A stretch of DNA of 64,000 nt, taken from the NCBI RefSeq assembly GCF_012489685.1, contig NC_080041.1:107911760-107975759 (forward strand), in the 5' to 3' direction. The notes beneath the pieces were generated by a model. That model was given only the letters and a program-made list of their open reading frames with translations, was not told the DNA's origin and searched no databases. This document shows positions 1-64,000 of the stretch, in pieces. Position 1 is the first letter of the stretch. Each line of letters opens with the position of its first letter. Source of the DNA: Lotus japonicus (lineage: Eukaryota; Streptophyta; Magnoliopsida; Fabales; Fabaceae). Made by a program: the position numbers and the translations under genes.

Positions 1-980
1 ATGGCCTGAGATACAATATATGCTTGATAAAATTCCGGGACAACTTCCTGAATCCAGACCAGACATCATCACTAGAGTTTTCAAGCTCAAACTTGATCAA
101 CTCATGAAACACGTAGTGCAAGGACAACATTTTGGCAAAATAATATCAGGTAAAGATCCTTACTTTTAAACTTAACTTCATCAACTACACTACACATACC
201 TTTTATCCCTATTAAGAATTTAAAATTCTTAGTTAAAACAATATTTTGTAATTTAAATAATATATATATATACATATGAATATCATTGTCATTAAATATA
301 CATGTTTAAAAAAATTACACTTCTTTGTAAATATATATACATATATGTGTGTGTATAACACAAAAAATGGACATTCTATTTTAATCTAATATTTTCTTTT
401 TCAGCATTATACACCATAGAGTTCCAAAAGAGAGGACTTCCTCATGCTCATATTCTTCTATGGCTTCATCAGAAAAATAAGTACCCAACAACACAAGACA
501 TAGATAAGATAATAACAGCATAATTACCATCTGAAACACAAGATCCAGAGGGTTTTAATGCTGTCACACAGTTAATGGGTGCATGGACCATGTGGAGAAG
601 CAAACAAAAATTCACCTTGCATGGTTGATGGTTTTTGTAGCAAAAATTATCCAAAAAGGTACAGCCCTGAAACAACGATTGATAAGGATGGATTTCCTAC
701 CTATAGAAGAAGGGAAGATGGAAGACATGTCCAAAAAGGAGACATCAGGTTAGACAACCGCTATGTCGTTCCTTATAACCGAGATTTGTTACTCAGATTT
801 CAAGCACACATAAATGTGGAATGGTGCAACAAGTCAAGAGCCATAAAGTATCTTTTTAAATATATCCACAAAGGCCCTGATAGAGCAACTGTGCTGATAG
901 AAGATAATGTGTCTCCCCAAAACACACAAACACCACTCAAGATAACAGAAGTTAATGAGATCAAAACATACTTGGATTGC
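1..980 (+). pseudogene. Helitron Rep (HUH endonuclease) domain, 5'-truncated and broken
   Basis: N-terminal half of a plant Helitron RepHel protein, the rolling-circle endonuclease that nicks and transfers single-stranded DNA. The frame is already open at base 1. An exon ends at 149 and a GT-AG intron (150-404) joins it to an exon reading YTIEFQKRGLPHAHILLWL; HAH (443-451) is the HUH metal-binding motif. An in-frame TAA at 521-523 interrupts the protein, and a one-base shift near 575 moves the frame to that of MHGPCGEANKNSPC. The catalytic-tyrosine region is recognisable as YLFKYIHKGPDRA (about 845-890). A second GT-AG intron at 983-1080 leads into the helicase part. Motif order and intron positions match plant Helitrons. 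One stop and one frameshift make it a pseudogene. The 5' Helitron end is outside the window. Confidence 0.88.
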
Positions 981-1080
981 AGGTATATTCATCTGTTTAA
1001 GTCTTTAAATTTATACTAATTATCAATGTCAATTTTGATTAAAAAAAATTATTTTAAACACTTGAAAATATCATATGCAG

Positions 1081-2124
1081 GTATGTCTCCGCATGTGAGG
1101 CATGCTGGAGAATTTTTTATTTTGATATACACTACAAAACTGTGGGAGTTACCAGATTAAGCTTCCATTTGCCCGGTGAGAACTCGATCACTTTAAGAGA
1201 TTCAGACCGATTGTCAAATGTCATTACAAGAGAAGGAATTGAAGACACCATGTTCACGGAATGGATGAGAATGAATTCAATCCACCTCGATGCAAGAAAG
1301 TTAACATATTTGGAATTCCCCACCAAATTTGTTTGGGATAAACAAAACAAAATATGGAAAATAAGGAAGGTCGGAACAACAATTGGCAGAATTTATTATG
1401 CACACCCAACATCAGGTGAAAGATATTACTTGAGAATTCTATTAAATATAGTTCGGGGGCCACAAAACTACGAAGAAATCAAGACGGTAGGTGGCGTGAC
1501 ACATGCATCTTTCAAACAAGCATGTAATGCTCTAGGTCTCTTGGATGATGATAAGGAATTGAATGAAGCATTGGCTGAATCAGGGCATTGGGCAACAGGT
1601 TTCCAACTGCGGGACTTATTTGTCACTCTGCTCCTTTTTGCAGAAGTGTCAAATGTCAAAGAATTCTGGGAGAAGAATTGGCAATTGTTGTCTGAGGACA
1701 TACTCTACAACAAAAGGCGATTATTTCATCACTTCGGTTTGCAGCTAACCGAAAAACAAATTCAGACATACTGCTTGATTGAAATTGAGAAACTTTTGAT
1801 CAAGAATGGAAAGCAGCTAATTGATTATGATGGAATGCCATTACCAGAAAAATCAGCAATAGAAGCCTTGGATAATAGACTTATTCGAGAAGAGCTTAAT
1901 TACAATATTCAGGAATTAGAAGAGGAGCATGAAAGATGCCACCCATTACTAAATGAGCAGCAAAGAGAAATATACAATCATGTTATAGATGTTGTGACAA
2001 GTAATACAGGAGGACTCTACTTTGTTTACGGCCATGGAGGTACCGGAAAAACCTTTCTCTATAGGACAATCATTGCAAGGCTCAGGGCTGCAAAGAAAAT
2101 TGTGCTTGCTGTTGCTTCATCAGG
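1081..2124 (+). pseudogene. Helitron PIF1-like helicase, N-terminal part
   Basis: Continuation of the RepHel protein. After the acceptor at 1080 the exon opens with YVSACEACWRIF and RLSFHLPGENSI, conserved Rep-to-helicase linker motifs of plant Helitrons. It stays open for about 350 codons to a Walker A box GHGGTGKT (2030-2053) followed by FLYRTIIARLRA, the start of the PIF1-type helicase. The exon stops at VASSG next to GTAATT (about 2125), where plant Helitron genes often have an intron. No later helicase exon (the usual HSRF and DEA motifs) is visible in the following AT-rich DNA, so the 3' two-thirds of the helicase is missing. Stop-free over this length but without a partner exon or an intact Rep, so non-autonomous. 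Confidence 0.88.
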
Positions 2125-2365
2125 TAATTAACTACTTAATACCTTATTCTTTTCTAAACATAATATTCATTCAATTGAATCATTCAAAAATATCATAAAT
2201 TCTTAATCTATATAAGACAAATCAACAACATAAAAAATACCCAACACAAAAAATACTTTATACAAAACATGATATAATATGCAGAGATAGACTGTAAGAA
2301 ACTACTCCTTAGAATGCAGAGATAGACCGGAAAAAATACTTAGCAATATTGGTGAGATAAGTTAC

Positions 2366-2440
2366 CTCGGCGGTGACGTCAAAGATGAACTCGCCCACGT
2401 TCCTGTTGAAGCCAAGACACACTGTCCCACAACACCTCTC
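2366..2440 (-). other. Exon-like block, unidentified captured fragment
   Basis: On the minus strand a GC-richer block reads CGTVCLGFNRNVGEFIFDV and TAE, then meets a consensus donor (GAG|GTAACT). It stands out from AT-rich flanks and lies in the same orientation as the homeobox exon 300 bp away. I do not recognise the source gene. It may be a gene fragment captured by the Helitron or part of the flanking host DNA. Confidence 0.35.
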
Positions 2441-2693
2441 ACCACGCCACCACAAATGCCAGTATGAAACCAGAGAAATCAACAAAAACCCAAAACCATG
2501 CAAATTTTATCTGAACCTACAACTGACCCCTTTTCTTCCATTCCCTTAACAGATTATCTTTCATTTTCTTATGTGGTCCGTTCGTTCATCATGTACTATA
2601 ATTACATTAAAATTAACAGAGTAAAAATTCCCTCTTAGATACAATGTAAAAGTGTGGTGAATTGTGGAAAGCTGAGAGTGGAGAGGTACAAAC

Positions 2694-2754
2694 CTGATTT
2701 CGGGATAGACCAATCTTTCTTGCCAACAGATGCTTATCTGCATTGCTCGGGTAC
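2694..2754 (-). pseudogene. Isolated 61-bp exon of a BEL1-like homeobox gene
   Basis: The minus strand carries a polypyrimidine stretch ending TTTCTCAG, then exactly 61 bp encoding YPSNADKHLLARKIGLSRNQ, then a GT donor. In BEL1-like (BLH) TALE homeobox genes a short exon of this size encodes the first part of the homeodomain, usually YPSD.DKHMLA.QTGLSR.Q, and the next exon begins VSNWFINARVR. The 61-bp length, phase and splice signals are preserved. The upstream part of the homeodomain and the VSNWFINARVR exon are absent nearby (the following bases read VCTSPLS). It is a single stranded exon with intron edges, most simply a DNA-level gene capture by a mobile element. It has no function expected alone. 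Confidence 0.75.
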
Positions 2755-4080
2755 CTGAGAAAGAGACCAGAAAATGACATCAGTTTCCTTCCCCTTAACT
2801 GTAAACCTTTCCCTAACACTTCTGCCATGGTGGGTATCGGTGGCCATGATTAGACGAAGGATTGATTAGGGTTAGGGAGAGACAATACAAATCAAAGTAC
2901 GCCGCCATGTCTGTTGAGATCGACCACGAATTGGGAGAGAGGAGCTCAATTTTCTTCTTGATTTCCCCCTTTTACAGCCACAAATTTGATAGACCATAAA
3001 TTTCATGTTTCTCACTTTGAGCCCCATTCACGTGATTTTCCCCTTCTGTTGATCTTTTACTTTTGTGTTTTAAATATAAACAAAATTATGAATTAAATTA
3101 TTTAAAATATTAAAATATAATCAATTATATGTTTTTTAAAGGGTTATTATGTATTTTAGAAATACATACTTTTCTTTAAAGATTTCTAACCGTAAAAAAA
3201 GATTTGATAAAAACAAACACATCATAACTATTTCAAATTTCAAAAAAAAAATCATAAAAAATTATGGCAATTTAAACTTAATATCATGAAAAAATATTTA
3301 ATTCACTTTATTAACAAGCCGCCACCTTGATTACCAGGAAAGTTCACAAATAGAAATTTATATAAAGTGAATTTAAATCATACATAAAAGCTTATCATTT
3401 TATCATAACTTTTTAAGCTTATCCTTCTTTAACACAATGTCTAGGTACCATACCACTAAGTTTTATATTTTCGCGGTCAAGTTGTTAAATACATAGTTAA
3501 AAAGTTACAAGTATAATTACTCAGTGGAAGAATCTGATGATCCAATTTGTTACTTTTTTGACGTTGATGATCTAGTTTTTTTTGATAAATTAAAAGAACA
3601 AACCAGAAAATTTTTAAAAAAAATTAAAATTAGATGATTTAAAATATTTGAATATAATCTATTATGTATTTTTTAAAGGATTATTATGCATTTTACAAAT
3701 ACTTTCTTTTCTTTAATGATTTGTTAAAAAATAAAACTTCATAACTATTCCAAATTAAAAAAAAATCATAGTTAATTATACCAATTTAAAATAAATATTA
3801 TTAAAAAATAATTACTTCGCTATAAGACGTATTCTTGAAAAGAATTTTAATCTTTAACACACCTATTTCAAACATGATACTTCAAAGAGAGAATCAGTGG
3901 TTGAACCAAAAATTAAATTTATTATCTATAAATTGTTTTCCCATAATGAAGTATTGCACTATTAATTTATGTTAATTCTTATAAACATTGAAAAAAATGA
4001 ACACACATAAAAAACTATTATGCAAAAAATAAATTTAATTCTTATAAAAATATAACTCCCTCACCCCTCTTTATCTTAAT
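2755..4080. repeat. AT-rich DNA with a diverged direct duplication
   Basis: No gene seen. The segment around 3080-3302 and the segment around 3628-3820 are diverged direct copies of each other (shared blocks include TTAAAATATT, ATTATGTATTTT, ATACTTTC and CATAACTATT), about 550 bp apart. A short ATG-initiated stretch near 2900 on the minus strand (MAAYFDLYCL...) is not supported by anything else. Confidence 0.4.
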
Positions 4081-5260
4081 TTCAGGAGGATAGATATAGA
4101 ACAATACTAAACTCAACTTGCTACTACCCAGATGCAGTATATACCATAGTCCCACATCAATCCACTTTTATTTATTTTCTCTCTTCTCTATATTTGATCT
4201 ATGGTTGCTCATGATTCATGAGTTTCTATTTTTATTTATTTATTTTGAAGGAATGGCCAAAAGGTTCATTAGAGGAGACTATGCAAAACGCCATAAAATC
4301 ATGGGAGATGGAGCTTTCACACAAAACCCGCTTGAAGATTTTAGAACCATAAGTCGTTCTGAAATCTTCAAGCTCTTTGCTAATGGAAATTAATTAACCA
4401 CATGTTGTCTCAGATTATTTGATTTTTTTTCATGAATTAATTGAGTACATTTTCCTCGGACTAATTTGATTGTCCTCTATATTCACATGATTTTGGATGT
4501 CATTGGATCAAAGTTTCATAACTCTTTGAGGTTCTGCTTTTTCCAAAAAGAGATCACAAAAGACAAAGAGAACCTCCTCAATTTTTTATTTCTTTATGCA
4601 TAAGAGTACAACTCCTTAGTATTTTAATTTCTTTAATTCAGAGTTGGAGGTTGATATTTGTTTACATAACCTCTTCTAAATAAAATCAAATAAGCTTTTC
4701 TAAAAGGAGCTTTTATCTACTTTGTGCAATTTTACCTTCTTGCACTTTTTTGATAGACATAGAACAATACAAATTCAACTTGCTGCCATCTTCGGGCAAG
4801 CTAAACATTTTCATAATAGGAAAGATCTGCAGCTTAAAGATCTGCAAACGGTGAAGGGCAAGATCGTTCTCTCAAATTGTGGTAAGAACCCTTCTTCTAA
4901 TTTTTTCTACCATTTGTTTTGTGGAAAACGAAGCGAGAGGGAAGAAATCCACAAAGAGCAAGAGCAAGATCGTTCTCTCCAACTGTAGTAAGAACCTTTT
5001 CTTTTTTTTCTCTTCTTTTTGTGTTTTGACTTCAGAGTACAGACTTTTAATTTTTCTACAATTTGTTTTTCACATTAGGTTGTTGTCTTCTTTATTCTCA
5101 TTTCTCATCTTCCACTCCAGTAAGATACACTCTTTATTCCTCAATTCATTTTTTTGTTCACATTAGGTTGTTATCTTCTTTATTTTATTCCTCATATGGG
5201 TGCATGATTTCAAAAATGACACCTTATGAGGTATCCCCTAGCTTAAGAAGTTCCCCAATA
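4080..5260 (+). other. Unidentified region with local duplications
   Basis: No recognised gene. A 46-codon ATG frame at 4253-4393 (MAKRFIRGDYAKRHKIMGDG...) is not known to me. Around it the sequence is internally duplicated: ATAGAACAATAC..AACTTGCT occurs at about 4093-4122 and 4757-4784; GCAAGATCGTTCTCTC..GTAAGAACC at about 4858-4890 and 4965-4996; and CACATTAGGTTGTT.TCTTCTTTATT at about 5070 and 5159. The second and third pairs include GTAAG donor-like sites, so this could be remains of duplicated exons of a non-coding transcript. Low confidence. Confidence 0.25.
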
Positions 5261-5899
5261 CTATAATTCTTTTTATTCTCTCCTCAACCTGTTATCTCAA
5301 TTGATTCTCTCCTAATTATTTACTAAACCTCTCTTATACTTTCTATTAAAAAGATATTCTTTTTAATTTTTTAAGACCAAGAATTGTCACTCATACATTT
5401 ACAAGTTTCAATGCCCTCATTTTGGAAGAGCACTCTTATAAGGCCAAATGTGACATCTTCTCTTTCATTTATATGTGCTTATTGTGGATATTGAAGAATT
5501 TAGTGGTTACATATTAGTAATTAATAACATTTAGGAATTTCATAGGGCATGATTAGTTAGTTAGGATTTATACAAGACATTAATCCTAAAAAAATAGAAG
5601 TTAATCGTTCAAACATTGAATTTGATATCAATGCCAATAAAATCTTTCCACTAACCCTTTCCACTACAACAATTACAAGTACTTACTTTTCACTAACCCT
5701 CTTATAAGTCTACTTCTCTATTTGTGGCAATTCAATACACAAGCTGATTTATTGTTGAATGCATATATTGACAGGAGTGGGAAAGGGAAAGACCTAAGTC
5801 AGGTGGTCCAACTCCCATTGAAGAGGACAAAGAGGGGGGAAGAGAAAGAAGAGGAAGAAGAAAATGATGATTCTGAGAAGCAGGACAAAAATAGTATAT
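5261..5899. other. Intergenic, nothing supported
   Basis: AT-rich sequence with a short acidic frame at 5722-5976 (GEEKEEEEEN...) that runs into the inverted repeat and matches nothing I know. No signals worth annotating. Confidence 0.5.
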
Positions 5900-6241
5900 A
5901 TAATTCGATTCATGAACAAGTTTCCTATACAAAAACAATCATATACGACGCAACCCAAATAGGCTGCAAAGAATAAAATCTGCCTTTCAATTTATCAAAA
6001 AAACTCTCTTCAATAATAAAGTTGTATCTTTGTCAATTCACCATGAATAACTCAATATTAATGTATCAAACATATTCAATATTAATTGAGTTATTCATGG
6101 TGAATTGACAAAGATACAACTTTATTATTGAAGAGAGTTTTTTTGATAAATTGAAAGGCAGATTTTATTCTTTGCAGCCTATTTGGGTTGCGTCGTATAT
6201 GATTGTTTTTGTATAGGAAACTTGTTCATGAATCGAATTAT
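5900..6241. repeat. Perfect long inverted repeat, 157-bp arms, 28-bp loop
   Basis: Arms 5900-6056 and 6085-6241 are exact reverse complements base by base as far as I can check, separated by 28 bp. The arms contain no ORF of note. The right arm runs on into LTR-like sequence ending near 6345, so the left arm may be an inverted copy of part of that LTR. A transcript crossing it would fold into a long perfect duplex, a substrate for Dicer-like enzymes. Perfect identity over the whole arm implies recent origin, gene conversion or a fold-back artefact in the assembly. Confidence 0.9.
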
Positions 6242-6244
6242 TGA

Positions 6245-6358
6245 GGAAGATTTGTAGGTGAAACTATAACCTTTTCCTTGGTGGTCTTCTTTGTTAACCC
6301 ATCGGTGTAGGTTTTCTTGTTTTGAACTCCCCTGTCATCCCAACAGTTGTATCATAGC
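6245..6358 (+). mobile_element. LTR-like 3' end followed by degenerate initiator-Met primer site
   Basis: The segment ends CCCAACA (to 6345) and is followed by GTTGTATCATAGC (6346-6358). That resembles TTGGTATCAGAGC, the primer-binding site complementary to initiator tRNA-Met used by most plant Ty1/copia elements, with about three differences. The continuation (GATGTTCCGGTTCTCGAG...) looks like a copia leader. No gag or pol follows, so this would be a truncated element. Evidence is short-motif only. Confidence 0.35.
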
Positions 6359-6581
6359 TGATGTTCCGGTTCTCGAGTATTAATTTGGTGACATTGATTA
6401 GTTTGTGGAGTAGAGTGTTCGACTAGTTGTCCGGTCTCGTCCCATGATTGTGGAGTGTTCTTTGTTCGTTTATCTGGACTCAAAGATAATCTATGTCTGA
6501 GTGGTAGCATTGTAGTGTGGTGGTGACTGGTGACTCAAATAACACTTGAGAGGGAATTGATGGGTTTTCAAATGTGAGTTT

Positions 6582-6672
6582 GGAGCCTCATATTGTTTAA
6601 GAATGAGTTAGTTGAAATATAAGAGAGTGGTTCAAATACCCATTGCCTCTTATATTTCAAATATGAGGCTCC
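6582..6672. repeat. Short imperfect foldback
   Basis: GGAGCCTCATATT (6582-6594) pairs with AATATGAGGCTCC (6660-6672), and inside it TGAAATATAAGAG (6613-6625) pairs with CTCTTATATTTCA (6647-6659). The two stems overlap by one or two bases, so they compete rather than extend each other. No miRNA-like mature sequence recognised. Confidence 0.45.
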
Positions 6673-7149
6673 ACTCTCTCTACTCTAATATGTATTCGTG
6701 TTGTTGTAACACAAATCAAACTGGAGATAGATGCCCTCTACATCGCAAACTCATTTCTATTAGATTGGAGATCCTCTCAAAGCACTACTACTCTAGCACC
6801 AAGTTCAATCTTGATGTGGGGTGGATTGGAGAATACGGCACATGCTTCAGCCTTGTAGAGATGAGATTAAAAAAAAGAAATTGAAACTTGAAAACAATTG
6901 CGCATAAACTAAAATATAAAAGTGCATAAGATATATCCATGAGGGTAAAGGTGTTTTGATTGATATTGATAAAATTTAATTATTATGAAAAATTGATAGG
7001 TTTCACTCATGATTTTGCATAAAAATTTTCCTTTTGGAGCCTTTGGTTCAGCTCCATACCCTTTGATCTATCATACACAAGGAGGATCTTCTAATTAGAA
7101 TATAGAAATTTTGATTGAAAATGGTGGTTTTGAATATTTGATCATACAT

Positions 7150-7262
7150 CTAGAAGAAGAGAAGTAACCCATCAAGGTCCTTCAAAACCTCCCAGCATTC
7201 AAGTTGAGATCACTGAATACTGGAAGCCTTTGAGGGAACATGAAGAGTTCTTTTTTCAATCA
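7150..7262 (-). ncRNA. MIR477-like precursor hairpin (copy C)
   Basis: Read on the minus strand, the 5' arm contains the 15-base core CCCTCAAAGGCTTCC within a 21-base candidate mature site (7218-7238). That core is the centre of the plant miR477 family as I remember it; the family is reported to target GRAS transcription factors. About 18 bases of loop later, the 3' arm (7176-7198) pairs with it over 23 positions with only three non-pairs, counting G:U as paired. This short, well-paired stem with the mature site on the 5' arm is the expected plant pre-miRNA layout. A TATA box lies 75-95 bp upstream. Three similar loci occur in the window. Expression is not shown by sequence. Confidence 0.7.
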
Positions 7263-7314
7263 ATCTCTCACTGTTATTATGTGTATGTGATTAATTAGTG
7301 AAGAAACATAATTG

Positions 7315-7330
7315 GGTTTATATTTATAGA
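7315..7330 (-). promoter_or_regulatory. TATA box upstream of MIR477-like copy C
   Basis: Minus-strand TCTATAAATATAAA about 80 bp before the candidate mature miRNA. A TATA box at roughly this distance recurs at all four hairpins, which argues for Pol II transcription of each. Confidence 0.55.
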
Positions 7331-8230
7331 CGTGCATGGTTGGCCCTTGCTCTTCAAGAGAGGTGAAAAGAATCTAATATCATATCTTATTTGATTCATT
7401 ATTCGGTTCTCTATGGTTTTGCTTTAATTTACTTCCCATCTTTTATTGTCATATGTCTTATCGTTATGTCTCTTAATAGAAAGAAATAAAATAGAAATGA
7501 GTAATGAAATGAAGATATATTTCTTCTCTCTTTTATCGCGGTGTATAGTATGAACCTGATCCACCATAGTTTCTAATAGTCTATAAGTGAACTATAATGT
7601 AAAAATGTGAGATTTTTTTCCAAGAATATGAAAATACAAAAGTAACCCTAAGAAATATAATTCTCACATTCTCACCGATTGGGTCCAATCAGTCATAAAC
7701 CACCTTTCGACCAACGTCCATTTTACACATAGAATTAACCATTGTCGGACTTTGCCCCTCACTCTAGTATCGACATTGTCCTATCCTTCAACCCCCACCT
7801 TCATCTCGTCTTCTTCTTCTTCCTTCCCCTCCTCAATGAGGGTTCGGGAGAAATGCACAAGATCAAAGTGACAATTGAGGCCAAGAAAGCACATAATGAT
7901 CAAATCCTCTGTAGTGCATCCCGTTTCGGTGTTTGAAAAGAATGCAAATGATTGCAACATGAATTTAAAGAATGGGTTGAAATTGGGAGAATGAGATAAA
8001 GGAAATGAATAGAAGAGAAGAGAAAATGTGGACAAGTATTCACATTGTCGATGCGGAGAGGAACTCTATGAAGTGGTGGTGGAAGCTAGAAAGGTCACTC
8101 TCTGCACTCTACTTAGCATCTCGGTTTGGGGCTAGTTTACGGGTTAGGTTGGTCACACAGTGGAGGTCACGTGGCCGAATGCCGGGGGGGGGGTGTTCCA
8201 CCAAGATCCAACTCACCTAGTCCTCCTGAG
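7331..8230. other. Intergenic, nothing supported
   Basis: AT-rich to 7.7 kb, then mixed composition to 8.2 kb with short frames on both strands (7742-7936, 7781-8035, 8005-8220). None shows a recognisable domain or gene structure. A run of nine to ten G residues lies at about 8184-8193. Confidence 0.5.
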
Positions 8231-8358
8231 CCCCCACGTCCTAGTTCAGAAATTTTAACCTGATTCCCTTTCGGAGTACGCGCTTAGAACGCTATCAGAC
8301 GAGCTTCCCCCGTCCCTTAGACTAACTCATGTGCAAGTGCCGTTCACATGGAACCTTT
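8231..8358 (-). pseudogene. Fragment of nuclear 25S ribosomal RNA gene
   Basis: The minus strand reads GGTTCCATGTGAACGGCACT, TGCACATGAGTTAGTC, GGGACGGGGGAAGC, CGTCTGATAGCG and CGAAAGGGAATCAGGTTAAA in that order, ending near GGACGTGGGGGCTC. This is the order and spacing of a conserved internal segment of plant 25S rRNA. Several substitutions and small deletions (for example after GTTAGTC) and the abrupt loss of similarity at both ends show a degraded inserted fragment, not a working rDNA unit. Its GC content contrasts sharply with its flanks. Confidence 0.8.
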
Positions 8359-8361
8359 CCC

Positions 8362-8920
8362 TCACTAAAAGAAGATAATGACACATTTATGAAATTCAAT
8401 CAACTCAGAATTGTAATGATCTTGGTCGAATATAATATGAATGACTTATTAGACATGAGAATTATAATGATGGGTAGCTCACTTGGTGAGCTAAGGGAAT
8501 GATGGGATTTGTAGGTGAAGGGTCAGAGTTCGAATAATGACGAAGGAACTAATTTACCAACAATTAATAACTAACATTGACCTATTTTAAAAAAAACCGT
8601 GGCCAAATGTGTGGTGGAGTGGAGGTATCATGTGGCTGTTCCAATAGGTGGTGGTGGATATGGGGTTTCACCTTCTTCCCCTTTCAATGTTGGTCCCGCT
8701 CCGGATACCATGTTAGTTGTTACAATTTAAAAGACTTATATTTACCTTAAAAATTAGCTCAAGACGTTATAATTATCTTCCCATATATGAATGTTATCTT
8801 GATTGTTAGATTGCACAAGATTCACTAAAAGAAGATAATGACACGCTTATGAAATTCAATCAACTCAGAATTGTAATGATCTTGGTCGAATATAATATGG
8901 ATGACTTATTAGACATGAGA
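8362..8920 (+). repeat. 99-bp direct repeat, copies at 8362-8460 and 8822-8920
   Basis: The two 99-bp copies differ at about three positions. The first starts within a few bases of the end of the 25S fragment. Sequence between the copies includes a SINE-like unit and a stretch ending in a short A run. The near identity suggests a recent duplication, or two edges of an inserted element. Confidence 0.75.
8470..8595 (+). mobile_element. Possible tRNA-derived SINE
   Basis: GGTAGCTCACTTGGTGAGC resembles a Pol III A box context and GTCAGAGTTCGAATAATG, about 50 bp later, resembles a B box; an A run follows at about 8588. The layout fits a plant tRNA-derived SINE, but I see no clear target-site duplication. 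Confidence 0.35.
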
Positions 8921-9630
8921 AGGATCACAACCTCAAATTGATCGATGTTTGAAATGATGGATGCTATTTAATTAATTTATCTGATACTAGCACAGAATGT
9001 CAACGCACAAACAGCATTAGCCAAATTTTCTTAATCTATATATGGCAATTGAATTTGTTTTTGAAAGTGGCATTGAAATTAATCCAAGATAAAGTAGAGA
9101 GGTTCTGTTACATGGAATGCCCACATGTATATAATTTACCGAATCGTAGCTGTTTATGAAAGCATTTTAAAGCCAAGATAGGCTCACAGTCACTGTGCAT
9201 GAATGGAAAATATTAATTAACAATGAATCGTGTCTTCTCTATATTTATATTGGATATTGGAATATCATATCCTAATTTTCTATTTTTCTCTTTATTTCTG
9301 TTTCAAATTAAACCCATGTATTTTTCAATGAGATAATCTTGTTCGAGTTAATAAAACTCCTATAGACAGCTAGCAAAGTTTTCATTATCAAATATTTAAC
9401 ACAACTCAATCAAATTCAAGACATTTACTTAACTTGGAACAAACTTGCATGTTTAATTTACATCATTTTCCTCCAGACAAGTTATATTGGGAATAAGTTC
9501 TACCTAGTATATCAATAAAGTTACCTTATCTAAAATTTGGCGAATCAATCTCCATGCAGTGGACAAAAAAATGCATGTGAATAGGTGGCTGATTTAAATT
9601 AATTGTGGGATGAGAGAATCAATCTTTCAT
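8921..9630. other. Intergenic, nothing supported
   Basis: AT-rich sequence without coding frames or repeats that I recognise. It contains the distal promoter region, if any, of the hairpin at 9.7 kb. Confidence 0.5.
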
Positions 9631-9633
9631 CTG

Positions 9634-9645
9634 TGTATAAATAGG
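9634..9645 (+). promoter_or_regulatory. TATA box upstream of MIR477-like copy D
   Basis: TGTATAAATAGG, about 80 bp before the candidate mature miRNA at 9719. A classic plant TATA element at the same relative place as in the other three copies. Confidence 0.6.
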
Positions 9646-9703
9646 TGTTCCAATGTTTATAATCTTAAATATATGTGGCTTAAGGGAATTTCAATTCTTT
9701 GAA

Positions 9704-9824
9704 GGGGAAAACCTTCAGTAACCCTCAGAGGCTTCCATAGCACCAAGTTGCGTCAAGTTATAAGTAAAATGACTAGAGACGTGGAGTTGTGGAAACCTTT
9801 TGGGGGGCCACTGAAGTTTTTAAT
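9704..9824 (+). ncRNA. MIR477-like precursor hairpin (copy D)
   Basis: The 5' arm carries ACCCTCAGAGGCTTCCATA (candidate mature site 9719-9739), one base different from the core of the other copies. The 3' arm (9782-9822) contains GGAAACCTTTTGGGGGGCCA and pairs with the 5' arm over about 38 positions, with a 2-base bulge and a handful of mismatches. AAAAC..TTCAGT also pairs with ACTGAAGTTTT at the base of the stem. The loop is about 35 bp. This copy is on the plus strand, head-to-head with copy C. Strong structural case; processing and expression unproven. Confidence 0.7.
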
Positions 9825-10390
9825 CCTGTTTTGAGATCTTCAGCTTAGTGAAATCAGTGAGTTAATTAATTAAACACCAGAATTTGAGCTTATTTGTTTT
9901 CATCCTCAAGTGGCACCATGAACCTACCATTTTGACCATTAGTTCAGGTTTGTTCACTACATAAAAGCATTGACAACTATTTCTAGAAAAGGTTCTTTAT
10001 TTTGGTTTTAGTGAGAGCAATTGATTAATTAATTATAACAAATCTCTGATTTACCTCCTAAATTAATAATGACTGTGATGCTGCATCAATCTTCTCATTA
10101 ATATAATTTGTATCATGACCTTTTGTGAGCGCAGCTGAATCTCTGATTTGTCTCCTAAAATTAATGGATGTGATGTTGCCTTAATTTGCTCATGGTATAT
10201 ATTTGTATTATTACCTATATTGTGTATCATTCATTACATTTGTTGTATATATTTGAATTTCAAATTACATGTAATCTGTCATTAATTCTTTATATTAATA
10301 TATACAGTAGATTAAGGCAGCATCATATCACAGTCACTAAATTTAGGAGACAAAACATGATTTTGTTCCAATTAATCAGCTACTCTTATA
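9825..10390. repeat. Foldback and direct repeats next to a copia end
   Basis: CTGATTTGTCTCCTAAAATT..GATGTGATGTTGCCTTAA (about 10144-10186) is matched in inverted orientation at about 10311-10360 and, less well, in direct orientation at about 10050-10092 (CTGATTTACCTCCTAAATTA). Either a small foldback element or the inner part of a copia LTR, since a copia polypurine tract sits at 10391. No coding sequence. Confidence 0.45.
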
Positions 10391-10765
10391 CTCCCCCGCA
10401 AGATATTGGTGATCCGTCAGAGATACCAATCTTGGTTCTTAAGTGCTCATATGTGTGCCTTAGATAATGATTTAGTTAAGCAATTGGCCTATTGATCAGC
10501 ATTTCGAACATGATGAACACTGAGTTTTTCTTGTTGTACTAAGTTTCGTACAAAGTGAATATCAATTGAAATGTGCTTCATGCGCTTGTGGTAGACTGGA
10601 TTTTGAGTAAGATAAGTAGCACTCAAATTATCACATAGAATTGTAGGAGACTATAAAAGTGTGATCCCCAACTCAGTAAGTAAAGAGTGAACCCAACCTA
10701 GTTCAACAACAGAGATTGTCAAAGCACGATATTCAGTCTTTGGGGATGATCTAGCTACTACATAT
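10391..10765 (-). pseudogene. Ty1/copia RNase H fragment with polypurine tract
   Basis: The minus strand encodes the end of a copia pol gene. TEYRALTISVVELGWVHSLL is the catalytic-glutamate region, CDNLSATYLTQNPVYHKRMK the following aspartate region, and HISIDIHFVRNLVQQEKLSV the downstream part. Several in-frame stops interrupt it (for example within TLL*SPT and NADQ*AN). The frame ends at ILRGSIR, overlapping GCGGGGGAG (minus strand of 10391-10400), the usual copia polypurine tract just before the 3' LTR. Only this domain remains; reverse transcriptase and integrase are absent. Independent of the SIRE-like element at the right end. Confidence 0.82.
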
Positions 10766-11222
10766 GGAAGTAAAGAAGGTTTACAAATGTAGAAATAAAG
10801 TCAATATTTATGGTGAACCACGTTAGAAATTGGCACTCTCACCAACTAGAGTGCATAAGAAACAACTAGGTATGTCTAGTATATGCTGAATTTAAAATAA
10901 ATTAATAAGAGCAAACAGATTATGGGAGCGACGATTGATGCTATCTAGATGTTGGATTACCCCCTTTAACATCACATTTGAAAGCTTTGCTCATGGAAAT
11001 TAGTGATATTTATACCTGCCCGTGGTGAGTTAGTTTTCGACATATCCCGTGTGAGGCTAATATGTGTCTTGACATACTTGCTTCCTGGGTTTGTATTTTT
11101 AATTTGGTCTCCGACATTGGTGCTTGCCCCCCGACTAAGTTCAATTCGCTTCTTGCATTGGACAGACATTGCTCTGTTGTTTGTTTTTAATTTCCTTAAT
11201 TAAAAAAATTGTACTCGTGCAG
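10766..11222. other. Intergenic, nothing supported
   Basis: Mixed AT-rich DNA. Short frames on both strands at about 10972-11203 show no recognisable domain. Confidence 0.45.
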
Positions 11223-11827
11223 TAAGGATTGGCAACGGGTCCCGTGGGTGCGGGTTTGACCATTCTCACACCCAAACCCGAACTTAACATTCAAACCCAT
11301 GTTCAAACCTAATATGAGTGCAAAAGTTAAACCCAAACCCTGGGTTTCGGGTTACCCAAACCCAAAATCCGATATTAGCTCCGAACCAGCAAAAAATTCA
11401 AAACCCAACCCGGAAACATAAGTTGATTAAACCTCATCATCTTTCTGATACAAAGAAAAAAATATAGTTCTTGAACATAAGTTGATAAACAACATAATTC
11501 ATGGATTTATAAGCATCCCAATTCTAAATGTCTAATACTTCATTCTTCAGTATTCTTCCAGCATATATAGTTGAGAATGAAGTTTTTTTTTACGTTAAAG
11601 AAAACTCTACTTAGTAACTTTAATAATATATATAAGGGCTAGTAATTACATACAAAAGCTTCGGGTTTGAGTTTGGGTGTAGGTGTAATCAATCTCATAC
11701 CCGAGCCCAAACGGGTTTTAAAATTCAGGTGAAACCCAAACCCAAAGAAATCAGGTTTTGCCCGAAATTTTGGGTTGGGTTGGGTTCAGATCAGACCTCG
11801 CGCGTGTGAATTTTCCTACCATCTCTA
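11223..11827. mobile_element. Non-autonomous hAT-like element (about 605 bp)
   Basis: The element begins TAAGGATTGGCAACGGG and ends CTACCATCTCTA (reverse complement TAGAGATGGTAG), an imperfect terminal inverted repeat of the 'TAGGGATGGCAA' type. It is flanked by CGTGCAG at 11216-11222 and 11828-11834, a 7-8 bp target duplication typical of hAT. Internally it is rich in AAACCC/GGGTTT in opposite orientations at the two ends. No transposase. Confidence 0.65.
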
Positions 11828-11999
11828 CGTGCAGAGGAATTATGTACTTTGAGAATCCATGGATGTGTTCTCTATTGTTTGGCTAGTTAGATACGCATCA
11901 CCCAATCAGCCAACCTAAGTATCCATGTATGAGATAGAACCCTTAGTGTACACAGAAAAATAATAAGTTATTAGTAGTCCTAGAAACTAAAATTATTTT

Positions 12000-12117
12000 T
12001 CCCGAAAGATAGATCAAGTAGTAAAAGCTATGGGACATATAGGTTGGGTAGGGAGGTCCAGTGATCAATTTCGGGCGGGTGCAATTTATCTTTCCGATGT
12101 AAAAAAAAAAAAAAGAG
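12000..12117 (+). mobile_element. SINE (Au-like) with 16-bp target duplication
   Basis: Contains AGATCAAGTAGTAAAAGCTATGG (A-box region, in the position of AGCTCAAGTGGTAAGAGCT), a degraded B box near GTGATCAATTTCGG, the tail GTGCAATTTATCTTTCCGA and a poly(A) run. GAAACTAAAATTATTT flanks it at 11984-11999 and 12118-12133, a clean 16-bp target-site duplication. The same family occurs in reverse at 43805-43914. Confidence 0.8.
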
Positions 12118-12619
12118 AAACTAAAATTATTTGTAAAATCTTATACCATATAATATTTTCGAAACTAAAAAGTGGTAACTCTAACAAGTGTCACCTTCTC
12201 ATTTTATGTCTTTCTTCACAAGTTTTCTCTCTCATACTATAATTAGTAGATAGATAATGTCATATTTTTATTTTTTAATTTGTTAAAAATTTAAAAATTA
12301 AATAATTCTACATTTTTTAAATAATTAATGTATTAATATCACATTAAATATATTTTTTGAACTATATTAAATGATTATTAATGACATTAGAATAATTAAC
12401 AAAAGTCAATTGTCACTTTTTTTAAAAATAACTACCGTATTAATTTGACATTTAATAGTTTTAATGACATTATAATAATTACTAAAAGTCAAGTCAATTG
12501 TGACTTTTCTAGCTACTATTAAGATGTATGCTGAGAAAACCTCACACCCAAAAATTTCGCAGCAACTCTTCTTTCTTCTTCGTAGATCTCTCTATCGAAT
12601 TCGCAGCAATTCCGAACCC
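12118..12619 (+). other. Upstream region of the H1 gene
   Basis: AT-rich to about 12500 with no gene, then CT-rich leader sequence (CTTCTTTCTTCTTCG at about 12568) and an ATG at 12620. The first ATG upstream (12524, ATGTATGCTGAG) is in another frame and short. No clear TATA box picked. Confidence 0.4.
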
Positions 12620-13511
12620 ATGGCGTCGACGGAAGAGCCCATCGCTTCGATCATCATGGAGGAGCCTGTCCCGAAGGAGCCGGCAACCGCTGACCTTCCA
12701 CCGGTGGCTGAGGATGAGCTTGCTCAGCCCGATCCCAACCCTACCAAGGAAGCCAAACCTAGGAAATGCGATGTTGCCAAGAAGGCCACACATCTTTCCT
12801 ACGAAGAGATGGTGAAGGATGCGATTGTGACGCTAAAGGAGAAGAGCGGTTCCAGCCAGTACGCAATTGCGAAGTTTCTAGAGAAGAAGCACAAGCAGCT
12901 TCCATCGAACTTCAAGAAGCTTTTGTTGTTCCATTTGAAGAAGCTTGTTGCTGCCGGGAAGCTTGTTAGGGTGAAAAACTCCTTCAAGCTTCCGTCGGTG
13001 AAGTCCTCCGTCGCTGCTTCCAGGCCGCCGGCGGCGAAGAAGAAGCTTGCAGTTGCCGAACCCAAGCCCAAGGCTAGGGCCAAGCCGGCGGCATCCAAGG
13101 CGAAACCTGCTCCCAAGCCGAAGGCAGCGACTAAGACCACTACCGCAACATCCAAGGCAAAGCCTGGCGGCCAAGTCTAAGGCGAAGCCAGCTGCTAAGG
13201 CGAAGCCGATGGCTAAGACCAAGGCGGTTGCTCCTGCTAAGGCGAAAGCTTCTCCGACTAAGACTAAGGCTGAGGCGAAGTATAAGTCGGCGCCTCGTAT
13301 GAATGAGAAGCCTCCTGTTCCGAAGGTGAAGCCTGCCGCTAAGGCGAAGCCCGCGGCGAGACCTGCAAAGGCGGCGAGGACCTCGACAAGAAAAACCACC
13401 GAGAAGAAAGCGCCTCCTCCTCCAAAACCTGCACCGAAGAAGGCTGCTACGCCTGTGAAGAAGGCTCCGACGAAGAGTGCGAAGGCTAACACTGTGAAGT
13501 TGTCGGCGTAG
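12620..13511 (+). pseudogene. Linker histone H1, reading frame broken by one base
   Basis: Linker histone that binds nucleosome entry/exit DNA. The start ATG at 12620 (MASTEEPIASI) fits the acidic/proline-rich N-terminal tail. The winged-helix globular H15 domain covers about residues 58-125: LSYEEMVKDAIVTLKEKSGS, SQYAIAKFLEKKHKQLPSNF, KKLLLFHLKKLVAAGKLVRV, KNSFKLP. The C-terminal tail is rich in K, A and P with AKPAAK-type repeats. At about 13163-13167 the run CCTGGCGGCC carries one base more than the tail repeat needs: the frame ends at TAA 13178-13180, while the next frame continues the same lysine/alanine-rich tail to TAG 13509-13511. So it is a one-base insertion, a sequencing error, or a recent pseudogene. 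There is no intron, although plant H1 genes commonly have one in the globular domain, which suggests a possible retrocopy. GC-rich against its surroundings. Confidence 0.85.
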
Positions 13512-14420
13512 AGGACTGTCCCCAAAAGGGGTGGGAGGAAGTGAATGGTTGGAGCCTAGTGTTTGTAGGTTTAGTCTTGTAGTTCTCAGACCCTTTGGGT
13601 TGTAGTTGCATCACAGGTGTTGATGAAAATCAACATGTTTAAGATTCCTATGAAAACCTTTTTTTTCCTCTAAAACATGCTGAGAAAGTCTTTTTTTAAT
13701 GATTATAGTTATCTTTTATATAACAAAATAAAATAAAAAAATTGAATGTAATATTTTACGTTCAAAATGATATCAAATATGTCGTAAGAAAATTGATATC
13801 AAATATTTTTAAGGGATTAATTTGGAAACTAACTCAAAAATTGTGTATTTTATGTTTTCGTATATACATCTGGAAGATTGAAATTATTTTGTTATATGAA
13901 TTCAAAGTATAACAAATTAGAAAAAAAATGAGAATATCACTATAATTTGAAAAGAAAAAAAAACATAAATAGTAATATACGTATTTAAAAAAGAAAAACG
14001 AGAGAGGAAATATAAAAATGTCTGATGTATGTTGACAAAGTACTTTTGTTTCATCCGTGTATGGCGCGAGCTCAATACAAGTTAAGCACTAAAACTAAAT
14101 TTGCATGTTAAATTGAGAACTAAATTTTATTTCAGTTGATATATGTGTTTTTTTTTTTTTGAAATGCGGGTTGATATAAGTTTTTTTTTTAACTCGCCAG
14201 TTGATGTATGTTAATTATATATTAAATTTGAATTAGCAATTAAATTTTCTTACATGCTAATTGATTTTGATTGTAGCCTTTCGTAAAGCAAAATCTCTTC
14301 TCCGTCGACTCGTGAGATATTATTTCATAAATTAGTGGCTAAAATGGTAGTGACTAAGAATGAATACTTCTAAGTTCAAACAATTATATATAAATAAAAG
14401 CATACTTTACCCTTAGACTA
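13512..14420. other. Intergenic, nothing supported
   Basis: The first 150 bp is probably the H1 3' UTR (GTTTGTAGGTTTAGTCTTG...). The rest is very AT-rich with long A and T runs and no coding frame. Confidence 0.5.
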
Positions 14421-15276
14421 CTAGATATTATACTCGTGTGATGTACAGGCTTATTTACAATGTTTTTTAATGTAATATTAAAATTATTATACTTTAAATG
14501 AATATTAAAATATTTTTAATTATAAGTATTGTAGAATTAAAATTAATTATCTTGAGATAATTTAGAGTTTTTTTGTGTGTAAAACAACACATACTCAAAT
14601 TTAATAATTTAATTTAATAATTAGCATTGAATTAGTTTTAATAATTTAATAATTAATTTATTTGTTTATATGAAAAATAATTATGAAATTTTGAAATATT
14701 TTGTATTAAATATTAAGCTTTAATATCTTCAAAAAATCTCTCAAAAAAAATATCTTCAAACAAGATATAATAATAACATAATTTATGTGCTTTATATCAA
14801 CAAAAAAGTAATTTTAAATAAATTATAACTTTTTAATAGCTCTTTAAAAAAACTTAAATAGTGTAAAATTGTATCTATGAAATTTAAAATTATATAGTTC
14901 TTTTTAATCAGTTTCCTTTGTTATGCCTTCTCAAGTCATTTGCACTAATATATAGTGGATCAAAAAATATATTTAATTTTTTTAAATAATATACAAATAT
15001 CTTATTGCGAAAATTTTAATTTTAAAACTATTTTGTCTAAATTATTTACTAATATCATATTTTATTATTATTTACTTTTTATTCTTGATGTTAATTTGGT
15101 TATGTAGGCAAATTTGGTTTATTATCATGAAGGATAGTGAGTAGGGGGGCCTTCATTTCTACCATTGTATTTAATGCTATGATTCAAGTCTCCTTCATAT
15201 ATGACACACACAGAGACAAAATATACAATATTCGAATCCAGGACATTTTTTAAAGAGAATAATGCACCACAAATAT

Positions 15277-15444
15277 TATTTTTTCGAAAGTAAAAATATA
15301 TTGATATAAAATGGAGGAGATAGAGCAAGATATACACCCCCCTCAAAGGGACCAAAAAGTGTACTACTCAAAAGCCCACGCCTAGAGATAGAAAAAAACC
15401 CGCCTGGAAGACCCAAAAAACCGCCCCCAAAGCCAACAACAAAC
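15277..15444 (-). mobile_element. LINE 3' tail nested in Helitron copy 1
   Basis: The minus strand reads a GC-richer 3'-UTR-like segment ending CTCCATTTTATATCAATATA and an A-rich tail (GAAAAAATAAT). CCACAAATAT occurs on both sides (15267-15276 and 15445-15454), a 10-bp target duplication. A strongly 5'-truncated LINE insertion with no coding part left. Confidence 0.6.
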
Positions 15445-15964
15445 CCACAAATATATTTAAATCAATGTTTTATTAAGATATTTATTTACATAAATCATTT
15501 TAATAATTTTTTTGTTCACATGTAAATTATGTGTACTTTTATCGGTGTAACTTTTTTATCGATAAACATCAGTGTAATTTTTGTTGTTAGAGTGGCTTGT
15601 TTCACTCTTTTTTAGAGAACAAAGTGTTATGTCTTGGAGCCTTTTGTCATGTTATGTTCTATTTTATACAACAAACATAAAAATTAGTTGGTAATTAAAT
15701 AATTTATTGATTTGTAATTTTTATTGATAAGTTTTTAGTTTAATGTATATAATACAAAGGAAATTGTTTATTTTATTGATGTATTTATAATTAAATTTCA
15801 ATTGAGTTTTACATTTTAGTATGTAGTTGAATAGCTAATGACTTGGACAATTTTATTCAATTCTAATATTTTAATTTAATTTATTTAATACAAAATGACT
15901 TTTACATTTTAGTAGGTAATGGAATAGATTATGACTTAGGAAACTTTAATTAGTTTTTTTATTT

Positions 15965-16630
15965 CTGGTGGGGTGAGGAGGCTTCCCAGTGAGGCTTTGT
16001 TCCCTGAATTGGGGGCGGGCCTCCCTGGTTTTGTTGCAATTGCTTGCTTGGAGGCTCCTTCTTCCTTTCCTGTTTGCGACGTGTTGGAGGAGGGCTCGAT
16101 GGTTTCTGAGGTGGCGGTGGGGACTGAACGACGACGAAGAGGACGACCCAGGAAGGTTACAGTACATTGAGGCAGTCGCACACAGGATTTCTAATCGAGG
16201 AGGTCGCCGAGGTTTCGAGGACTCAGACCACGTTGGCCCATAGCACTTCTCTGATTCTACCTGAAGCTCAAGGCTACAAGGGTGCATTGACGAGAGCTCG
16301 CAGGGTCTTCGCTATTGTCAAACAACTTGGTGTTGTCCCTGTGGGCTCTAACGAGGAAGTTATTCTTAGTCTTGTCGACCATCTAGTTGCTAACCATCCG
16401 AGACTCTACGGGGGTTCTTAGCGAGGCTTTGTTGTAGGGTCTTGCCTCTTGAGGTGTTTTTTCTTTTGGGGTTTTGGCTGGTTTTTTCCCCTTGGGTCTT
16501 TTAGTGTTGCGGGTTGTTTTCGTGTTTTTTCGGGGTTCCTTCAGATTTTCCTTTGTTGGGTCTTGTTGGTTTTTTGTCGCCTTTTAGCATATAGCGCGAT
16601 TTGAGAGTGCTCTCTCTTCCATTTTGCTAT
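15965..16630 (+). pseudogene. GC-rich coding-like insert in Helitron copy 1, frame-broken
   Basis: About 665 bp absent from the equivalent place in Helitron copy 2. On the plus strand one frame reads FPVCDVLEEGSMVSEVAVG and RRRRGRPRKVTV (an AT-hook-like RGRPRK), stopping at 16170. A second, overlapping frame continues ALTRARRVFAIVKQLGVVPV and ILSLVDHLVANHPRLYGGS to the stop ending at 16421. Both look like genuine coding sequence split by small indels. The following GT-rich stretch ends CTCTTCCATTTTGCTATATT, resembling the LINE tail at 15.3 kb, so this may be a piece of a LINE; a captured host gene fragment is the alternative. I cannot name the family. Confidence 0.4.
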
Positions 16631-16714
16631 ATTAATATACAAAGCAAGTTTTTATCATTTAATGCATTTAATATAAAGGAGCGCAATGAAACTCAAGTCT
16701 CCTTTACATATATA

Positions 16715-17976
16715 CTAGATATAATACCCGTGCGTTGCACGGGTTTACTTACAATGTTCTTATACAATAGATATAACATGTTGTACTGGTTTATTTACAA
16801 CATTCTTAACATTGTATAAAATGATTATCCCTCGATTAATACATTAATATTAAAATATCTTTATTATAAATTAAAAAATAATAATGGTGTTTAGAACCAA
16901 GAAAATTACAATTCAGATTATCAAAAAATAGTTAAAATATTTGTTATTGATTCATGTATTTTAATACAGGATCCTTTTACTTCTTAATGTATTTCATTAA
17001 TTTTTTTACGTTAATTAAATAAAAAATGGTGACTAATATATTTTTCATTTTTTTAAAGTAAAAATATTTTTAAATCATTATATTAACTCATATAAACTTC
17101 CTACCACAAACAAATAATTTTTAACTCTTTTTTTGCTTACATGCATCCTCCTAATTGAGAGGAATCCTCTTTTATAGGCAATCCTGCTCGAGTCAAGAAT
17201 TTTCACATATTGGTGGAGTTAACTCTTTCAGCGAAGTTTAAACATCAGTGTAATTTTTTTTTTATTAGAGTGTTTGTTTCATTCTTTTTTGTTTCACACT
17301 TTTTTAAAGAACTAAAGTGTTATGTTATGTTCTACCTTATACAACAAACACGGAAATTAGTTGGCACGCATATTTTTTAAAATCAATTTTTTATTAAGAT
17401 ATTTATTTATATAAATTATTTTTAATATTTTATCATAATATAACAAAAATTGTTCACATGTAAATTATGGGTACTTTTATCAATGTAATTTTTTGGTCGA
17501 TAAACATCAGTGTAATTTTTTTTATTAGAGTGTCTGTTTCATTCTTTTTTGTTTCACACTTTTTTAAAGAACTAAAGTGTTATGCTCTGTTCTACCTTAT
17601 ACAACAAACACGAAAATTAGTTGGAAGTTGATTAACTTATTGTGTTGTAAATTTTGTTGATCTGTTTTTATTTTAATGTATATAATACAAAATATTTTTT
17701 TTTATTTCTTGATGTATTTGTAACAAACTTTCAAGTGAGTTTTACATTTAGTAGGTAGTTGAATAGCTAATGACTTGAACAATTTTATTCATTTTTAATA
17801 TTTTAGTTTTTACAATTTAGTGGGTAGTTGAATAGATTATGATTTAAGAAATTTTATTTAATTTTTAATTTTATTATTAAAGGTATTAATACAAAAGAAA
17901 AGTTTTACTCTTTAATGCATTTAATGTAAAGGAGTGCAAAAAACTCAAGTCTCATTTACATATATATATATATAGA
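16715..17976 (-). mobile_element. Non-autonomous Helitron, copy 2 (minus strand)
   Basis: The minus-strand 3' end is classic: a perfect stem-loop CCCGTGCAACGCACGGG, then TATTATAT, then CTAG (16715-16718) followed by T. The 5' end reads TCTATATATATATATATG (TC at 17975-17976) followed by TAAATGAGACTTGAG. No transposition gene. It lies immediately adjacent and in the same orientation as copy 1, a head-to-tail tandem. Confidence 0.75.
17243..17628 (+). repeat. Internal tandem duplication in Helitron copy 2
   Basis: The block ACATCAGTGTAATTTTTTTT..TTAGAGTGT.TGTTTCATTC through ACAACAAACACG.AAATTAGTTGG occurs at about 17243-17367 and again at about 17507-17628, roughly 264 bp apart. A single, more diverged copy is in Helitron copy 1 at about 15566-15692. 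Confidence 0.7.
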
Positions 17977-18095
17977 AGTGGGTAGTTGAATAGATTATGA
18001 TTTAAGAAATTTTATTTGATTTTTAATTTTATTATTAAAGGTATTAATACAAAAGAAATGTTTTACTCTTTAATGCATTTACTCTTTCATTGTTA
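17977..18095 (+). repeat. Partial third copy of the Helitron 5' terminal segment
   Basis: GTGGGTAGTTGAATAGATTA and the following about 110 bp repeat 17820-17932 almost exactly (one or two substitutions), directly beyond the 5' end of copy 2. This is an extra truncated 5' terminus in tandem. Confidence 0.65.
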
Positions 18096-18129
18096 ATACG
18101 TGTATTTTTACTTTGTTTGCTTGGAAAAC

Positions 18130-18690
18130 TAAACAAAACTATAAAGCAAGGAGGTCCCTGACAAGCAGGGATCAACCGCAGCAGGCAGGGAGATCATGAC
18201 AATGGTTGCACACTATAAGGGTGCACCAATGCCTGCTAAATGATCGGGTGGGCAACTGGTTTCTCTGGAAATATGATGGAACTAAATAATCCAATTTCGC
18301 AAAAGGAGGAGGTGGATGTTGATGAAGAGACTTGCTAAAGCATGGAAACGATACTGCCCACCCTTCAAAGTCTCTACTATTTCTAAAGAATTAGTTTCAC
18401 ACACATCTTGTCAAATATTTTTATTCCAAAGCAACAACAATTCAATCTTTAGAGCTTTAATCTCAGTCAGGAGAGGACTATACTGCAAAAGCCCCTGCAT
18501 AAAAGCCCTATTATTAGTGACCCGTTGAAATACGAATAAGCTCTTCCATACCCATACAATCACGGGAGGGACTAACAGCCCCATCTACTATCAATGCACA
18601 GAAATCGGGAAGTGGGGCACACCAAAGAGGAAGTTTGCTGGGGTTAACCACCTAATCCATCTTAGTCACCACTACTTGAGCATAATCTGC
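18130..18690 (-). pseudogene. RNase H-like (LINE/RVT_3) domain remnant
   Basis: On the minus strand the sequence, with many stops and shifts, reads LPLWCAPLPDFCALIVDGAV, then PLLTEIKALKIELLLLW, then CETNSLEIVETL and HHISREP. These match in order the D (DGA), E (E.KAL), D (E.NS) and C-terminal motifs of the plant RNase H domain found at the end of LINE-type retroelements and in related host pseudogenes. Heavily decayed. Confidence 0.55.
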
Positions 18691-19264
18691 CTTCTCCTAG
18701 CGAATTTAATTACAAACATAGTCAATCGTCCAACGCTTATCACCCAGCACCGCGACATTCCTCCAACGCCAACGCTAGACACCCTAAACCCAACCTCCTT
18801 ATGATGGGTTAAATTGTTTTATTTTCACTTAGTCTTAGATGGGTTACTTGAAGATGAAGAAATCTTAAAGATACAAGAGTTTCTTCATTTCTCACATTTT
18901 AATATTTTTACGCATAGAATTAAATCCTTAATGTAATTTTAGAAGCACTAAAAGATAGAATTATATCTTAGAATCCAGAGTTTATGTCATCTTTTGGAGG
19001 AGTTGAGGTTTTACCCTAAAATAAGTATGTGTTATTATATTATTTAAACAAAGAAATTTGAATTATAGAATGATAGAAAGTAACGCGTCTATTCTCTATT
19101 ATACTATTTTTTTTCACTTTTTAGTTTTAGTCCCATAAAATAGGAAAATCAAATTTCTAATTCCCCACTCTCTCTCTCTCTCAGAAATTCCCAAATCAAT
19201 CAAACACGAACGAACCCTAACAGGAAGAAGAAGAAGAAGAAGAAGGAATCGAAGATCAAACACA
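18691..19264 (+). other. Upstream region of CHMP1
   Basis: AT-rich promoter side. A CT microsatellite at about 19168-19182 and a (GAA)n run at about 19224-19243 lie just ahead of the ATG, in the position of the 5' UTR. ATTATACTATTTT at about 19098 is the nearest TATA-like element. Confidence 0.45.
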
Positions 19265-19879
19265 ATGGGAGGAAGCACAGAGAAGCTGATGAACCAGATC
19301 ATGGAACTCAAATTCACCTCCAAATCACTTCAACGCCAAGCTCGAAAATGCGAGAAGGAGGAGAAATCCGAGAAGCTCAAGGTCAAGAAAGCCATCGAGA
19401 AAGGCAACATGGACGGCGCACGCATCTACGCCGAGAACGCCATCCGCAAACGCACCGAGCAGATGAACTACCTCCGCCTCTCTTCCCGCCTCGACGCCGT
19501 CGTCGCCCGCCTCGACACCCAGGCCAAGATGACCACCATCAGCAAGTCCATGGGGAACATTGTCAAGTCTCTTGAGTCCTCCCTCGCTACTGGCAACCTC
19601 CAGAAGATGTCGGAGACCATGGATAGCTTTGAGAAGCAGTTTGTTAACATGGAGGTTCAGGCTGAGTTCATGGAGTCTGCTATGGCTGGTTCCACCTCTC
19701 TTTCAACGCCTGAGGGGGAGGTTAACAGTCTTATGCAGCAGGTCGCGGATGATTACGGCCTCGAGGTATCGGTCGGTCTCCCTCAGCCCGCTGCACACGC
19801 GGTTCCGGCTAAGGAAGCTGACAAGGTTGATGAGGATGATCTTACCAGACGGCTCGCGGAGCTCAAGGCTAGAGGTTAA
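19265..19879 (+). CDS. CHMP1: ESCRT-III subunit CHMP1 (VPS46/DID2 family)
   Basis: Intact 204-residue charged multivesicular body protein 1. It acts on endosomal membranes with other ESCRT-III subunits and recruits VPS4 and LIP5 to sort cargo into multivesicular bodies; in Arabidopsis CHMP1 is needed for sorting of auxin carriers (known for the family). The N-terminal basic helix is [20 protein letters not shown], followed by a long helical Snf7 region (about residues 10-150) including [20 protein letters not shown] and the family-typical [12 protein letters not shown]. The C-terminus [14 protein letters not shown] is a good MIT-interacting motif 1 (D/E-x-x-L-x-x-R-L-x-x-L-K). Full length for the family, no intron, start ATG in AAACACAATGG context. 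Codons are GC-rich at the third position in the first half, unlike the flanks. Probably a functional single-exon gene. Confidence 0.96.
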
Positions 19880-19999
19880 TTCGTGTTTGGTACTTTCATG
19901 ATCAATACTGCAGATAAATTATTACAAAGTGTAGCTTTTGAAGCTACAATGGTTTGAATTGTGTGTTTATACCACCAATTCAAACACACTATAAGATAG

Positions 20000-20765
20000 A
20001 TGCTGTGTTATAAATTACTTATATTTCTATTTTGGGATTGTTAACTTGTTGAGGAATGATTTGTGTATATTGAACTGAATTTGAATTTGATTGGCTGGCT
20101 GGCTGACTCCATGATATTGTCATGTGTGAAGACTTTGCTCGGTCGAATTTCTGTGCCCTCCCTGTTATATTTAAGACATTTGATTGCTTGATTCCAATCT
20201 TGACTAGCTCTGTGGCCTTTGATCTGTGAGAATGGTGAGTAGAATGGGATCAAAGATAATACAATGCTTTTATCTGTGCTTGTCTTGTGTGTCTTTGATC
20301 AATGGCAGCAAGATACTATTGTGTATATTGAACTGAATTTGACTAGAGGTTAATGTTAATGTCGCTAAAATATATTGCCCTTTGGATAGATGCAGTGTTA
20401 TACTACTTTTATTACTATTGTGTTGTGTTAAGTTGTTTAAGAGTGATTTGTGCATAATGTTGAACTGAATTTGACAGGCAGGCTCCAATATTGGGAGATA
20501 TTGTCAAGTATATAGACTTTGCTTGGTGGGGTTTTTGTGCCCTTCCCATTATGTTTAACTTGTTTGGTTGCTTGTTTCTTATGTATTTATTTTGACTGTC
20601 TCTGTAATGAACCTGTATAGTATGCCACCCTTTTGGCACAGGAAATCCTAGTGCTTACTGCTTACTGAAAAAATTAAGGACTTTGATATGTGGGAATGCT
20701 GAGTAGAATGGAATAGAAGATAATAGAATGCTATTTATCTATTCTTTATTGTCTCTGAGGAATGC
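20000..20765 (+). repeat. Diverged tandem duplication downstream of CHMP1
   Basis: 20000-20310 and 20393-20765 are diverged copies. Shared blocks include GATGC.GTGTTATA, GATTTGTG.ATA..TTGAACTGAATTTGA, GGC.GGCT, AGACTTTGCT.GGT and CTTTGAT.TGTG.GAATG.TGAGTAGAATGG. It lies in or just beyond the CHMP1 3' UTR, so the gene may have alternative duplicated 3' ends. The first half also holds a small hairpin (TGTAGCTTTTGAAGCTACA at about 19930). Confidence 0.65.
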
Positions 20766-22615
20766 CAACACGGCCTAGTAATTCTCTTTGGAGTAATGCA
20801 GGGTATGAATTCATCAGAATTGGAGAGAGGAGTGCCGATATCAGTAATTAATTATAGGCCCTTTTATGATTATTTTCTTATTTTCCCCCTAAAAATTATA
20901 ATCAAGTTGTCTCATAAATGGATTGCTTATTTGAGAATGTTTTGAGTTTTTAGGGAAGAAACCAATCAGGAGAAGTGTGTTTTTAAGATTGTATGACAAA
21001 GAGTGTGTTAGTATCATTTCTCTGTCTCGGAATGATGACCTCTTATCCACCCCTGCTGATGAAATTCAAGGAGGAGGGTTGAAGCTGGGTAATGCATTTA
21101 AATGATAACACAGTGATTATGTGTTGAGAGTTGAGACTGTTTTCTGATACTTTGCTTTTTTTTTTCTTCAGTGGAGTAATGAATTTTTCATTGGTTTTAA
21201 ATTTGATTCATAATCAACATAAACTGGTTTCTTATTATCATATAATCATGTCAATTTTAAGGAGTTTGTCCTTCTGTAAATTACTGAACTAGATAGGGTA
21301 TCTTCAAGTAAGCAGTGCCAGTATATACATTTCTCCAGTTCTGTTTAGAAATGATTGTAACCCCATGAGACTCCAGGAACAATTGATTTACAGTTGATAA
21401 TAGAAAAGAATATGGAAAGAAATAAGATTACGCTTGGAAATCCATCTAGAGTTGATTCTGAAGCCAAGAGAGAAGCTTCTATGAGTAGCTTCTGGGTTTC
21501 AAAATTGATTGTGGTGAAAGGGAAGCTAATCCAAATATTCTAAGGCTTGGAAAGCACATTCTTGATCAATATTGAATTCCATTTCAAAGTTGTCTTTCAG
21601 TTTCATAACAGTTCTGCGGGGAATTGTGAATATTTGATGTTTGACAGTTCTTACAGTCAACGGCGTTCTCATTATTTTGATATTGTTTGCCTGCCTGACT
21701 TTTTAGTTCGTCCACCAAAGTTGCCTACTTTTCTGTACAGAACCTATCACAGACCTCAGATTTTTATTCCTCGCCCCTCTTCATGTTACTGCTCATTGTA
21801 TGATGCAGTTTTCTATTCAGGTTGCCGATGGATAAAGTGTTGGATATTTAGGATTTTATTGGTTCCCTACCCAAGTAGAGTTTTAAGAGCTGAAATTAAC
21901 AAGTTGCTGAAAAGTAAAAGCCCCTTGAAAAACATGACATAGTGATGCTTCTAATATAGTTGAAGAACATTTATTTCCTCATTGCCGGATATGCATCTCC
22001 ATCTTCAAATAATAGTCACTTAACTACCCAATACAATAGAAAAGACCAACAAGTGGTACACTATTCTTGTTGTCCCCTTCCTATGGTGCTATCAGTACGA
22101 TATACAGATTTCCATCGACATCTATAGCATGTTTGAATCAGTTTCTCCATCCTTAGAACCAAGCCTTGTTGATAAGTAGAATTGGATATGTTTGGAAACA
22201 CATTCCCCCAATGTTTTCCCACTTCTAATGGAAACAAACATTCATCTAGATAAAAATGTGAAAAATAACTTGCATGCTCTGTTTTTTTGAAAGTGCATTC
22301 ACTTTAATTCAACTCCTGAACAAATACACACTGTCTAGTGTCTAATGGAGGACCATTTTAAAATCTGGGTCAGGCAATGGTGCATAAAATCATTAACTTG
22401 ACTCCAGTCAGCCTGGTTTATCATTGAAAAGTGAAACATGTTAAAAAAATATGAAACATAAGAAATGAAAGTTAACCCCACTACTCATTCATGATTTTTG
22501 TCCATTTCACCATGTCAAAAGATGTCTGCAAGTATTTTTTGTTCCATATACAACTAATGACAAAAATTTAAAATTAAGAATTGAGACTATGATATCTATG
22601 TGTATGTGTAATAAA
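20766..22615. other. Intergenic, one unsupported open frame
   Basis: No recognised gene. An open frame at 21547-21942 (FDIVCLPDFLVRPPKLPTFL...) lacks an ATG at its start and has no family I know. The rest is AT-rich. Confidence 0.4.
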
Positions 22616-22753
22616 CTAGGTAGTTACCCGTGCATCGATGCACGGATACTATATATTTTTACCAAATAAAAAAGAATATACGATATTATATTATGTAGAA
22701 TTTACAATTTGATCTAATTTAATTCATATATTTTCATCGTACTAAAATGTTTT

Positions 22754-22986
22754 TTTTTTGAGAACTAAAATCATGATATTATTAATGGGAAAACAAAACA
22801 TGAGAACAATCCTCTCAAGTGGATGGGGCACTAAGCCGAACAAAAGAGTTCAAACACTAGCAAATAAGCAAAAGCTTAATCATCCCTAGCTGAAAATTGA
22901 GGCCAAAATAGAGCTAGAGCGGAGCCTCATTAAAATCCCCTAAGGAAAAACCCAGTGGGAAAAAACCAAAGGGGGGAAAAGAGTTT
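22754..22986 (-). mobile_element. 5'-truncated LINE-type insertion with 11-bp target duplication
   Basis: Minus-strand sequence ends in a short poly(A) (plus-strand T run at 22750-22759) after GATTTTAGTTCTC. TAAAATGTTTT flanks it at 22743-22753 and 22987-22997. About 233 bp of 3'-UTR-like sequence, no ORF. It inserted into the Helitron just inside its 3' end. Confidence 0.65.
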
Positions 22987-23590
22987 TAAAATGTTTTAAA
23001 ATCCAACCATACCTCTTCATTTTTGAAATTTTAATATTTTTCGTTTCTAAATTACTTATTGTAGAATATAAAAAAATGAATAAAATAAATACACGTGACA
23101 AATATTTTTTTTGTTTGTATTCAAATAGATACAAAACATAATTAATTTTATCATATAAAAATGCAATTAATTTTGATAAGAAATTTGTGTTTAGATTTGG
23201 TTTATTCTAATTATAAATGCTATGCAAGGTAATTATGATATACGAACTGGTTTTTTATTTTAATTATTGTTCACTATATTTCATCTAATATCTCTAAATA
23301 CAAAATTAGATTTTTTTTTGTTACATGAGGGAAACAAAATTAGATTATTATGTTTCATTTCTATTTTTTATTTTCTTAAATTATTTTTTTAAACTCTTTT
23401 ATTTTTTTCATATCACCACCGAGTTAATAAATATACAAAAAGTCTTTCGAAGGAGCAAAATCTAAATATATAAAAAAAAAGCTCAATTCAATCTCTTATA
23501 TGATACAAAAACAAAATCATTGACAATATATAGTCGACCTAAATGATTAGGTACTACTAACTAAAGAAAACAAATCATAAGAGAAGAGAT

Positions 23591-23880
23591 CTATATACCT
23601 TGTTATTCTCAGTTTCGCTTTGCTACTAAGAACCAATTCAGAAACAATACACATTATTGAAACTATAAAATAAACATGAAAAAAACACCACAACTTAAAA
23701 ACCACTAACAGTAATCCTAGTAATCCTGACAAAAACAATCCCAATACTAAGTAAATAAAAACATAACCCAAATAACATGTCTCTCAAATTCAAACTTCAC
23801 TTAATCAACCCCAACCACAATGGATGAGATCTACCTTGTCATTCTGGCTTTGTTACTAAGACCCATTGAAAAAGAAACAA
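23591..23880 (-). repeat. Duplicated exon-like block
   Basis: GTTCTTAGTAGCAAAGCGAA..TGA.AATAACAAGGTA on the minus strand at about 23598-23635 recurs as GGTCTTAGTAACAAAGCCAG..TGACAAGGTA at about 23836-23870. Both end in AAG|GTA with donor-like context. Possibly duplicated alternative exons of an unknown transcript. Confidence 0.4.
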
Positions 23881-25145
23881 CAGAATAGTTGTCAGCTTCA
23901 ATGTAAATAGAGTCTATGATAATTTACTGAAGAAATAAGCCACAAAGAATTATGAACTACATACCATTTAGGGAAAAAAGAGAGGGTGTAAAGTCACAAC
24001 ATAGAAAATTTCATACTCCAATCCTACTATTGCCATGCCAAATAAACCTTTATACTTAAAACAATAGATGGCTATCACCACTCAAATAGTGTAATAAAAT
24101 AGCATAATCTAAATTATCAACCAATCACATAAATAAAAACATATAATGGGGAAGCAAAAGAAAAGAAAAGACAACAACATCAACCCTCTTTCAGTCCTTT
24201 TTTCTCCTTGGCATCATAGAATATGGGTCCAAGGATTAATATTCACCCCACCATCAATGAGGGAATTCAAATCACATATGAGAATTCTTAATTTCACATA
24301 TGTCCATGTAATTTAACCCACCCACTAGTAGGAATCAAAATGAGCAGGTGGCAAAAAACAATTAGTTTATTGGATTTGAAGTGAATAAACTAAGTCCAGT
24401 TTCATTGTCATTTTCTACCTTCTCATATCATGCACTTAACACACCCCACCCACAAAGTGCCACAACTTATACACCAATAGTTATCAGTCACATGAAGTAA
24501 TAGTTCTTGATTAACCTACAGTTAGGCAGAAACCTACCCTACTGTAATGCTGAATAAATTAAATAAAGGTACTTAGTTGAATATTTTTAAAATATAAACA
24601 TATCAATAACCAAAGAAAAGCATATTCCCCTAACATCTTCTTGTGTTAATGTTCCCTAATATTCTAACAGCTGCTTTAATTAAAGTTAAATACTCACACC
24701 AGAAACAGAAAGAAACCAAATAACAATAATTCAGTTTAAGGAAATTGACAAATCAATGGTCAATACAGTAGCATAAATAAAACCGAGCCAACTCAAATTC
24801 TTGATTCAATGTGATTGATATAATTGGGTTAAGATAAATACCACGTATGAACCAACTCAAATATACCAAAGAATGTTCATTCCTTGAAATTTTTCGCTGT
24901 CAAGTTTTGATGCAGGAAGCCAAAACTCTAAGATCACTGTGACAGAATGAAGGGGGGAAAGATGAATGGATGAAAAAAAGAAAAATAATACCTCATCATG
25001 TCAAGGATGATAAAACTATACATGCATTCCTTTTAGCATTTTCTCTACTGCTAATAAACACAACCGCACAAGTAAAATGTTAGAAAAGCAATTGAATATT
25101 AAAAAAAAATGAAAAACTATAGCGTGCTCTGTGGGAAGGAGGATA

Positions 25146-27124
25146 AATTTACCTTAATGTGGAAAATGGTCGACCTTCCGTAATGAGCTCACATTTCCAG
25201 AATCATTGTAGTCCAAAAGATTTGAGTATGCAAATACACTGCAGGAACCAAAAAAAGAAACTCAAGCACTACAGCAAAATAATGTGCCTCTCAAGGATGG
25301 AGCATCACATGAACCATATTTGAAGGTTCTAGTGTTCAATAAGATAAATAGTTTATTCAGCCATACTAAAACACTTGTTCATTCCTTCTTTATCTCTGAT
25401 ATACACATTTACTTCCCATGTGAAGAGTGTAAATAGATCCCATCAAAAGTAAACTAAAGCAAGTTTATGTTTTTTTAAGGAAATGCATTAGAATGTGCTT
25501 ACCATCATGCAATATAGTCATGCAACAGATGATCAATGTCACCATATCAACTAATAACCAAGTGTGTAAGATTTGTAGGACCTTTCTAAATATGAATTTA
25601 TTTGTATAACATTAAAAAATGATCAAAAGTAATTGATATTAATGGAAGGTAGATTATCTTATGACTCATCATTGACTTTCATATAGGAGGAACTACCTTA
25701 AACATGGGGGAACTTCACTCTAAGTGGTGTCTCTAAATACAATATGCTTATTTGTCTTTATTTTGACAGATGCACATTTTCATACCCCAAATCTAACTTT
25801 CAAGGAAAAGATAACAATCATAAGTTTATTAGGATGATGAGGAAGACAATGATTTGAATTCCAGTGATAGAAACCAAATGATTCAATAGAAATCATATAT
25901 TGAAATGCATATAAAAGATTTGGATCTCATTAATTCATGAGAGATGCAACTACATAAGTAATATGAGGAAAAAAATATTGTACAAATTTTATTATTAAAA
26001 AACAAACAAAACCATCACTACTAACATTCACAAATTAATTTAATAATACCATATATCATTTTATCCTTGCACCCAGACAATGTTTTAGATATTTTTAGTC
26101 ATTATTGATCAAGGGGCATAGGTAGAAACCAAGAACTTGATTGACATTAAATCAAAACCTAATCTTAGATCCAAAACACATAAATCCTCCAAGTGGCTTC
26201 AATCACACACCTGCGCCACCCAAAAACCAAAATCCAAAAAAGAAATAAGAACAAGTAACAGACTCAATGCATGAAAAACAGCTAAGGCGGAAAATTTTAG
26301 AGAAAAATGAACTGCAAAACGAAAAAAAAAAAATGGCGTGATGAGGGAAATTCAGACAATATACATCATATTAATTTTCTCACAAGGCAGAAGGAGGGAA
26401 GTTCAGACTATACATATCATAGAATTGATTGAAAAGGCAGAAGGGGCGGGGTAAAGAGAGAGAGAATATTAATGATTACATAACATCTACTATGACACAA
26501 AGTAAAGCCCAGCAGCTCTAATAACTCTAACTGACTCACCAAATAACAAAGCTGCAAGTAAAGCCACTATTAAAGGACGTGAATCAATTATAACCTGCAA
26601 TATATCCATGGAACATAGTCAAAGTAAGAAACATTGCTTACAATCTTGTACTTAGAAAATTTCTCTTATTATTCTACATATTGAACTGGAACACGGTTTT
26701 CAGATAATTGGAAAGAGAGATAACCAGCGACATGAAAAATTCTTCCATTCTTCCAGTGACAAAGTAATCTCAAATCAAAGACTAAAATTTAGCATTTAGT
26801 ACATGCTTTCTAATTTTTTTGAAGAAACCATTTTGCTCATGAATGAAAGGATCACATTATAAAAGCAGTATAGATAATTAATTTAGCTTCCCTAAACTAA
26901 TAAGTAATAAGTCAGAACTTAAACTGAAGTTGAAACTGAAGCAAAGAATGCGACTTCGACTGAGAAATCAAAATAAAAGGAGTAAGAATCTGAATTGAAA
27001 ATAACAGTGTGTTGTGAGGATTGGATATGGAACCTAAAGTAATAAGAAAGAGGACTAAGAAATCGAAATTGAAACCTGGAAAATAAGCTAGAGTTTGTTC
27101 ACTGGAACTTGGCGGTGGCGGCAT
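25146..27124 (-). other. Unidentified minus-strand exon-like blocks
   Basis: On the minus strand: an ATG block MPPPPSSSEQTLAYFPG (from 27124) before a possible donor; VIIDSRPLIVALLAALLFG (about 26537-26597) between TATTGCAG and GTGAGT; and VFAYSNLLDYNDSGNVSSLR (about 25160-25242) between TCCTGCAG and AAG|GTAAAT. Splice signals and codon-like composition suggest pieces of one or more genes, but phases do not join convincingly and I recognise no family. They fit captured exons inside the Helitron. Confidence 0.35.
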
Positions 27125-28185
27125 GGAAAAGACGGAGGTGGAAGGTTTAAACGGTGTTCAGCAACGGTTCCTCTTCAACATTATAAGGCAGGACACTTCT
27201 GCAATGTCACCGATCAACCTCCAACTACGGCGTCGGACTCGACGCTGTTATAGATCCTTTATATACCAATGATCGTTCAGTGACTCTTGACTTCAAGATG
27301 AAATTGTCCTAAGAACATGTGATTGTTCAGTGAAAGCACATTAATTGGATTGGAACCATGCAGTGTGTTGGGACACAGTTTGAGCTGTAGAAAATATAAG
27401 ATTCATTTAAAAAACTGAGTGAAGTAACTAAGCTAATAAAGAGAGCAAATAGAAAGAAATGGCACATATTTGTAAGTGGCTTTTTTCATGATATATGACT
27501 GATACTAACTTTCATGAACTTCAACACCCGTATGGGCAACTCCAGATAAAAGAGGAGTAAAGGAATTAGGTAATATGATAATTGCAACAAATCATTATTG
27601 CCAAAGCTATTCATCCTAAAATTTATGAGACAGGATCAATATATCTTTAAAATACAGCACCCTGATTTGCAAGTAACAGCCTAATATCACAGTCTTCCAC
27701 ATTTTATGAAAGTCACTACTTGCAGTGAAAGAAAGATGAGGATCTTAGTTCAGTCATGGGTAAACTTACTACAATTAGAAAATTTCAGATAACCATTAAC
27801 AAACATAAGAGATCATAACCAAAATACCTCTAAGAAGTTGTCCCTCCAAGTGAATGAAATCATTCCTGCAAGTAAAGGAAAACGACAGTAAGCAAAAGAA
27901 GCAGGGAAAGTAACAACATAGTAACCGGAAAGGGGAAGAATAGGTTTACATCAGAAGGAAAATGTCTCATTAACCACACAGGTTTTTCAGAAACCAATGG
28001 GGCATTGTTATCATGATATATGTCATGTTCTGTAATAATGAAAAACAATAGGATCAAACATCAGATAATCAGGGAGGAACATACCAGTTTCCATTAAAAA
28101 AACAACATTCTCTTATAACTCTCTGCAAATCCAAACCTAGTTTAACAGATAACAATTCCAACAACATTATAAACAGAGAAATTAC

Positions 28186-28424
28186 CTCTGATTTAAACGA
28201 TTGTTATTTTCATCACATGAGCTGGAAGGGTTAAAGGTTAGATATTCCCCAACCTGCACTTCAATACAACAAAAAATGAAGTAAGAAATAGACATTTTTT
28301 GGTTAAAAAATTCAGTGTTATATAAATGGGACAATTGAATGACCTCTTCACCCATCAAGAAGACTTTAGGATTTGCTGACATTTCCTCATCAAGTGCGGA
28401 GTTGAGAGCCTCTCTCACTGTCAT
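28186..28424 (-). pseudogene. Pyruvate dehydrogenase E1-beta exon fragment in a chimeric exon chain
   Basis: Exon 28344-28424 (81 bp, 27 codons) reads [20 protein letters not shown] then VFLMGEE, the start of mature mitochondrial pyruvate dehydrogenase E1 subunit beta, which with E1-alpha decarboxylates pyruvate. An acceptor (TTTTGTCAG) precedes it; the following intron begins GTCATT. The next block (28186-28253) starts after TTGAAGTGCAG with VGEY, again the E1-beta continuation, but then changes to [19 protein letters not shown] and ends at a donor GAG|GTAATT. The true protein would go on with QGAYKISKGL and about 300 more residues; these are absent. So it is a captured E1-beta fragment fused to unrelated sequence. 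Confidence 0.78.
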
Positions 28425-29068
28425 CTGACAAAATGGAAACAAGTGAACCAAATTTTGAATGATGCTCAATATAGAACTTAACTAAACCAAGTCCACTGCC
28501 TTCTCTCGCAGAAAGACTGGGAAGCCTAGCTTCATTGTTGATTTTTCTTCAATCTAATTGTCTCTAATCTAGCCACTTTTAAAGAGACATATTTCCCTAA
28601 TTTTCCTCTTTTCTCTTACAAGTTCAATAAAGATGTTATCTGATTTCCCCTTCCTTCGAGTATTAATATAATCGGATTCGCAGCAATCCTCAGTCATTCT
28701 TTTAATTCATTCTTTCACATATCATGACACTATCTATTGAATACTTAGTTTATATTGTTTCTGAAGCCAAGAAAAAAGCATACAGTGTAATATGTTAAGA
28801 CTTAAGAGTACATGTGAATATCATATTTTTTTACTCAAGTTCCACAATTAATATTTTTGTTGAACAACATAACTACGACAAGGTTCCGAAATAAAAGTGG
28901 TTATCAGCTGTGTTTCTTTCAATCTTCAATGTGCTGCTAACAATCTAATTGCAGTTAAACCAAGCTAATCTTGCATAATTTTCACATTTCAGTTTATGGC
29001 ATGTTAATCAACTTGAATACTTGATTGAAACATCAGCTAATGTGAATAGTTCAAAATAAATGACGAAC

Positions 29069-29140
29069 CTGCACCATTATAGGATTTGGCCCTGATGGAG
29101 AAATATAAACTGCTGGTCCAACATTCACAACTGATTCTGC
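29069..29140 (-). other. Exon-like block upstream of the E1-beta exon
   Basis: A 72-bp, 24-codon minus-strand block AESVVNVGPAVYISPSGPNP IMVQ lies between CAATTTCAG and CAG|GTTCGT. It is phase 0 at both ends, as is the E1-beta exon, so splicing would join the two in frame. Source gene not recognised. Further upstream on the same strand RVNAYRTCYATFGCRTILTL (about 29230-29290) may be another block. Confidence 0.45.
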
Positions 29141-29539
29141 CTGAAATTGGAATATGATCATGAACAATATTTTGACACAATGAAGTAAGCGAGATCACTT
29201 AAGAAAATAATCAAAACATACATAAGATTGTCCCATACGCAGTGTCAATATTGTTCGACACCCAAATGTTGCATAGCAAGTCCTATATGCATTGACTCTG
29301 ACTGTATTTGACCCCTCATACCCCGATCGGTAGAAGTCCCCTCTCGCTCTAGGCGTCCAGCAATATGCTAGAGTCGCAAAATTACAAGTAAAACGTAATC
29401 AGATAAGATAAAGAATGAATATAGTAAGGCTATTTCATACTAACAAATCCTACAATAAAAAATATACTCCATCATGATAACAAACCTGAGCCTTGTAACA
29501 CCAAAAAAAAACGGTAAGAAACCCTAAGAAAATATGTAT

Positions 29540-29690
29540 GTGAATTGAAAGCAAGAAATATAGATCAGGAAGAACGGCTGTGCCTCACCTCTACACTACA
29601 AGATGGATCTGATTCCGATCACCAATTGAAAGCAAGAAATATAGACCTGGATGGATCCGATTCCAATCGCTACTCACAAAGACCCAACCT
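29540..29690 (+). repeat. Short tandem duplication, 80-bp period
   Basis: AATTGAAAGCAAGAAATATA occurs at 29543 and 29623, each followed by GATCAGGA/GACCTGGA, and GATC.GATTCC.ATC recurs. About two units. An open frame through it is only a by-product of the repeat. Confidence 0.6.
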
Positions 29691-32340
29691 TTCTTGTCGC
29701 TACACCCAGACTTCAATTGCTACTCATAAAGAACAAAACCCGACAGTAATAGATGGTTGAGGGATTAAATAGATGAAGAAGAGAAATTATAAGCGTTTTA
29801 AATTATCAAAAGTGTGCTTAAAAGGTGAGTTGTTCTTCAAAAGTAAAATTCCATGAAGATGAAAAACATTAAAAGTGGTCAGAAAAGCAATGAAAATGAA
29901 AAGTGCTCAGAAAAGTACTGAAAGGGAAAAGTAGCCATAAAAGGTAAATAGAAAAACACAGCGAAAAGTAAAAATGAGAATGATTTTATAACCATTAGAT
30001 TGAAATCAATGGCTGAGATTAGAACACCTGATTATTGAAACTAAATAGAAAAACCAAAAAGTAATCCTTATGGTGCACCTGCGAAACATTTTTTAAAAAC
30101 CCTAATGTGAATAGTAAAAAAATTATATCTCTTTGTAGTAGTTATAGATATGTAAATAGTTTATTTTTATGCACTAACAGTAAAGATATTTTACACTGTC
30201 ATTCAATTAGATTTTAATAATGTGTCATATAAATCAATTAATTAAATAAATAATTGTTTTTCATATCTTTAAAATCTAGTTTGTTTAATAGTGTGAAAAA
30301 TATTTAAATTATGAGTACATGTACCTTTTTCTCATATGTAAACTTTCATCCACAACACTTAAAAATTAAAATAACTCGTGAGAATTAGCTATTCTTAACT
30401 GGCAAATATCAATGAGCAGTCTACACATCCAATCTATATATATATATATGAAAAGAAGGTTTTTTTCTAGAAGACCTATGCCACATGTCTCCTCTTAAGT
30501 AATTCATTTTCCCTCCAAAACAAAAAAATATATTTCCACTTTTTTGTCACATTAATTACTAAGTTTAATATAGGCAAGTTCTTTTTTAAGAATAAGACAT
30601 AAGTAATACTTATAAAAACTATCACAGTAAGGATATAAATTCAAAATAGTATTATTTTCAACCCCTCCAAATTTTTGAAAAGATGTTACAATACATGAAC
30701 ATCTCTAAACCTATTTCATTTCTTCCATTATTAAAAATTCCATATTAGATTTAAATTTTTGAAAATAATCAACTCTGATTAAAAAAATTCAATTTTTATT
30801 TTCCCTTAAATTATTTTCTAAGATATATCAAATATAAAAAAAAATAGAAATTAGAAAATACGATTCATAAAAATAATTGGAGTCCTTTTTATTTTAATTA
30901 ATAATATACTAAATACTAATAATAAATATTCGTAATAATTTCGAATAAAAATAAAGATGGGATCTTTTAATTTTAATTTTTCTAAAATTAATTTATTTGT
31001 TTTTCTTTAATATAATGGTTAAAATGATTTTAAAAGTTAAATTAACTGTTTTTAAAAATTCGAATTTCCTTTATTATAGTAATTTTTTAAAATCTAATTA
31101 ATACTAGATTAGTTGTAAAATGAGGGTGATGAGCAAATGAATTTTTTAAAATAAAATAAATATTTATTTTTTAAAATTTTCAGCATCATTATTTTTTTAT
31201 TTTGATTTTTTTCGAAAATTTTCCAATTGAATTAATACTTTCTATTATAGATACTACAATTTTTATTTCTTATAATTGAATTAATGGCTCTAATTAATTC
31301 CTAAAACTAATGAGTATGATTAATTAGCTTTTGAAATTCAAATTTTAAAAACATTGATGCTCAATAATTGATAATTTATTGGAACAACGAAAAAATTTGC
31401 AATAAATTAATAACGAAAAAATTTAATTACATTAGACAAGATTATTTAAAGAATTGAATTTTCAAAATGGAATATTCCACATTTTCGAAATTAAATTGAT
31501 ATAATTTAATTAATGAATCCTTAGAACATTTAATACAAATAATTTTGTTGATATGTTTAATATCTGATTAATTTTTCATTAACTAATAATGAATATTTCA
31601 TTTTAGGAAAAAATTAAGCATTAATAAATCAAAATTAATAATTTAGGAAATAAAATTACATGTTAAATTTATAGCATTAGTAACAATTGCAGCATCATTT
31701 TGTGCATACCTCCTCGACAACAAGGTAAGGACTTTCGTTTTCCTCCATTTTCTATTCATTCTATACTTCTTCCTCCCATCTTTGGGATTTGTTATGAAAA
31801 AAACTCATCCTGTTTTTTTTTTCTCCGTTCGTCTACTCCATGGTAAGGATTTCTAAAAAAAAAGTATTTTCAACCTTCTTCCATATTTTCCATACTCCTC
31901 TCTTTCCTACTTTTCATTTTTCTATTTCTCAATTCGTTATTCGATTTTATGTTAAGGAATTTTCACCTTCAATTTTTCTTTCATTTGAAATAACTATAGA
32001 AAAAAATAATTTATCAATCATGTGTAAGGTAATGCTCTTTATCTTAATGCAAAAATAATTAATTTTGCTATACCTGCGCATTGGTTAGAATTCATTTGCT
32101 CTTTTGAGACATTTTTCACATTATTTCTTTAATCTATAACATTCTGTTTCACCCGGTCTTTGTGGCATTGTGTTTATCTTATTTTGGTTTATTGTTTTAA
32201 GAGTTTTATTTCCATTTTTATTTTATAATTCTCCACCACTACTGTAGGATCGCAATATTAAAGTTTATTATTGGTTACATTATCCTCTTATTCACTCTTT
32301 TTTATTTGTTGTGTTAAATGATTTATTTCATGTTTCATGA

Positions 32341-33097
32341 TAGGGGTGTTCGCGATTCGGTTTTAAAGGAAAAAATCATCCGATCCGATCATTTCGGTTT
32401 TATAATTTAATTATCCAAACGTGTTTTTTTTTTCAAATCCAGTCCAATTTTTATCAGTTTGGATTGGATTGGATTTCAGTTTTTCGAAGAAACTAAAAAT
32501 CTTGAAATAAATAACGAAATAGAAAATAAAATCATAAAACAAGAAGCACTGTAAAAGTTACAGGGACAAGATAGCATGCTTAACACTAACATCAATATTG
32601 TAAAAAATGAATTATGTACGCACTAATATGATGATTGTTAAGTGATGACTGTAATTTGTAACACTATTGCATTTCATGGACAATATCTAATTAAATCAAT
32701 CTAAGTTGATTATCAACCAATGTTACAAACGTATTGTTTTGAGTATGAGGCTAAGAAGCAGAGCAATGAGGGTTTCACTTTCGTTGAATGAAAAGAAGAC
32801 ATATGTCTCCTAACTTGGAAAGGGTTAAGCACATTACTGTAAAAGTTTGGGTATACATGGAATAAAACATTATAAGTATGTTTAAATGGGTAATTATGTA
32901 TAAATAAATAAAATATTTTCAGTTTGGTTTGGATCAGTTCGATTATGAACATGGGAACTGAAAACCAAACCGATCCATTAACAAAATATCAGTTTTTGCG
33001 GTTTTCGCTTTTTTTGGTTATCGATTTTTTCGGTTTTTGGTTTTTTGGATAGGTTTGAGCGGTTTCAATTGGTTTGGTTCGGTTATGAACACCCCTA
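32341..33097. mobile_element. Non-autonomous hAT element, 757 bp, 8-bp target duplication
   Basis: Starts TAGGGGTGTTC and ends GAACACCCCTA, perfect 11-bp terminal inverted repeats. TTTCATGA at 32332/32333-32340 and 33098-33105 is an exact 8-bp target duplication, diagnostic of hAT. Subterminal CGGTTT/AACCG repeats are abundant. No transposase. Confidence 0.88.
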
Positions 33098-33708
33098 TTT
33101 CATGATCCTATTATTTACTCATTCATCCATTTTCGATTGATCTATTTTCACCCTTTTTTTAAATCATGAATGGGAAAGATGGAAATCCTTCAATTTATCT
33201 GCTTGGATTGATAAAATGGATTTTTCCTCCATCGCCCCTGGTAGGCTGTGGTTACCAAAGATATGATCGAAGAGCCTAAGATAAAAAAGGGGAACGAGTT
33301 CAAACTTAAAAGTAATAGTCACGTGAAATCAGAAATAAGAGAAGCATTTGGATCTAAATAATTTTGGTAAATTATCTATTATTTTGATTTATTTAATCTG
33401 GTGATTTTTTCCTATGATTTGATTTGAGTTTTATTAGAAGTGGGGTTTCATTTTGTTGTTACATATTGATTTCTCTTCGAAATTAACATTTTGAATCAAA
33501 ATATATTATTATTATTATTATTGTTATTGCTATTATAAATAGAAACATTAATATGAAAAATAATCAATCAAATATGAATAATTAAACATGTATTAAAAAA
33601 TTAAAAATACTGATTTAATGTATATACAAAAATTAGAGTGGATTAAGTCTTATAATTTAAAATATTTAATTTTTTTTCATATTTAAATAAGTAAAAGTTT
33701 ATAAGTAA

Positions 33709-34324
33709 GGGTGTATTGGTGGGTTAAAGGGAACGCAGCAGATTTTTCATACTTTATGGAGCAATTTATAGTTGGTTTTGAATTTATTAAATTGAAGACA
33801 CAAGTTGTGCAGCGTGATGTTGTGGTTTGGCATCCTCCACCTGTGAGAATTTTGAAATTCAATGTAGATGGGGCTTCAAAAGGGAATCCTGAGCAAAGTG
33901 GAATTGGAAGCGTATTGCGCATTCTAATGGAGATATATTGGGATATTTTTCAAAATCAACAGGTGTGTTTTGGGCATATGAGGCTGAAGTACATGCTATT
34001 CTCAATGTTTTATTATTCTCTCATCAACATAGTTGTCATAATGTGCTTATTGAAAGTGATTCAACATTGGCAATTGGTTGGACTCTGGATGGTAATAAAA
34101 GGCCTTGGAAACTGCTACAAATTTTTAACCAGATTGATTACCAGTGGCACTTGGTTTCTTGCGTAGGTATTCAGCATGTACTGCGAGAAGGAAACACTGC
34201 AAACCAGGGATGTGGTAGGGAAGATGTATTGTGGGTTTGATCCTTTGATGTAACTCACATGAGAGAAATGTTCTCACGATTTTTAACAATTTTTCAATAA
34301 AGTTTTTGTTTCAGAAAAAAAAAA
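33709..34324 (+). pseudogene. LINE 3' end with RNase H domain, poly(A) and 10-bp target duplication
   Basis: TTATAAGTAA flanks the insert at 33699-33708 and 34325-34334. Inside, HPPPVRILKFNVDGASKGNP (first catalytic D) is followed, after a one-base loss near 33920, by YEAEVHAI (E), VLIESDSTLAI (D) and VLREGNTANQG (C-terminal motif), the order of the plant RNase H (RVT_3) domain at the end of LINE ORF2. The 3' UTR has AATAAAG (34296) and a 10-base A tail. 5'-truncated, frame-broken copy. Confidence 0.85.
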
Positions 34325-34585
34325 TTATAAGTAAAAAATTATGGTAAATTAATACCCAATTATCACTATTAAGAACATATAATTCAAACAATTGTTAAAA
34401 TATATTTACCAAAAAGATACAAAACATAATATTACTAGAAATTTAAATTGTAAATATCAAAAGTAACCCGTGCAAGTAACCCGTGCAGGGAACGGGTAAT
34501 TCTGCTAGTAATAAATAAAGCAAAGAAAGTGCAAATGCAATTTGGAGAGTTCAATGCGAAGCTTCTAATTGTAAAAAACCAAAGG

Positions 34586-35353
34586 TTTAAATACTTTGGA
34601 GGTACCTGAAATTGTCTGCCGTACGAAAATAAATCCCTGAATTTTTTTTTTCGGATTCTGAATCCCTGGAATTTTTTTTTTAATCAGAATAAGTCCCTAC
34701 TCATGTTTCCAGCCTATGTGGCTCAATTTTTGCTGGTCATTTATTCCACGTGGCTTTTCTATTATTTTAAATACACTTGGATTAAAAAAATAAAATTAAA
34801 CATTTAAATTTAAAATTAAAATCTTTTTAGGGATTTAGGGTTAATTAGATTTAGGGATTTAGGGTTAAAATGTTATTAACCTAATTAACCCTAAATCTAA
34901 TTAACCTAAATCCCTAAAAAGATTTTAATTTTAAATTTAAATGTTTAAATTTAAAATTAAAATATTATTAACCTAATTAACAATAAATCTAATAAATTGA
35001 AAAAAATAATAAATCTAATTAACCCTAAATCCCTAAAAATATTTTAATTTTAAATTTAATGTTTATTACATTTATAATTAAAATCTTATTAACCTAATTA
35101 ACCCTAAATCCCTAAAAAGATTTTAATTTTAAATTTAAATGTTTAATTTTATTTTTTTAATCAATGTGTATTTAAAAAAATAGAAAAGCCACGTGGAATA
35201 AATGACTCAGCAAAATATGTGCCACATAGGCTGGAAACACGAGTAGGGACTTATTCTGATTAAAAAAAATCCAGGGATTCGGAATCGAAAAAAAAAATTC
35301 AAGGACTTGTTTTCGTACGACAGACAATTTCATGGACCTACATAGTATTTAAG
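34586..35353. mobile_element. Foldback MITE with long inverted arms (about 770 bp)
   Basis: Ends TTAAATACTTTGG..GGTACCTGAAATTGTCTG and CAGACAATTTCATGGACC..AGTATTTAA are inverted, and the similarity continues inward for over 200 bp (GTCCCTACTC.TGTTTCCAGCC.ATGTGGC, TTATTCCACGTGGCTTTTCT). The centre is made of TTTAGGGTTAATTAGATT-type repeats in both orientations. No convincing target duplication, so the superfamily is uncertain (Mutator-like foldback possible). Confidence 0.7.
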
Positions 35354-35444
35354 TCAAAACCAAAATGAAAGAATTTAACATGCTGCAAAACCAAAAGATA
35401 ATCATACACCATGGATATACGAGAGGTGCTCCTATCCAAACACA

Positions 35445-35565
35445 TAGAATAAAAGCCTTCAGTGAACCCCCTACGGGCGACCGCTACTACATGTTTCTTC
35501 GTATTGAATCGATTTGAAACACAATGTAGCGGAAGCCTTTGAGGGTCACAGAAGACATTTTCTAC
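35445..35565 (-). ncRNA. MIR477-like precursor hairpin (copy A)
   Basis: On the minus strand the 5' arm holds TGACCCTCAAAGGCTTCCGC (candidate mature site 35528-35548), with the exact miR477 core. The 3' arm (35451-35496) contains GTAGCGGTCGCCCGTAGGGG and GTTCACTGAAGG. GCGGAAG/CTACAT-side bases and CTTC.GTGA at the stem base pair well; the core region has about five mismatches in 20 positions, the weakest of the four stems. Loop about 20-25 bp. TATA box at 35683-35694. Starts 90 bp beyond a foldback MITE. Confidence 0.62.
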
Positions 35566-35682
35566 ATTCAATCACACCAACAGAACAAAGGGCTTCTTTG
35601 AAGGGACTTAGAAACTGCTTCTTCCTTTGTAAGCATTCAAGTTTATTAGCACACTTTGCTAATGAAAACTAAGGTTTAGTGG

Positions 35683-35694
35683 CCTTATATACTG
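35683..35694 (-). promoter_or_regulatory. TATA box upstream of MIR477-like copy A
   Basis: Minus-strand CAGTATATAAGG, about 140 bp before the candidate mature site. Confidence 0.5.
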
Positions 35695-35699
35695 ATGGT

Positions 35700-36960
35700 T
35701 TTGTCCCTTCGCCTCACCACGCAGCTAAAGAATAATATTTCCTATAGAGTAAAGAGATGTGTTCCCTGCTCTGTAAAAAATGTTCCTCATTTTCCAGATA
35801 CGATTCTCCATTAATCCTATAGCTACCAAAAAAATGTGCAACTATCAATGGCATATGAAAAAAGCATATGTAAATTTATTCCTAATTTTAGGATAAGGGG
35901 AATTCTGCCATACGTAACCAAAATAGATAATGTATAGTTGCTTTACTTATTAAATTCGATTTGAAACAATGTGTAATGCATCGTTTAATTAATTTATGAG
36001 TAAATTTAAGCTTGTAATCGTACAACAATTAAAAAAAAAACTGTATTTGTACACATCTATTTTGGCCTATTTGACAAAGTTATAGAAGGCTTAATACTTT
36101 TTCTATTTTACACTAACACTGTGTATGCTTAGATTTGTTTGATTCGTGAAATGAAGTTTCTAGCCTGTGCCTGTTGACATATAGTTGGCAAACGGGGAAT
36201 ATAAAAAAGATAGAATCTGAATATGGCTTGAATAGTAGTTGAATTCCATATACGTTTCAGAAAATTAACTAGCCACGTGGATTGATTGTCTGCAATTTAA
36301 ATTCTCTTTTAAAATTCGTTTGCAGAAGAAATAAAAAGTTTTGCAGCACATGCACTAATGTCAAATTTTCAAAACCTTGAATCATGAGAGAACATCTTCT
36401 CATGAAGGCGCGCATTACATCAGGGCCATTTAACAACGTAATAACAGTCCACAATACATTGGTGCTAAATTATAATCTTGTTTTGCAAGAGAAGTTATCT
36501 TCTCAATTGTGATATGGTTTTTGTTTTGCAGGGTAATTTTTAGATTTAAAAACATCGATGTTATGGATAATTTGTTAAGTTGGTGGAGGATTTATTGTAT
36601 CTAAACTAGTTTTGAGAGTTTCATTATTAAAATTGATCACAAGATTTTCATTGATTACCTACGATAAAAAACCTATCGATAATTTGCGAAAAATCATTGG
36701 TAAAATGGAATACTTGTGACAGTGCATCCGTCATACCAAATTAATAACTATTGAAGTGGAGATTTGGTTTTGCATTGTGTGATTTATTGGTGTATGGATT
36801 TTTAACATTAGTTAATTTGATTGTTCTTCTTCTTTCTCTTTAGCATACCATGACGATGACAATTGGTAATGGTAATTTGGTATAACATGCAAATGGTAAT
36901 TAATCTTCCTCTTCTTTAGCATACCATGGCAATTGACAATGGTAATATGTTTGTTTGGCC
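35700..36960. other. Intergenic, nothing supported
   Basis: AT-rich; no gene or clear element. A local direct repeat, TAGCATACCATG.C.ATGACAATTGG.AATGG, occurs at about 36842 and 36918. Confidence 0.45.
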
Positions 36961-36984
36961 CTCTTGTTTGATCAAGGATTGAAC

Positions 36985-37160
36985 CGTTTATTTAGCTCTC
37001 TGATGTGAGAGATTGCATTGTTTGATTCTCTAGTGTGAGAGATTGCATTTGTTTGGCCCTGATGAGGGATTACATCATTTAGCTTTTCGGTGTGACGGTG
37101 CCACTGTGGAGTCTGAGGAATTTGGATTGTTTGGCCCTCTGATGTGACGATGGAGTATGA
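36985..37160 (+). repeat. Short tandem array, about 35-bp units
   Basis: Degenerate units of the form TTTGGCTCTCTGATGTGAGAGATTGCAT repeat four to five times. Each unit contains a small palindrome (CTCT.A.GTGAGAG). A minus-strand open frame through it reflects the repeat only. Confidence 0.55.
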
Positions 37161-38468
37161 GAATTTTGCTTCATGCTTCATCCATGATGTGGCTTGCAAT
37201 ATTGGATGAAGATAATGGTTTTGATTTTAGAGATTGGGTGTTTCTGCTTCCAATACTAAAAAGTAAAAACGTTTATTTTTTTTCTTAATTAGCAAACTAT
37301 AGATGCTTCATGTTGATGCGTCACGAGTTTGAGGGGATGTTAGATAAAATAAGTTTGTTTTATTATTTAGGTCTTATGGATAGTTGGTCTTTTAGCATTT
37401 TACTTACTGCCTATTTATATTTGTTCATTTGTTTTCTATTGGAATATAAGCCGTCACAATGTAACCCTATTACACTTCCATTTTCTCCTCTCTCTTTTCT
37501 CTTTGCATTACTTTTTTTTTCTTTTAACAATTCTCTTGATTAAACTGATAAATGGTTGGGGCTGATGGAGTATTTTGATGTCTTTAACAATGATTTAGTT
37601 GTAGATAAGTGACCGATTAGTTTGGATCCTCTCGAGTCATTTTTTCTCTTATTATAGCAGCTATTCTAAGCTCATTTAGCTACTATAGTGTATGTTAGAA
37701 TCCCTTTTTGTTCAAATTTTATTCTGTTTACATATCAAACGCTACCATTTGAAGATTTATACATCACAATAAACACAAAAAATTGACTGCTGGGAAAAAG
37801 ATTGTTTAGTTTTGTGGAGAATATCAAATCTTTTAAATGATTGAACCACTCATGAATGATAGAGAAGCTTTGACTAGATGAAATTGATAGAGGCAGAGAC
37901 CGCACAACTAGCGAATAAATTAAATGTTATTCTTCAAGGAAGAAATAAGTCAAACAACATGCATGTAACTCACTATAATGCTTTCAGAGCAACTTGCTCA
38001 CCCATTTATCTCTAAAACAAATAACAATGGGTATCTATATAACATTTTCAAAGACTAGTTGTGCGGTTACACCCTATTAGAACTTATATATTTTGACCAA
38101 TAAGTATATATTTTGATTCCTCTATTAAATAAGATCGTTAATATAATTGTTTCCCGTAAAAAAAAGTGATACATTTTGGATAAGAATTAAGTCAGCTTTA
38201 ATATGAGATGATTAACTAATTGACTTAACTACCTTATTTTGCTCTTAATTCAACGGAAATCTCTAACACTACATATATTGATGTGACACACTGAAGAAGA
38301 GAAAGTTTTTTAGAGCTTTCTTAACTGAATATATTAGAAAAATACCAAACCATATTAAAGCCTTCAACAGAAATATATCACTGTTTATAAAATCTTCTAG
38401 CGTAAATAATATGTCAAAAGATTACAAATTAATGGTCCAAAAGGAAGTTATAAGGTTACATGTTACAT
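37161..38468. other. Intergenic, nothing supported
   Basis: AT-rich; a hydrophobic open frame at 37310-37543 has no recognisable domain. Confidence 0.45.
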
Positions 38469-38637
38469 GGTTTTAAATAAAGATCGGCGATTGCAACTGA
38501 AACTGCAACTTTAGTTTCAAGGATTTCGAAGGTCTTCCTAACTGTATCATGACTGCGATTGCAGGCCGCATTTGTCCTTCATTTTCCGCAATACCAAGGA
38601 TCACAACATGACCGACCATGACTGCAATTTAAGACCT
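38469..38637. mobile_element. Small MITE-like element
   Basis: GGTTTTAAATAAAG at the left and GCAATTTAAGACCTTA at the right form an imperfect inverted pair around GC-richer sequence with CGATTGCA/TGCAATC-type motifs, a common plant MITE pattern. Target duplication not resolved. Confidence 0.4.
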
Positions 38638-38910
38638 TAGTCACTTAAATAATCATGCTTAGGTTGAAGTTCTGTTGGTGTGCCTTTGATAAGCAAACAT
38701 GTAAACTAAAATCCCGAATGCTGCATGGAGACAATGTGTACGTACGTACTCTGAGTTTTGCTGCAACAATGAAATTAGTATAAATTAATTACAGAGTAGG
38801 CTGGAAGTCCAATAACTGCAATAACACAAGTTAGAAAATATTGATTCAAATTAAATAGCCACAATATTTGACTCAAAAACATTGTTGTTTGGATAATATA
38901 TATAAACATC

Positions 38911-39036
38911 AGAATGGCCTTTAATGGTCCCCAATAGCCCCCACGCCTCCATGTTTGTGGATATTCATCCATACATGAATTGAATCGCTTATAACATAGA
39001 GTAGTGGAAGCCTTTGAGGGTCACTAAAAGCATTCT
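38911..39036 (-). ncRNA. MIR477-like precursor hairpin (copy B)
   Basis: The minus-strand 5' arm AGTGACCCTCAAAGGCTTCC.. (candidate mature site 39003-39023) pairs with the 3' arm 38911-38953 (contains GTGGGGGCTATTGGGGACCA). In a 36-position alignment about 31 positions pair including G:U. The base of the stem, AGAATG/CATTCT, is also paired. Loop about 45 bp. This is the best-paired and cleanest of the four hairpins. Same strand as copy A, 3.5 kb away. TATA box at 39131-39146. Confidence 0.72.
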
Positions 39037-39130
39037 CTATTCAAATTTCATATATGGGTCTAAGAAACTAATCGTTTATTTTCATTGAAGCTCACCTATA
39101 CCTTGACAGAATGAATGCATGTGTAGTCAG

Positions 39131-39146
39131 TCCATATATATAGACA
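39131..39146 (-). promoter_or_regulatory. TATA box upstream of MIR477-like copy B
   Basis: Minus-strand TGTCTATATATATGGA about 110 bp before the candidate mature site. Confidence 0.55.
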
Positions 39147-39932
39147 CATGCTCACCTATTACCTATATAATAAGCCAAACTAAATTACATCTTACTTTCT
39201 TTCTTTGTCTATGATTAATTTGATTCGCCAATTCAAGATATGATTGCTTTTTTGATCCGAATTTCAGAATTTACATCTCAGCTATATTCCACCACGGTGG
39301 AGATATGGTGCTTTTAGTGGAAATACGGAATGTTAACAAAAAGGAAATATATGACTTATAATTCAGTGGAGCTGGGTGAGGATATAGTTGACTTTAATAA
39401 GAATTCATTTGGATTTCGATTATTTGGATTGATTAGTCTCCACTCCAGGATCCATAATTTGACTTTAGAAATAGAAGGAATATTATAAATAGAAGAAGTT
39501 TATCCAACACTTAAACACAAGTGATAAAACTTATTCAAGATAATGACATTATGTGAAAGTGTAAATGAGTAAATGACACCACGATTAGTTAGGAATTAAC
39601 TAAAAATTGTCATTTATCAATGATGGTCTATTATATACGGCCACAAATCCGTTTGTAGATGATTGAATTACCAGCAGATTGGTCGTCTGAATATATAGCT
39701 TCTCTTCTAGGAAACAAAAATCATTTTATTGATGGTCTCTGTCATCACAAAATGGGCCTGCGGCGGGAAAATTATGGGAAAAGAGAGTGAAATTTTACCA
39801 ACGGTTATGAACGTCATTTTGGTCACCGGCCACATTAAGGTCGTCGGTAACCCAATCAACAACAACATTTATAGCCAGTAACATGAACATTTTACTGACA
39901 TAAAAGGCACAGCGTTAGTGACCTATATATTA
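39147..39932. other. Intergenic, possible CACTA-end remnant
   Basis: No gene. GCACAGCGTTAGTG near 39908-39921 ends in TAGTG and is preceded by GGTCGTCGGTAAC-type motifs like those at the CACTA end near 46.9 kb, but there is no matching left end. Confidence 0.35.
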
Positions 39933-40130
39933 CAGTGGCGGAACCAGAATTTTGGGAAGTTGGGGCAAATTTATTATTGAGTCTCTAAATTTTGTCTTAC
40001 CTTATAAATTTTGTCTTTTCTCTCAATTTTTTTTTGGCCAAAAAACTTACTTGGTCCAAAGAAATTTTATCTTTTTTTTGTTTGAGTTAGGGCAATGGAC
40101 CCACCAAGCCTGGTGGTGGATCCGCCGCTG
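39933..40130. mobile_element. hAT-like MITE, 198 bp
   Basis: Begins CAGTGGCGGAACC and ends GGATCCGCCGCTG, 13-bp terminal inverted repeats with two differences. Flanks are TATATATTA and TATATATAT, compatible with an 8-bp duplication but ambiguous because of the AT repeat. A widespread plant MITE type. Confidence 0.75.
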
Positions 40131-41198
40131 TATATATATAAGTCGGAACTTCACTTTCACCGGCCGGACCTCTTGATCTTCCTATCCTATTTTATCTTTT
40201 CTATTCAATTATTTTCATCTTTTTTATTTACTTTTTTTTTTAAGTTTAAGTATGTATGCTTCCAACATGACGTATTTATATATGATGTCTTGCGCAATAT
40301 TGAGATTAGTAATCAATTTTTGGTATATTGAGCATGTTTATATTGTCAGCATGTAAAAGTGTGAAATTAATATTTGTGAGCATGTATGATTACACACTGT
40401 ATGTTAATTGACTAAGTTAAGAATATTATAAATATATGACAGCATGTATAATTAGAAATTATATTAATACATGTATGATAATTTTTTGGGTTTTTTTGGG
40501 GGGGGTTGTATGTTACTTTGGTGGAAGAATTTGAATCTTTTAATTTTTTATGTCCTCTAATTTATAATGATGTGATTCCTACTCATTTAACTTTCATACT
40601 ACTACGACTAGTGTTATCAAACAATCATAAACTTAAATTTTGGAAGACCTTCAATTTACTTAAAAGTTTACAAATTGAATTTTGGAAGACCTTCAAATTT
40701 ATCACGTATATCAAGTTAGTCATTTATTTGTTATTTTTTGTTTGAAAGTTTTGAGTTGGAAGATTTGATATGGTAGCAACACCTCTTATATCGTGTGTAG
40801 GGCAGTTTGACATGGATCATGATATTCGAACTAACAATGTTGAATATTTTGATTCATCTCAATTTGCATAGCAACACGATGAGGGAGGTGTTGCACTTGC
40901 CCAATACATACCAGTTTAGAGAACCTCAAACAACGACCAACTGATTTCAAAGTTATATAAATGTTATGTTTGGAGCTCTTTCAAAATTCAATTTGTAATT
41001 TGCTAAGTAATTTCCATCATTTGATCAAATATCATATTGATGATTGTTAGTTGCTTGTGGTACATTGGGAACATAGATAGAAATACGACACTTATGTGAA
41101 TGAGGATTGCGACATTATCACGAAGGATGTAAAAGGTTAAGAGTTGAAAATTTTTCCACCGACGTAGCACTTTCATCCATAGCAAATGAAGATTTTTT
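40131..41198. other. Intergenic, nothing supported
   Basis: AT-rich. A short local repeat (AATTTTGGAAGACCTTCAA at about 40637 and 40676). No recognised coding sequence. Confidence 0.45.
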
Positions 41199-42050
41199 TT
41201 CAATCAATTCGCAGCGATTTTTTTCCAACGACAGTTAGGTTGTTGCTAAAGATAGCTATATGGCAGCAATATTTTCAAGTTGTTGCCAAAAGAAAATTTT
41301 TTCGCGACAATACTAATATTGTTGTAAAAAATGTACTTATCCCAACAACTTTACTGGTCGCTGTGAAATAAGCTAATTCGCAACGACTTTTTTCCAACAA
41401 CATTTAGGTTGTTGTTAAAGATAAGGTATATGACAACAACATTTCCAAGTTGTTGGCAAAAGAAATTTTTTTCACATCAACACTATTATTGTTGTAGAAA
41501 AATGTATTTATCCCAACAACTTTACTAGTCGCTGCGAAATAAGCTAATTCGCAACGACTTTTTTCCAACAACATTTAGGTTGTTGTTAAAGATAAGGTAT
41601 ATGACAGCAACATTTCCAAGTTGTTGACAAAAGAAATTTTTTTCACATCAACACTATTATTGTTGTAGAAAAATGTATTTATCCCAACAACTGTACTGGT
41701 TGCTGCGAAATAAGCTAATTTGCAGCGACTTTTTTCCAACGACATTTAGGTTGTTGCTAAAGATAGGTATATGGCAACAACATTTCCAAGTTATTGCCAA
41801 AATAAATTTTTTTCCACGACGACACTAATATTGTTGTAGAAAAATGTACTTATCCCAACAATTTTACTGGTCGCTGCGAAATAAGCTAATTCACAGCGAC
41901 TTTTGCCCAACAATGGAAAAGTTGTTGGTAAAAATAAGTATATGGCAACAACATTTTCAACTTGTTGCTACAAATTTTTTGTTTTGCCAACAACATTAAT
42001 TTTGTTGTGAACTTTCCCCAGCAACTTTAATTGTCTTTGGGAAATAGCTA
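41199..42050 (+). repeat. Five tandem units of about 171 bp, CACTA-subterminal type
   Basis: Unit starts AAGCTAATTCGCAGCGAC recur at about 41370, 41541, 41712 and 41883, with a diverged unit at each end. Each contains GCGACTTTTTTCCAACAAC, GGTTGTTG.TAAAGATA, CCAAGTTGTTG.CAAAAG, and ACAACTTTACTGGTCGC. The same GCAGCGAC/GTCGTTG vocabulary occurs in reverse at 46.2-46.7 kb next to a CACTA terminus, so this is probably the opposite subterminal region of that element. Confidence 0.7.
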
Positions 42051-42538
42051 TTATATGCCAATAACATTTAAGGATTGACGCAAAATGTATAAATTTATAT
42101 CATCGAAATGTTAAGTTGTGGAGAATGATAACCATGACAAAGGTTTATATATATGTTTACCAACAATTTTTTATAGTTAAATTAGTAAATGTAATTTTAT
42201 ATTAGCATGTTCTTAGACTTTTTTTATGACAACTATGTTACTAGATAAAGTTTAAAAAATTTCATCTTTATAAAATATGATATGAAAAAGGTAAGTAATT
42301 AATAAATAAACAATACATAACTTGTGTAATTATTAAGTGATTGACACATTTTAATATGTCTATAAATTATATTCATTTATAATGTACATAAGTTAATCTC
42401 ATAAATGAAATTATTTAAGTTTTTGTTATTTATTTGGAAACAGAAAATATATTGATATTAATTTTTAATTCGAGATATGGATATTAGATACTTAGTTTGT
42501 TTTTTTAACTTAGATAATTAGTCTGTTGCTATTTTGAG

Positions 42539-42586
<48 letters not shown>

Positions 42587-42689
42587 CATGTAGTTATTTG
42601 AATTTGATGACTAAAATTAAGGGGTAACTAAATAATAGATATGATTTAAGTATAGTTAATTTGGAATAGATTGAATTTGAATTTGACAG
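42051..42689. other. AT-rich with a (TA)n microsatellite
   Basis: A (TA)n run of about 45 bp at 42543-42587. Nothing else recognised. Confidence 0.55.
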
Positions 42690-43150
42690 GGAGTCTAGTG
42701 CTGACTCTCACAACAAGATCTATGAAGTTCCTTTGGTGAAAAATCGAATATCGGTAGTGACCTCTGCCTAGAGATTCGTAGTAGGTGTCGAGACTTGTCT
42801 TATCTATAGATCTTTGCTAGATCTCGAGGGGATCTCTACTAAGAGATTCGTAGCATGTGTCAAGACTTTGCAAAAGTCATCGAGAGATCTATGTCAAGTC
42901 TCAATGGAATCTCTTATGAGAGATATGTAGTAGGTGTCGAGACTTGTAAAAGTTATCGAGAGATCTTTGTCAGATCTCGGAGGAATTTTACCAAGAGATT
43001 CGTAGTAGGTGTTGAGACTTTGTAAAAATCATCAAGAGATCTTTGTCAGATCTCGTCGGATCTCTGCCTAGAGATCTATAACAAGTGTCGAGACTGTAAG
43101 AGTCATCTAGAGATCTTTGTCAGATCTTGGGGGATCTCTTTCGATAGATC
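42690..43150 (+). repeat. Tandem array, about 75-bp units rich in GAGATCT
   Basis: Units of the form GAGATTCGTAGTAGGTGTCGAGACTT.GTAAAAGTCATCGAGAGATCTTTGTCAGATCTCG... begin near 42771, 42843, 42920, 42994 and 43071, about six in all and moderately diverged. The array leads directly into the LTR-like segment, so it may be U3 of that LTR. Confidence 0.7.
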
Positions 43151-43660
43151 CATAGACTTCGTCTAGATGGAATAAACCCAGGTTAGGGCCCGGTACATAT
43201 CCCCATGAGATTTTTCTCCTAAGACTCCTACACATGCATGGAACGCAATAATAGAAGACAAAGAAAAACAAAATAGAAAGAGAGAACCAGAGTAGAGTAG
43301 AGCCGGAAAAAAACAAAGTAGGAGCAGTAGGCCAATCAGGTCGTTCATTATGATACGCGCCTTCGACGATGTGGGCATCTCCTAGGATTTTGTCGACCTC
43401 GTACCTATAAATACTCCCCAAAGAGAAAACCCAAGGTAACTCTATAACCCCTCTTTTGTTCATGAAACTCTTCTAAACATTTACTTGAGCATCAGAGTTT
43501 CTTTAAAGGTACCACCATGGTCTGACGCTGAAGAAAAGCGATGGGGCACAAATGACGCCTCGCTACTCATCCATCCATGCCAAGTTCCCATAAGAAAGAA
43601 ACACTCAATTTGGGGTGATTGGTTCGATTCGTTTGGATCACTATTTATATAAGCTCCGAC
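43151..43660 (+). mobile_element. Gypsy-like LTR fragment
   Basis: Contains a TATA box ACCTATAAATACTCC (about 43402), CCCTCTTTTGTTCATG and, downstream, ACTTGAGCATCAGAGTTTCTTTAAAGGTACCACC split over 43484-43516. That resembles the U5 of many plant Ty3/gypsy LTRs (ACTTGAGCGTCGGAGTG..GCAGGTACC). No gag or pol follows; likely a solo or truncated LTR. A minus-strand open frame at 43107-43463 is antisense to this and not taken as a gene. Confidence 0.45.
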
Positions 43661-43804
43661 AAACACTTTGCATAAGTGTTTATGTTATAAGATAAAGTCA
43701 AATGAACTCTTCCAAATGAAACATGTTTAACATGGAAACATTTTCTACAATTTTAATAGTTTTTAAAGATTACTAAATTTTTATCGTTAACAGTTTTTAT
43801 ATAA

Positions 43805-43914
43805 TTTTTTTTTACGTCATAAAGATAAATTACACCATTTAGGATTGAACCCGAGATCTCCCCGACCCAACTCATATGTTCCCTAACTCTTATCACTTGA
43901 GCTATCATTCGGGG
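43805..43914 (-). mobile_element. SINE (Au-like), 15-bp target duplication
   Basis: The minus strand reads GATAGCTCAAGTGATAAGAG (A box), CTCGGGTTCAATCC (B box), GTGTAATTTATCTTTATGAC and a poly(A). ACAGTTTTTATATAA flanks it at 43790-43804 and 43915-43929. Same family as the copy at 12000-12117. Confidence 0.9.
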
Positions 43915-43929
43915 ACAGTTTTTATATAA

Positions 43930-44060
43930 TTTTTATATAATTTAATGTGTACTCAAAACTTAATCCTTATAATTTAAAATTAAAATAGTACTGTATAAAA
44001 AAATTAGAAGATATCTAAAAAATATGTGAAACATTGTTAATGTAATATATATATATATAT

Positions 44061-44092
<32 letters not shown>

Positions 44093-44879
44093 ATATAGTT
44101 TAATGGATATGTATTGTTTACACTAATAACTAATCACAGTGTGTCAAGTAGGAGAATAATTTTTATTTAAATTTTAATTAAAAAAAATTGATGTGGCGAA
44201 TTTTTATTGGATATATGGGTGAACAAAGTCCACAATTAAATTTAATATAGATATATATATATATATATATATTTGATGAGAAAAATTAACTCAAAAATTG
44301 AGCACTAGTAGACGTGTGGTGCTCACTTAAAAAAAAAGACGTGATGCTGAGTTACTCAAAAATTAACTCCGAATTTCGTTGCAGACTTGATCCATGTTTT
44401 CGTCCGAAATTGGTGCAGCACTGATAGACGTGGGGCTCAGTTACTCTAACTTACTTCATATTTCAAAATTTAAGATTAACATCTTTTTATACAGTAAGAT
44501 TAATTAACATCTTCAAAATGATAATAAAATAAATTATTAATGAATGAACTTATATTTTTATAAAAAAATCTAATAAATATTTAAATAACAAATATTTATT
44601 TTGTTTTGAGCACTAATTTTTTTAAAAAAAATTAGATAATAATTTACTTTAATCATTTTAAGTAATAATAGTATAGTATTTAAATTATAAAATATAAGTG
44701 ATTTTAATCTTAATGAAATTCATAAAACATTTCAAAATTGAAAGCTAAATTTTAGGCGCTAAAAGTTTTGGCGTTTCTTTTAGAGTTTTAGGCGCTAAAA
44801 TATTTTAGTTTTCCTAAAAATACTCCACCTTAAGAAACTGTCTACAAAACTGCTAGGTCCCTGCTTCATTCACACCAAA
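43930..44879. repeat. AT-rich DNA with AT microsatellites
   Basis: (AT)n tracts at 44043-44097 (with TTATATAT breaks making a near palindrome) and about 44248-44273. No gene. Confidence 0.55.
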
Positions 44880-45375
44880 AAATGGCAGAAATTGTTGCGG
44901 CCTCTTGATGGTTTTCTAGTAGCTTCTCTACATCAACCAAAGCTGCTTACGACGCACACAGGTTTAGTTCGTATATTTTTTTAAATACAATCAATTTTTT
45001 TTGTTTGAGGCATTATAGGAAGACAATCTCACTATTTAATTATTATCAAGTTTAACACAATCCTTACAATTCTTTTATTTTTGTGATTTTTATGCTTGTT
45101 TTCCCTTTTCTTTAAAGGCAAGTGTAGATTGGAAAAAGGTAGAAAGTGGACATGAAAAGCGATGAAGAATAGAAATGAAATTAAGATAGAGTGAGGCGCA
45201 ACTTCAAGAAGAGCATAACAAAAAGAAAGAAGAAATGTCTACACGAACGGAAGATAGTCAGAGACAACTTGAAGAATGAGAAAAATAATTTGAAGAAAGA
45301 GTGGAGAAACAACTTGGTGAAAGAATGGAAAAGAAATTTGTGGAAATGATGGCGGCCATAAAAGGCACTGGGTAA
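44880..45375 (+). pseudogene. Degenerate charged coiled-coil coding sequence, possibly CACTA transposase C-terminus
   Basis: After an intron-like stretch, 45120-45375 reads, with stops, EEHNKKKEEMSTRTEDSQRQ, FEERVEKQLGERMEKKFVEM and MAAIKGTG before GTAAGT. Plant En/Spm (CACTA) transposase genes end in similar E/K/M-rich coils. It sits between the two CACTA-type arrays, which favours that reading, but the assignment rests on composition only. Confidence 0.35.
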
Positions 45376-45749
45376 GTATGAATGAATATCAGTTAAACAA
45401 TTAACTTTCTTTCGTAAATTCCATTAATTCAGTTAATTCACAGATCATGTATCTTTCTACTTTTTTTTTAGAATAAGGACTCTTAATGAGTTTCTAATTT
45501 TATGGTATTCATTTATGCTAAGAATTTTTGTTTGTTTGTTTTGTTTAATTATTCGATGATAAGTTAGTTTTAAATTTTTAGGTGGTTTTTTCAGGGGGTT
45601 ACAGGTAGGTTGTTAAATTCTTATTTATTTAGATGCTATATTTTAAATCTTTGAGATTAATTGAGCTGCATTTCTTATATACTTAATTTGATATTTTTAT
45701 AGGTTCTCTGTTCCATGAGAATCAGTGTTTCTCATAGCCTGCGAGATCA

Positions 45750-46035
45750 TCAGAATGGAGTGCACCTGAAGTTGGGTTTCTAAATTTCAATGTAGATGGC
45801 ACCTCAAGTGGAAATCCAAGGCCTAGCGGCACAGGAAGAGAGCTTCGTGAAGAAAAGAAGCGAGTCTTTGGGTTATTTCTACGAAGCAGAGATTTTAACG
45901 ATCCCAAATGCGAGCAATTCAACTTCAGAAATATAATTGTGGAGAGTTGTTCAAGCCTTGCAAAACTCTGTAATTTCCTTTTATGGTGTTTTTGTATGTC
46001 TTACTCATTTTATCAATAAAGCTTTCTCTCTTTTC
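45750..46035 (+). pseudogene. RNase H (LINE) remnant
   Basis: WSAPEVGFLNFNVDGTSSGN then PRPSGTG..LR is the first (catalytic D) motif of the plant LINE RNase H domain. Downstream the sequence is deleted or scrambled; VESCSSLAKL recalls the third motif (VESDS). TCAATAAAGC at 46013 is a poly(A)-signal-like element. Short and broken. Confidence 0.6.
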
Positions 46036-46199
46036 AATAGACCAATGAATAAATATCACTTTTTGCTTTCAATTTTTTTATTTGTTTCGTTGACAGTTTT
46101 CTTCAAGTTTTTCATTTTAAATACTTACTATAATAATTAAATTAGTATATATAATTAATATAAATCCTAAAAAGAAAAAAATTCATATTTATAAAACAA

Positions 46200-46721
46200 A
46201 ATCAGTATTATCAAATCCGAAAATTAAAGTTGTTGTTAAATGGTAATAGATCGCTGCGACTTTTGTTATTTATTCGAAATATAACTTGTATATTGGTCAC
46301 GAAATTAGTGGTTGAGAAAAATACTTAAGGCTGCGATTTTAATTGTTGAGAAAAAACATTCATATCACAACAACTTTAGTTGTTGAGAAAAAAGATTTTA
46401 TCGTAACGACTTGATTTGTTGAGAAAACTACTTTATCGCAACGACTTTAGTCATTAAGACATGTTAGGTATGACAACGACGTGAGTGGTTGTAAAAAATT
46501 AGCTATAACAACGACAAATTGTTTAAAATTGCAGCGACAAAAGTCGTTGTGAAATCCTCAACAATGGCAGCGATAATAAATGTTGTTGCAAAACTTTTCG
46601 CAACGGGGTTTTTTGCAGCAACATGCAACAACTTTTTTTGCTGCGAAAGATAGTTTTGCCAACGACTTTTCCAATTTAGCAACGACATTTGTTGCTGCGA
46701 AAAACCTTTTGTCCAGTAGTG
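46200..46721 (-). mobile_element. CACTA (En/Spm) terminal region
   Basis: The minus strand begins CACTACTGGACAAAAGG (46705-46721), a CACTA terminal inverted repeat, followed by dense short subterminal motifs in both orientations (GCAGCGACAAAAGTCGTTG, GTTGTTGCAAAAC, GCTGCGAAA, CAACGACTTT). This is the transposase-binding array typical of CACTA ends. The array at 41.2 kb probably belongs to the other end; no left CACTA terminus was found. Confidence 0.7.
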
Positions 46722-46933
46722 ATCTACTGAAATTACCGATGAAATTGACCGTTGAAAATTTACCGACAAAAGTTTGTTGGTAAATTTCTGGTGGCTTTAC
46801 ATAAAGTCGTCTGTAATTATTTCTGACGAGTCCACTATCAATGGATTTCAAATTGTCGATAAGCGATCAATAAATTAACAATACCGACAATTTTTATTGA
46901 ATACCGACGACTTTCGACGCTTTCCTTGTAGTG
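46722..46933 (-). mobile_element. Second CACTA-type terminus
   Basis: The minus strand starts CACTACAAGGAAAGCGTCG (to 46933) followed by CCGACGA/GTCGGTA-type subterminal motifs, clearly different from the neighbouring element. The first CACTA end abuts it, so one element probably inserted into the other's terminal region. Confidence 0.6.
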
Positions 46934-48370
46934 AATTAGCTTGAGAAGTTATGCAGCTGATTTGCTAGCTATTATTGTCTATATTTCACTGTTTATGTTT
47001 CTGATTCCCCAAATAATTAAGATATGATAACTTTTTTCTTTAACACCAATAATTAATCTTATGCCTCAAGATCCTTCCCTGATCAAAATAATACAGATCC
47101 GCATGTGTGGAGATGCTTCTTGTACACTTGTAACAGAATGTTACCAAAATGGCATGTGTGGCATCTTTTGAGTGAATTGTACATTAATCTCATCTGGAGT
47201 TGACAATGAATGGCTGAGAGAATATATTATATGCATCTTTGACTTTTATTTAATGTTAATATGCATTTTGAATCAAAAAAATTGATGATTCGATTGGTTT
47301 CTGCATAAAGGTAGCTTAATTTCTACAAAATTATGAAGAATAGATTAAAAGGTAACTTTAAGGAGAAAGGGAATATTATAAACAGAAGAGATTCACCCAA
47401 CAAAGAGAAGTCAAAACGAATCAAAAGTAATTACTATATTCCACAAACACAAAAATTTCTATTTCGGGTAAGGATTATATTCATATCCCATGATCATTAT
47501 TCTACTTTAGTGGAGTTGTCGAAAGTGTAAGACTATGATTTTAAAAACATTTATTTTCATGATCTTTGAAAAGTTGAGATTAGATTTTTTCCCCCATCAG
47601 ATGAGGGTTTATTTCATAATCAACTCTTGGGATGGACCTATGACAAGACATATGGACTACTGCGTAGGCCTTTTCTGGGATGGGTTATATATGGTCTATT
47701 GGGTCCATTTTCAAAACTCAAGGTCTCTAATCTAGCCCAATTCTTTTTTGAACTTGAAACTTGAAGTGAATTTTGGGTTTACGAGACATTGAACAATAAA
47801 GTGAATTCGACCAAAAAAATAATAATAAAAAGAAGTACGGTAGCTATGACAACTATGAGTGGCAATTTTGAGTCGGGTATGATAACTATAAGTGACAAAA
47901 CTCTTTCTACTAAATATTTAACGCGTTGCATTCATATAGACAAACTTGAGACGACCTCTGCTTTAGTTAGAACAACTTCATGTCAGTTAATATACGGTAG
48001 TTGTAACTATATATATGAACAAACCTAATGAATTAGGTGTCTTCAAATTTACAAGAGTTATATGAATTTTTTTATCAGATAAGATGGTAGAACATAGCGA
48101 AGGTAAAAAATTGAGAAAGCGATCAACGTGAGGCATGTTGGCAACAGATGCTCACTTCTAAGTAGAAGCGTTAGAGCATCTTCTGAAGAGGGATATATGC
48201 CCACCAATACTAATTGAGATTTTACTGAACACGTACAGAAATGTATGAATCCTCGATCTATAGAGAAATGAAAAGTTAAACTCAAAACCTACAATCTGTT
48301 GTGTTCGCAGAGAAGATTGATTCAACTTTAAAAAAAGAAGATTGAAACCATTCTTTTTTTTTTATTCTAA
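46934..48370. other. Intergenic, nothing supported
   Basis: AT-rich; several short frames on both strands without recognisable domains. Confidence 0.45.
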
Positions 48371-48712
48371 CTAGTATTTTTTACCCGCGCGTTGCACAGG
48401 AAATATGTCTATTGTATTTGATACATTAATTAATACTTTGATTATTAAAAATATATTAAACAACGAATGAAATAGAAAAGTCAGAATTGATGAGTAAAGT
48501 GGACATAAAGACTTCTCTTCTAAGCCCGATTGAGACCAAGAGGAACTCGTTTCACATTCTTCGTAAATATGAAGACGATAACACAAATCATAGATATAAG
48601 GAATTATCAACATATTAATCTTAAAAAAAATTAATGTGATAGTAGCACAAATCAGGATTGTGTAAGATATATCATAAAGTATAACATTATTGTATTTATT
48701 CCAACTAAGTAG

Positions 48713-49045
48713 GGATGACAATGGGTAGGTACTATAGTACCATCTTCATACCCGCGTTTTAAAAATTACATGTACCCATCTCCATACTCACGTGGGTAGC
48801 AACTCGAAGCTCTCCACCTTTAGACAATTCAATGTCATTACAGGAAGCTATCCATCTTTGCCAAAATCTAAATCTATATGGATGACAATGGGTCTCAAAA
48901 TCATAGGGTACCCGCAAAAAGTACCCACTATGGGTAGGGTAAAAAACCGCTAAATGGGTATGAGGTTGAGTATAGATAATTACCCGCAAAAAACAGAGGG
49001 TATGGGTGCGGGTATGGGCACTATAGTACCCAACCGGCCCATATC
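48713..49045. mobile_element. Truncated hAT-like MITE with GGGTA/TACCC repeats
   Basis: TAGGGATGACAATGGGTAGG resembles the hAT TIR of the element at 11.2 kb. The interior is full of GGGTA and TACCC blocks and ACTATAGTACC in both orientations. The expected inverted right end is missing; an (ATT)n tract follows. Confidence 0.45.
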
Positions 49046-49055
49046 CGCACACACA

Positions 49056-49056
<1 letters not shown>

Positions 49057-49095
<39 letters not shown>

Positions 49096-49096
49096 T
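49057..49096 (+). repeat. (TTA)n microsatellite, about 40 bp
   Basis: Thirteen uninterrupted TTA triplets inside the Helitron. Confidence 0.9.
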
Positions 49097-50566
49097 GAGA
49101 ATATATTAACAAATTAACTTAAGCTATAGCTTTCAAACTCACTCTTTTTAAAAAAAAGTCTGGAATATATTAATTAATACTCTAAAAATTAATAATAAAT
49201 AAATTAAGATAAAATCAAGAAATAAACCATCTAAATCCTAATCAAATCTAAAAATCAAAAATAAATTAAGATAAAATCAAGAAATAAACAACATAAATCC
49301 TAATCAAATCTAAAATTTTAAAATGTATTTTTTTATGAGAATTAATCTGAGAATGACATGTGTTATTTTTTTTTTCCAATTAGTGAATATTCTGCACCCT
49401 AGAAGATTTTCTTTTCCTCAATCCTTTTGCTTTTTGATTAAGAAGAGAAAAGCAGGAATCCTTGAAGCATATGACATCTTACAATTAGTTGAAGAACAAA
49501 ATCAATTCATGAAGAAGATTGAAACAGAAACCCAAAATGAAGTCTTGAAGAACAAAATACCCTCCTTCACCAATTTGAAATGACTGTGGTGAAAGAATTG
49601 TATTTAGTGTATTTGTGAATCTTGGGGTGGAACCCTTGTGAAACAAAAAATCAAAGGAACATTTCAGTCAAAACAAAATATCTATATATGTGATAAAAAA
49701 ACAAAATAATTCTCCCACCTAAAATAATTGTGTTACTTCACCAATAAACTTATACTAACAATCAATTTAAATTGAACTTAAGGAAATATATAGAGCAAAG
49801 TAAGATAAGTCACCCAATTGACATACTAAAACATGAGTATATGCAAAACTAATGAGTTTGAGGAAAACATGAATCAACCTTAAGAATGGGCTAAACATAC
49901 TCATGAAGATTAAATGTGAGCTCTTCATATGCTTTCATCAATTTGAGTGACCTGTGCATCATTAAAAAAAAAATTAGTAAGTTGTGCATCATTCACATAC
50001 AATGCAAATAGTATGCTTATACACACAGTTCAAACATGATGAATAAAAACGTGCAAAATTTGAGAAATGAATATAAATTCAGGCTATCCTAAGTTTCGTA
50101 AATTTCTATAAATTATACCAAAATCTGGTTTAGAATAGCTTCACACGCATGGATTTCTACAAACTATACTAAAATCTGGTTTAAAAAAATACAAAAGCGG
50201 AAGAAGAACAATAGAAAAAACATTACATCAGAATCAAAACATTACGTCTTCAACAATGATTCGTTAAAGGGTCTATGCAAAAATTTGTAAACTTTTGGAT
50301 CAAAACACACAAAATATGTGAAATTTAAGAATCCAGGATTGAATTACGAACAAATGATGAACTGAAATGACACAAACCATCAATCACAACATGATAAACT
50401 CTTCTTCACGTAACATCATCTTACGGCATACCTCTGTCCTGATTGCGACATGTGGCAGAGGTAGAAATAGTTGCTATCAAATCTCTGCGCGTCCATGGTA
50501 GCTTTGTGGACCCTCAGTACCAAATCAACTCCCTTTTCTTATAATTAGCATTAAATAAATAATTAG

Positions 50567-51420
50567 ATAAATTAAGATAAAATCAAGAAATAAAAAACCT
50601 AAATCCTAATCAAATCTAAACTTTAAAAAGGTACTAAATAAAGATAGATAAAAACTACCAAAATCTAGCAAATCACAATAAAAAACTCATAAAATCCTGA
50701 ATTAAATAAAAATATGAAAGTTCAATAAAAATACCATAAAAATTCACTTATACTCTAAATGTAACTCAAAAATAAAATAAAATATTTCATGAAATTAAAA
50801 TTAAATAAATAATAAATAAGGATAGATAAAAACTATCAAAATCTAGCAAATCACAATAAAAACTCATAAAATCCTGCATTAATTAAAAATTCGAAAATTC
50901 AATAAAAATTAATTATTATACTCTATAAATAAATGTAAAATAAAATAAAATATTTCCTGGAAATAAAATTAAATCAATAATAAGATAAAATTAAGAAATA
51001 AACAACCTAAATTCTAATCAAATCTAAAATTTAAAAAGGTACTAAATAAAGATAGATAAAAACTACCAAGTCTAGCAAATCACAATAAAAACTCATAAAA
51101 TCCTGAATTAATTAAAAATCCGAAAATTTAAGAAAATTTAATTAATATACTCTAAAAGTAAATCTAAAATAAAATAAAGTATTTTCTGGATTTAAAATAA
51201 ATAATACGATAAATTAAAATAAAATTAAGAAATAAACAACCTAAATCCCAATCAAATCTAATATTAAAAATGGTATTAAATAAAGATAGATAAAAACTAA
51301 CAAAATCTAGCAAATCACAATAAAAACTCATAAAATCCCGAATTAATAAAAAATTCGAAAATTCAATAAAAATTAATCAATATATTCTAAAAATAAATTT
51401 AAAATAAATTAAAAGACCAA
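50567..51420 (+). repeat. Tandem array, about 200-230 bp units
   Basis: AATAAAATTAAGAAATAAACAACCTAAAT..TAATCAAATCTAAA, GATAGATAAAAACTA.CAAAATCTAGCAAATCACAATAAAAACTC and TAAAATCC.GAATTAA recur from about 50567, 50815, 50984 and 51212. Shorter pieces of the first block are also doubled at about 49195-49320. Extremely A-rich on the plus strand. Confidence 0.75.
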
Positions 51421-51691
51421 ATCTTATCTTTTAAAATAATATCAATCAATTATTTTAGAATATATAAAATTAAAACATATATCAATTGAAAATTATATCT
51501 TCTAAAATAATATCAATTAATTAGGTTATAATATATAAAATTAAAACATATATCAATTAAAAATTATATCCTCTAACAAATTGACACGTGGAATAATTTT
51601 TATGAGAATTAATCTGGTGCTGACACGTCACTAAGAATTAATCTAGTGCTGACACGTCACTATGAAAGTTCTTCTTTTCTAATATATATTG

Positions 51692-51729
51692 ATTGATATT
51701 GATATTGATATTGATATTGATATTGATAA
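51692..51729 (+). repeat. (TTGATA)n hexanucleotide repeat
   Basis: About six TTGATA/ATATTG units directly outside the Helitron 5' end. Confidence 0.85.
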
Positions 51730-53730
51730 TAGTAACCATTCTGATTACAGCATGAAGTAACACTTTAAAGTTATAAAGTCACGATAATAATTTTGATATT
51801 CAACATCTTATATGTAAAAAGGAAACAGAAAAAATGGTACACCTTGTGCACACAACCTACATTTAATTGATTTGACAAACAAGGTGTCACACTCACAAGA
51901 GAAATTACGACGTTAGGGCGCAGCACTATACTAGTTGCAGAATCACATACCCTTATCAAGCTTGCTAGGGGTGTATATCACTCCACCTCGCGCTTCTTTT
52001 AAAATTAATTAAATTGAGCCCATGCCACTGCCTATATATCTTTATCATCAGAATCTCACTGCTTTCCCTGTCCAGCCCATCTTTAATTTAAGGGAGTTTC
52101 AATGATCTTGGAAGCATATTCATATGTAAAAGAATTTTGTACAAAAAAAAATGTAAAAGAATTTCAATTTCAATAGTAGACAGCAATAGTAATATTACTA
52201 GAACCGCTACCATTAAGTGGAGAATAAATTCTTGTGTCAAACTTTGTAACTTATCTTTCTTTTTATATGAATGTTTTAATTAGGTATAAGTGGAATCCTT
52301 AAGTTGTTTATAAACAGTGAGATAGATCTAAAATTTTCAACATGAAAAACACATGAGAAAATTTTCACATGCATTAGATGATTAATTATTATATAGGCTA
52401 GTTTAGTGGTAGTCTGATAGACATGTTTGATTATGTAAGATGAAAAAATTCGAATATTCCGCTAAAGTCATCTATTACAAGAGTCTATCACAACATACCT
52501 AGAAATAAGAATATGTTGGACTGAGATAAACTTTATGTAAATAGATATGACATACTTAAAATTTTCAAAGTATAAGCCTAATTTTTTATATGTAGTAAGT
52601 TCTTTTATCGGGTTTGATATTTCCTTCTTAAAAGTCTAATCTAACTTGATAGATTTTTAAAACTATCTCATATCAACAAACTAATTACTTGTAAAGAGGA
52701 TAAAGACTTGTAGTCTAATAACTTAATTAAATTAAACGAAAAACAACTTTTTCTACAAATAGACGAGTATAATTATAAGGAAATACATAAAGATGGATAC
52801 AAGCTAAACTATATATATATATATGTTTATGTTGTATTTTCAAGGGTTGAAAACATATTAAAATCCTAGTCATAACGAAGATATTTAAAATTTAAACAGT
52901 CAAATCTATTTATAAAACAGATTTAAATCATTATATAAGTGAATTTGTTTAAATAAAATATCTAAGTGTATAATATTAAGATATTAATTATAACAAAATT
53001 CTAACATAACAATAATAATAATGATAAAATATATACGTTCAAAAATTGATAAAATATATATTAATCATGTTTATTTAAATAATATGTAGAGTTTATAAGG
53101 GTTTCTAAATGATCTGATAAGTAAGCACCAAAAAAAATGATCTGATAAGTACTATAATATTTTTAATTAAATATACTTTTGAAAAATTATAAACTCCGTA
53201 GGCTCTCACAAGCAGTTTGATCTATTCTCGCCACTAATTCAACCATGCAAGATTACCTGTCAATTTTAAAAAAAAAAATCCTAAATGTTGAGATATGAAT
53301 TATTGATCAACTATGATGACCCAAAAGTTTTGAGATATGAACTGCAGGACTGCTCAAATTGAGCGTTCCCATAAGAATGAAAGGAATATAAAAGGCTTAA
53401 AAGCATTTGTTGCCCCTGATGTATCATGTTTGTGCAAAAGACATCCTCCATCTATTTTTGTCTATGTTTATACCCTCGATGATTCTAAAATGTGTAACGA
53501 GTACCCTTCCGTTAGTTTGACGTTAGAAAACTAACGGAGGGGCTGACATGGATTTTATTTTTATTCTCCTAATTGCCACGTGTATTATAATTATTAAAAA
53601 GAAAAAAAAAATAGGGAAACATAAATATAAATATCAGTAAAATAACAATCCCAACATGAATAAAAATACATCCCGTTCCAGAACAAAAGTACATTTAGAT
53701 TCTTAAATCAGTGTCTTTTTTTTTTTTTAA
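51730..53730. other. Intergenic, nothing supported
   Basis: AT-rich. About 53470-53600 contains TTCCGTTAGTTTGACGTTAG and AACTAACGGAGGGGCTGACA, an imperfect inverted pair seen at the ends of some plant MITEs, without a defined second end. No gene recognised. Confidence 0.45.
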
Positions 53731-54157
53731 GTTTAACTTGAATTAATTAAGAGGTAGAGGCCTCAAAACCGGTACAGCTAGATGCATCCTGACGGATCAA
53801 AAGTGATGTACCAGGGGGATCAAATTCTACCCAAACATGGTCCTGGTAATCAAATGCTAAATGTGCTAAATGATCAGCTACAACATTTGCTAATCTATTA
53901 CAATGCTTAAGGCTGAAATTAGTGAGACCCGAGCAGAGACATCTACAGTCTTGAACAACAGAGGCCAGGTAGTTGTTGTGAGGAGTTGGTCTATCCCAGG
54001 CTAGAACCAGCTGGAGGCAGTCTGACTCGAAGTCCATGGCCTGAAATCCCAATTCTTTGGCGAGGTGAATAGAGTGCTTGAGGGAGAGTGCCTCAGCAAG
54101 TGTTGGGTCATAGGTGAATGGGATGAAGTTTGTTCCCGCAGCAAGGACATGAAGGTA
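53731..54157 (-). pseudogene. LINE RNase H domain, cut by the SIRE-like LTR
   Basis: Minus-strand frame from the LTR junction to the stop at 53747: YDPTLAEALSLKHSIHLAKE (catalytic E), FQAMDFESDCLQLVLAW (D), then HCNRLANVVADHLAHLAFDY (final D/H motif), all consistent with a well-preserved plant RVT_3 RNase H domain. A short 3' tail TTAATTAATTCAAGTTAAAC and a poly(A) (T run at about 53718-53730 on the plus strand) follow, the normal end of a LINE. The start of the domain is missing because the LTR begins at 54158; the rest should lie beyond the other end of the retrotransposon, outside the window. Confidence 0.8.
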
Positions 54158-55356
54158 TGAAAAACGGTAGAAAGGGGGGGTTTGAATAACGTTTTCAGTA
54201 TAAGATTTCCACCTTAAAGATTTTGACAAATCTTTCGAGAACTTAAGTGCTAAAGATAAGAGATAGAAAAGCACACAAGGATTTTATCCTGGTTCACTTG
54301 ATAAATCACTCAAGCTACTCCAGTCCACCCGTTAAGGTGATTTCTTCCTTCTTAGAATGAAGGCAATCCACTAATCAGGTAAGAGTTACAACTGCACTTG
54401 AAACCTACAAGTGACTAACAATTACACTGACTTAGCTCACACTAAGATTCACTCTCTTAGTCTTCTCTAGGATCCGATCAGCCTTGATCTCCTAAAGGAA
54501 CTAAACAAACTGTTTATCAAAGAATTGTTTACAAGAGATTTGCTTCTAAAAAGCTAATAGTAAACTCAATGAATTTCAGATGAAAGAAAGCTTAGAAGAA
54601 TTTGAATATGTCTTGCGCGTATGTGAATGCTTCTAGCCGCTTCTTTCAGTCTTCAGCCTCTTTATATACTCCAAGGATTAGGGTTGAGCGTTGCATGAAA
54701 AATGCTACCGTTGGAGGGCAGTTCTGGAAAATCCAGCTTCTGCTGTGTCTGAGACTGTTAGGTAGGTCGTCAGGAAGGTACAATTGCTTTTGTACTTGGA
54801 TAGCGACTTGACCTTTAAACCTAGGAGACTTCTGATCAGGGGAATGCTTCATATTGGAACTTGTGAAGCCGGTTGATCAGAGTCAGAGGGAAAGCCCAGA
54901 TCCTCTGACCATTGTTTCTTCTGATTCTGAACTCAGAGGGAAGAACATGGTCTTCAGAGTATCTTGCTTCTGGACAACAGAATTTCACTAATCAGCTTCT
55001 GAATCTTCAGAGTCTTCTACACCGTCAGAATATCTGAGCCTTCAGTGTTTCTTGGTTATCAGACTTTCTGGATCTTCAGAGCTTCTAGTGACTGAGTCCA
55101 CATCAGAGTTTGTATAACTTCAGAACTTCTGAAGCTTTTCCACTGTTCATACTGAACATGGTGAATGCGAAAGCGTTGCTTGGGTTGCTCTTTATACACA
55201 GTGCTTCTGATTTGTGTGAGATTGAGTTGAGGTCAGAGCCTGTAAATAGCTCACTCAGAAAAACACGTTAGAGTACCACAATTGTTCATATCAAAAGGTT
55301 AACTTGTAATCATCAAAACATAGAGTTGTACTACTAGATCAAAACTTGATCTTACA
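54158..55356 (-). repeat. 3' LTR of the SIRE-like element (about 1.2 kb)
   Basis: Begins (minus strand) TGTAAGATCAAGTTTTGATC just after the polypurine tract and ends at GTTTTTCA (TG..CA termini). Unusually rich in CTCTGA/TTCTGA and their complements. The partner LTR is outside the window, so the ends are inferred from termini, PPT and the junction with the LINE. Confidence 0.8.
54657..54671 (-). promoter_or_regulatory. LTR TATA box
   Basis: Minus-strand GGAGTATATAAAGAG in the middle of the LTR. It would place the U3/R border near 54630. Confidence 0.6.
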
Positions 55357-55371
55357 ATCTCCCCCTTTTTG
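55357..55371 (-). other. Polypurine tract
   Basis: Minus-strand AAAAAGGGGGAGAT immediately before the LTR start; primes plus-strand DNA synthesis. A related AAAAAGGGGGAGTAAAC (minus strand, about 55834-55850) and GGGGGAGTA near 55902 look like extra PPT copies, a Sirevirus habit. Confidence 0.75.
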
Positions 55372-56095
55372 ATGATGACAAAACTAAGATTTTTGATGAA
55401 CAATTCTTAAACATTAAACTGAATTCACTCAGAGTTTAGAGATATCGAATAAGACTTATCCTGATGTGAATAGTTTATCTTGCTCATTCTGAATTCAAGT
55501 CACTGCTTGATTCTGAGCTTAGCTCCCCCTGAATCTAATACTTGATGAAAACGTTAGTAAAGTCTAGATTCTGAGCTAAATGATATAAGAGTTCAGAGTG
55601 AAAAACTTATGACATAGATGAAAATCGAGTAATCAGTGCGCATAAGTAATCAGAGTCACGGACAAGGTATCAGAGTCTTGGGTATCAGAGTCAACTTGGA
55701 ATCACTTCAGAAGAAGTGAAATGTATTCCTTGTATTTGCCCAGTGACACATCTATGGTCATGAAGGTGGAACTCTTAAATTCTCCAAAAGAAAAATAAAT
55801 CACACTAACACATCTTACACATCAAAAACTGGGTTTACTCCCCCTTTTTGTCATAAGCAAAAAGCTTGGGGTGTGAAAAACTTAGCTTGAAGTACAAGGT
55901 ACTCCCCCTTAGAGAAGGTCTAAGTTTAAAGAAAATGAAAACGATGCAAGAATCAGAGTTAGGCGAAATGAATAGAAGAGGTAATGCAAGAGAAGAACGT
56001 TTACCACCGGTCAAGGGAGTAAAGAGAAGGGTCAGTTACCAAGAATTTAATCTCGAGAAACTGTAGGAGCATTAACTTTCAGAGAGAAAGTGAAG
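55372..56095 (-). other. Untranslated spacer between env-like ORF and LTR
   Basis: Non-coding part of the retrotransposon with repeated CAGAGT motifs and extra polypurine tracts. A short plus-strand frame at 55866-56066 is not supported. Confidence 0.5.
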
Positions 56096-56108
56096 CCTAT
56101 ATAAAGAG
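56096..56108 (+). promoter_or_regulatory. TATA box for an antisense transcript
   Basis: CCTATATAAAGAG on the plus strand, 52-64 bp ahead of the ATG at 56160 and preceded by CTTTCAGAGAGAAAG. Its spacing suits a transcript with a short leader, opposite to the retrotransposon. Confidence 0.55.
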
Positions 56109-56159
56109 TGGGAGAGAGAGGTAAGCTTCACAACTCGAACAATTTTCAGTAAGGAAAAA

Positions 56160-56552
56160 ATGGCATCATACATCGTAGCACTAGAAGAGCTGAGGAAGAA
56201 GGCCTTCGAGGAGGACTTGTTCCTGAACATCAGGCATCCAGAGGGTACAACGACCATCTCGGAGCTGACACGGACACTGCTGGAGGGGGACCTGCGTCCA
56301 GAGTTGAAGAGAGACTTGAGGGAATTTCTTGCCTTCGTGGAGGAGGTGCAAGAACTCAGCCGGCTTGAACTCAAGCTGCTGGAAGAAAAAGAGATCTTGG
56401 AAGAGAAGCTCAAGACTGCAGAAGAGATTCTGGAGAGGGATGAGCTAAAAGACAGGCTCAACAACATCCAGCATGTACTGGAGCGTCTGGAGAAGGATAG
56501 GTCAGAGCAGCGCCAGGAGTGCAGAAGAATGAGGAGAGATCCTCCATTCTAG
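56160..56552 (+). CDS. Antisense coiled-coil ORF inside the SIRE-like element
   Basis: 130 codons on the strand opposite to gag-pol. ATG context AAAAAATGGC. The sequence MASYIVALEELRKKAFEEDL is followed by a short globular-looking part (NIRHPEGTTTISELTRTLLE), a long predicted coiled coil (about residues 55-120; ELSRLELKLLEEKEILEEKL, then KTAEEILERDEL and LNNIQHVLERLEKD) and a basic end RRMRRDPPF. A TATA box lies about 60 bp upstream and AATAAA at about 56594 downstream, so it has all marks of a small Pol II gene. No signal peptide or membrane segment. I do not recognise the protein. The opposite frame is serine-rich low complexity and looks like the shadow. It may be an element-encoded regulator, or a host exon acquired by the element. 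Confidence 0.6.
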   Translation: MASYIVALEELRKKAFEEDLFLNIRHPEGTTTISELTRTLLEGDLRPELKRDLREFLAFVEEVQELSRLELKLLEEKEILEEKLKTAEEILERDELKDRLNNIQHVLERLEKDRSEQRQECRRMRRDPPF

Positions 56553-56755
56553 ACTTAGGGAAAGAATGTATGATGTAAACATAAAGAGATTATGAATAAA
56601 AAGATTTTTGCAAACACATGTGACAAAAATATATATAGATATGCATAGATAATCACAAACGAACAAAGTAGAATAATTAAATAAAAAGAAACAGAAACAG
56701 AAGTTAACAAAATGAAACAACGTTAAAGAAAAAGAAAAGCGAAGAGATCCTAAAA

Positions 56756-59656
56756 CTAGGGTTTATCAGTTCGACGCAGAAGTTCCATCATCATGTGCTT
56801 CATTTCAATTAGCATGGATTCATGAGTGTCAAGACGCTGTTCCATGATGTCGAGTCTGGACGAGCTTGACTGAGTAGAACCGGAAGGAACATTCTGAGCA
56901 GATTGAGGAGCTGGAATGGAAGCAGAAGCAGCAGAAGTAAACACTACTGGTGCAAGTGCTTGGCATCTAAGAGCTTCAGCCTCAGCTTCAATTCGTTCTG
57001 CCTCTAATCTGGCTTGTTCAGCTTGAGCTGCTGCTTGACGTGCAGCTTCTTCTGCTTGAGCTTTCTTTCTCTTAGCTTCTTCAATAGCTTCAAGAAGCTT
57101 ATGTCTCTGTTCTTGTTCATGAAGAGCCACCCTTCGAGCAAACCTTTGCTTTGCAGCCTCAATCCTCTGACTTCCTTCTGCATGCAGGAGCTGCATCATA
57201 ATTGGAACTTGAGCCACTAGCCAAGTGCCCAGATTGTTCCACTCATCAGCCACATGTTCAGCATTCTCACTTAGGTCAGTCTGACCGTGCACATTGCGTA
57301 GCATCAAAGAGGCTTCATGATAGAAAATATTGATGCACTCAGAGAGAGATGTGGGTCGGAGGTGAGTGTAAGGAATTATGGAGAGGTTGGTTTCAGGAGA
57401 GGCTGGGTGATTGCTGCTGTGAGCTTCAGAGGCACCTTGTGGAGAGCCAATGTTAAACATTTGAGCATTGGGTTCAGAGGTTCCAAGGTGAGGTTCTGAA
57501 GTTTCAACCAGAGGATGGGGTGATCTAACCGAGGATTGGTTAGACACAGATTGTTCTGGTTCAGGTTCTGGTTGAATAGGCTCTTGTTGGTCTGGGGCAG
57601 GGTGAGCTTGTTGAGCCAAAGGGTCTGCCTCATGTAAAGGATTGGCCAAGATAGGTTCATCTGGGTCAACTAGACGTTCAGGTCTAGGGCCAGGATATCT
57701 CCTAGGGCTTGGACAAGTGAGATAATACTCTTCTAAGGTAGACACCTTTTCTTTTCTGACCTCCATGAATTTTCTAATGGATTCAGAGTTATTGGAGGGA
57801 GAAGAGTCAGCAACATTGATAGGGAAGGATACAGGTGTAAAGGCTGTGGAAGAGTCTGTATCCGTGGGTCTGAGAGCCAGTCGTTCTGATGCTCTTGGGA
57901 CAGAGTGATCAGAGGTTCTGGGTCCAGGTTCTGTTTGGGTAGGCTCTGGTTGTTCATGAATGATGGGTTCAGAAGTTAATGGGTTGTACGGAATGGTAAT
58001 GGGAGAGGTTGGTTCTTCTGACCTAGAGGGTTGGTTCTGGAGCAAATTCCAGAGAGGTGCTTCAGTAGGGGAAGGTTGAAAGAACGAAGACCTTGGGGAA
58101 TGTGGTGGAGAGGTGGTTTGTGCAGCTGGTTGGGATTCAGGAATAGGAGTGAGGGGATTTGAAGAGTGTTTGAGCATGGCAGATATGGGGAGTGCATCAA
58201 ATAAATTCAAATCATCATCAAAAGCAATTGCAGACTTACTTGAATGTGCTGATGATCTTGTCACTCTGGCAGGAGTTTCAATCCTTCTGACCACTTCAGC
58301 AGCTGGTTCCACCCGAGTAGGCTTCACCACGATTCTGACCTGCTTCTTCTTCTTCTTAGGAGGACCATCCTCATTATCACCATCATCACCATCATCACCA
58401 TCATCGGGCTTGCTGGTTTCATCGTGCTTTCTCTTGGATTGACCAGCCTTCTTCTTTTTGATCAGAGGGACATCTGATTCCTCAGAAGATTCTTCTAGGA
58501 TCATCTTCCTCTGAACTTTCTTCTTGGGAGGAGAAGGAAACTCTGGAGCTGGCGGCAGTCTGCTGAAGAAATCATCGAGATCAATTTCGAATCCTTGAGC
58601 CCGTAGGTCTTCAACATAGCACCTAATGGCGTCAGGATTGTCAGCCTGTGTCCACAGAGGGTAGTCATTCAGAGGCATCCTTCTACTTCTGATCTCAGAA
58701 GATGTGTCTTCATGGGAAGGAGCAATCTTCTTCTTGATTAGGCCCATCTTCTTTAGAGAATTTGCCGTGAAGACATCACTGACAATGGTGGTCAGATCCT
58801 CTGTGCATCCAACATTTATCAGATCTTGAATGAGGCCACTCTCAATGAAGAGATCAGACAAAAGTCTCCCGAAGGGAATATACTTGATCGCTGACTTGAT
58901 GGAGGCAGTGGTACGAGACTTCCGGATACATTCCTTCAAGTAGGAGAACAGGAAGTAGGGAAGGCAGATCTTCTTCTGGTCTTGGATGAAGAACAACATC
59001 ACCTTCTGGTTGAAGTTGATGTAGTCTGGGGAACTGCCCTTTGGTCTCTGGTTTATGCAGTGGAGCAAAATTTTGTGCCAGATCCTGAGCTTGGGATGAA
59101 GGTCCATCACCTTGTAATTCGTCTTGCCCGGTTTGTAATTGGTGTACAGGGCCTTGTTGATCTCATCCTTCGTCTTGGGTTTCAGCTTCGATTCCGTGAA
59201 TTGGAAACGATACCCAAAAGCAGTGTCTGCACCCAGCAAATTCACGAAAGACTTCTCTGTGATGGTGATCTTTCTTCCAAGAATGTGAGATACCACCTGA
59301 GTATCATCGCAGTCGGCGTGCTTCCAGAATTCCTTGATCAATTTACCATACACCGGTCCTCGAAGTCTGTTGAAGTAATTTCCCCAACCTTGAACTTGGA
59401 CTTCAGGACGGAGATCATACCCATTTGTAGCCAGGTTGTCGAGGTCGAATCTCCATTCTGCCAGGACTTGAAGTTCCTCAGGAGCATAAACGCAGTGAAC
59501 GGCACAGCCCCGTTCTGCAATTGGAATAATCTGCTCTTGAGCTTGACCTTGATCTTGTGTCGGATTCTCAGGGCCCCTTTGACCCGTTGCTAGACCAACT
59601 ACCATGTGAGGGAACTGGGTTGCATCTGCAGTAGCTCTTCTGGTTTGACTCACCAT
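56756..59656 (-). CDS. Extra ORF downstream of pol (Sirevirus env-like position)
   Basis: 966 codons from ATG 59656 (MVSQTRRATADATQFPHMVV) to TAG 56756-56758. I chose this ATG because upstream codons lack one and form a CT-rich leader (CTCTCTCTCTCTCT, about 59750-59765). Residues about 50-330 form a globular domain (WGNYFNRLRGPVYGKLIKEF, ILGRKITITEKSFVNLLGAD, FFIQDQKKICLPYFLFSYLK) like the 'putative plant transposon protein' domain annotated in many plant genomes. Then come acidic and basic low complexity (DDGDDGDDGDNEDG, PPKKKKK), a long P/S/E/T-rich region (about 480-780) and a C-terminal coiled coil (ARQAAAQAEQARLEAERIEA). No convincing signal peptide or transmembrane helix, so an envelope function is not supported; a nuclear or DNA/RNA-binding role fits the basic clusters better. 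Fully open. Confidence 0.8.
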   Translation of the reverse strand: MVSQTRRATADATQFPHMVVGLATGQRGPENPTQDQGQAQEQIIPIAERGCAVHCVYAPEELQVLAEWRFDLDNLATNGYDLRPEVQVQGWGNYFNRLRGPVYGKLIKEFWKHADCDDTQVVSHILGRKITITEKSFVNLLGADTAFGYRFQFTESKLKPKTKDEINKALYTNYKPGKTNYKVMDLHPKLRIWHKILLHCINQRPKGSSPDYINFNQKVMLFFIQDQKKICLPYFLFSYLKECIRKSRTTASIKSAIKYIPFGRLLSDLFIESGLIQDLINVGCTEDLTTIVSDVFTANSLKKMGLIKKKIAPSHEDTSSEIRSRRMPLNDYPLWTQADNPDAIRCYVEDLRAQGFEIDLDDFFSRLPPAPEFPSPPKKKVQRKMILEESSEESDVPLIKKKKAGQSKRKHDETSKPDDGDDGDDGDNEDGPPKKKKKQVRIVVKPTRVEPAAEVVRRIETPARVTRSSAHSSKSAIAFDDDLNLFDALPISAMLKHSSNPLTPIPESQPAAQTTSPPHSPRSSFFQPSPTEAPLWNLLQNQPSRSEEPTSPITIPYNPLTSEPIIHEQPEPTQTEPGPRTSDHSVPRASERLALRPTDTDSSTAFTPVSFPINVADSSPSNNSESIRKFMEVRKEKVSTLEEYYLTCPSPRRYPGPRPERLVDPDEPILANPLHEADPLAQQAHPAPDQQEPIQPEPEPEQSVSNQSSVRSPHPLVETSEPHLGTSEPNAQMFNIGSPQGASEAHSSNHPASPETNLSIIPYTHLRPTSLSECINIFYHEASLMLRNVHGQTDLSENAEHVADEWNNLGTWLVAQVPIMMQLLHAEGSQRIEAAKQRFARRVALHEQEQRHKLLEAIEEAKRKKAQAEEAARQAAAQAEQARLEAERIEAEAEALRCQALAPVVFTSAASASIPAPQSAQNVPSGSTQSSSSRLDIMEQRLDTHESMLIEMKHMMMELLRRTDKP

Positions 59657-60102
59657 TTTTGAAGCGGTTGAAGGTTTGAGGTAGAAGATGAAGGTTGAAA
59701 GATGAAGAGAGATCGAGAGAGAAAACGAGGATAAGCGGTTTTGAAATAGCAGAGAGAGAGAGAGAGTAAAAACCGGAAGTGAAAGAGATCGTGTGTGTAT
59801 AGTGGGTTTTGACAAATAACCGTTGTTGATTCAAAAAGCAATTTAAGATCAACGGTTGAAAATTAAAGATAGATAGTAACAGTAAATACACAAATCACAC
59901 ACAGGAGAGAAGCACATCTACACACAATCATAACAGACTGTCACACGGGCACAAGGAACTATGCATCAGAAATACTGACACACGTGTTGCTGTCTCAGCT
60001 TCAGAATCAGTACCAGTGGGTACACACACTCTGATTGAGTTACCTTCTGGACTAGACATCTTCTGATCAAGAAGTATCATAGTCAGAGGTTCTGATCCAT
60101 CT
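59657..60102 (-). other. Leader between pol and the extra ORF
   Basis: Pol ends at 60103. The CT-rich stretch just before ATG 59656 and the long untranslated gap suggest separate expression of the downstream ORF by its own promoter or a spliced RNA. A weak TATA-like CACTATACAC lies at about 59797-59806 (minus strand). Confidence 0.35.
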
Positions 60103-63100
60103 TCACTCTGGACAAAAGTCCATGTTCAGATTTTTCAGAATAAATTTAAATCTATCCTCTGCTAAGGGCTTTGTAAAGATATCTGCCCATTGATGGTCAG
60201 TATCAACAAACTTCAGAAGAAGTACGCCCTTCTGTACATAATCTCTAATAAAGTGATACTTTACCTCAATGTGCTTTGCCCTTGAATGCAAGATAGGATT
60301 CTTACTCAATGAAATTGCAGCAGTGTTATCACAATAGATTGGGATATTGCTCTCAAGGATCTGATAATCCTCCAGCTGATGTTTCATCCAGAGCATCTGA
60401 GTGCTGCATATTGCTGCTGAGATATATTCTGCCTCTGCAGTTGATAGTGCAATGGTTGATTGCCTCTTGCTTGCCCATGAGACTAGATTGCTTCCCAGAA
60501 ATTGACAAGTTCCAGAAGTACTTTTTCTCTCTGTTCTATCTCCAGCATAATCAGCATCACAGTAACCTGAAAGCTTATACTCTAATGTTTTCTTATACAT
60601 CAAGTCAAGGTTAGTGGTGCCTTTCAGATACCTTAGGATCCTCTTAACAGCAGTTAAGTGGGTTTCCCTTGGATCTGATTGGAAACGAGCACATAAATGA
60701 ACACTAAATAGTATGTCTGGCCTAGATGCAGTTAAGTATAGAAGTGAACCTATCATGCCACGATAGAGCTTCTGACATACTTTACCACTTTTATCTTCTT
60801 TCTCCAGAATGCATGTAGGATGCATTGGAGTCTTGGCCACTGTAGATTCCAGCATATTGAACTTCTTCAGAAGTTCTTTAGTGTACTTGCTCTGATGGAT
60901 ATATGTTCCTTCTGGTGTATGATCAACTTGTATTCCCAGAAAGTACTTTAATTCTCCCATCATACTCATCTCAAATTCAGCCTGCATCATCTCAGAAAAT
61001 TCTTTGCATAGAGATTGATTAGCAGAACCAAATATAATATCATCAACATAAATTTGCACAATTAAGATATCATCTTTATAAGTCTTGCAGAAAAGAGTTG
61101 TATCTACTTTACCCCTTACAAACTCATTCTCCAGAAGGAATGAGCTGAGTCTCTCATACCATGCTCTGGGAGCTTGCTTCAGACCGTAGAGTGATTTCTT
61201 CAATTTGAACACATGGTCCGGTTTCTTCTCATCTTCAAAACCTGGGGGTTGATGAACATAGACTTCCTCTGAAATATAACCATTTAGGAAGGCACTCTTC
61301 ACGTCCATCTGATGTAGAACTATGTTGTGATTTACTGAAAAAGAGATCAACAGTCTGATTGCCTCCAGTCTTGCTACTGGAGCAAATGTTTCAGTGTAGT
61401 CTATTCCTTCCTGCTGGCTGTAGCCTTGAGCAACTAGCCTTGCCTTGTTTCTGACTACATCTCCTTTCTCATTCAGCTTGTTTCTGAATACCCATTTCGT
61501 TCCAATAACATGGACACTTTCAGGCTTCTTCACTAAGCTCCAAACATCGTTCTTGGAGAATTGATTCAATTCTTCTTCCATGGCCAGAATCCAATCCTTG
61601 TCCTGAAGAGCTTCATCTATGGACTTGGGTTAAATTAAGGACACCAATCCTTTCAGACTGAGCAAGGTCTCTTCAGAGGGTCTGAAGGCAGATCTGGTTC
61701 TGACTGGTTCGTCTTTGTTGCCCAAAATCAATTCCTTAGGATGAGCTGCAGTGATTCTGCTCTTCTTCAGAGTTTGTGAGTTAGAGGGACCAGCTTCTTC
61801 CTCTGGTTCATCTTCCTCTGGCTCAACTTCCTCTGGAGCTTTGCCTTTGTCAGAAACATTAATGCTTAAATCTGCAAACTTTTCAACTAGCTTTGACTGG
61901 TCAGAGTCAAGCTTATCGTCAAATCTAACATGAATAGATTCTTCAATAGTCTTAGCATCAGTATTATAAAATCTAAAACCTTTAGATCTCTCAGAGTAAC
62001 CGAGTAATAGACACTTAGAAGACTTAGCATCAAATTTATGCAATATATCCTTAGTATTGAGAACATAACAAACACAGCCAAAAGGATGAAAATAAGAAAT
62101 GTTGGGTTTTATGTTCTTCCACAATTCATAAGGAGTCTTATTCAGAATTGGTCTCACAGAGATTCTGTTCTGAATGTAACATGCTGTATTTACTGCCTCT
62201 GCCCAAAAGTGCTTAGCCATGCCAGTTTCTTGGAGCATGGTTCTAGCCATCTCCTGAAGAGTTCTGTTCTTCCTCTCAACAACACCATTTTGTTGAGGAG
62301 TTCTGGGACAAGAGAAATCATGTGCAATTCCATAGGAATCAAACAGACTCTCAAACTTGTCATTCTCAAACTCTCCACCATGGTCACTTCTGACACGCAC
62401 AATCCTACAAGCCTTCTCGTTTTGCACTTGAGCAATGAAGGTAGAGAACACAGCATGAGACTCATCCTTGCGGGTTAGAAACTTTACCCATGTCCAGCGG
62501 CTATAGTCATCAACGATAACCATCCCATATCTCTTGCCACCTATAGACTCAGTTTTCACTGGTCCAAAAAGGTCGATATGCAGAAGTTCCAACGGCCTTG
62601 AGGTTGAGACAACATTCTTTGCCTTGAAAGGGACTTTTGTGAATTTGCCTTTCTGACATGCTTCACAAAGAGCGTCTGAAGCGAACTTCAGATTGGGTAA
62701 GCCCCTGACAAGGTTTAGCTTGCTCAGCTGAGAAATCTTTCTCATACTGGCATGCCCTAACCGTCTATGCCATACCCACTGCTCTTCATTAACAGACAGA
62801 AGGCACTTCACATTCTGAGCCTCCAACTCAGATAATCTGATCTTATAAATGTTGTTCTTCCTCTTGCTGTTAAACAGAACAGAGCCATCGATTTGACTTA
62901 CAGCCCGGCAGGACTTTTGATTGAATATAACATCATAACCCTTGTCAGCTAATTGACTTATAGACAATAAGTTATGTGTTAAGCCGTCTACCAATAACAC
63001 ATTATCAATGCATGGACTACTATCTACACAAATAGTACCAGTACCAACAATTTTACCCTTTTCATTTCCTCCAAAGCCAACTTCGCCTCCAGGCTTAAGT

Positions 63101-63169
63101 TTCAGCTCTCGGAACATACGCCTTTCTCCTGTCATGTGACGCGAGCATCCACTGTCCAGATACCATGAT
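60103..63169 (-). pseudogene. pol: Ty1/copia pol (protease region, integrase, reverse transcriptase, RNase H), one stop
   Basis: Minus strand, in order: WYLDSGCSRHMTG (aspartic protease DSG, about 63150); GAG-pre-integrase HRRLGHASM and CEACQKGK zinc-binding region; integrase D-D-E with LLHIDLFGP, RVRSDHGGEFEN and PQQNGVVERKN; RT with [43 protein letters not shown] and YVDD (61039-61050); RNase H with [33 protein letters not shown] and TKPLAEDRF, ending NMDFCPE* at 60103. A TAA at 61630-61632 interrupts the linker between integrase and RT; the frame is otherwise open for over 1,000 codons on both sides of it. Apart from this stop the catalytic residues are all present. Confidence 0.93.
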
Positions 63170-64000
63170 TGGTGTTTCAGTGGAGCTATCAAGGATATCT
63201 GCAACATAGATAATCTTGTCCTTAGGTACCCACTTTCTGGGTCCTCTCTTGTTAGTTACCCCAGAGGTTCTGATCACCTTGGGTGTCTCAACATGATATT
63301 TTAAAGGAATATTTGCATGATATTTAGTCATAGAGAAGGATCCCTTTTTAAGAGGGTTTTTAGCAACTTTAGCAGGTACAGGATCAGGCAATATGGTACC
63401 AGAGGGAACAAAGCATTCATACAAGGATTTAGCTTTAGACACAGAGGGCTCATTTCTAATTGGTTTAGAATAGCCAATGCCATGCATTCCATTTCTGCTT
63501 ACGCCATAGATCATTGAAGCCATTAAGCTTTTATCCACGCTTTTAGCTAGGAATCTTTGAAAAGACTTTTCATACTTAGATTCATTTCTACAATCAGAGG
63601 CATCACAGGCAACAATTTCTTCTAACTTAGCAATCTGGTTCTTAAGCACAGAGTTAGAATTGATCAAGGCATGATTATCATTTTTCAAATCAGAAATAAT
63701 TTTCTCATGTTCAGAAGGAGTCTTGGAAACAGCTGATAAGTTCTTTTTCAGCTTCTTATGCTTAGACAATAAGGAGTTATACTTATCCATGATATCAGAC
63801 AATGCATGTTTCAGTTCAGAGGTAGAGAAAGAAGCGAATACCTCATTTTCATCGTCTGAGTTAGGATTTCCTTCTGATTCTGAGTCAGAGTCAACAGCTC
63901 CCTTTGACTCTGCTTCCTTGTCTTTGACAATAGCCATGAGTCCTTGGACTTCACCATCAGAGTCAACATCCTCTGACTCTGATTCATCAAATGTCACCAT
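63170..64000 (-). pseudogene. gag: Gag C-terminal half / gag-pol linker, out of frame with pol
   Basis: Open from the window edge: acidic DESESEDVDSDGEVQGLMAI and DSDSESEGNPNSDDENEVFA, then a coiled coil (MDKYNSLLSKHKKLKKNL, LKNDNHALINSNSVLKNQIA), then basic sequence ending KWVPKDKIIYVADIL near 63180. The pol frame takes over at about 63170 by a one-base shift; in related elements gag and pol are usually read as one frame or with a defined recoding site. Either a disabling indel or a programmed shift. The nucleocapsid zinc knuckle expected upstream is beyond base 64000. Confidence 0.8.

Follow-up and report, generated by a model that had tools for sequence, protein, structure and literature searches.

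MIR477-like hairpins of a Lotus japonicus cluster, their soybean counterparts and a predicted GRAS target

Hairpins, core motif and promoters

The window (the whole stretch of 64,000 nucleotides of Lotus japonicus DNA that was analysed) was scanned for CCCTCARAGGCTTCC, allowing up to two mismatches, and four copies were found, at 7222-7236 (-), 9722-9736 (+), 35531-35545 (-) and 39006-39020 (-), belonging to the hairpins designated C, D, A and B, respectively (Table 1). The four copies are at the positions given in an earlier note on this DNA, compared with a mean of 0.07 matches expected by chance from 100 shuffles, of which none reached four (0/100). The MIR477 core CCCUCAAAGGCUUCC was located on the 5′ arm, being exact in C, A and B and carrying a single A-to-G change in D. 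Moreover, each of the four segments folded into one long stem, with energies of -44.7 (C), -53.8 (D), -53.4 (A) and -59.3 kcal/mol (B), and a fold as good was obtained in 0 of 200 shuffles of each segment (z-scores in Table 1), which bears out the proposal of stable stems with the motif on their 5′ arms. Plant miRNA annotation criteria allow up to five mismatched positions in the duplex, with small bulges. The 21-nt duplexes of C (2/2 unpaired bases per arm) and B (3/3), with stars of 21 nt, were found within the limit of five mismatches, while those of D (3/5) and A (5/7), with stars of 23 nt, were borderline, reaching or exceeding the limit usual for plants.

A TATA box, scored with the pattern TATA[AT]A[AT], was found upstream of each hairpin and on the same strand, as had been described, at distances of 86 to 146 bp from the motif (Table 1). 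The probability of such an element by chance was 0.11 per random 91-bp stretch of the window and about 2e−4 for four out of four, for a span chosen post hoc, after the distances were known.

Table 1. Features of the hairpin cluster (positions in the window)
Feature	Positions	Strand	Evidence
Hairpin C, MIR862/MIR477-type precursor	7150..7262	-	fold z -3.4; Rfam RF03477 and RF00780 matches
Predicted 21-nt miRNA of C, UCCCUCAAAGGCUUCCAGUAU; star GCUGGGAGGUUUUGAAGGACC	7217..7237	-	duplex 2/2 unpaired; 21/21 to gma-miR862C1 5p
TATA box of C, TATAAAT	7322..7328	-	92 bp upstream of motif
Hairpin D, MIR5037b-like precursor	9704..9824	+	fold z -5.3; Rfam MIR477 35.6 bits
Candidate miRNA region of D, UAACCCUCAGAGGCUUCCAUA, ends inferred	9719..9739	+	16/20 to gma-miR5037b
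TATA box of D, TATAAAT	9636..9642	+	86 bp upstream of motif
Hairpin A, MIR5037/MIR5044-like precursor	35445..35565	-	fold z -5.8; Rfam MIR477 26.3 bits
Candidate miRNA of A, UGACCCUCAAAGGCUUCCGCU, ends inferred	35528..35548	-	19/21 to gma-miR5037C1
TATA box of A, TATATAA	35685..35691	-	146 bp upstream of motif
Hairpin B, MIR5037/MIR5044-like precursor	38911..39036	-	fold z -7.2; Rfam MIR477 26.8 bits
Candidate miRNA of B, UGACCCUCAAAGGCUUCCACU, ends inferred	39003..39023	-	20/21 to gma-miR5037C1, 22/24 to gma-miR5044C1
TATA box of B, two overlapping TATATAT	39134..39142	-	120-122 bp upstream of motif
Segment with C, D and histone H1 copy, duplicated outside the window	6164..17181		three blocks, 97.7-98.8% identity

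Homology among the window copies was limited to the stem-loop, A and B sharing 78% identity over 69 bp. Among the four copies, the mean pairwise identity was 80% in the 5′ arm, 55% in the partner arm and 47% in the loop, with random 21-mers at 52.6%. Standard pairs occupied 82.9% of the cells versus 42-55% after sliding by one to three columns, a comparison favoured by the structure having been derived from the same four sequences, and further pair types were no commoner than in shuffles, where the observed pair count was reached in 305 out of 500. The mature site and its pairing partner had both been regarded as kept: this stands for the sequence of the 5′ arm and for the pairing, but not for the sequence of the 3′ arm, which is near the random level.

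Family assignment, cluster extent and soybean counterparts

Copy C matched Rfam RF03477 MIR862_2 from end to end (70.2 bits, E 2e−12), falling 0.8 bits under the cut-off of 71, and no listing of D, A or B under this family was obtained at E-values up to 5. With the full RF00780 MIR477 model, scores of 43.0 bits (C), 35.6 bits (D, E 5e−4), 26.8 bits (B, E 0.16) and 26.3 bits (A, E 0.23) were found. The likeness to this family lies in full-length matches, a miRNA on the 5′ arm and the same core, while the difference lies in 26-43 bits versus a curated cut-off of 65, below which all four hairpins remain, being MIR477-like only by the Rfam standard; none of the matches reached the curated cut-offs of Rfam. 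Furthermore, the 21-nt 5p sequence of C is identical to gma-miR862C1 5p (21/21, with 16/21 for the 3p), and the soybean data drawn from two papers give this same 21-mer in gma-miR862C1 5p (PMC3141666, PMC4214822). C's 21-mer is also given as miR477 in peanut and Astragalus papers, which, together with the full-model Rfam matches below the cut-off, speaks for the miR477 identity proposed in the earlier note.

The cluster extends beyond the four copies to which it had been limited, as a second C/D pair (C′ and D′) is present outside the window, 32.5 kb upstream, bringing the number of hairpins to six over 64 kb. The duplicate of the segment containing C and D was located at C1:107885447-107899454, the upstream copy containing about 3 kb of additional sequence, and C and D are part of a recent tandem duplication. 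An older duplication would have produced the family, and the later tandem duplication (32.5 kb apart) would then have doubled C and D. Within the window, a covariance model recovered the four copies with their antisense matches and no others; in 130 kb of flanking DNA it gave only C′ and D′ with their antisense matches, plus one weak match (E 0.33). Retroelement ORFs are present in the window, but the interval, which had been described as transposon-rich, is not made of transposons alone: it also contains a CHMP1-type ORF and a copy of histone H1. An inverted repeat was also seen in the window at 6018-6123.

For the comparison with soybean, MIR-Seq06 of Gm08 was taken to be miR5037a. The published coordinates drawn from PMC3141666 and PMC4214822 place 862 (-), 5037b (+) and 5037C1 (-) within about 7 kb on soybean Gm18, compared with C (-), D (+), A (-) and B (-) in the window; on Gm08, when reversed, they place 862, MIR-Seq06 and 5044 on one strand, like Lotus C, A and B, and among them no D-like locus was seen on Gm08. 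On these coordinates, the gene order and strands of the MIR862/5037 locus are conserved between soybean and Lotus. In contrast to soybean, Lotus C and D are duplicated again, the core of D has G for A, and D is separated from A and B by about 26 kb that include protein genes. Small RNAs have been sequenced from the similar soybean loci, according to the same data (PMC3141666, PMC4214822). In grape, the MIR477 genes, which belong to the same family, include several in addition to the two listed by miRBase (PMC6404619). Such a cluster had been called unusual, a view at odds with the same kinds of genes in the same order in soybean and the many MIR477 members of grape, as far as these sources go. 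Given the match of C to miR862, the likeness of D, A and B to miR5037/miR5044 and the shared order, this is a legume cluster already known, here in its Lotus version, and represents MIR477 genes that go by other names. The three family names used for the soybean miRNAs and the two Rfam families seem to denote a single old family, with its order kept between soybean and Lotus. A literature search on four Lotus miRNA names found no paper.

The predicted GRAS target and alternative readings

A predicted target site was found at C4:52984658-52984680 in a GRAS gene (GRAS domain, 374.8 bits), an NCBIfam search of the 509-aa protein giving nothing; the GRAS targeting anticipated earlier thus has a complementary site in the same genome. 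In the genome search with the complement of the C miRNA, the GRAS site had the fewest mismatches among the six matches listed outside miRNA genes, and with the complement of the B miRNA it was, besides A and B, the only one at two or fewer mismatches among the matches listed. Pairing of this site with the 21-nt miRNA of C is perfect but for a single G:U pair and, at position 1, a single mismatch. The target scores at this site were 1.5 (C), 3.0 (B), 3.5 (A) and 5.0 (D, weak), and the shuffled miRNAs that were equally good numbered 0, 0, 0 and 1 out of 5000, respectively.

Overall, the four hairpins are very probably MIR477-family microRNA genes, orthologous to the soybean MIR862/MIR5037/MIR5044 cluster, with one GRAS gene as the predicted target of C, B and A. 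The MIR477 family was already known, the GRAS target and the six-copy extent being the additions made here. We infer that each hairpin would be transcribed separately by RNA polymerase II from its own TATA promoter and that the stem would be diced into a 21-nt 5′-arm guide carrying the core. After loading in AGO1, the C, B and A guides would cleave one GRAS mRNA (contig C4) within the codons for ILEAFEG, immediately before the VHVVD motif.

It is conceivable, though doubtful, that only some copies work, with C and its duplicate as functional miR862/477 and with A, B or D decaying or using the alternative arm, so that they fold but give little 5p. The poor duplex of A and the weak target score of D are in line with such a division, as is the seemingly dominant 3′ arm of soybean MIR5044, by one interpretation of the table columns. 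However, the folds of A and B are the strongest (z -5.8 and -7.2) and their core is exact, TATA boxes are present, and the similar soybean loci yielded sequenced small RNAs.

A rather unlikely reading is that these MIR477-family genes have main targets other than the GRAS gene, the perfect 15-nt match reflecting a conserved string of codons. By arithmetic with equal bases, a genome of this size should contain any particular 15-nt word about once, counting both strands, and legume studies give other genes as targets: those predicted in soybean, wild Arachis and bean are different, and the peanut miR477 degradome rows available contain no GRAS gene, the targets named being a MAP kinase, a heat-shock protein, a peroxidase and an inositol-phosphate synthase. 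An Ammopiptanthus degradome yielded targets for neither MIR5037 nor MIR862_2. A CONSTANS-like mRNA is a validated target of miR477 in moss. On the other hand, the match in the GRAS gene extends over the 21 nt of C, and the two diverged miRNAs C and B share their best site; moreover, grape miR477c has GRAS-domain targets listed, grape being of another plant family and likened by description (PMC6404619).

With one GRAS gene as the shared predicted target, function becomes directly testable in a model legume for miRNAs that have been termed legume-specific. The GRAS target on C4 presumably resembles RAD1, a regulator of arbuscule development, and a link between miR477 and RAD1 may already be in print. 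Tentatively, and with less confidence than the family assignment, legume miR862, miR5037 and miR5044 might all belong to the same syntenic MIR477 cluster, its members being diverged in sequence but directed at a single GRAS gene. Were this gene RAD1, the cluster might act as a brake, composed of several genes, on mycorrhizal symbiosis, and the recent doubling in Lotus might have altered the dose. Phosphate and mycorrhiza promoter motifs showed no consistent excess in the 1 kb upstream of the four hairpins: P1BS was absent from all four (0 vs. a background of 0.58 per kb), CTTC-like motifs appeared as two overlapping copies in C and none in D, A and B (background, 0.21), and MYCS-like motifs numbered 3 in C, 1 in D, 0 in A and 1 in B (background, 1.3). 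By these counts, only C was above background.

Finally, inverted-repeat transposons (MITEs) or chance stems with a motif in common and no miRNA role are so improbable as to be rejected, for although the window holds the inverted repeat and the retroelement ORFs, the stem-loop alone is homologous between its copies, C is identical to a sequenced soybean miRNA over all 21 positions, and the core, with eight exact places in 553.7 Mb (six in this cluster, one in the GRAS gene and one elsewhere; reversed control, 0), does not behave as a transposon. The two places outside the cluster were discarded as hairpins: that at C4:52984663 is the GRAS target site, and that at C2:33987893 lies inside a 129-aa ORF and had neither an R1 nor an Rfam match at E ≤0.5. 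By eye, this ORF is similar to the one at 56160-56552 in the window.

Hairpins, TATA elements and conservation

As far as the sequence can tell, the hairpins of the window are miRNA-type genes that belong to a known family and are arranged in a known way, to which a local duplication and one standout candidate target are added. The core motif CCCTCARAGGCTTCC, placed on the 5′ arm of each stem, occurred four times in the window (0.07 expected), recovering the four copies of the earlier note (C, D, A and B). A single long stem was obtained for the four segments, equalled by none of 200 shuffles. Moreover, a TATA element was present on the hairpin's own strand in all of them, 86 to 146 bp upstream of the motif (75-145 bp had been claimed), against a rate of 0.11 when 91 bp are drawn at random from the window, which is AT-rich; that span was picked post hoc, with the data already seen.

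Features of the window and of the upstream copy of its duplicated stretch on the same contig (C1)
Feature	Position	Strand	Remark
Hairpin C	7150-7262	-	
Hairpin D	9704-9824	+	
Hairpin A	35445-35565	-	
Hairpin B	38911-39036	-	
Core of C′	C1:107886502	-	second C/D pair
Core of D′	C1:107889027	+	second C/D pair
Duplicated stretch	6164-17181 vs. C1:107885447-107899454		three blocks, 97.7-98.8% identity
Linker-histone H1 gene	12500-13511	+	frame broken
PIF1-type helicase ORF	1142-2131	+	
Long inverted repeat	6018-6123		MIR6274-like, 44.9 bits (cut-off 80)
Direct repeat, ~100 bp	~8373-8472 and ~8822-8921		97% identity, between C and D
CHMP1/Snf7-type ESCRT protein	19265-19879	+	intact ORF, between hairpin pairs
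Retroelement ORFs	60103-63207	-	integrase and reverse transcriptase domains

Above-chance matches between the window copies were confined to the stem-loop, the longest being that of A and B (69 bp, 78%); the long C/D matches in that comparison stemmed from overlapping extracts and the repeat between C and D. The mean pairwise identity was 80% in the 5′ miRNA arm, 55% in the partner arm and 47% in the loop, with 52.6% for random 21-mers. In the consensus structure, 82.9% of cells paired (42-55% in slid versions), three pairs had changed on both sides (equalled by 4 of 500 shuffles) and further pair types showed no excess over shuffles (305 of 500), all these pairing statistics coming from only four sequences, from which the structure itself was derived. 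Thus, the claim that the mature site and its pairing partner are kept held for the 5′ arm and for the pairing, and failed for the partner arm sequence, which was close to random. We read this as a constraint that would act on the guide and the pairing, not on the star sequence.

Family assignment, duplication and gene order

No family reached its curated cut-off in the Rfam scan. With a laxer threshold, copy C aligned over the full length of MIR862_2 (70.2 bits against a cut-off of 71; E 2e-12), and all four matched MIR477 below its cut-off of 65 (C 43.0, D 35.6, B 26.8 and A 26.3 bits). The miR477 identity proposed earlier agrees with the 21-mer of C, UCCCUCAAAGGCUUCCAGUAU, given as miR477 in the available parts of peanut (PMC5335773) and Astragalus (PMC6572118) studies, and as gma-miR862C1 5p in soybean (PMC4214822). 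The miRNA of B matched gma-miR5037C1 at 20/21 and gma-miR5044C1 at 22/24 positions, that of A at 19/21 and 19/24, respectively, and that of D matched gma-miR5037b at 16/20; the name miR5037b for this soybean sequence is taken from an extract of PMC3867309. According to similar extracts, miR862a/miR862a-5p of wild soybean is one of six pairs strictly meeting miRNA criteria (PMC3519564), soybean miR862 is termed 'striking' in a legume review (PMC3707012) and miR5037 a legume miRNA in a bean study (PMC4462009). The available parts of PMC5048172, PMC4214822, PMC6888636 and PMC3519564 do not state that miR5037, miR477, miR5044 and miR862 form one family, which may be printed elsewhere.

The window lies at C1:107911760-107975759. 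In a genome search of 553,688,102 bases, where place counts may be lower bounds, the exact core appeared at 8 places (reversed control, 0), four of which were C, D, A and B. A second pair, C′ and D′, was found 32.5 kb upstream, with TATA positions identical to those of C and D; D′ did not differ from D over 160 bases, and C′ had only a small indel near the edge in the 135 bases compared. The upstream copy of the duplicated stretch carried about 3 kb extra. Searching 130 kb of flanks with the covariance model yielded no additional credible copies. As for the H1 gene, the upstream duplicate was open over the part that is broken in the window (274 aa), and the H1 query matched a Lupinus albus protein at 55%, after one 96% match.

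The cluster, previously called unusual, has a comparable order in the soybean maps, as far as the extracts of PMC3141666 and PMC4214822 give them. On Gm18, MIR862 (MIR-Seq04b) at 61,624,611 (-), MIR5037b (MIR-Seq05) at 61,626,669 (+) and MIR5037C1 at 61,631,519 (-) are listed, against C (-), D (+) 2.5 kb on, then A (-) and B (-) in the window. Reading Gm08 from the other end gives MIR862a, MIR-Seq06 and MIR5044, all with the same orientation, as is the case for C, A and B in the window. Both papers place MIR862a almost equally (46,853,906 vs. 46,853,887), so their maps agree at that locus. The same order and strands point to an old cluster common to both plants rather than a local oddity.

A candidate GRAS target

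Another of the 8 places, antisense to the core and on a different contig (C4), lay within an ORF of 509 aa that encodes a complete GRAS domain (374.8 bits); the place itself codes ILEAFEG directly ahead of VHVVD, which bears out by sequence the predicted GRAS target. The expectation scores at this site were 1.5 for C, 3.0 for B, 3.5 for A and 5.0 for D, and 0, 0, 0 and 1 of 5000 shuffled miRNAs, respectively, matched the GRAS coding sequence equally well. Allowing up to 3 mismatches, the complement of C's miRNA had at least nine places in the genome (control, 0). Three of those listed were the miRNA genes C′, C and B; among the six others, the GRAS site had the fewest mismatches (2, including one G:U), and the remaining five had 3 each. 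These were an ORF that we take to resemble poly(A) polymerase, a 121-aa ORF, a separate place that presumably encodes the end of a bHLH-type protein, and two places where no frame stays open for 90 aa, one of them spelling LLEAFEG. For B's complement, at least 29 places were found (control, 4), those listed being B, A, the GRAS site (2 mismatches) and 26 with 3 mismatches. Seventeen of these 26 belonged to one dispersed repeat, AGTGGAAGCCATTGTGGATCA, on contigs C1 to C6, which could be a decoy for B's miRNA or unrelated.

The motif VHVVDLGMSLGLPHGHQWR and the protein start of this ORF are, in our view, reminiscent of RAD1, a member of the GRAS family known from mycorrhizal symbiosis. The closest solved structures by sequence were SCL3, SCARECROW and DELLA proteins. 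A miR477-RAD1 link may already be published, as both names co-occur in PMC11900033, PMC12873713 and PMC6688120.

Counting against a GRAS target, a genome of this size should contain any particular 15-nt word roughly once. Furthermore, the available part of the Ammopiptanthus degradome study gives no target for MIR5037 and MIR862_2 (PMC5048172), and the miR477 rows seen for the peanut degradome name other mRNAs (PMC5335773). In comparable extracts, other genes are predicted for soybean miR862b and miR5037c (PMC6888636) and MIR-Seq05 and MIR-Seq06 (PMC3141666); wild Arachis miR477 is predicted to target NLR genes (PMC12652868), and the predictions name a tetratricopeptide protein for bean (PMC4926421) and pentatricopeptide genes for cassava (PMC4730657). 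A CONSTANS-like mRNA is validated for moss miR477 (PMC1838911). In favour, GRAS-domain targets are listed for grape miR477c in a part of PMC6404619.

Other elements of the window

The CHMP1 ORF showed 98% identity to a Glycine protein (best 120 of 190 matches considered). The long inverted repeat is probably a MITE. We take the retroelement ORFs to be Copia-type, and the helicase ORF to be probably part of a Helitron. Finally, the three protein matches of a transposon-like ORF at E up to 1e-20 were all from Lotus japonicus, with 67, 62 and 36% identity.
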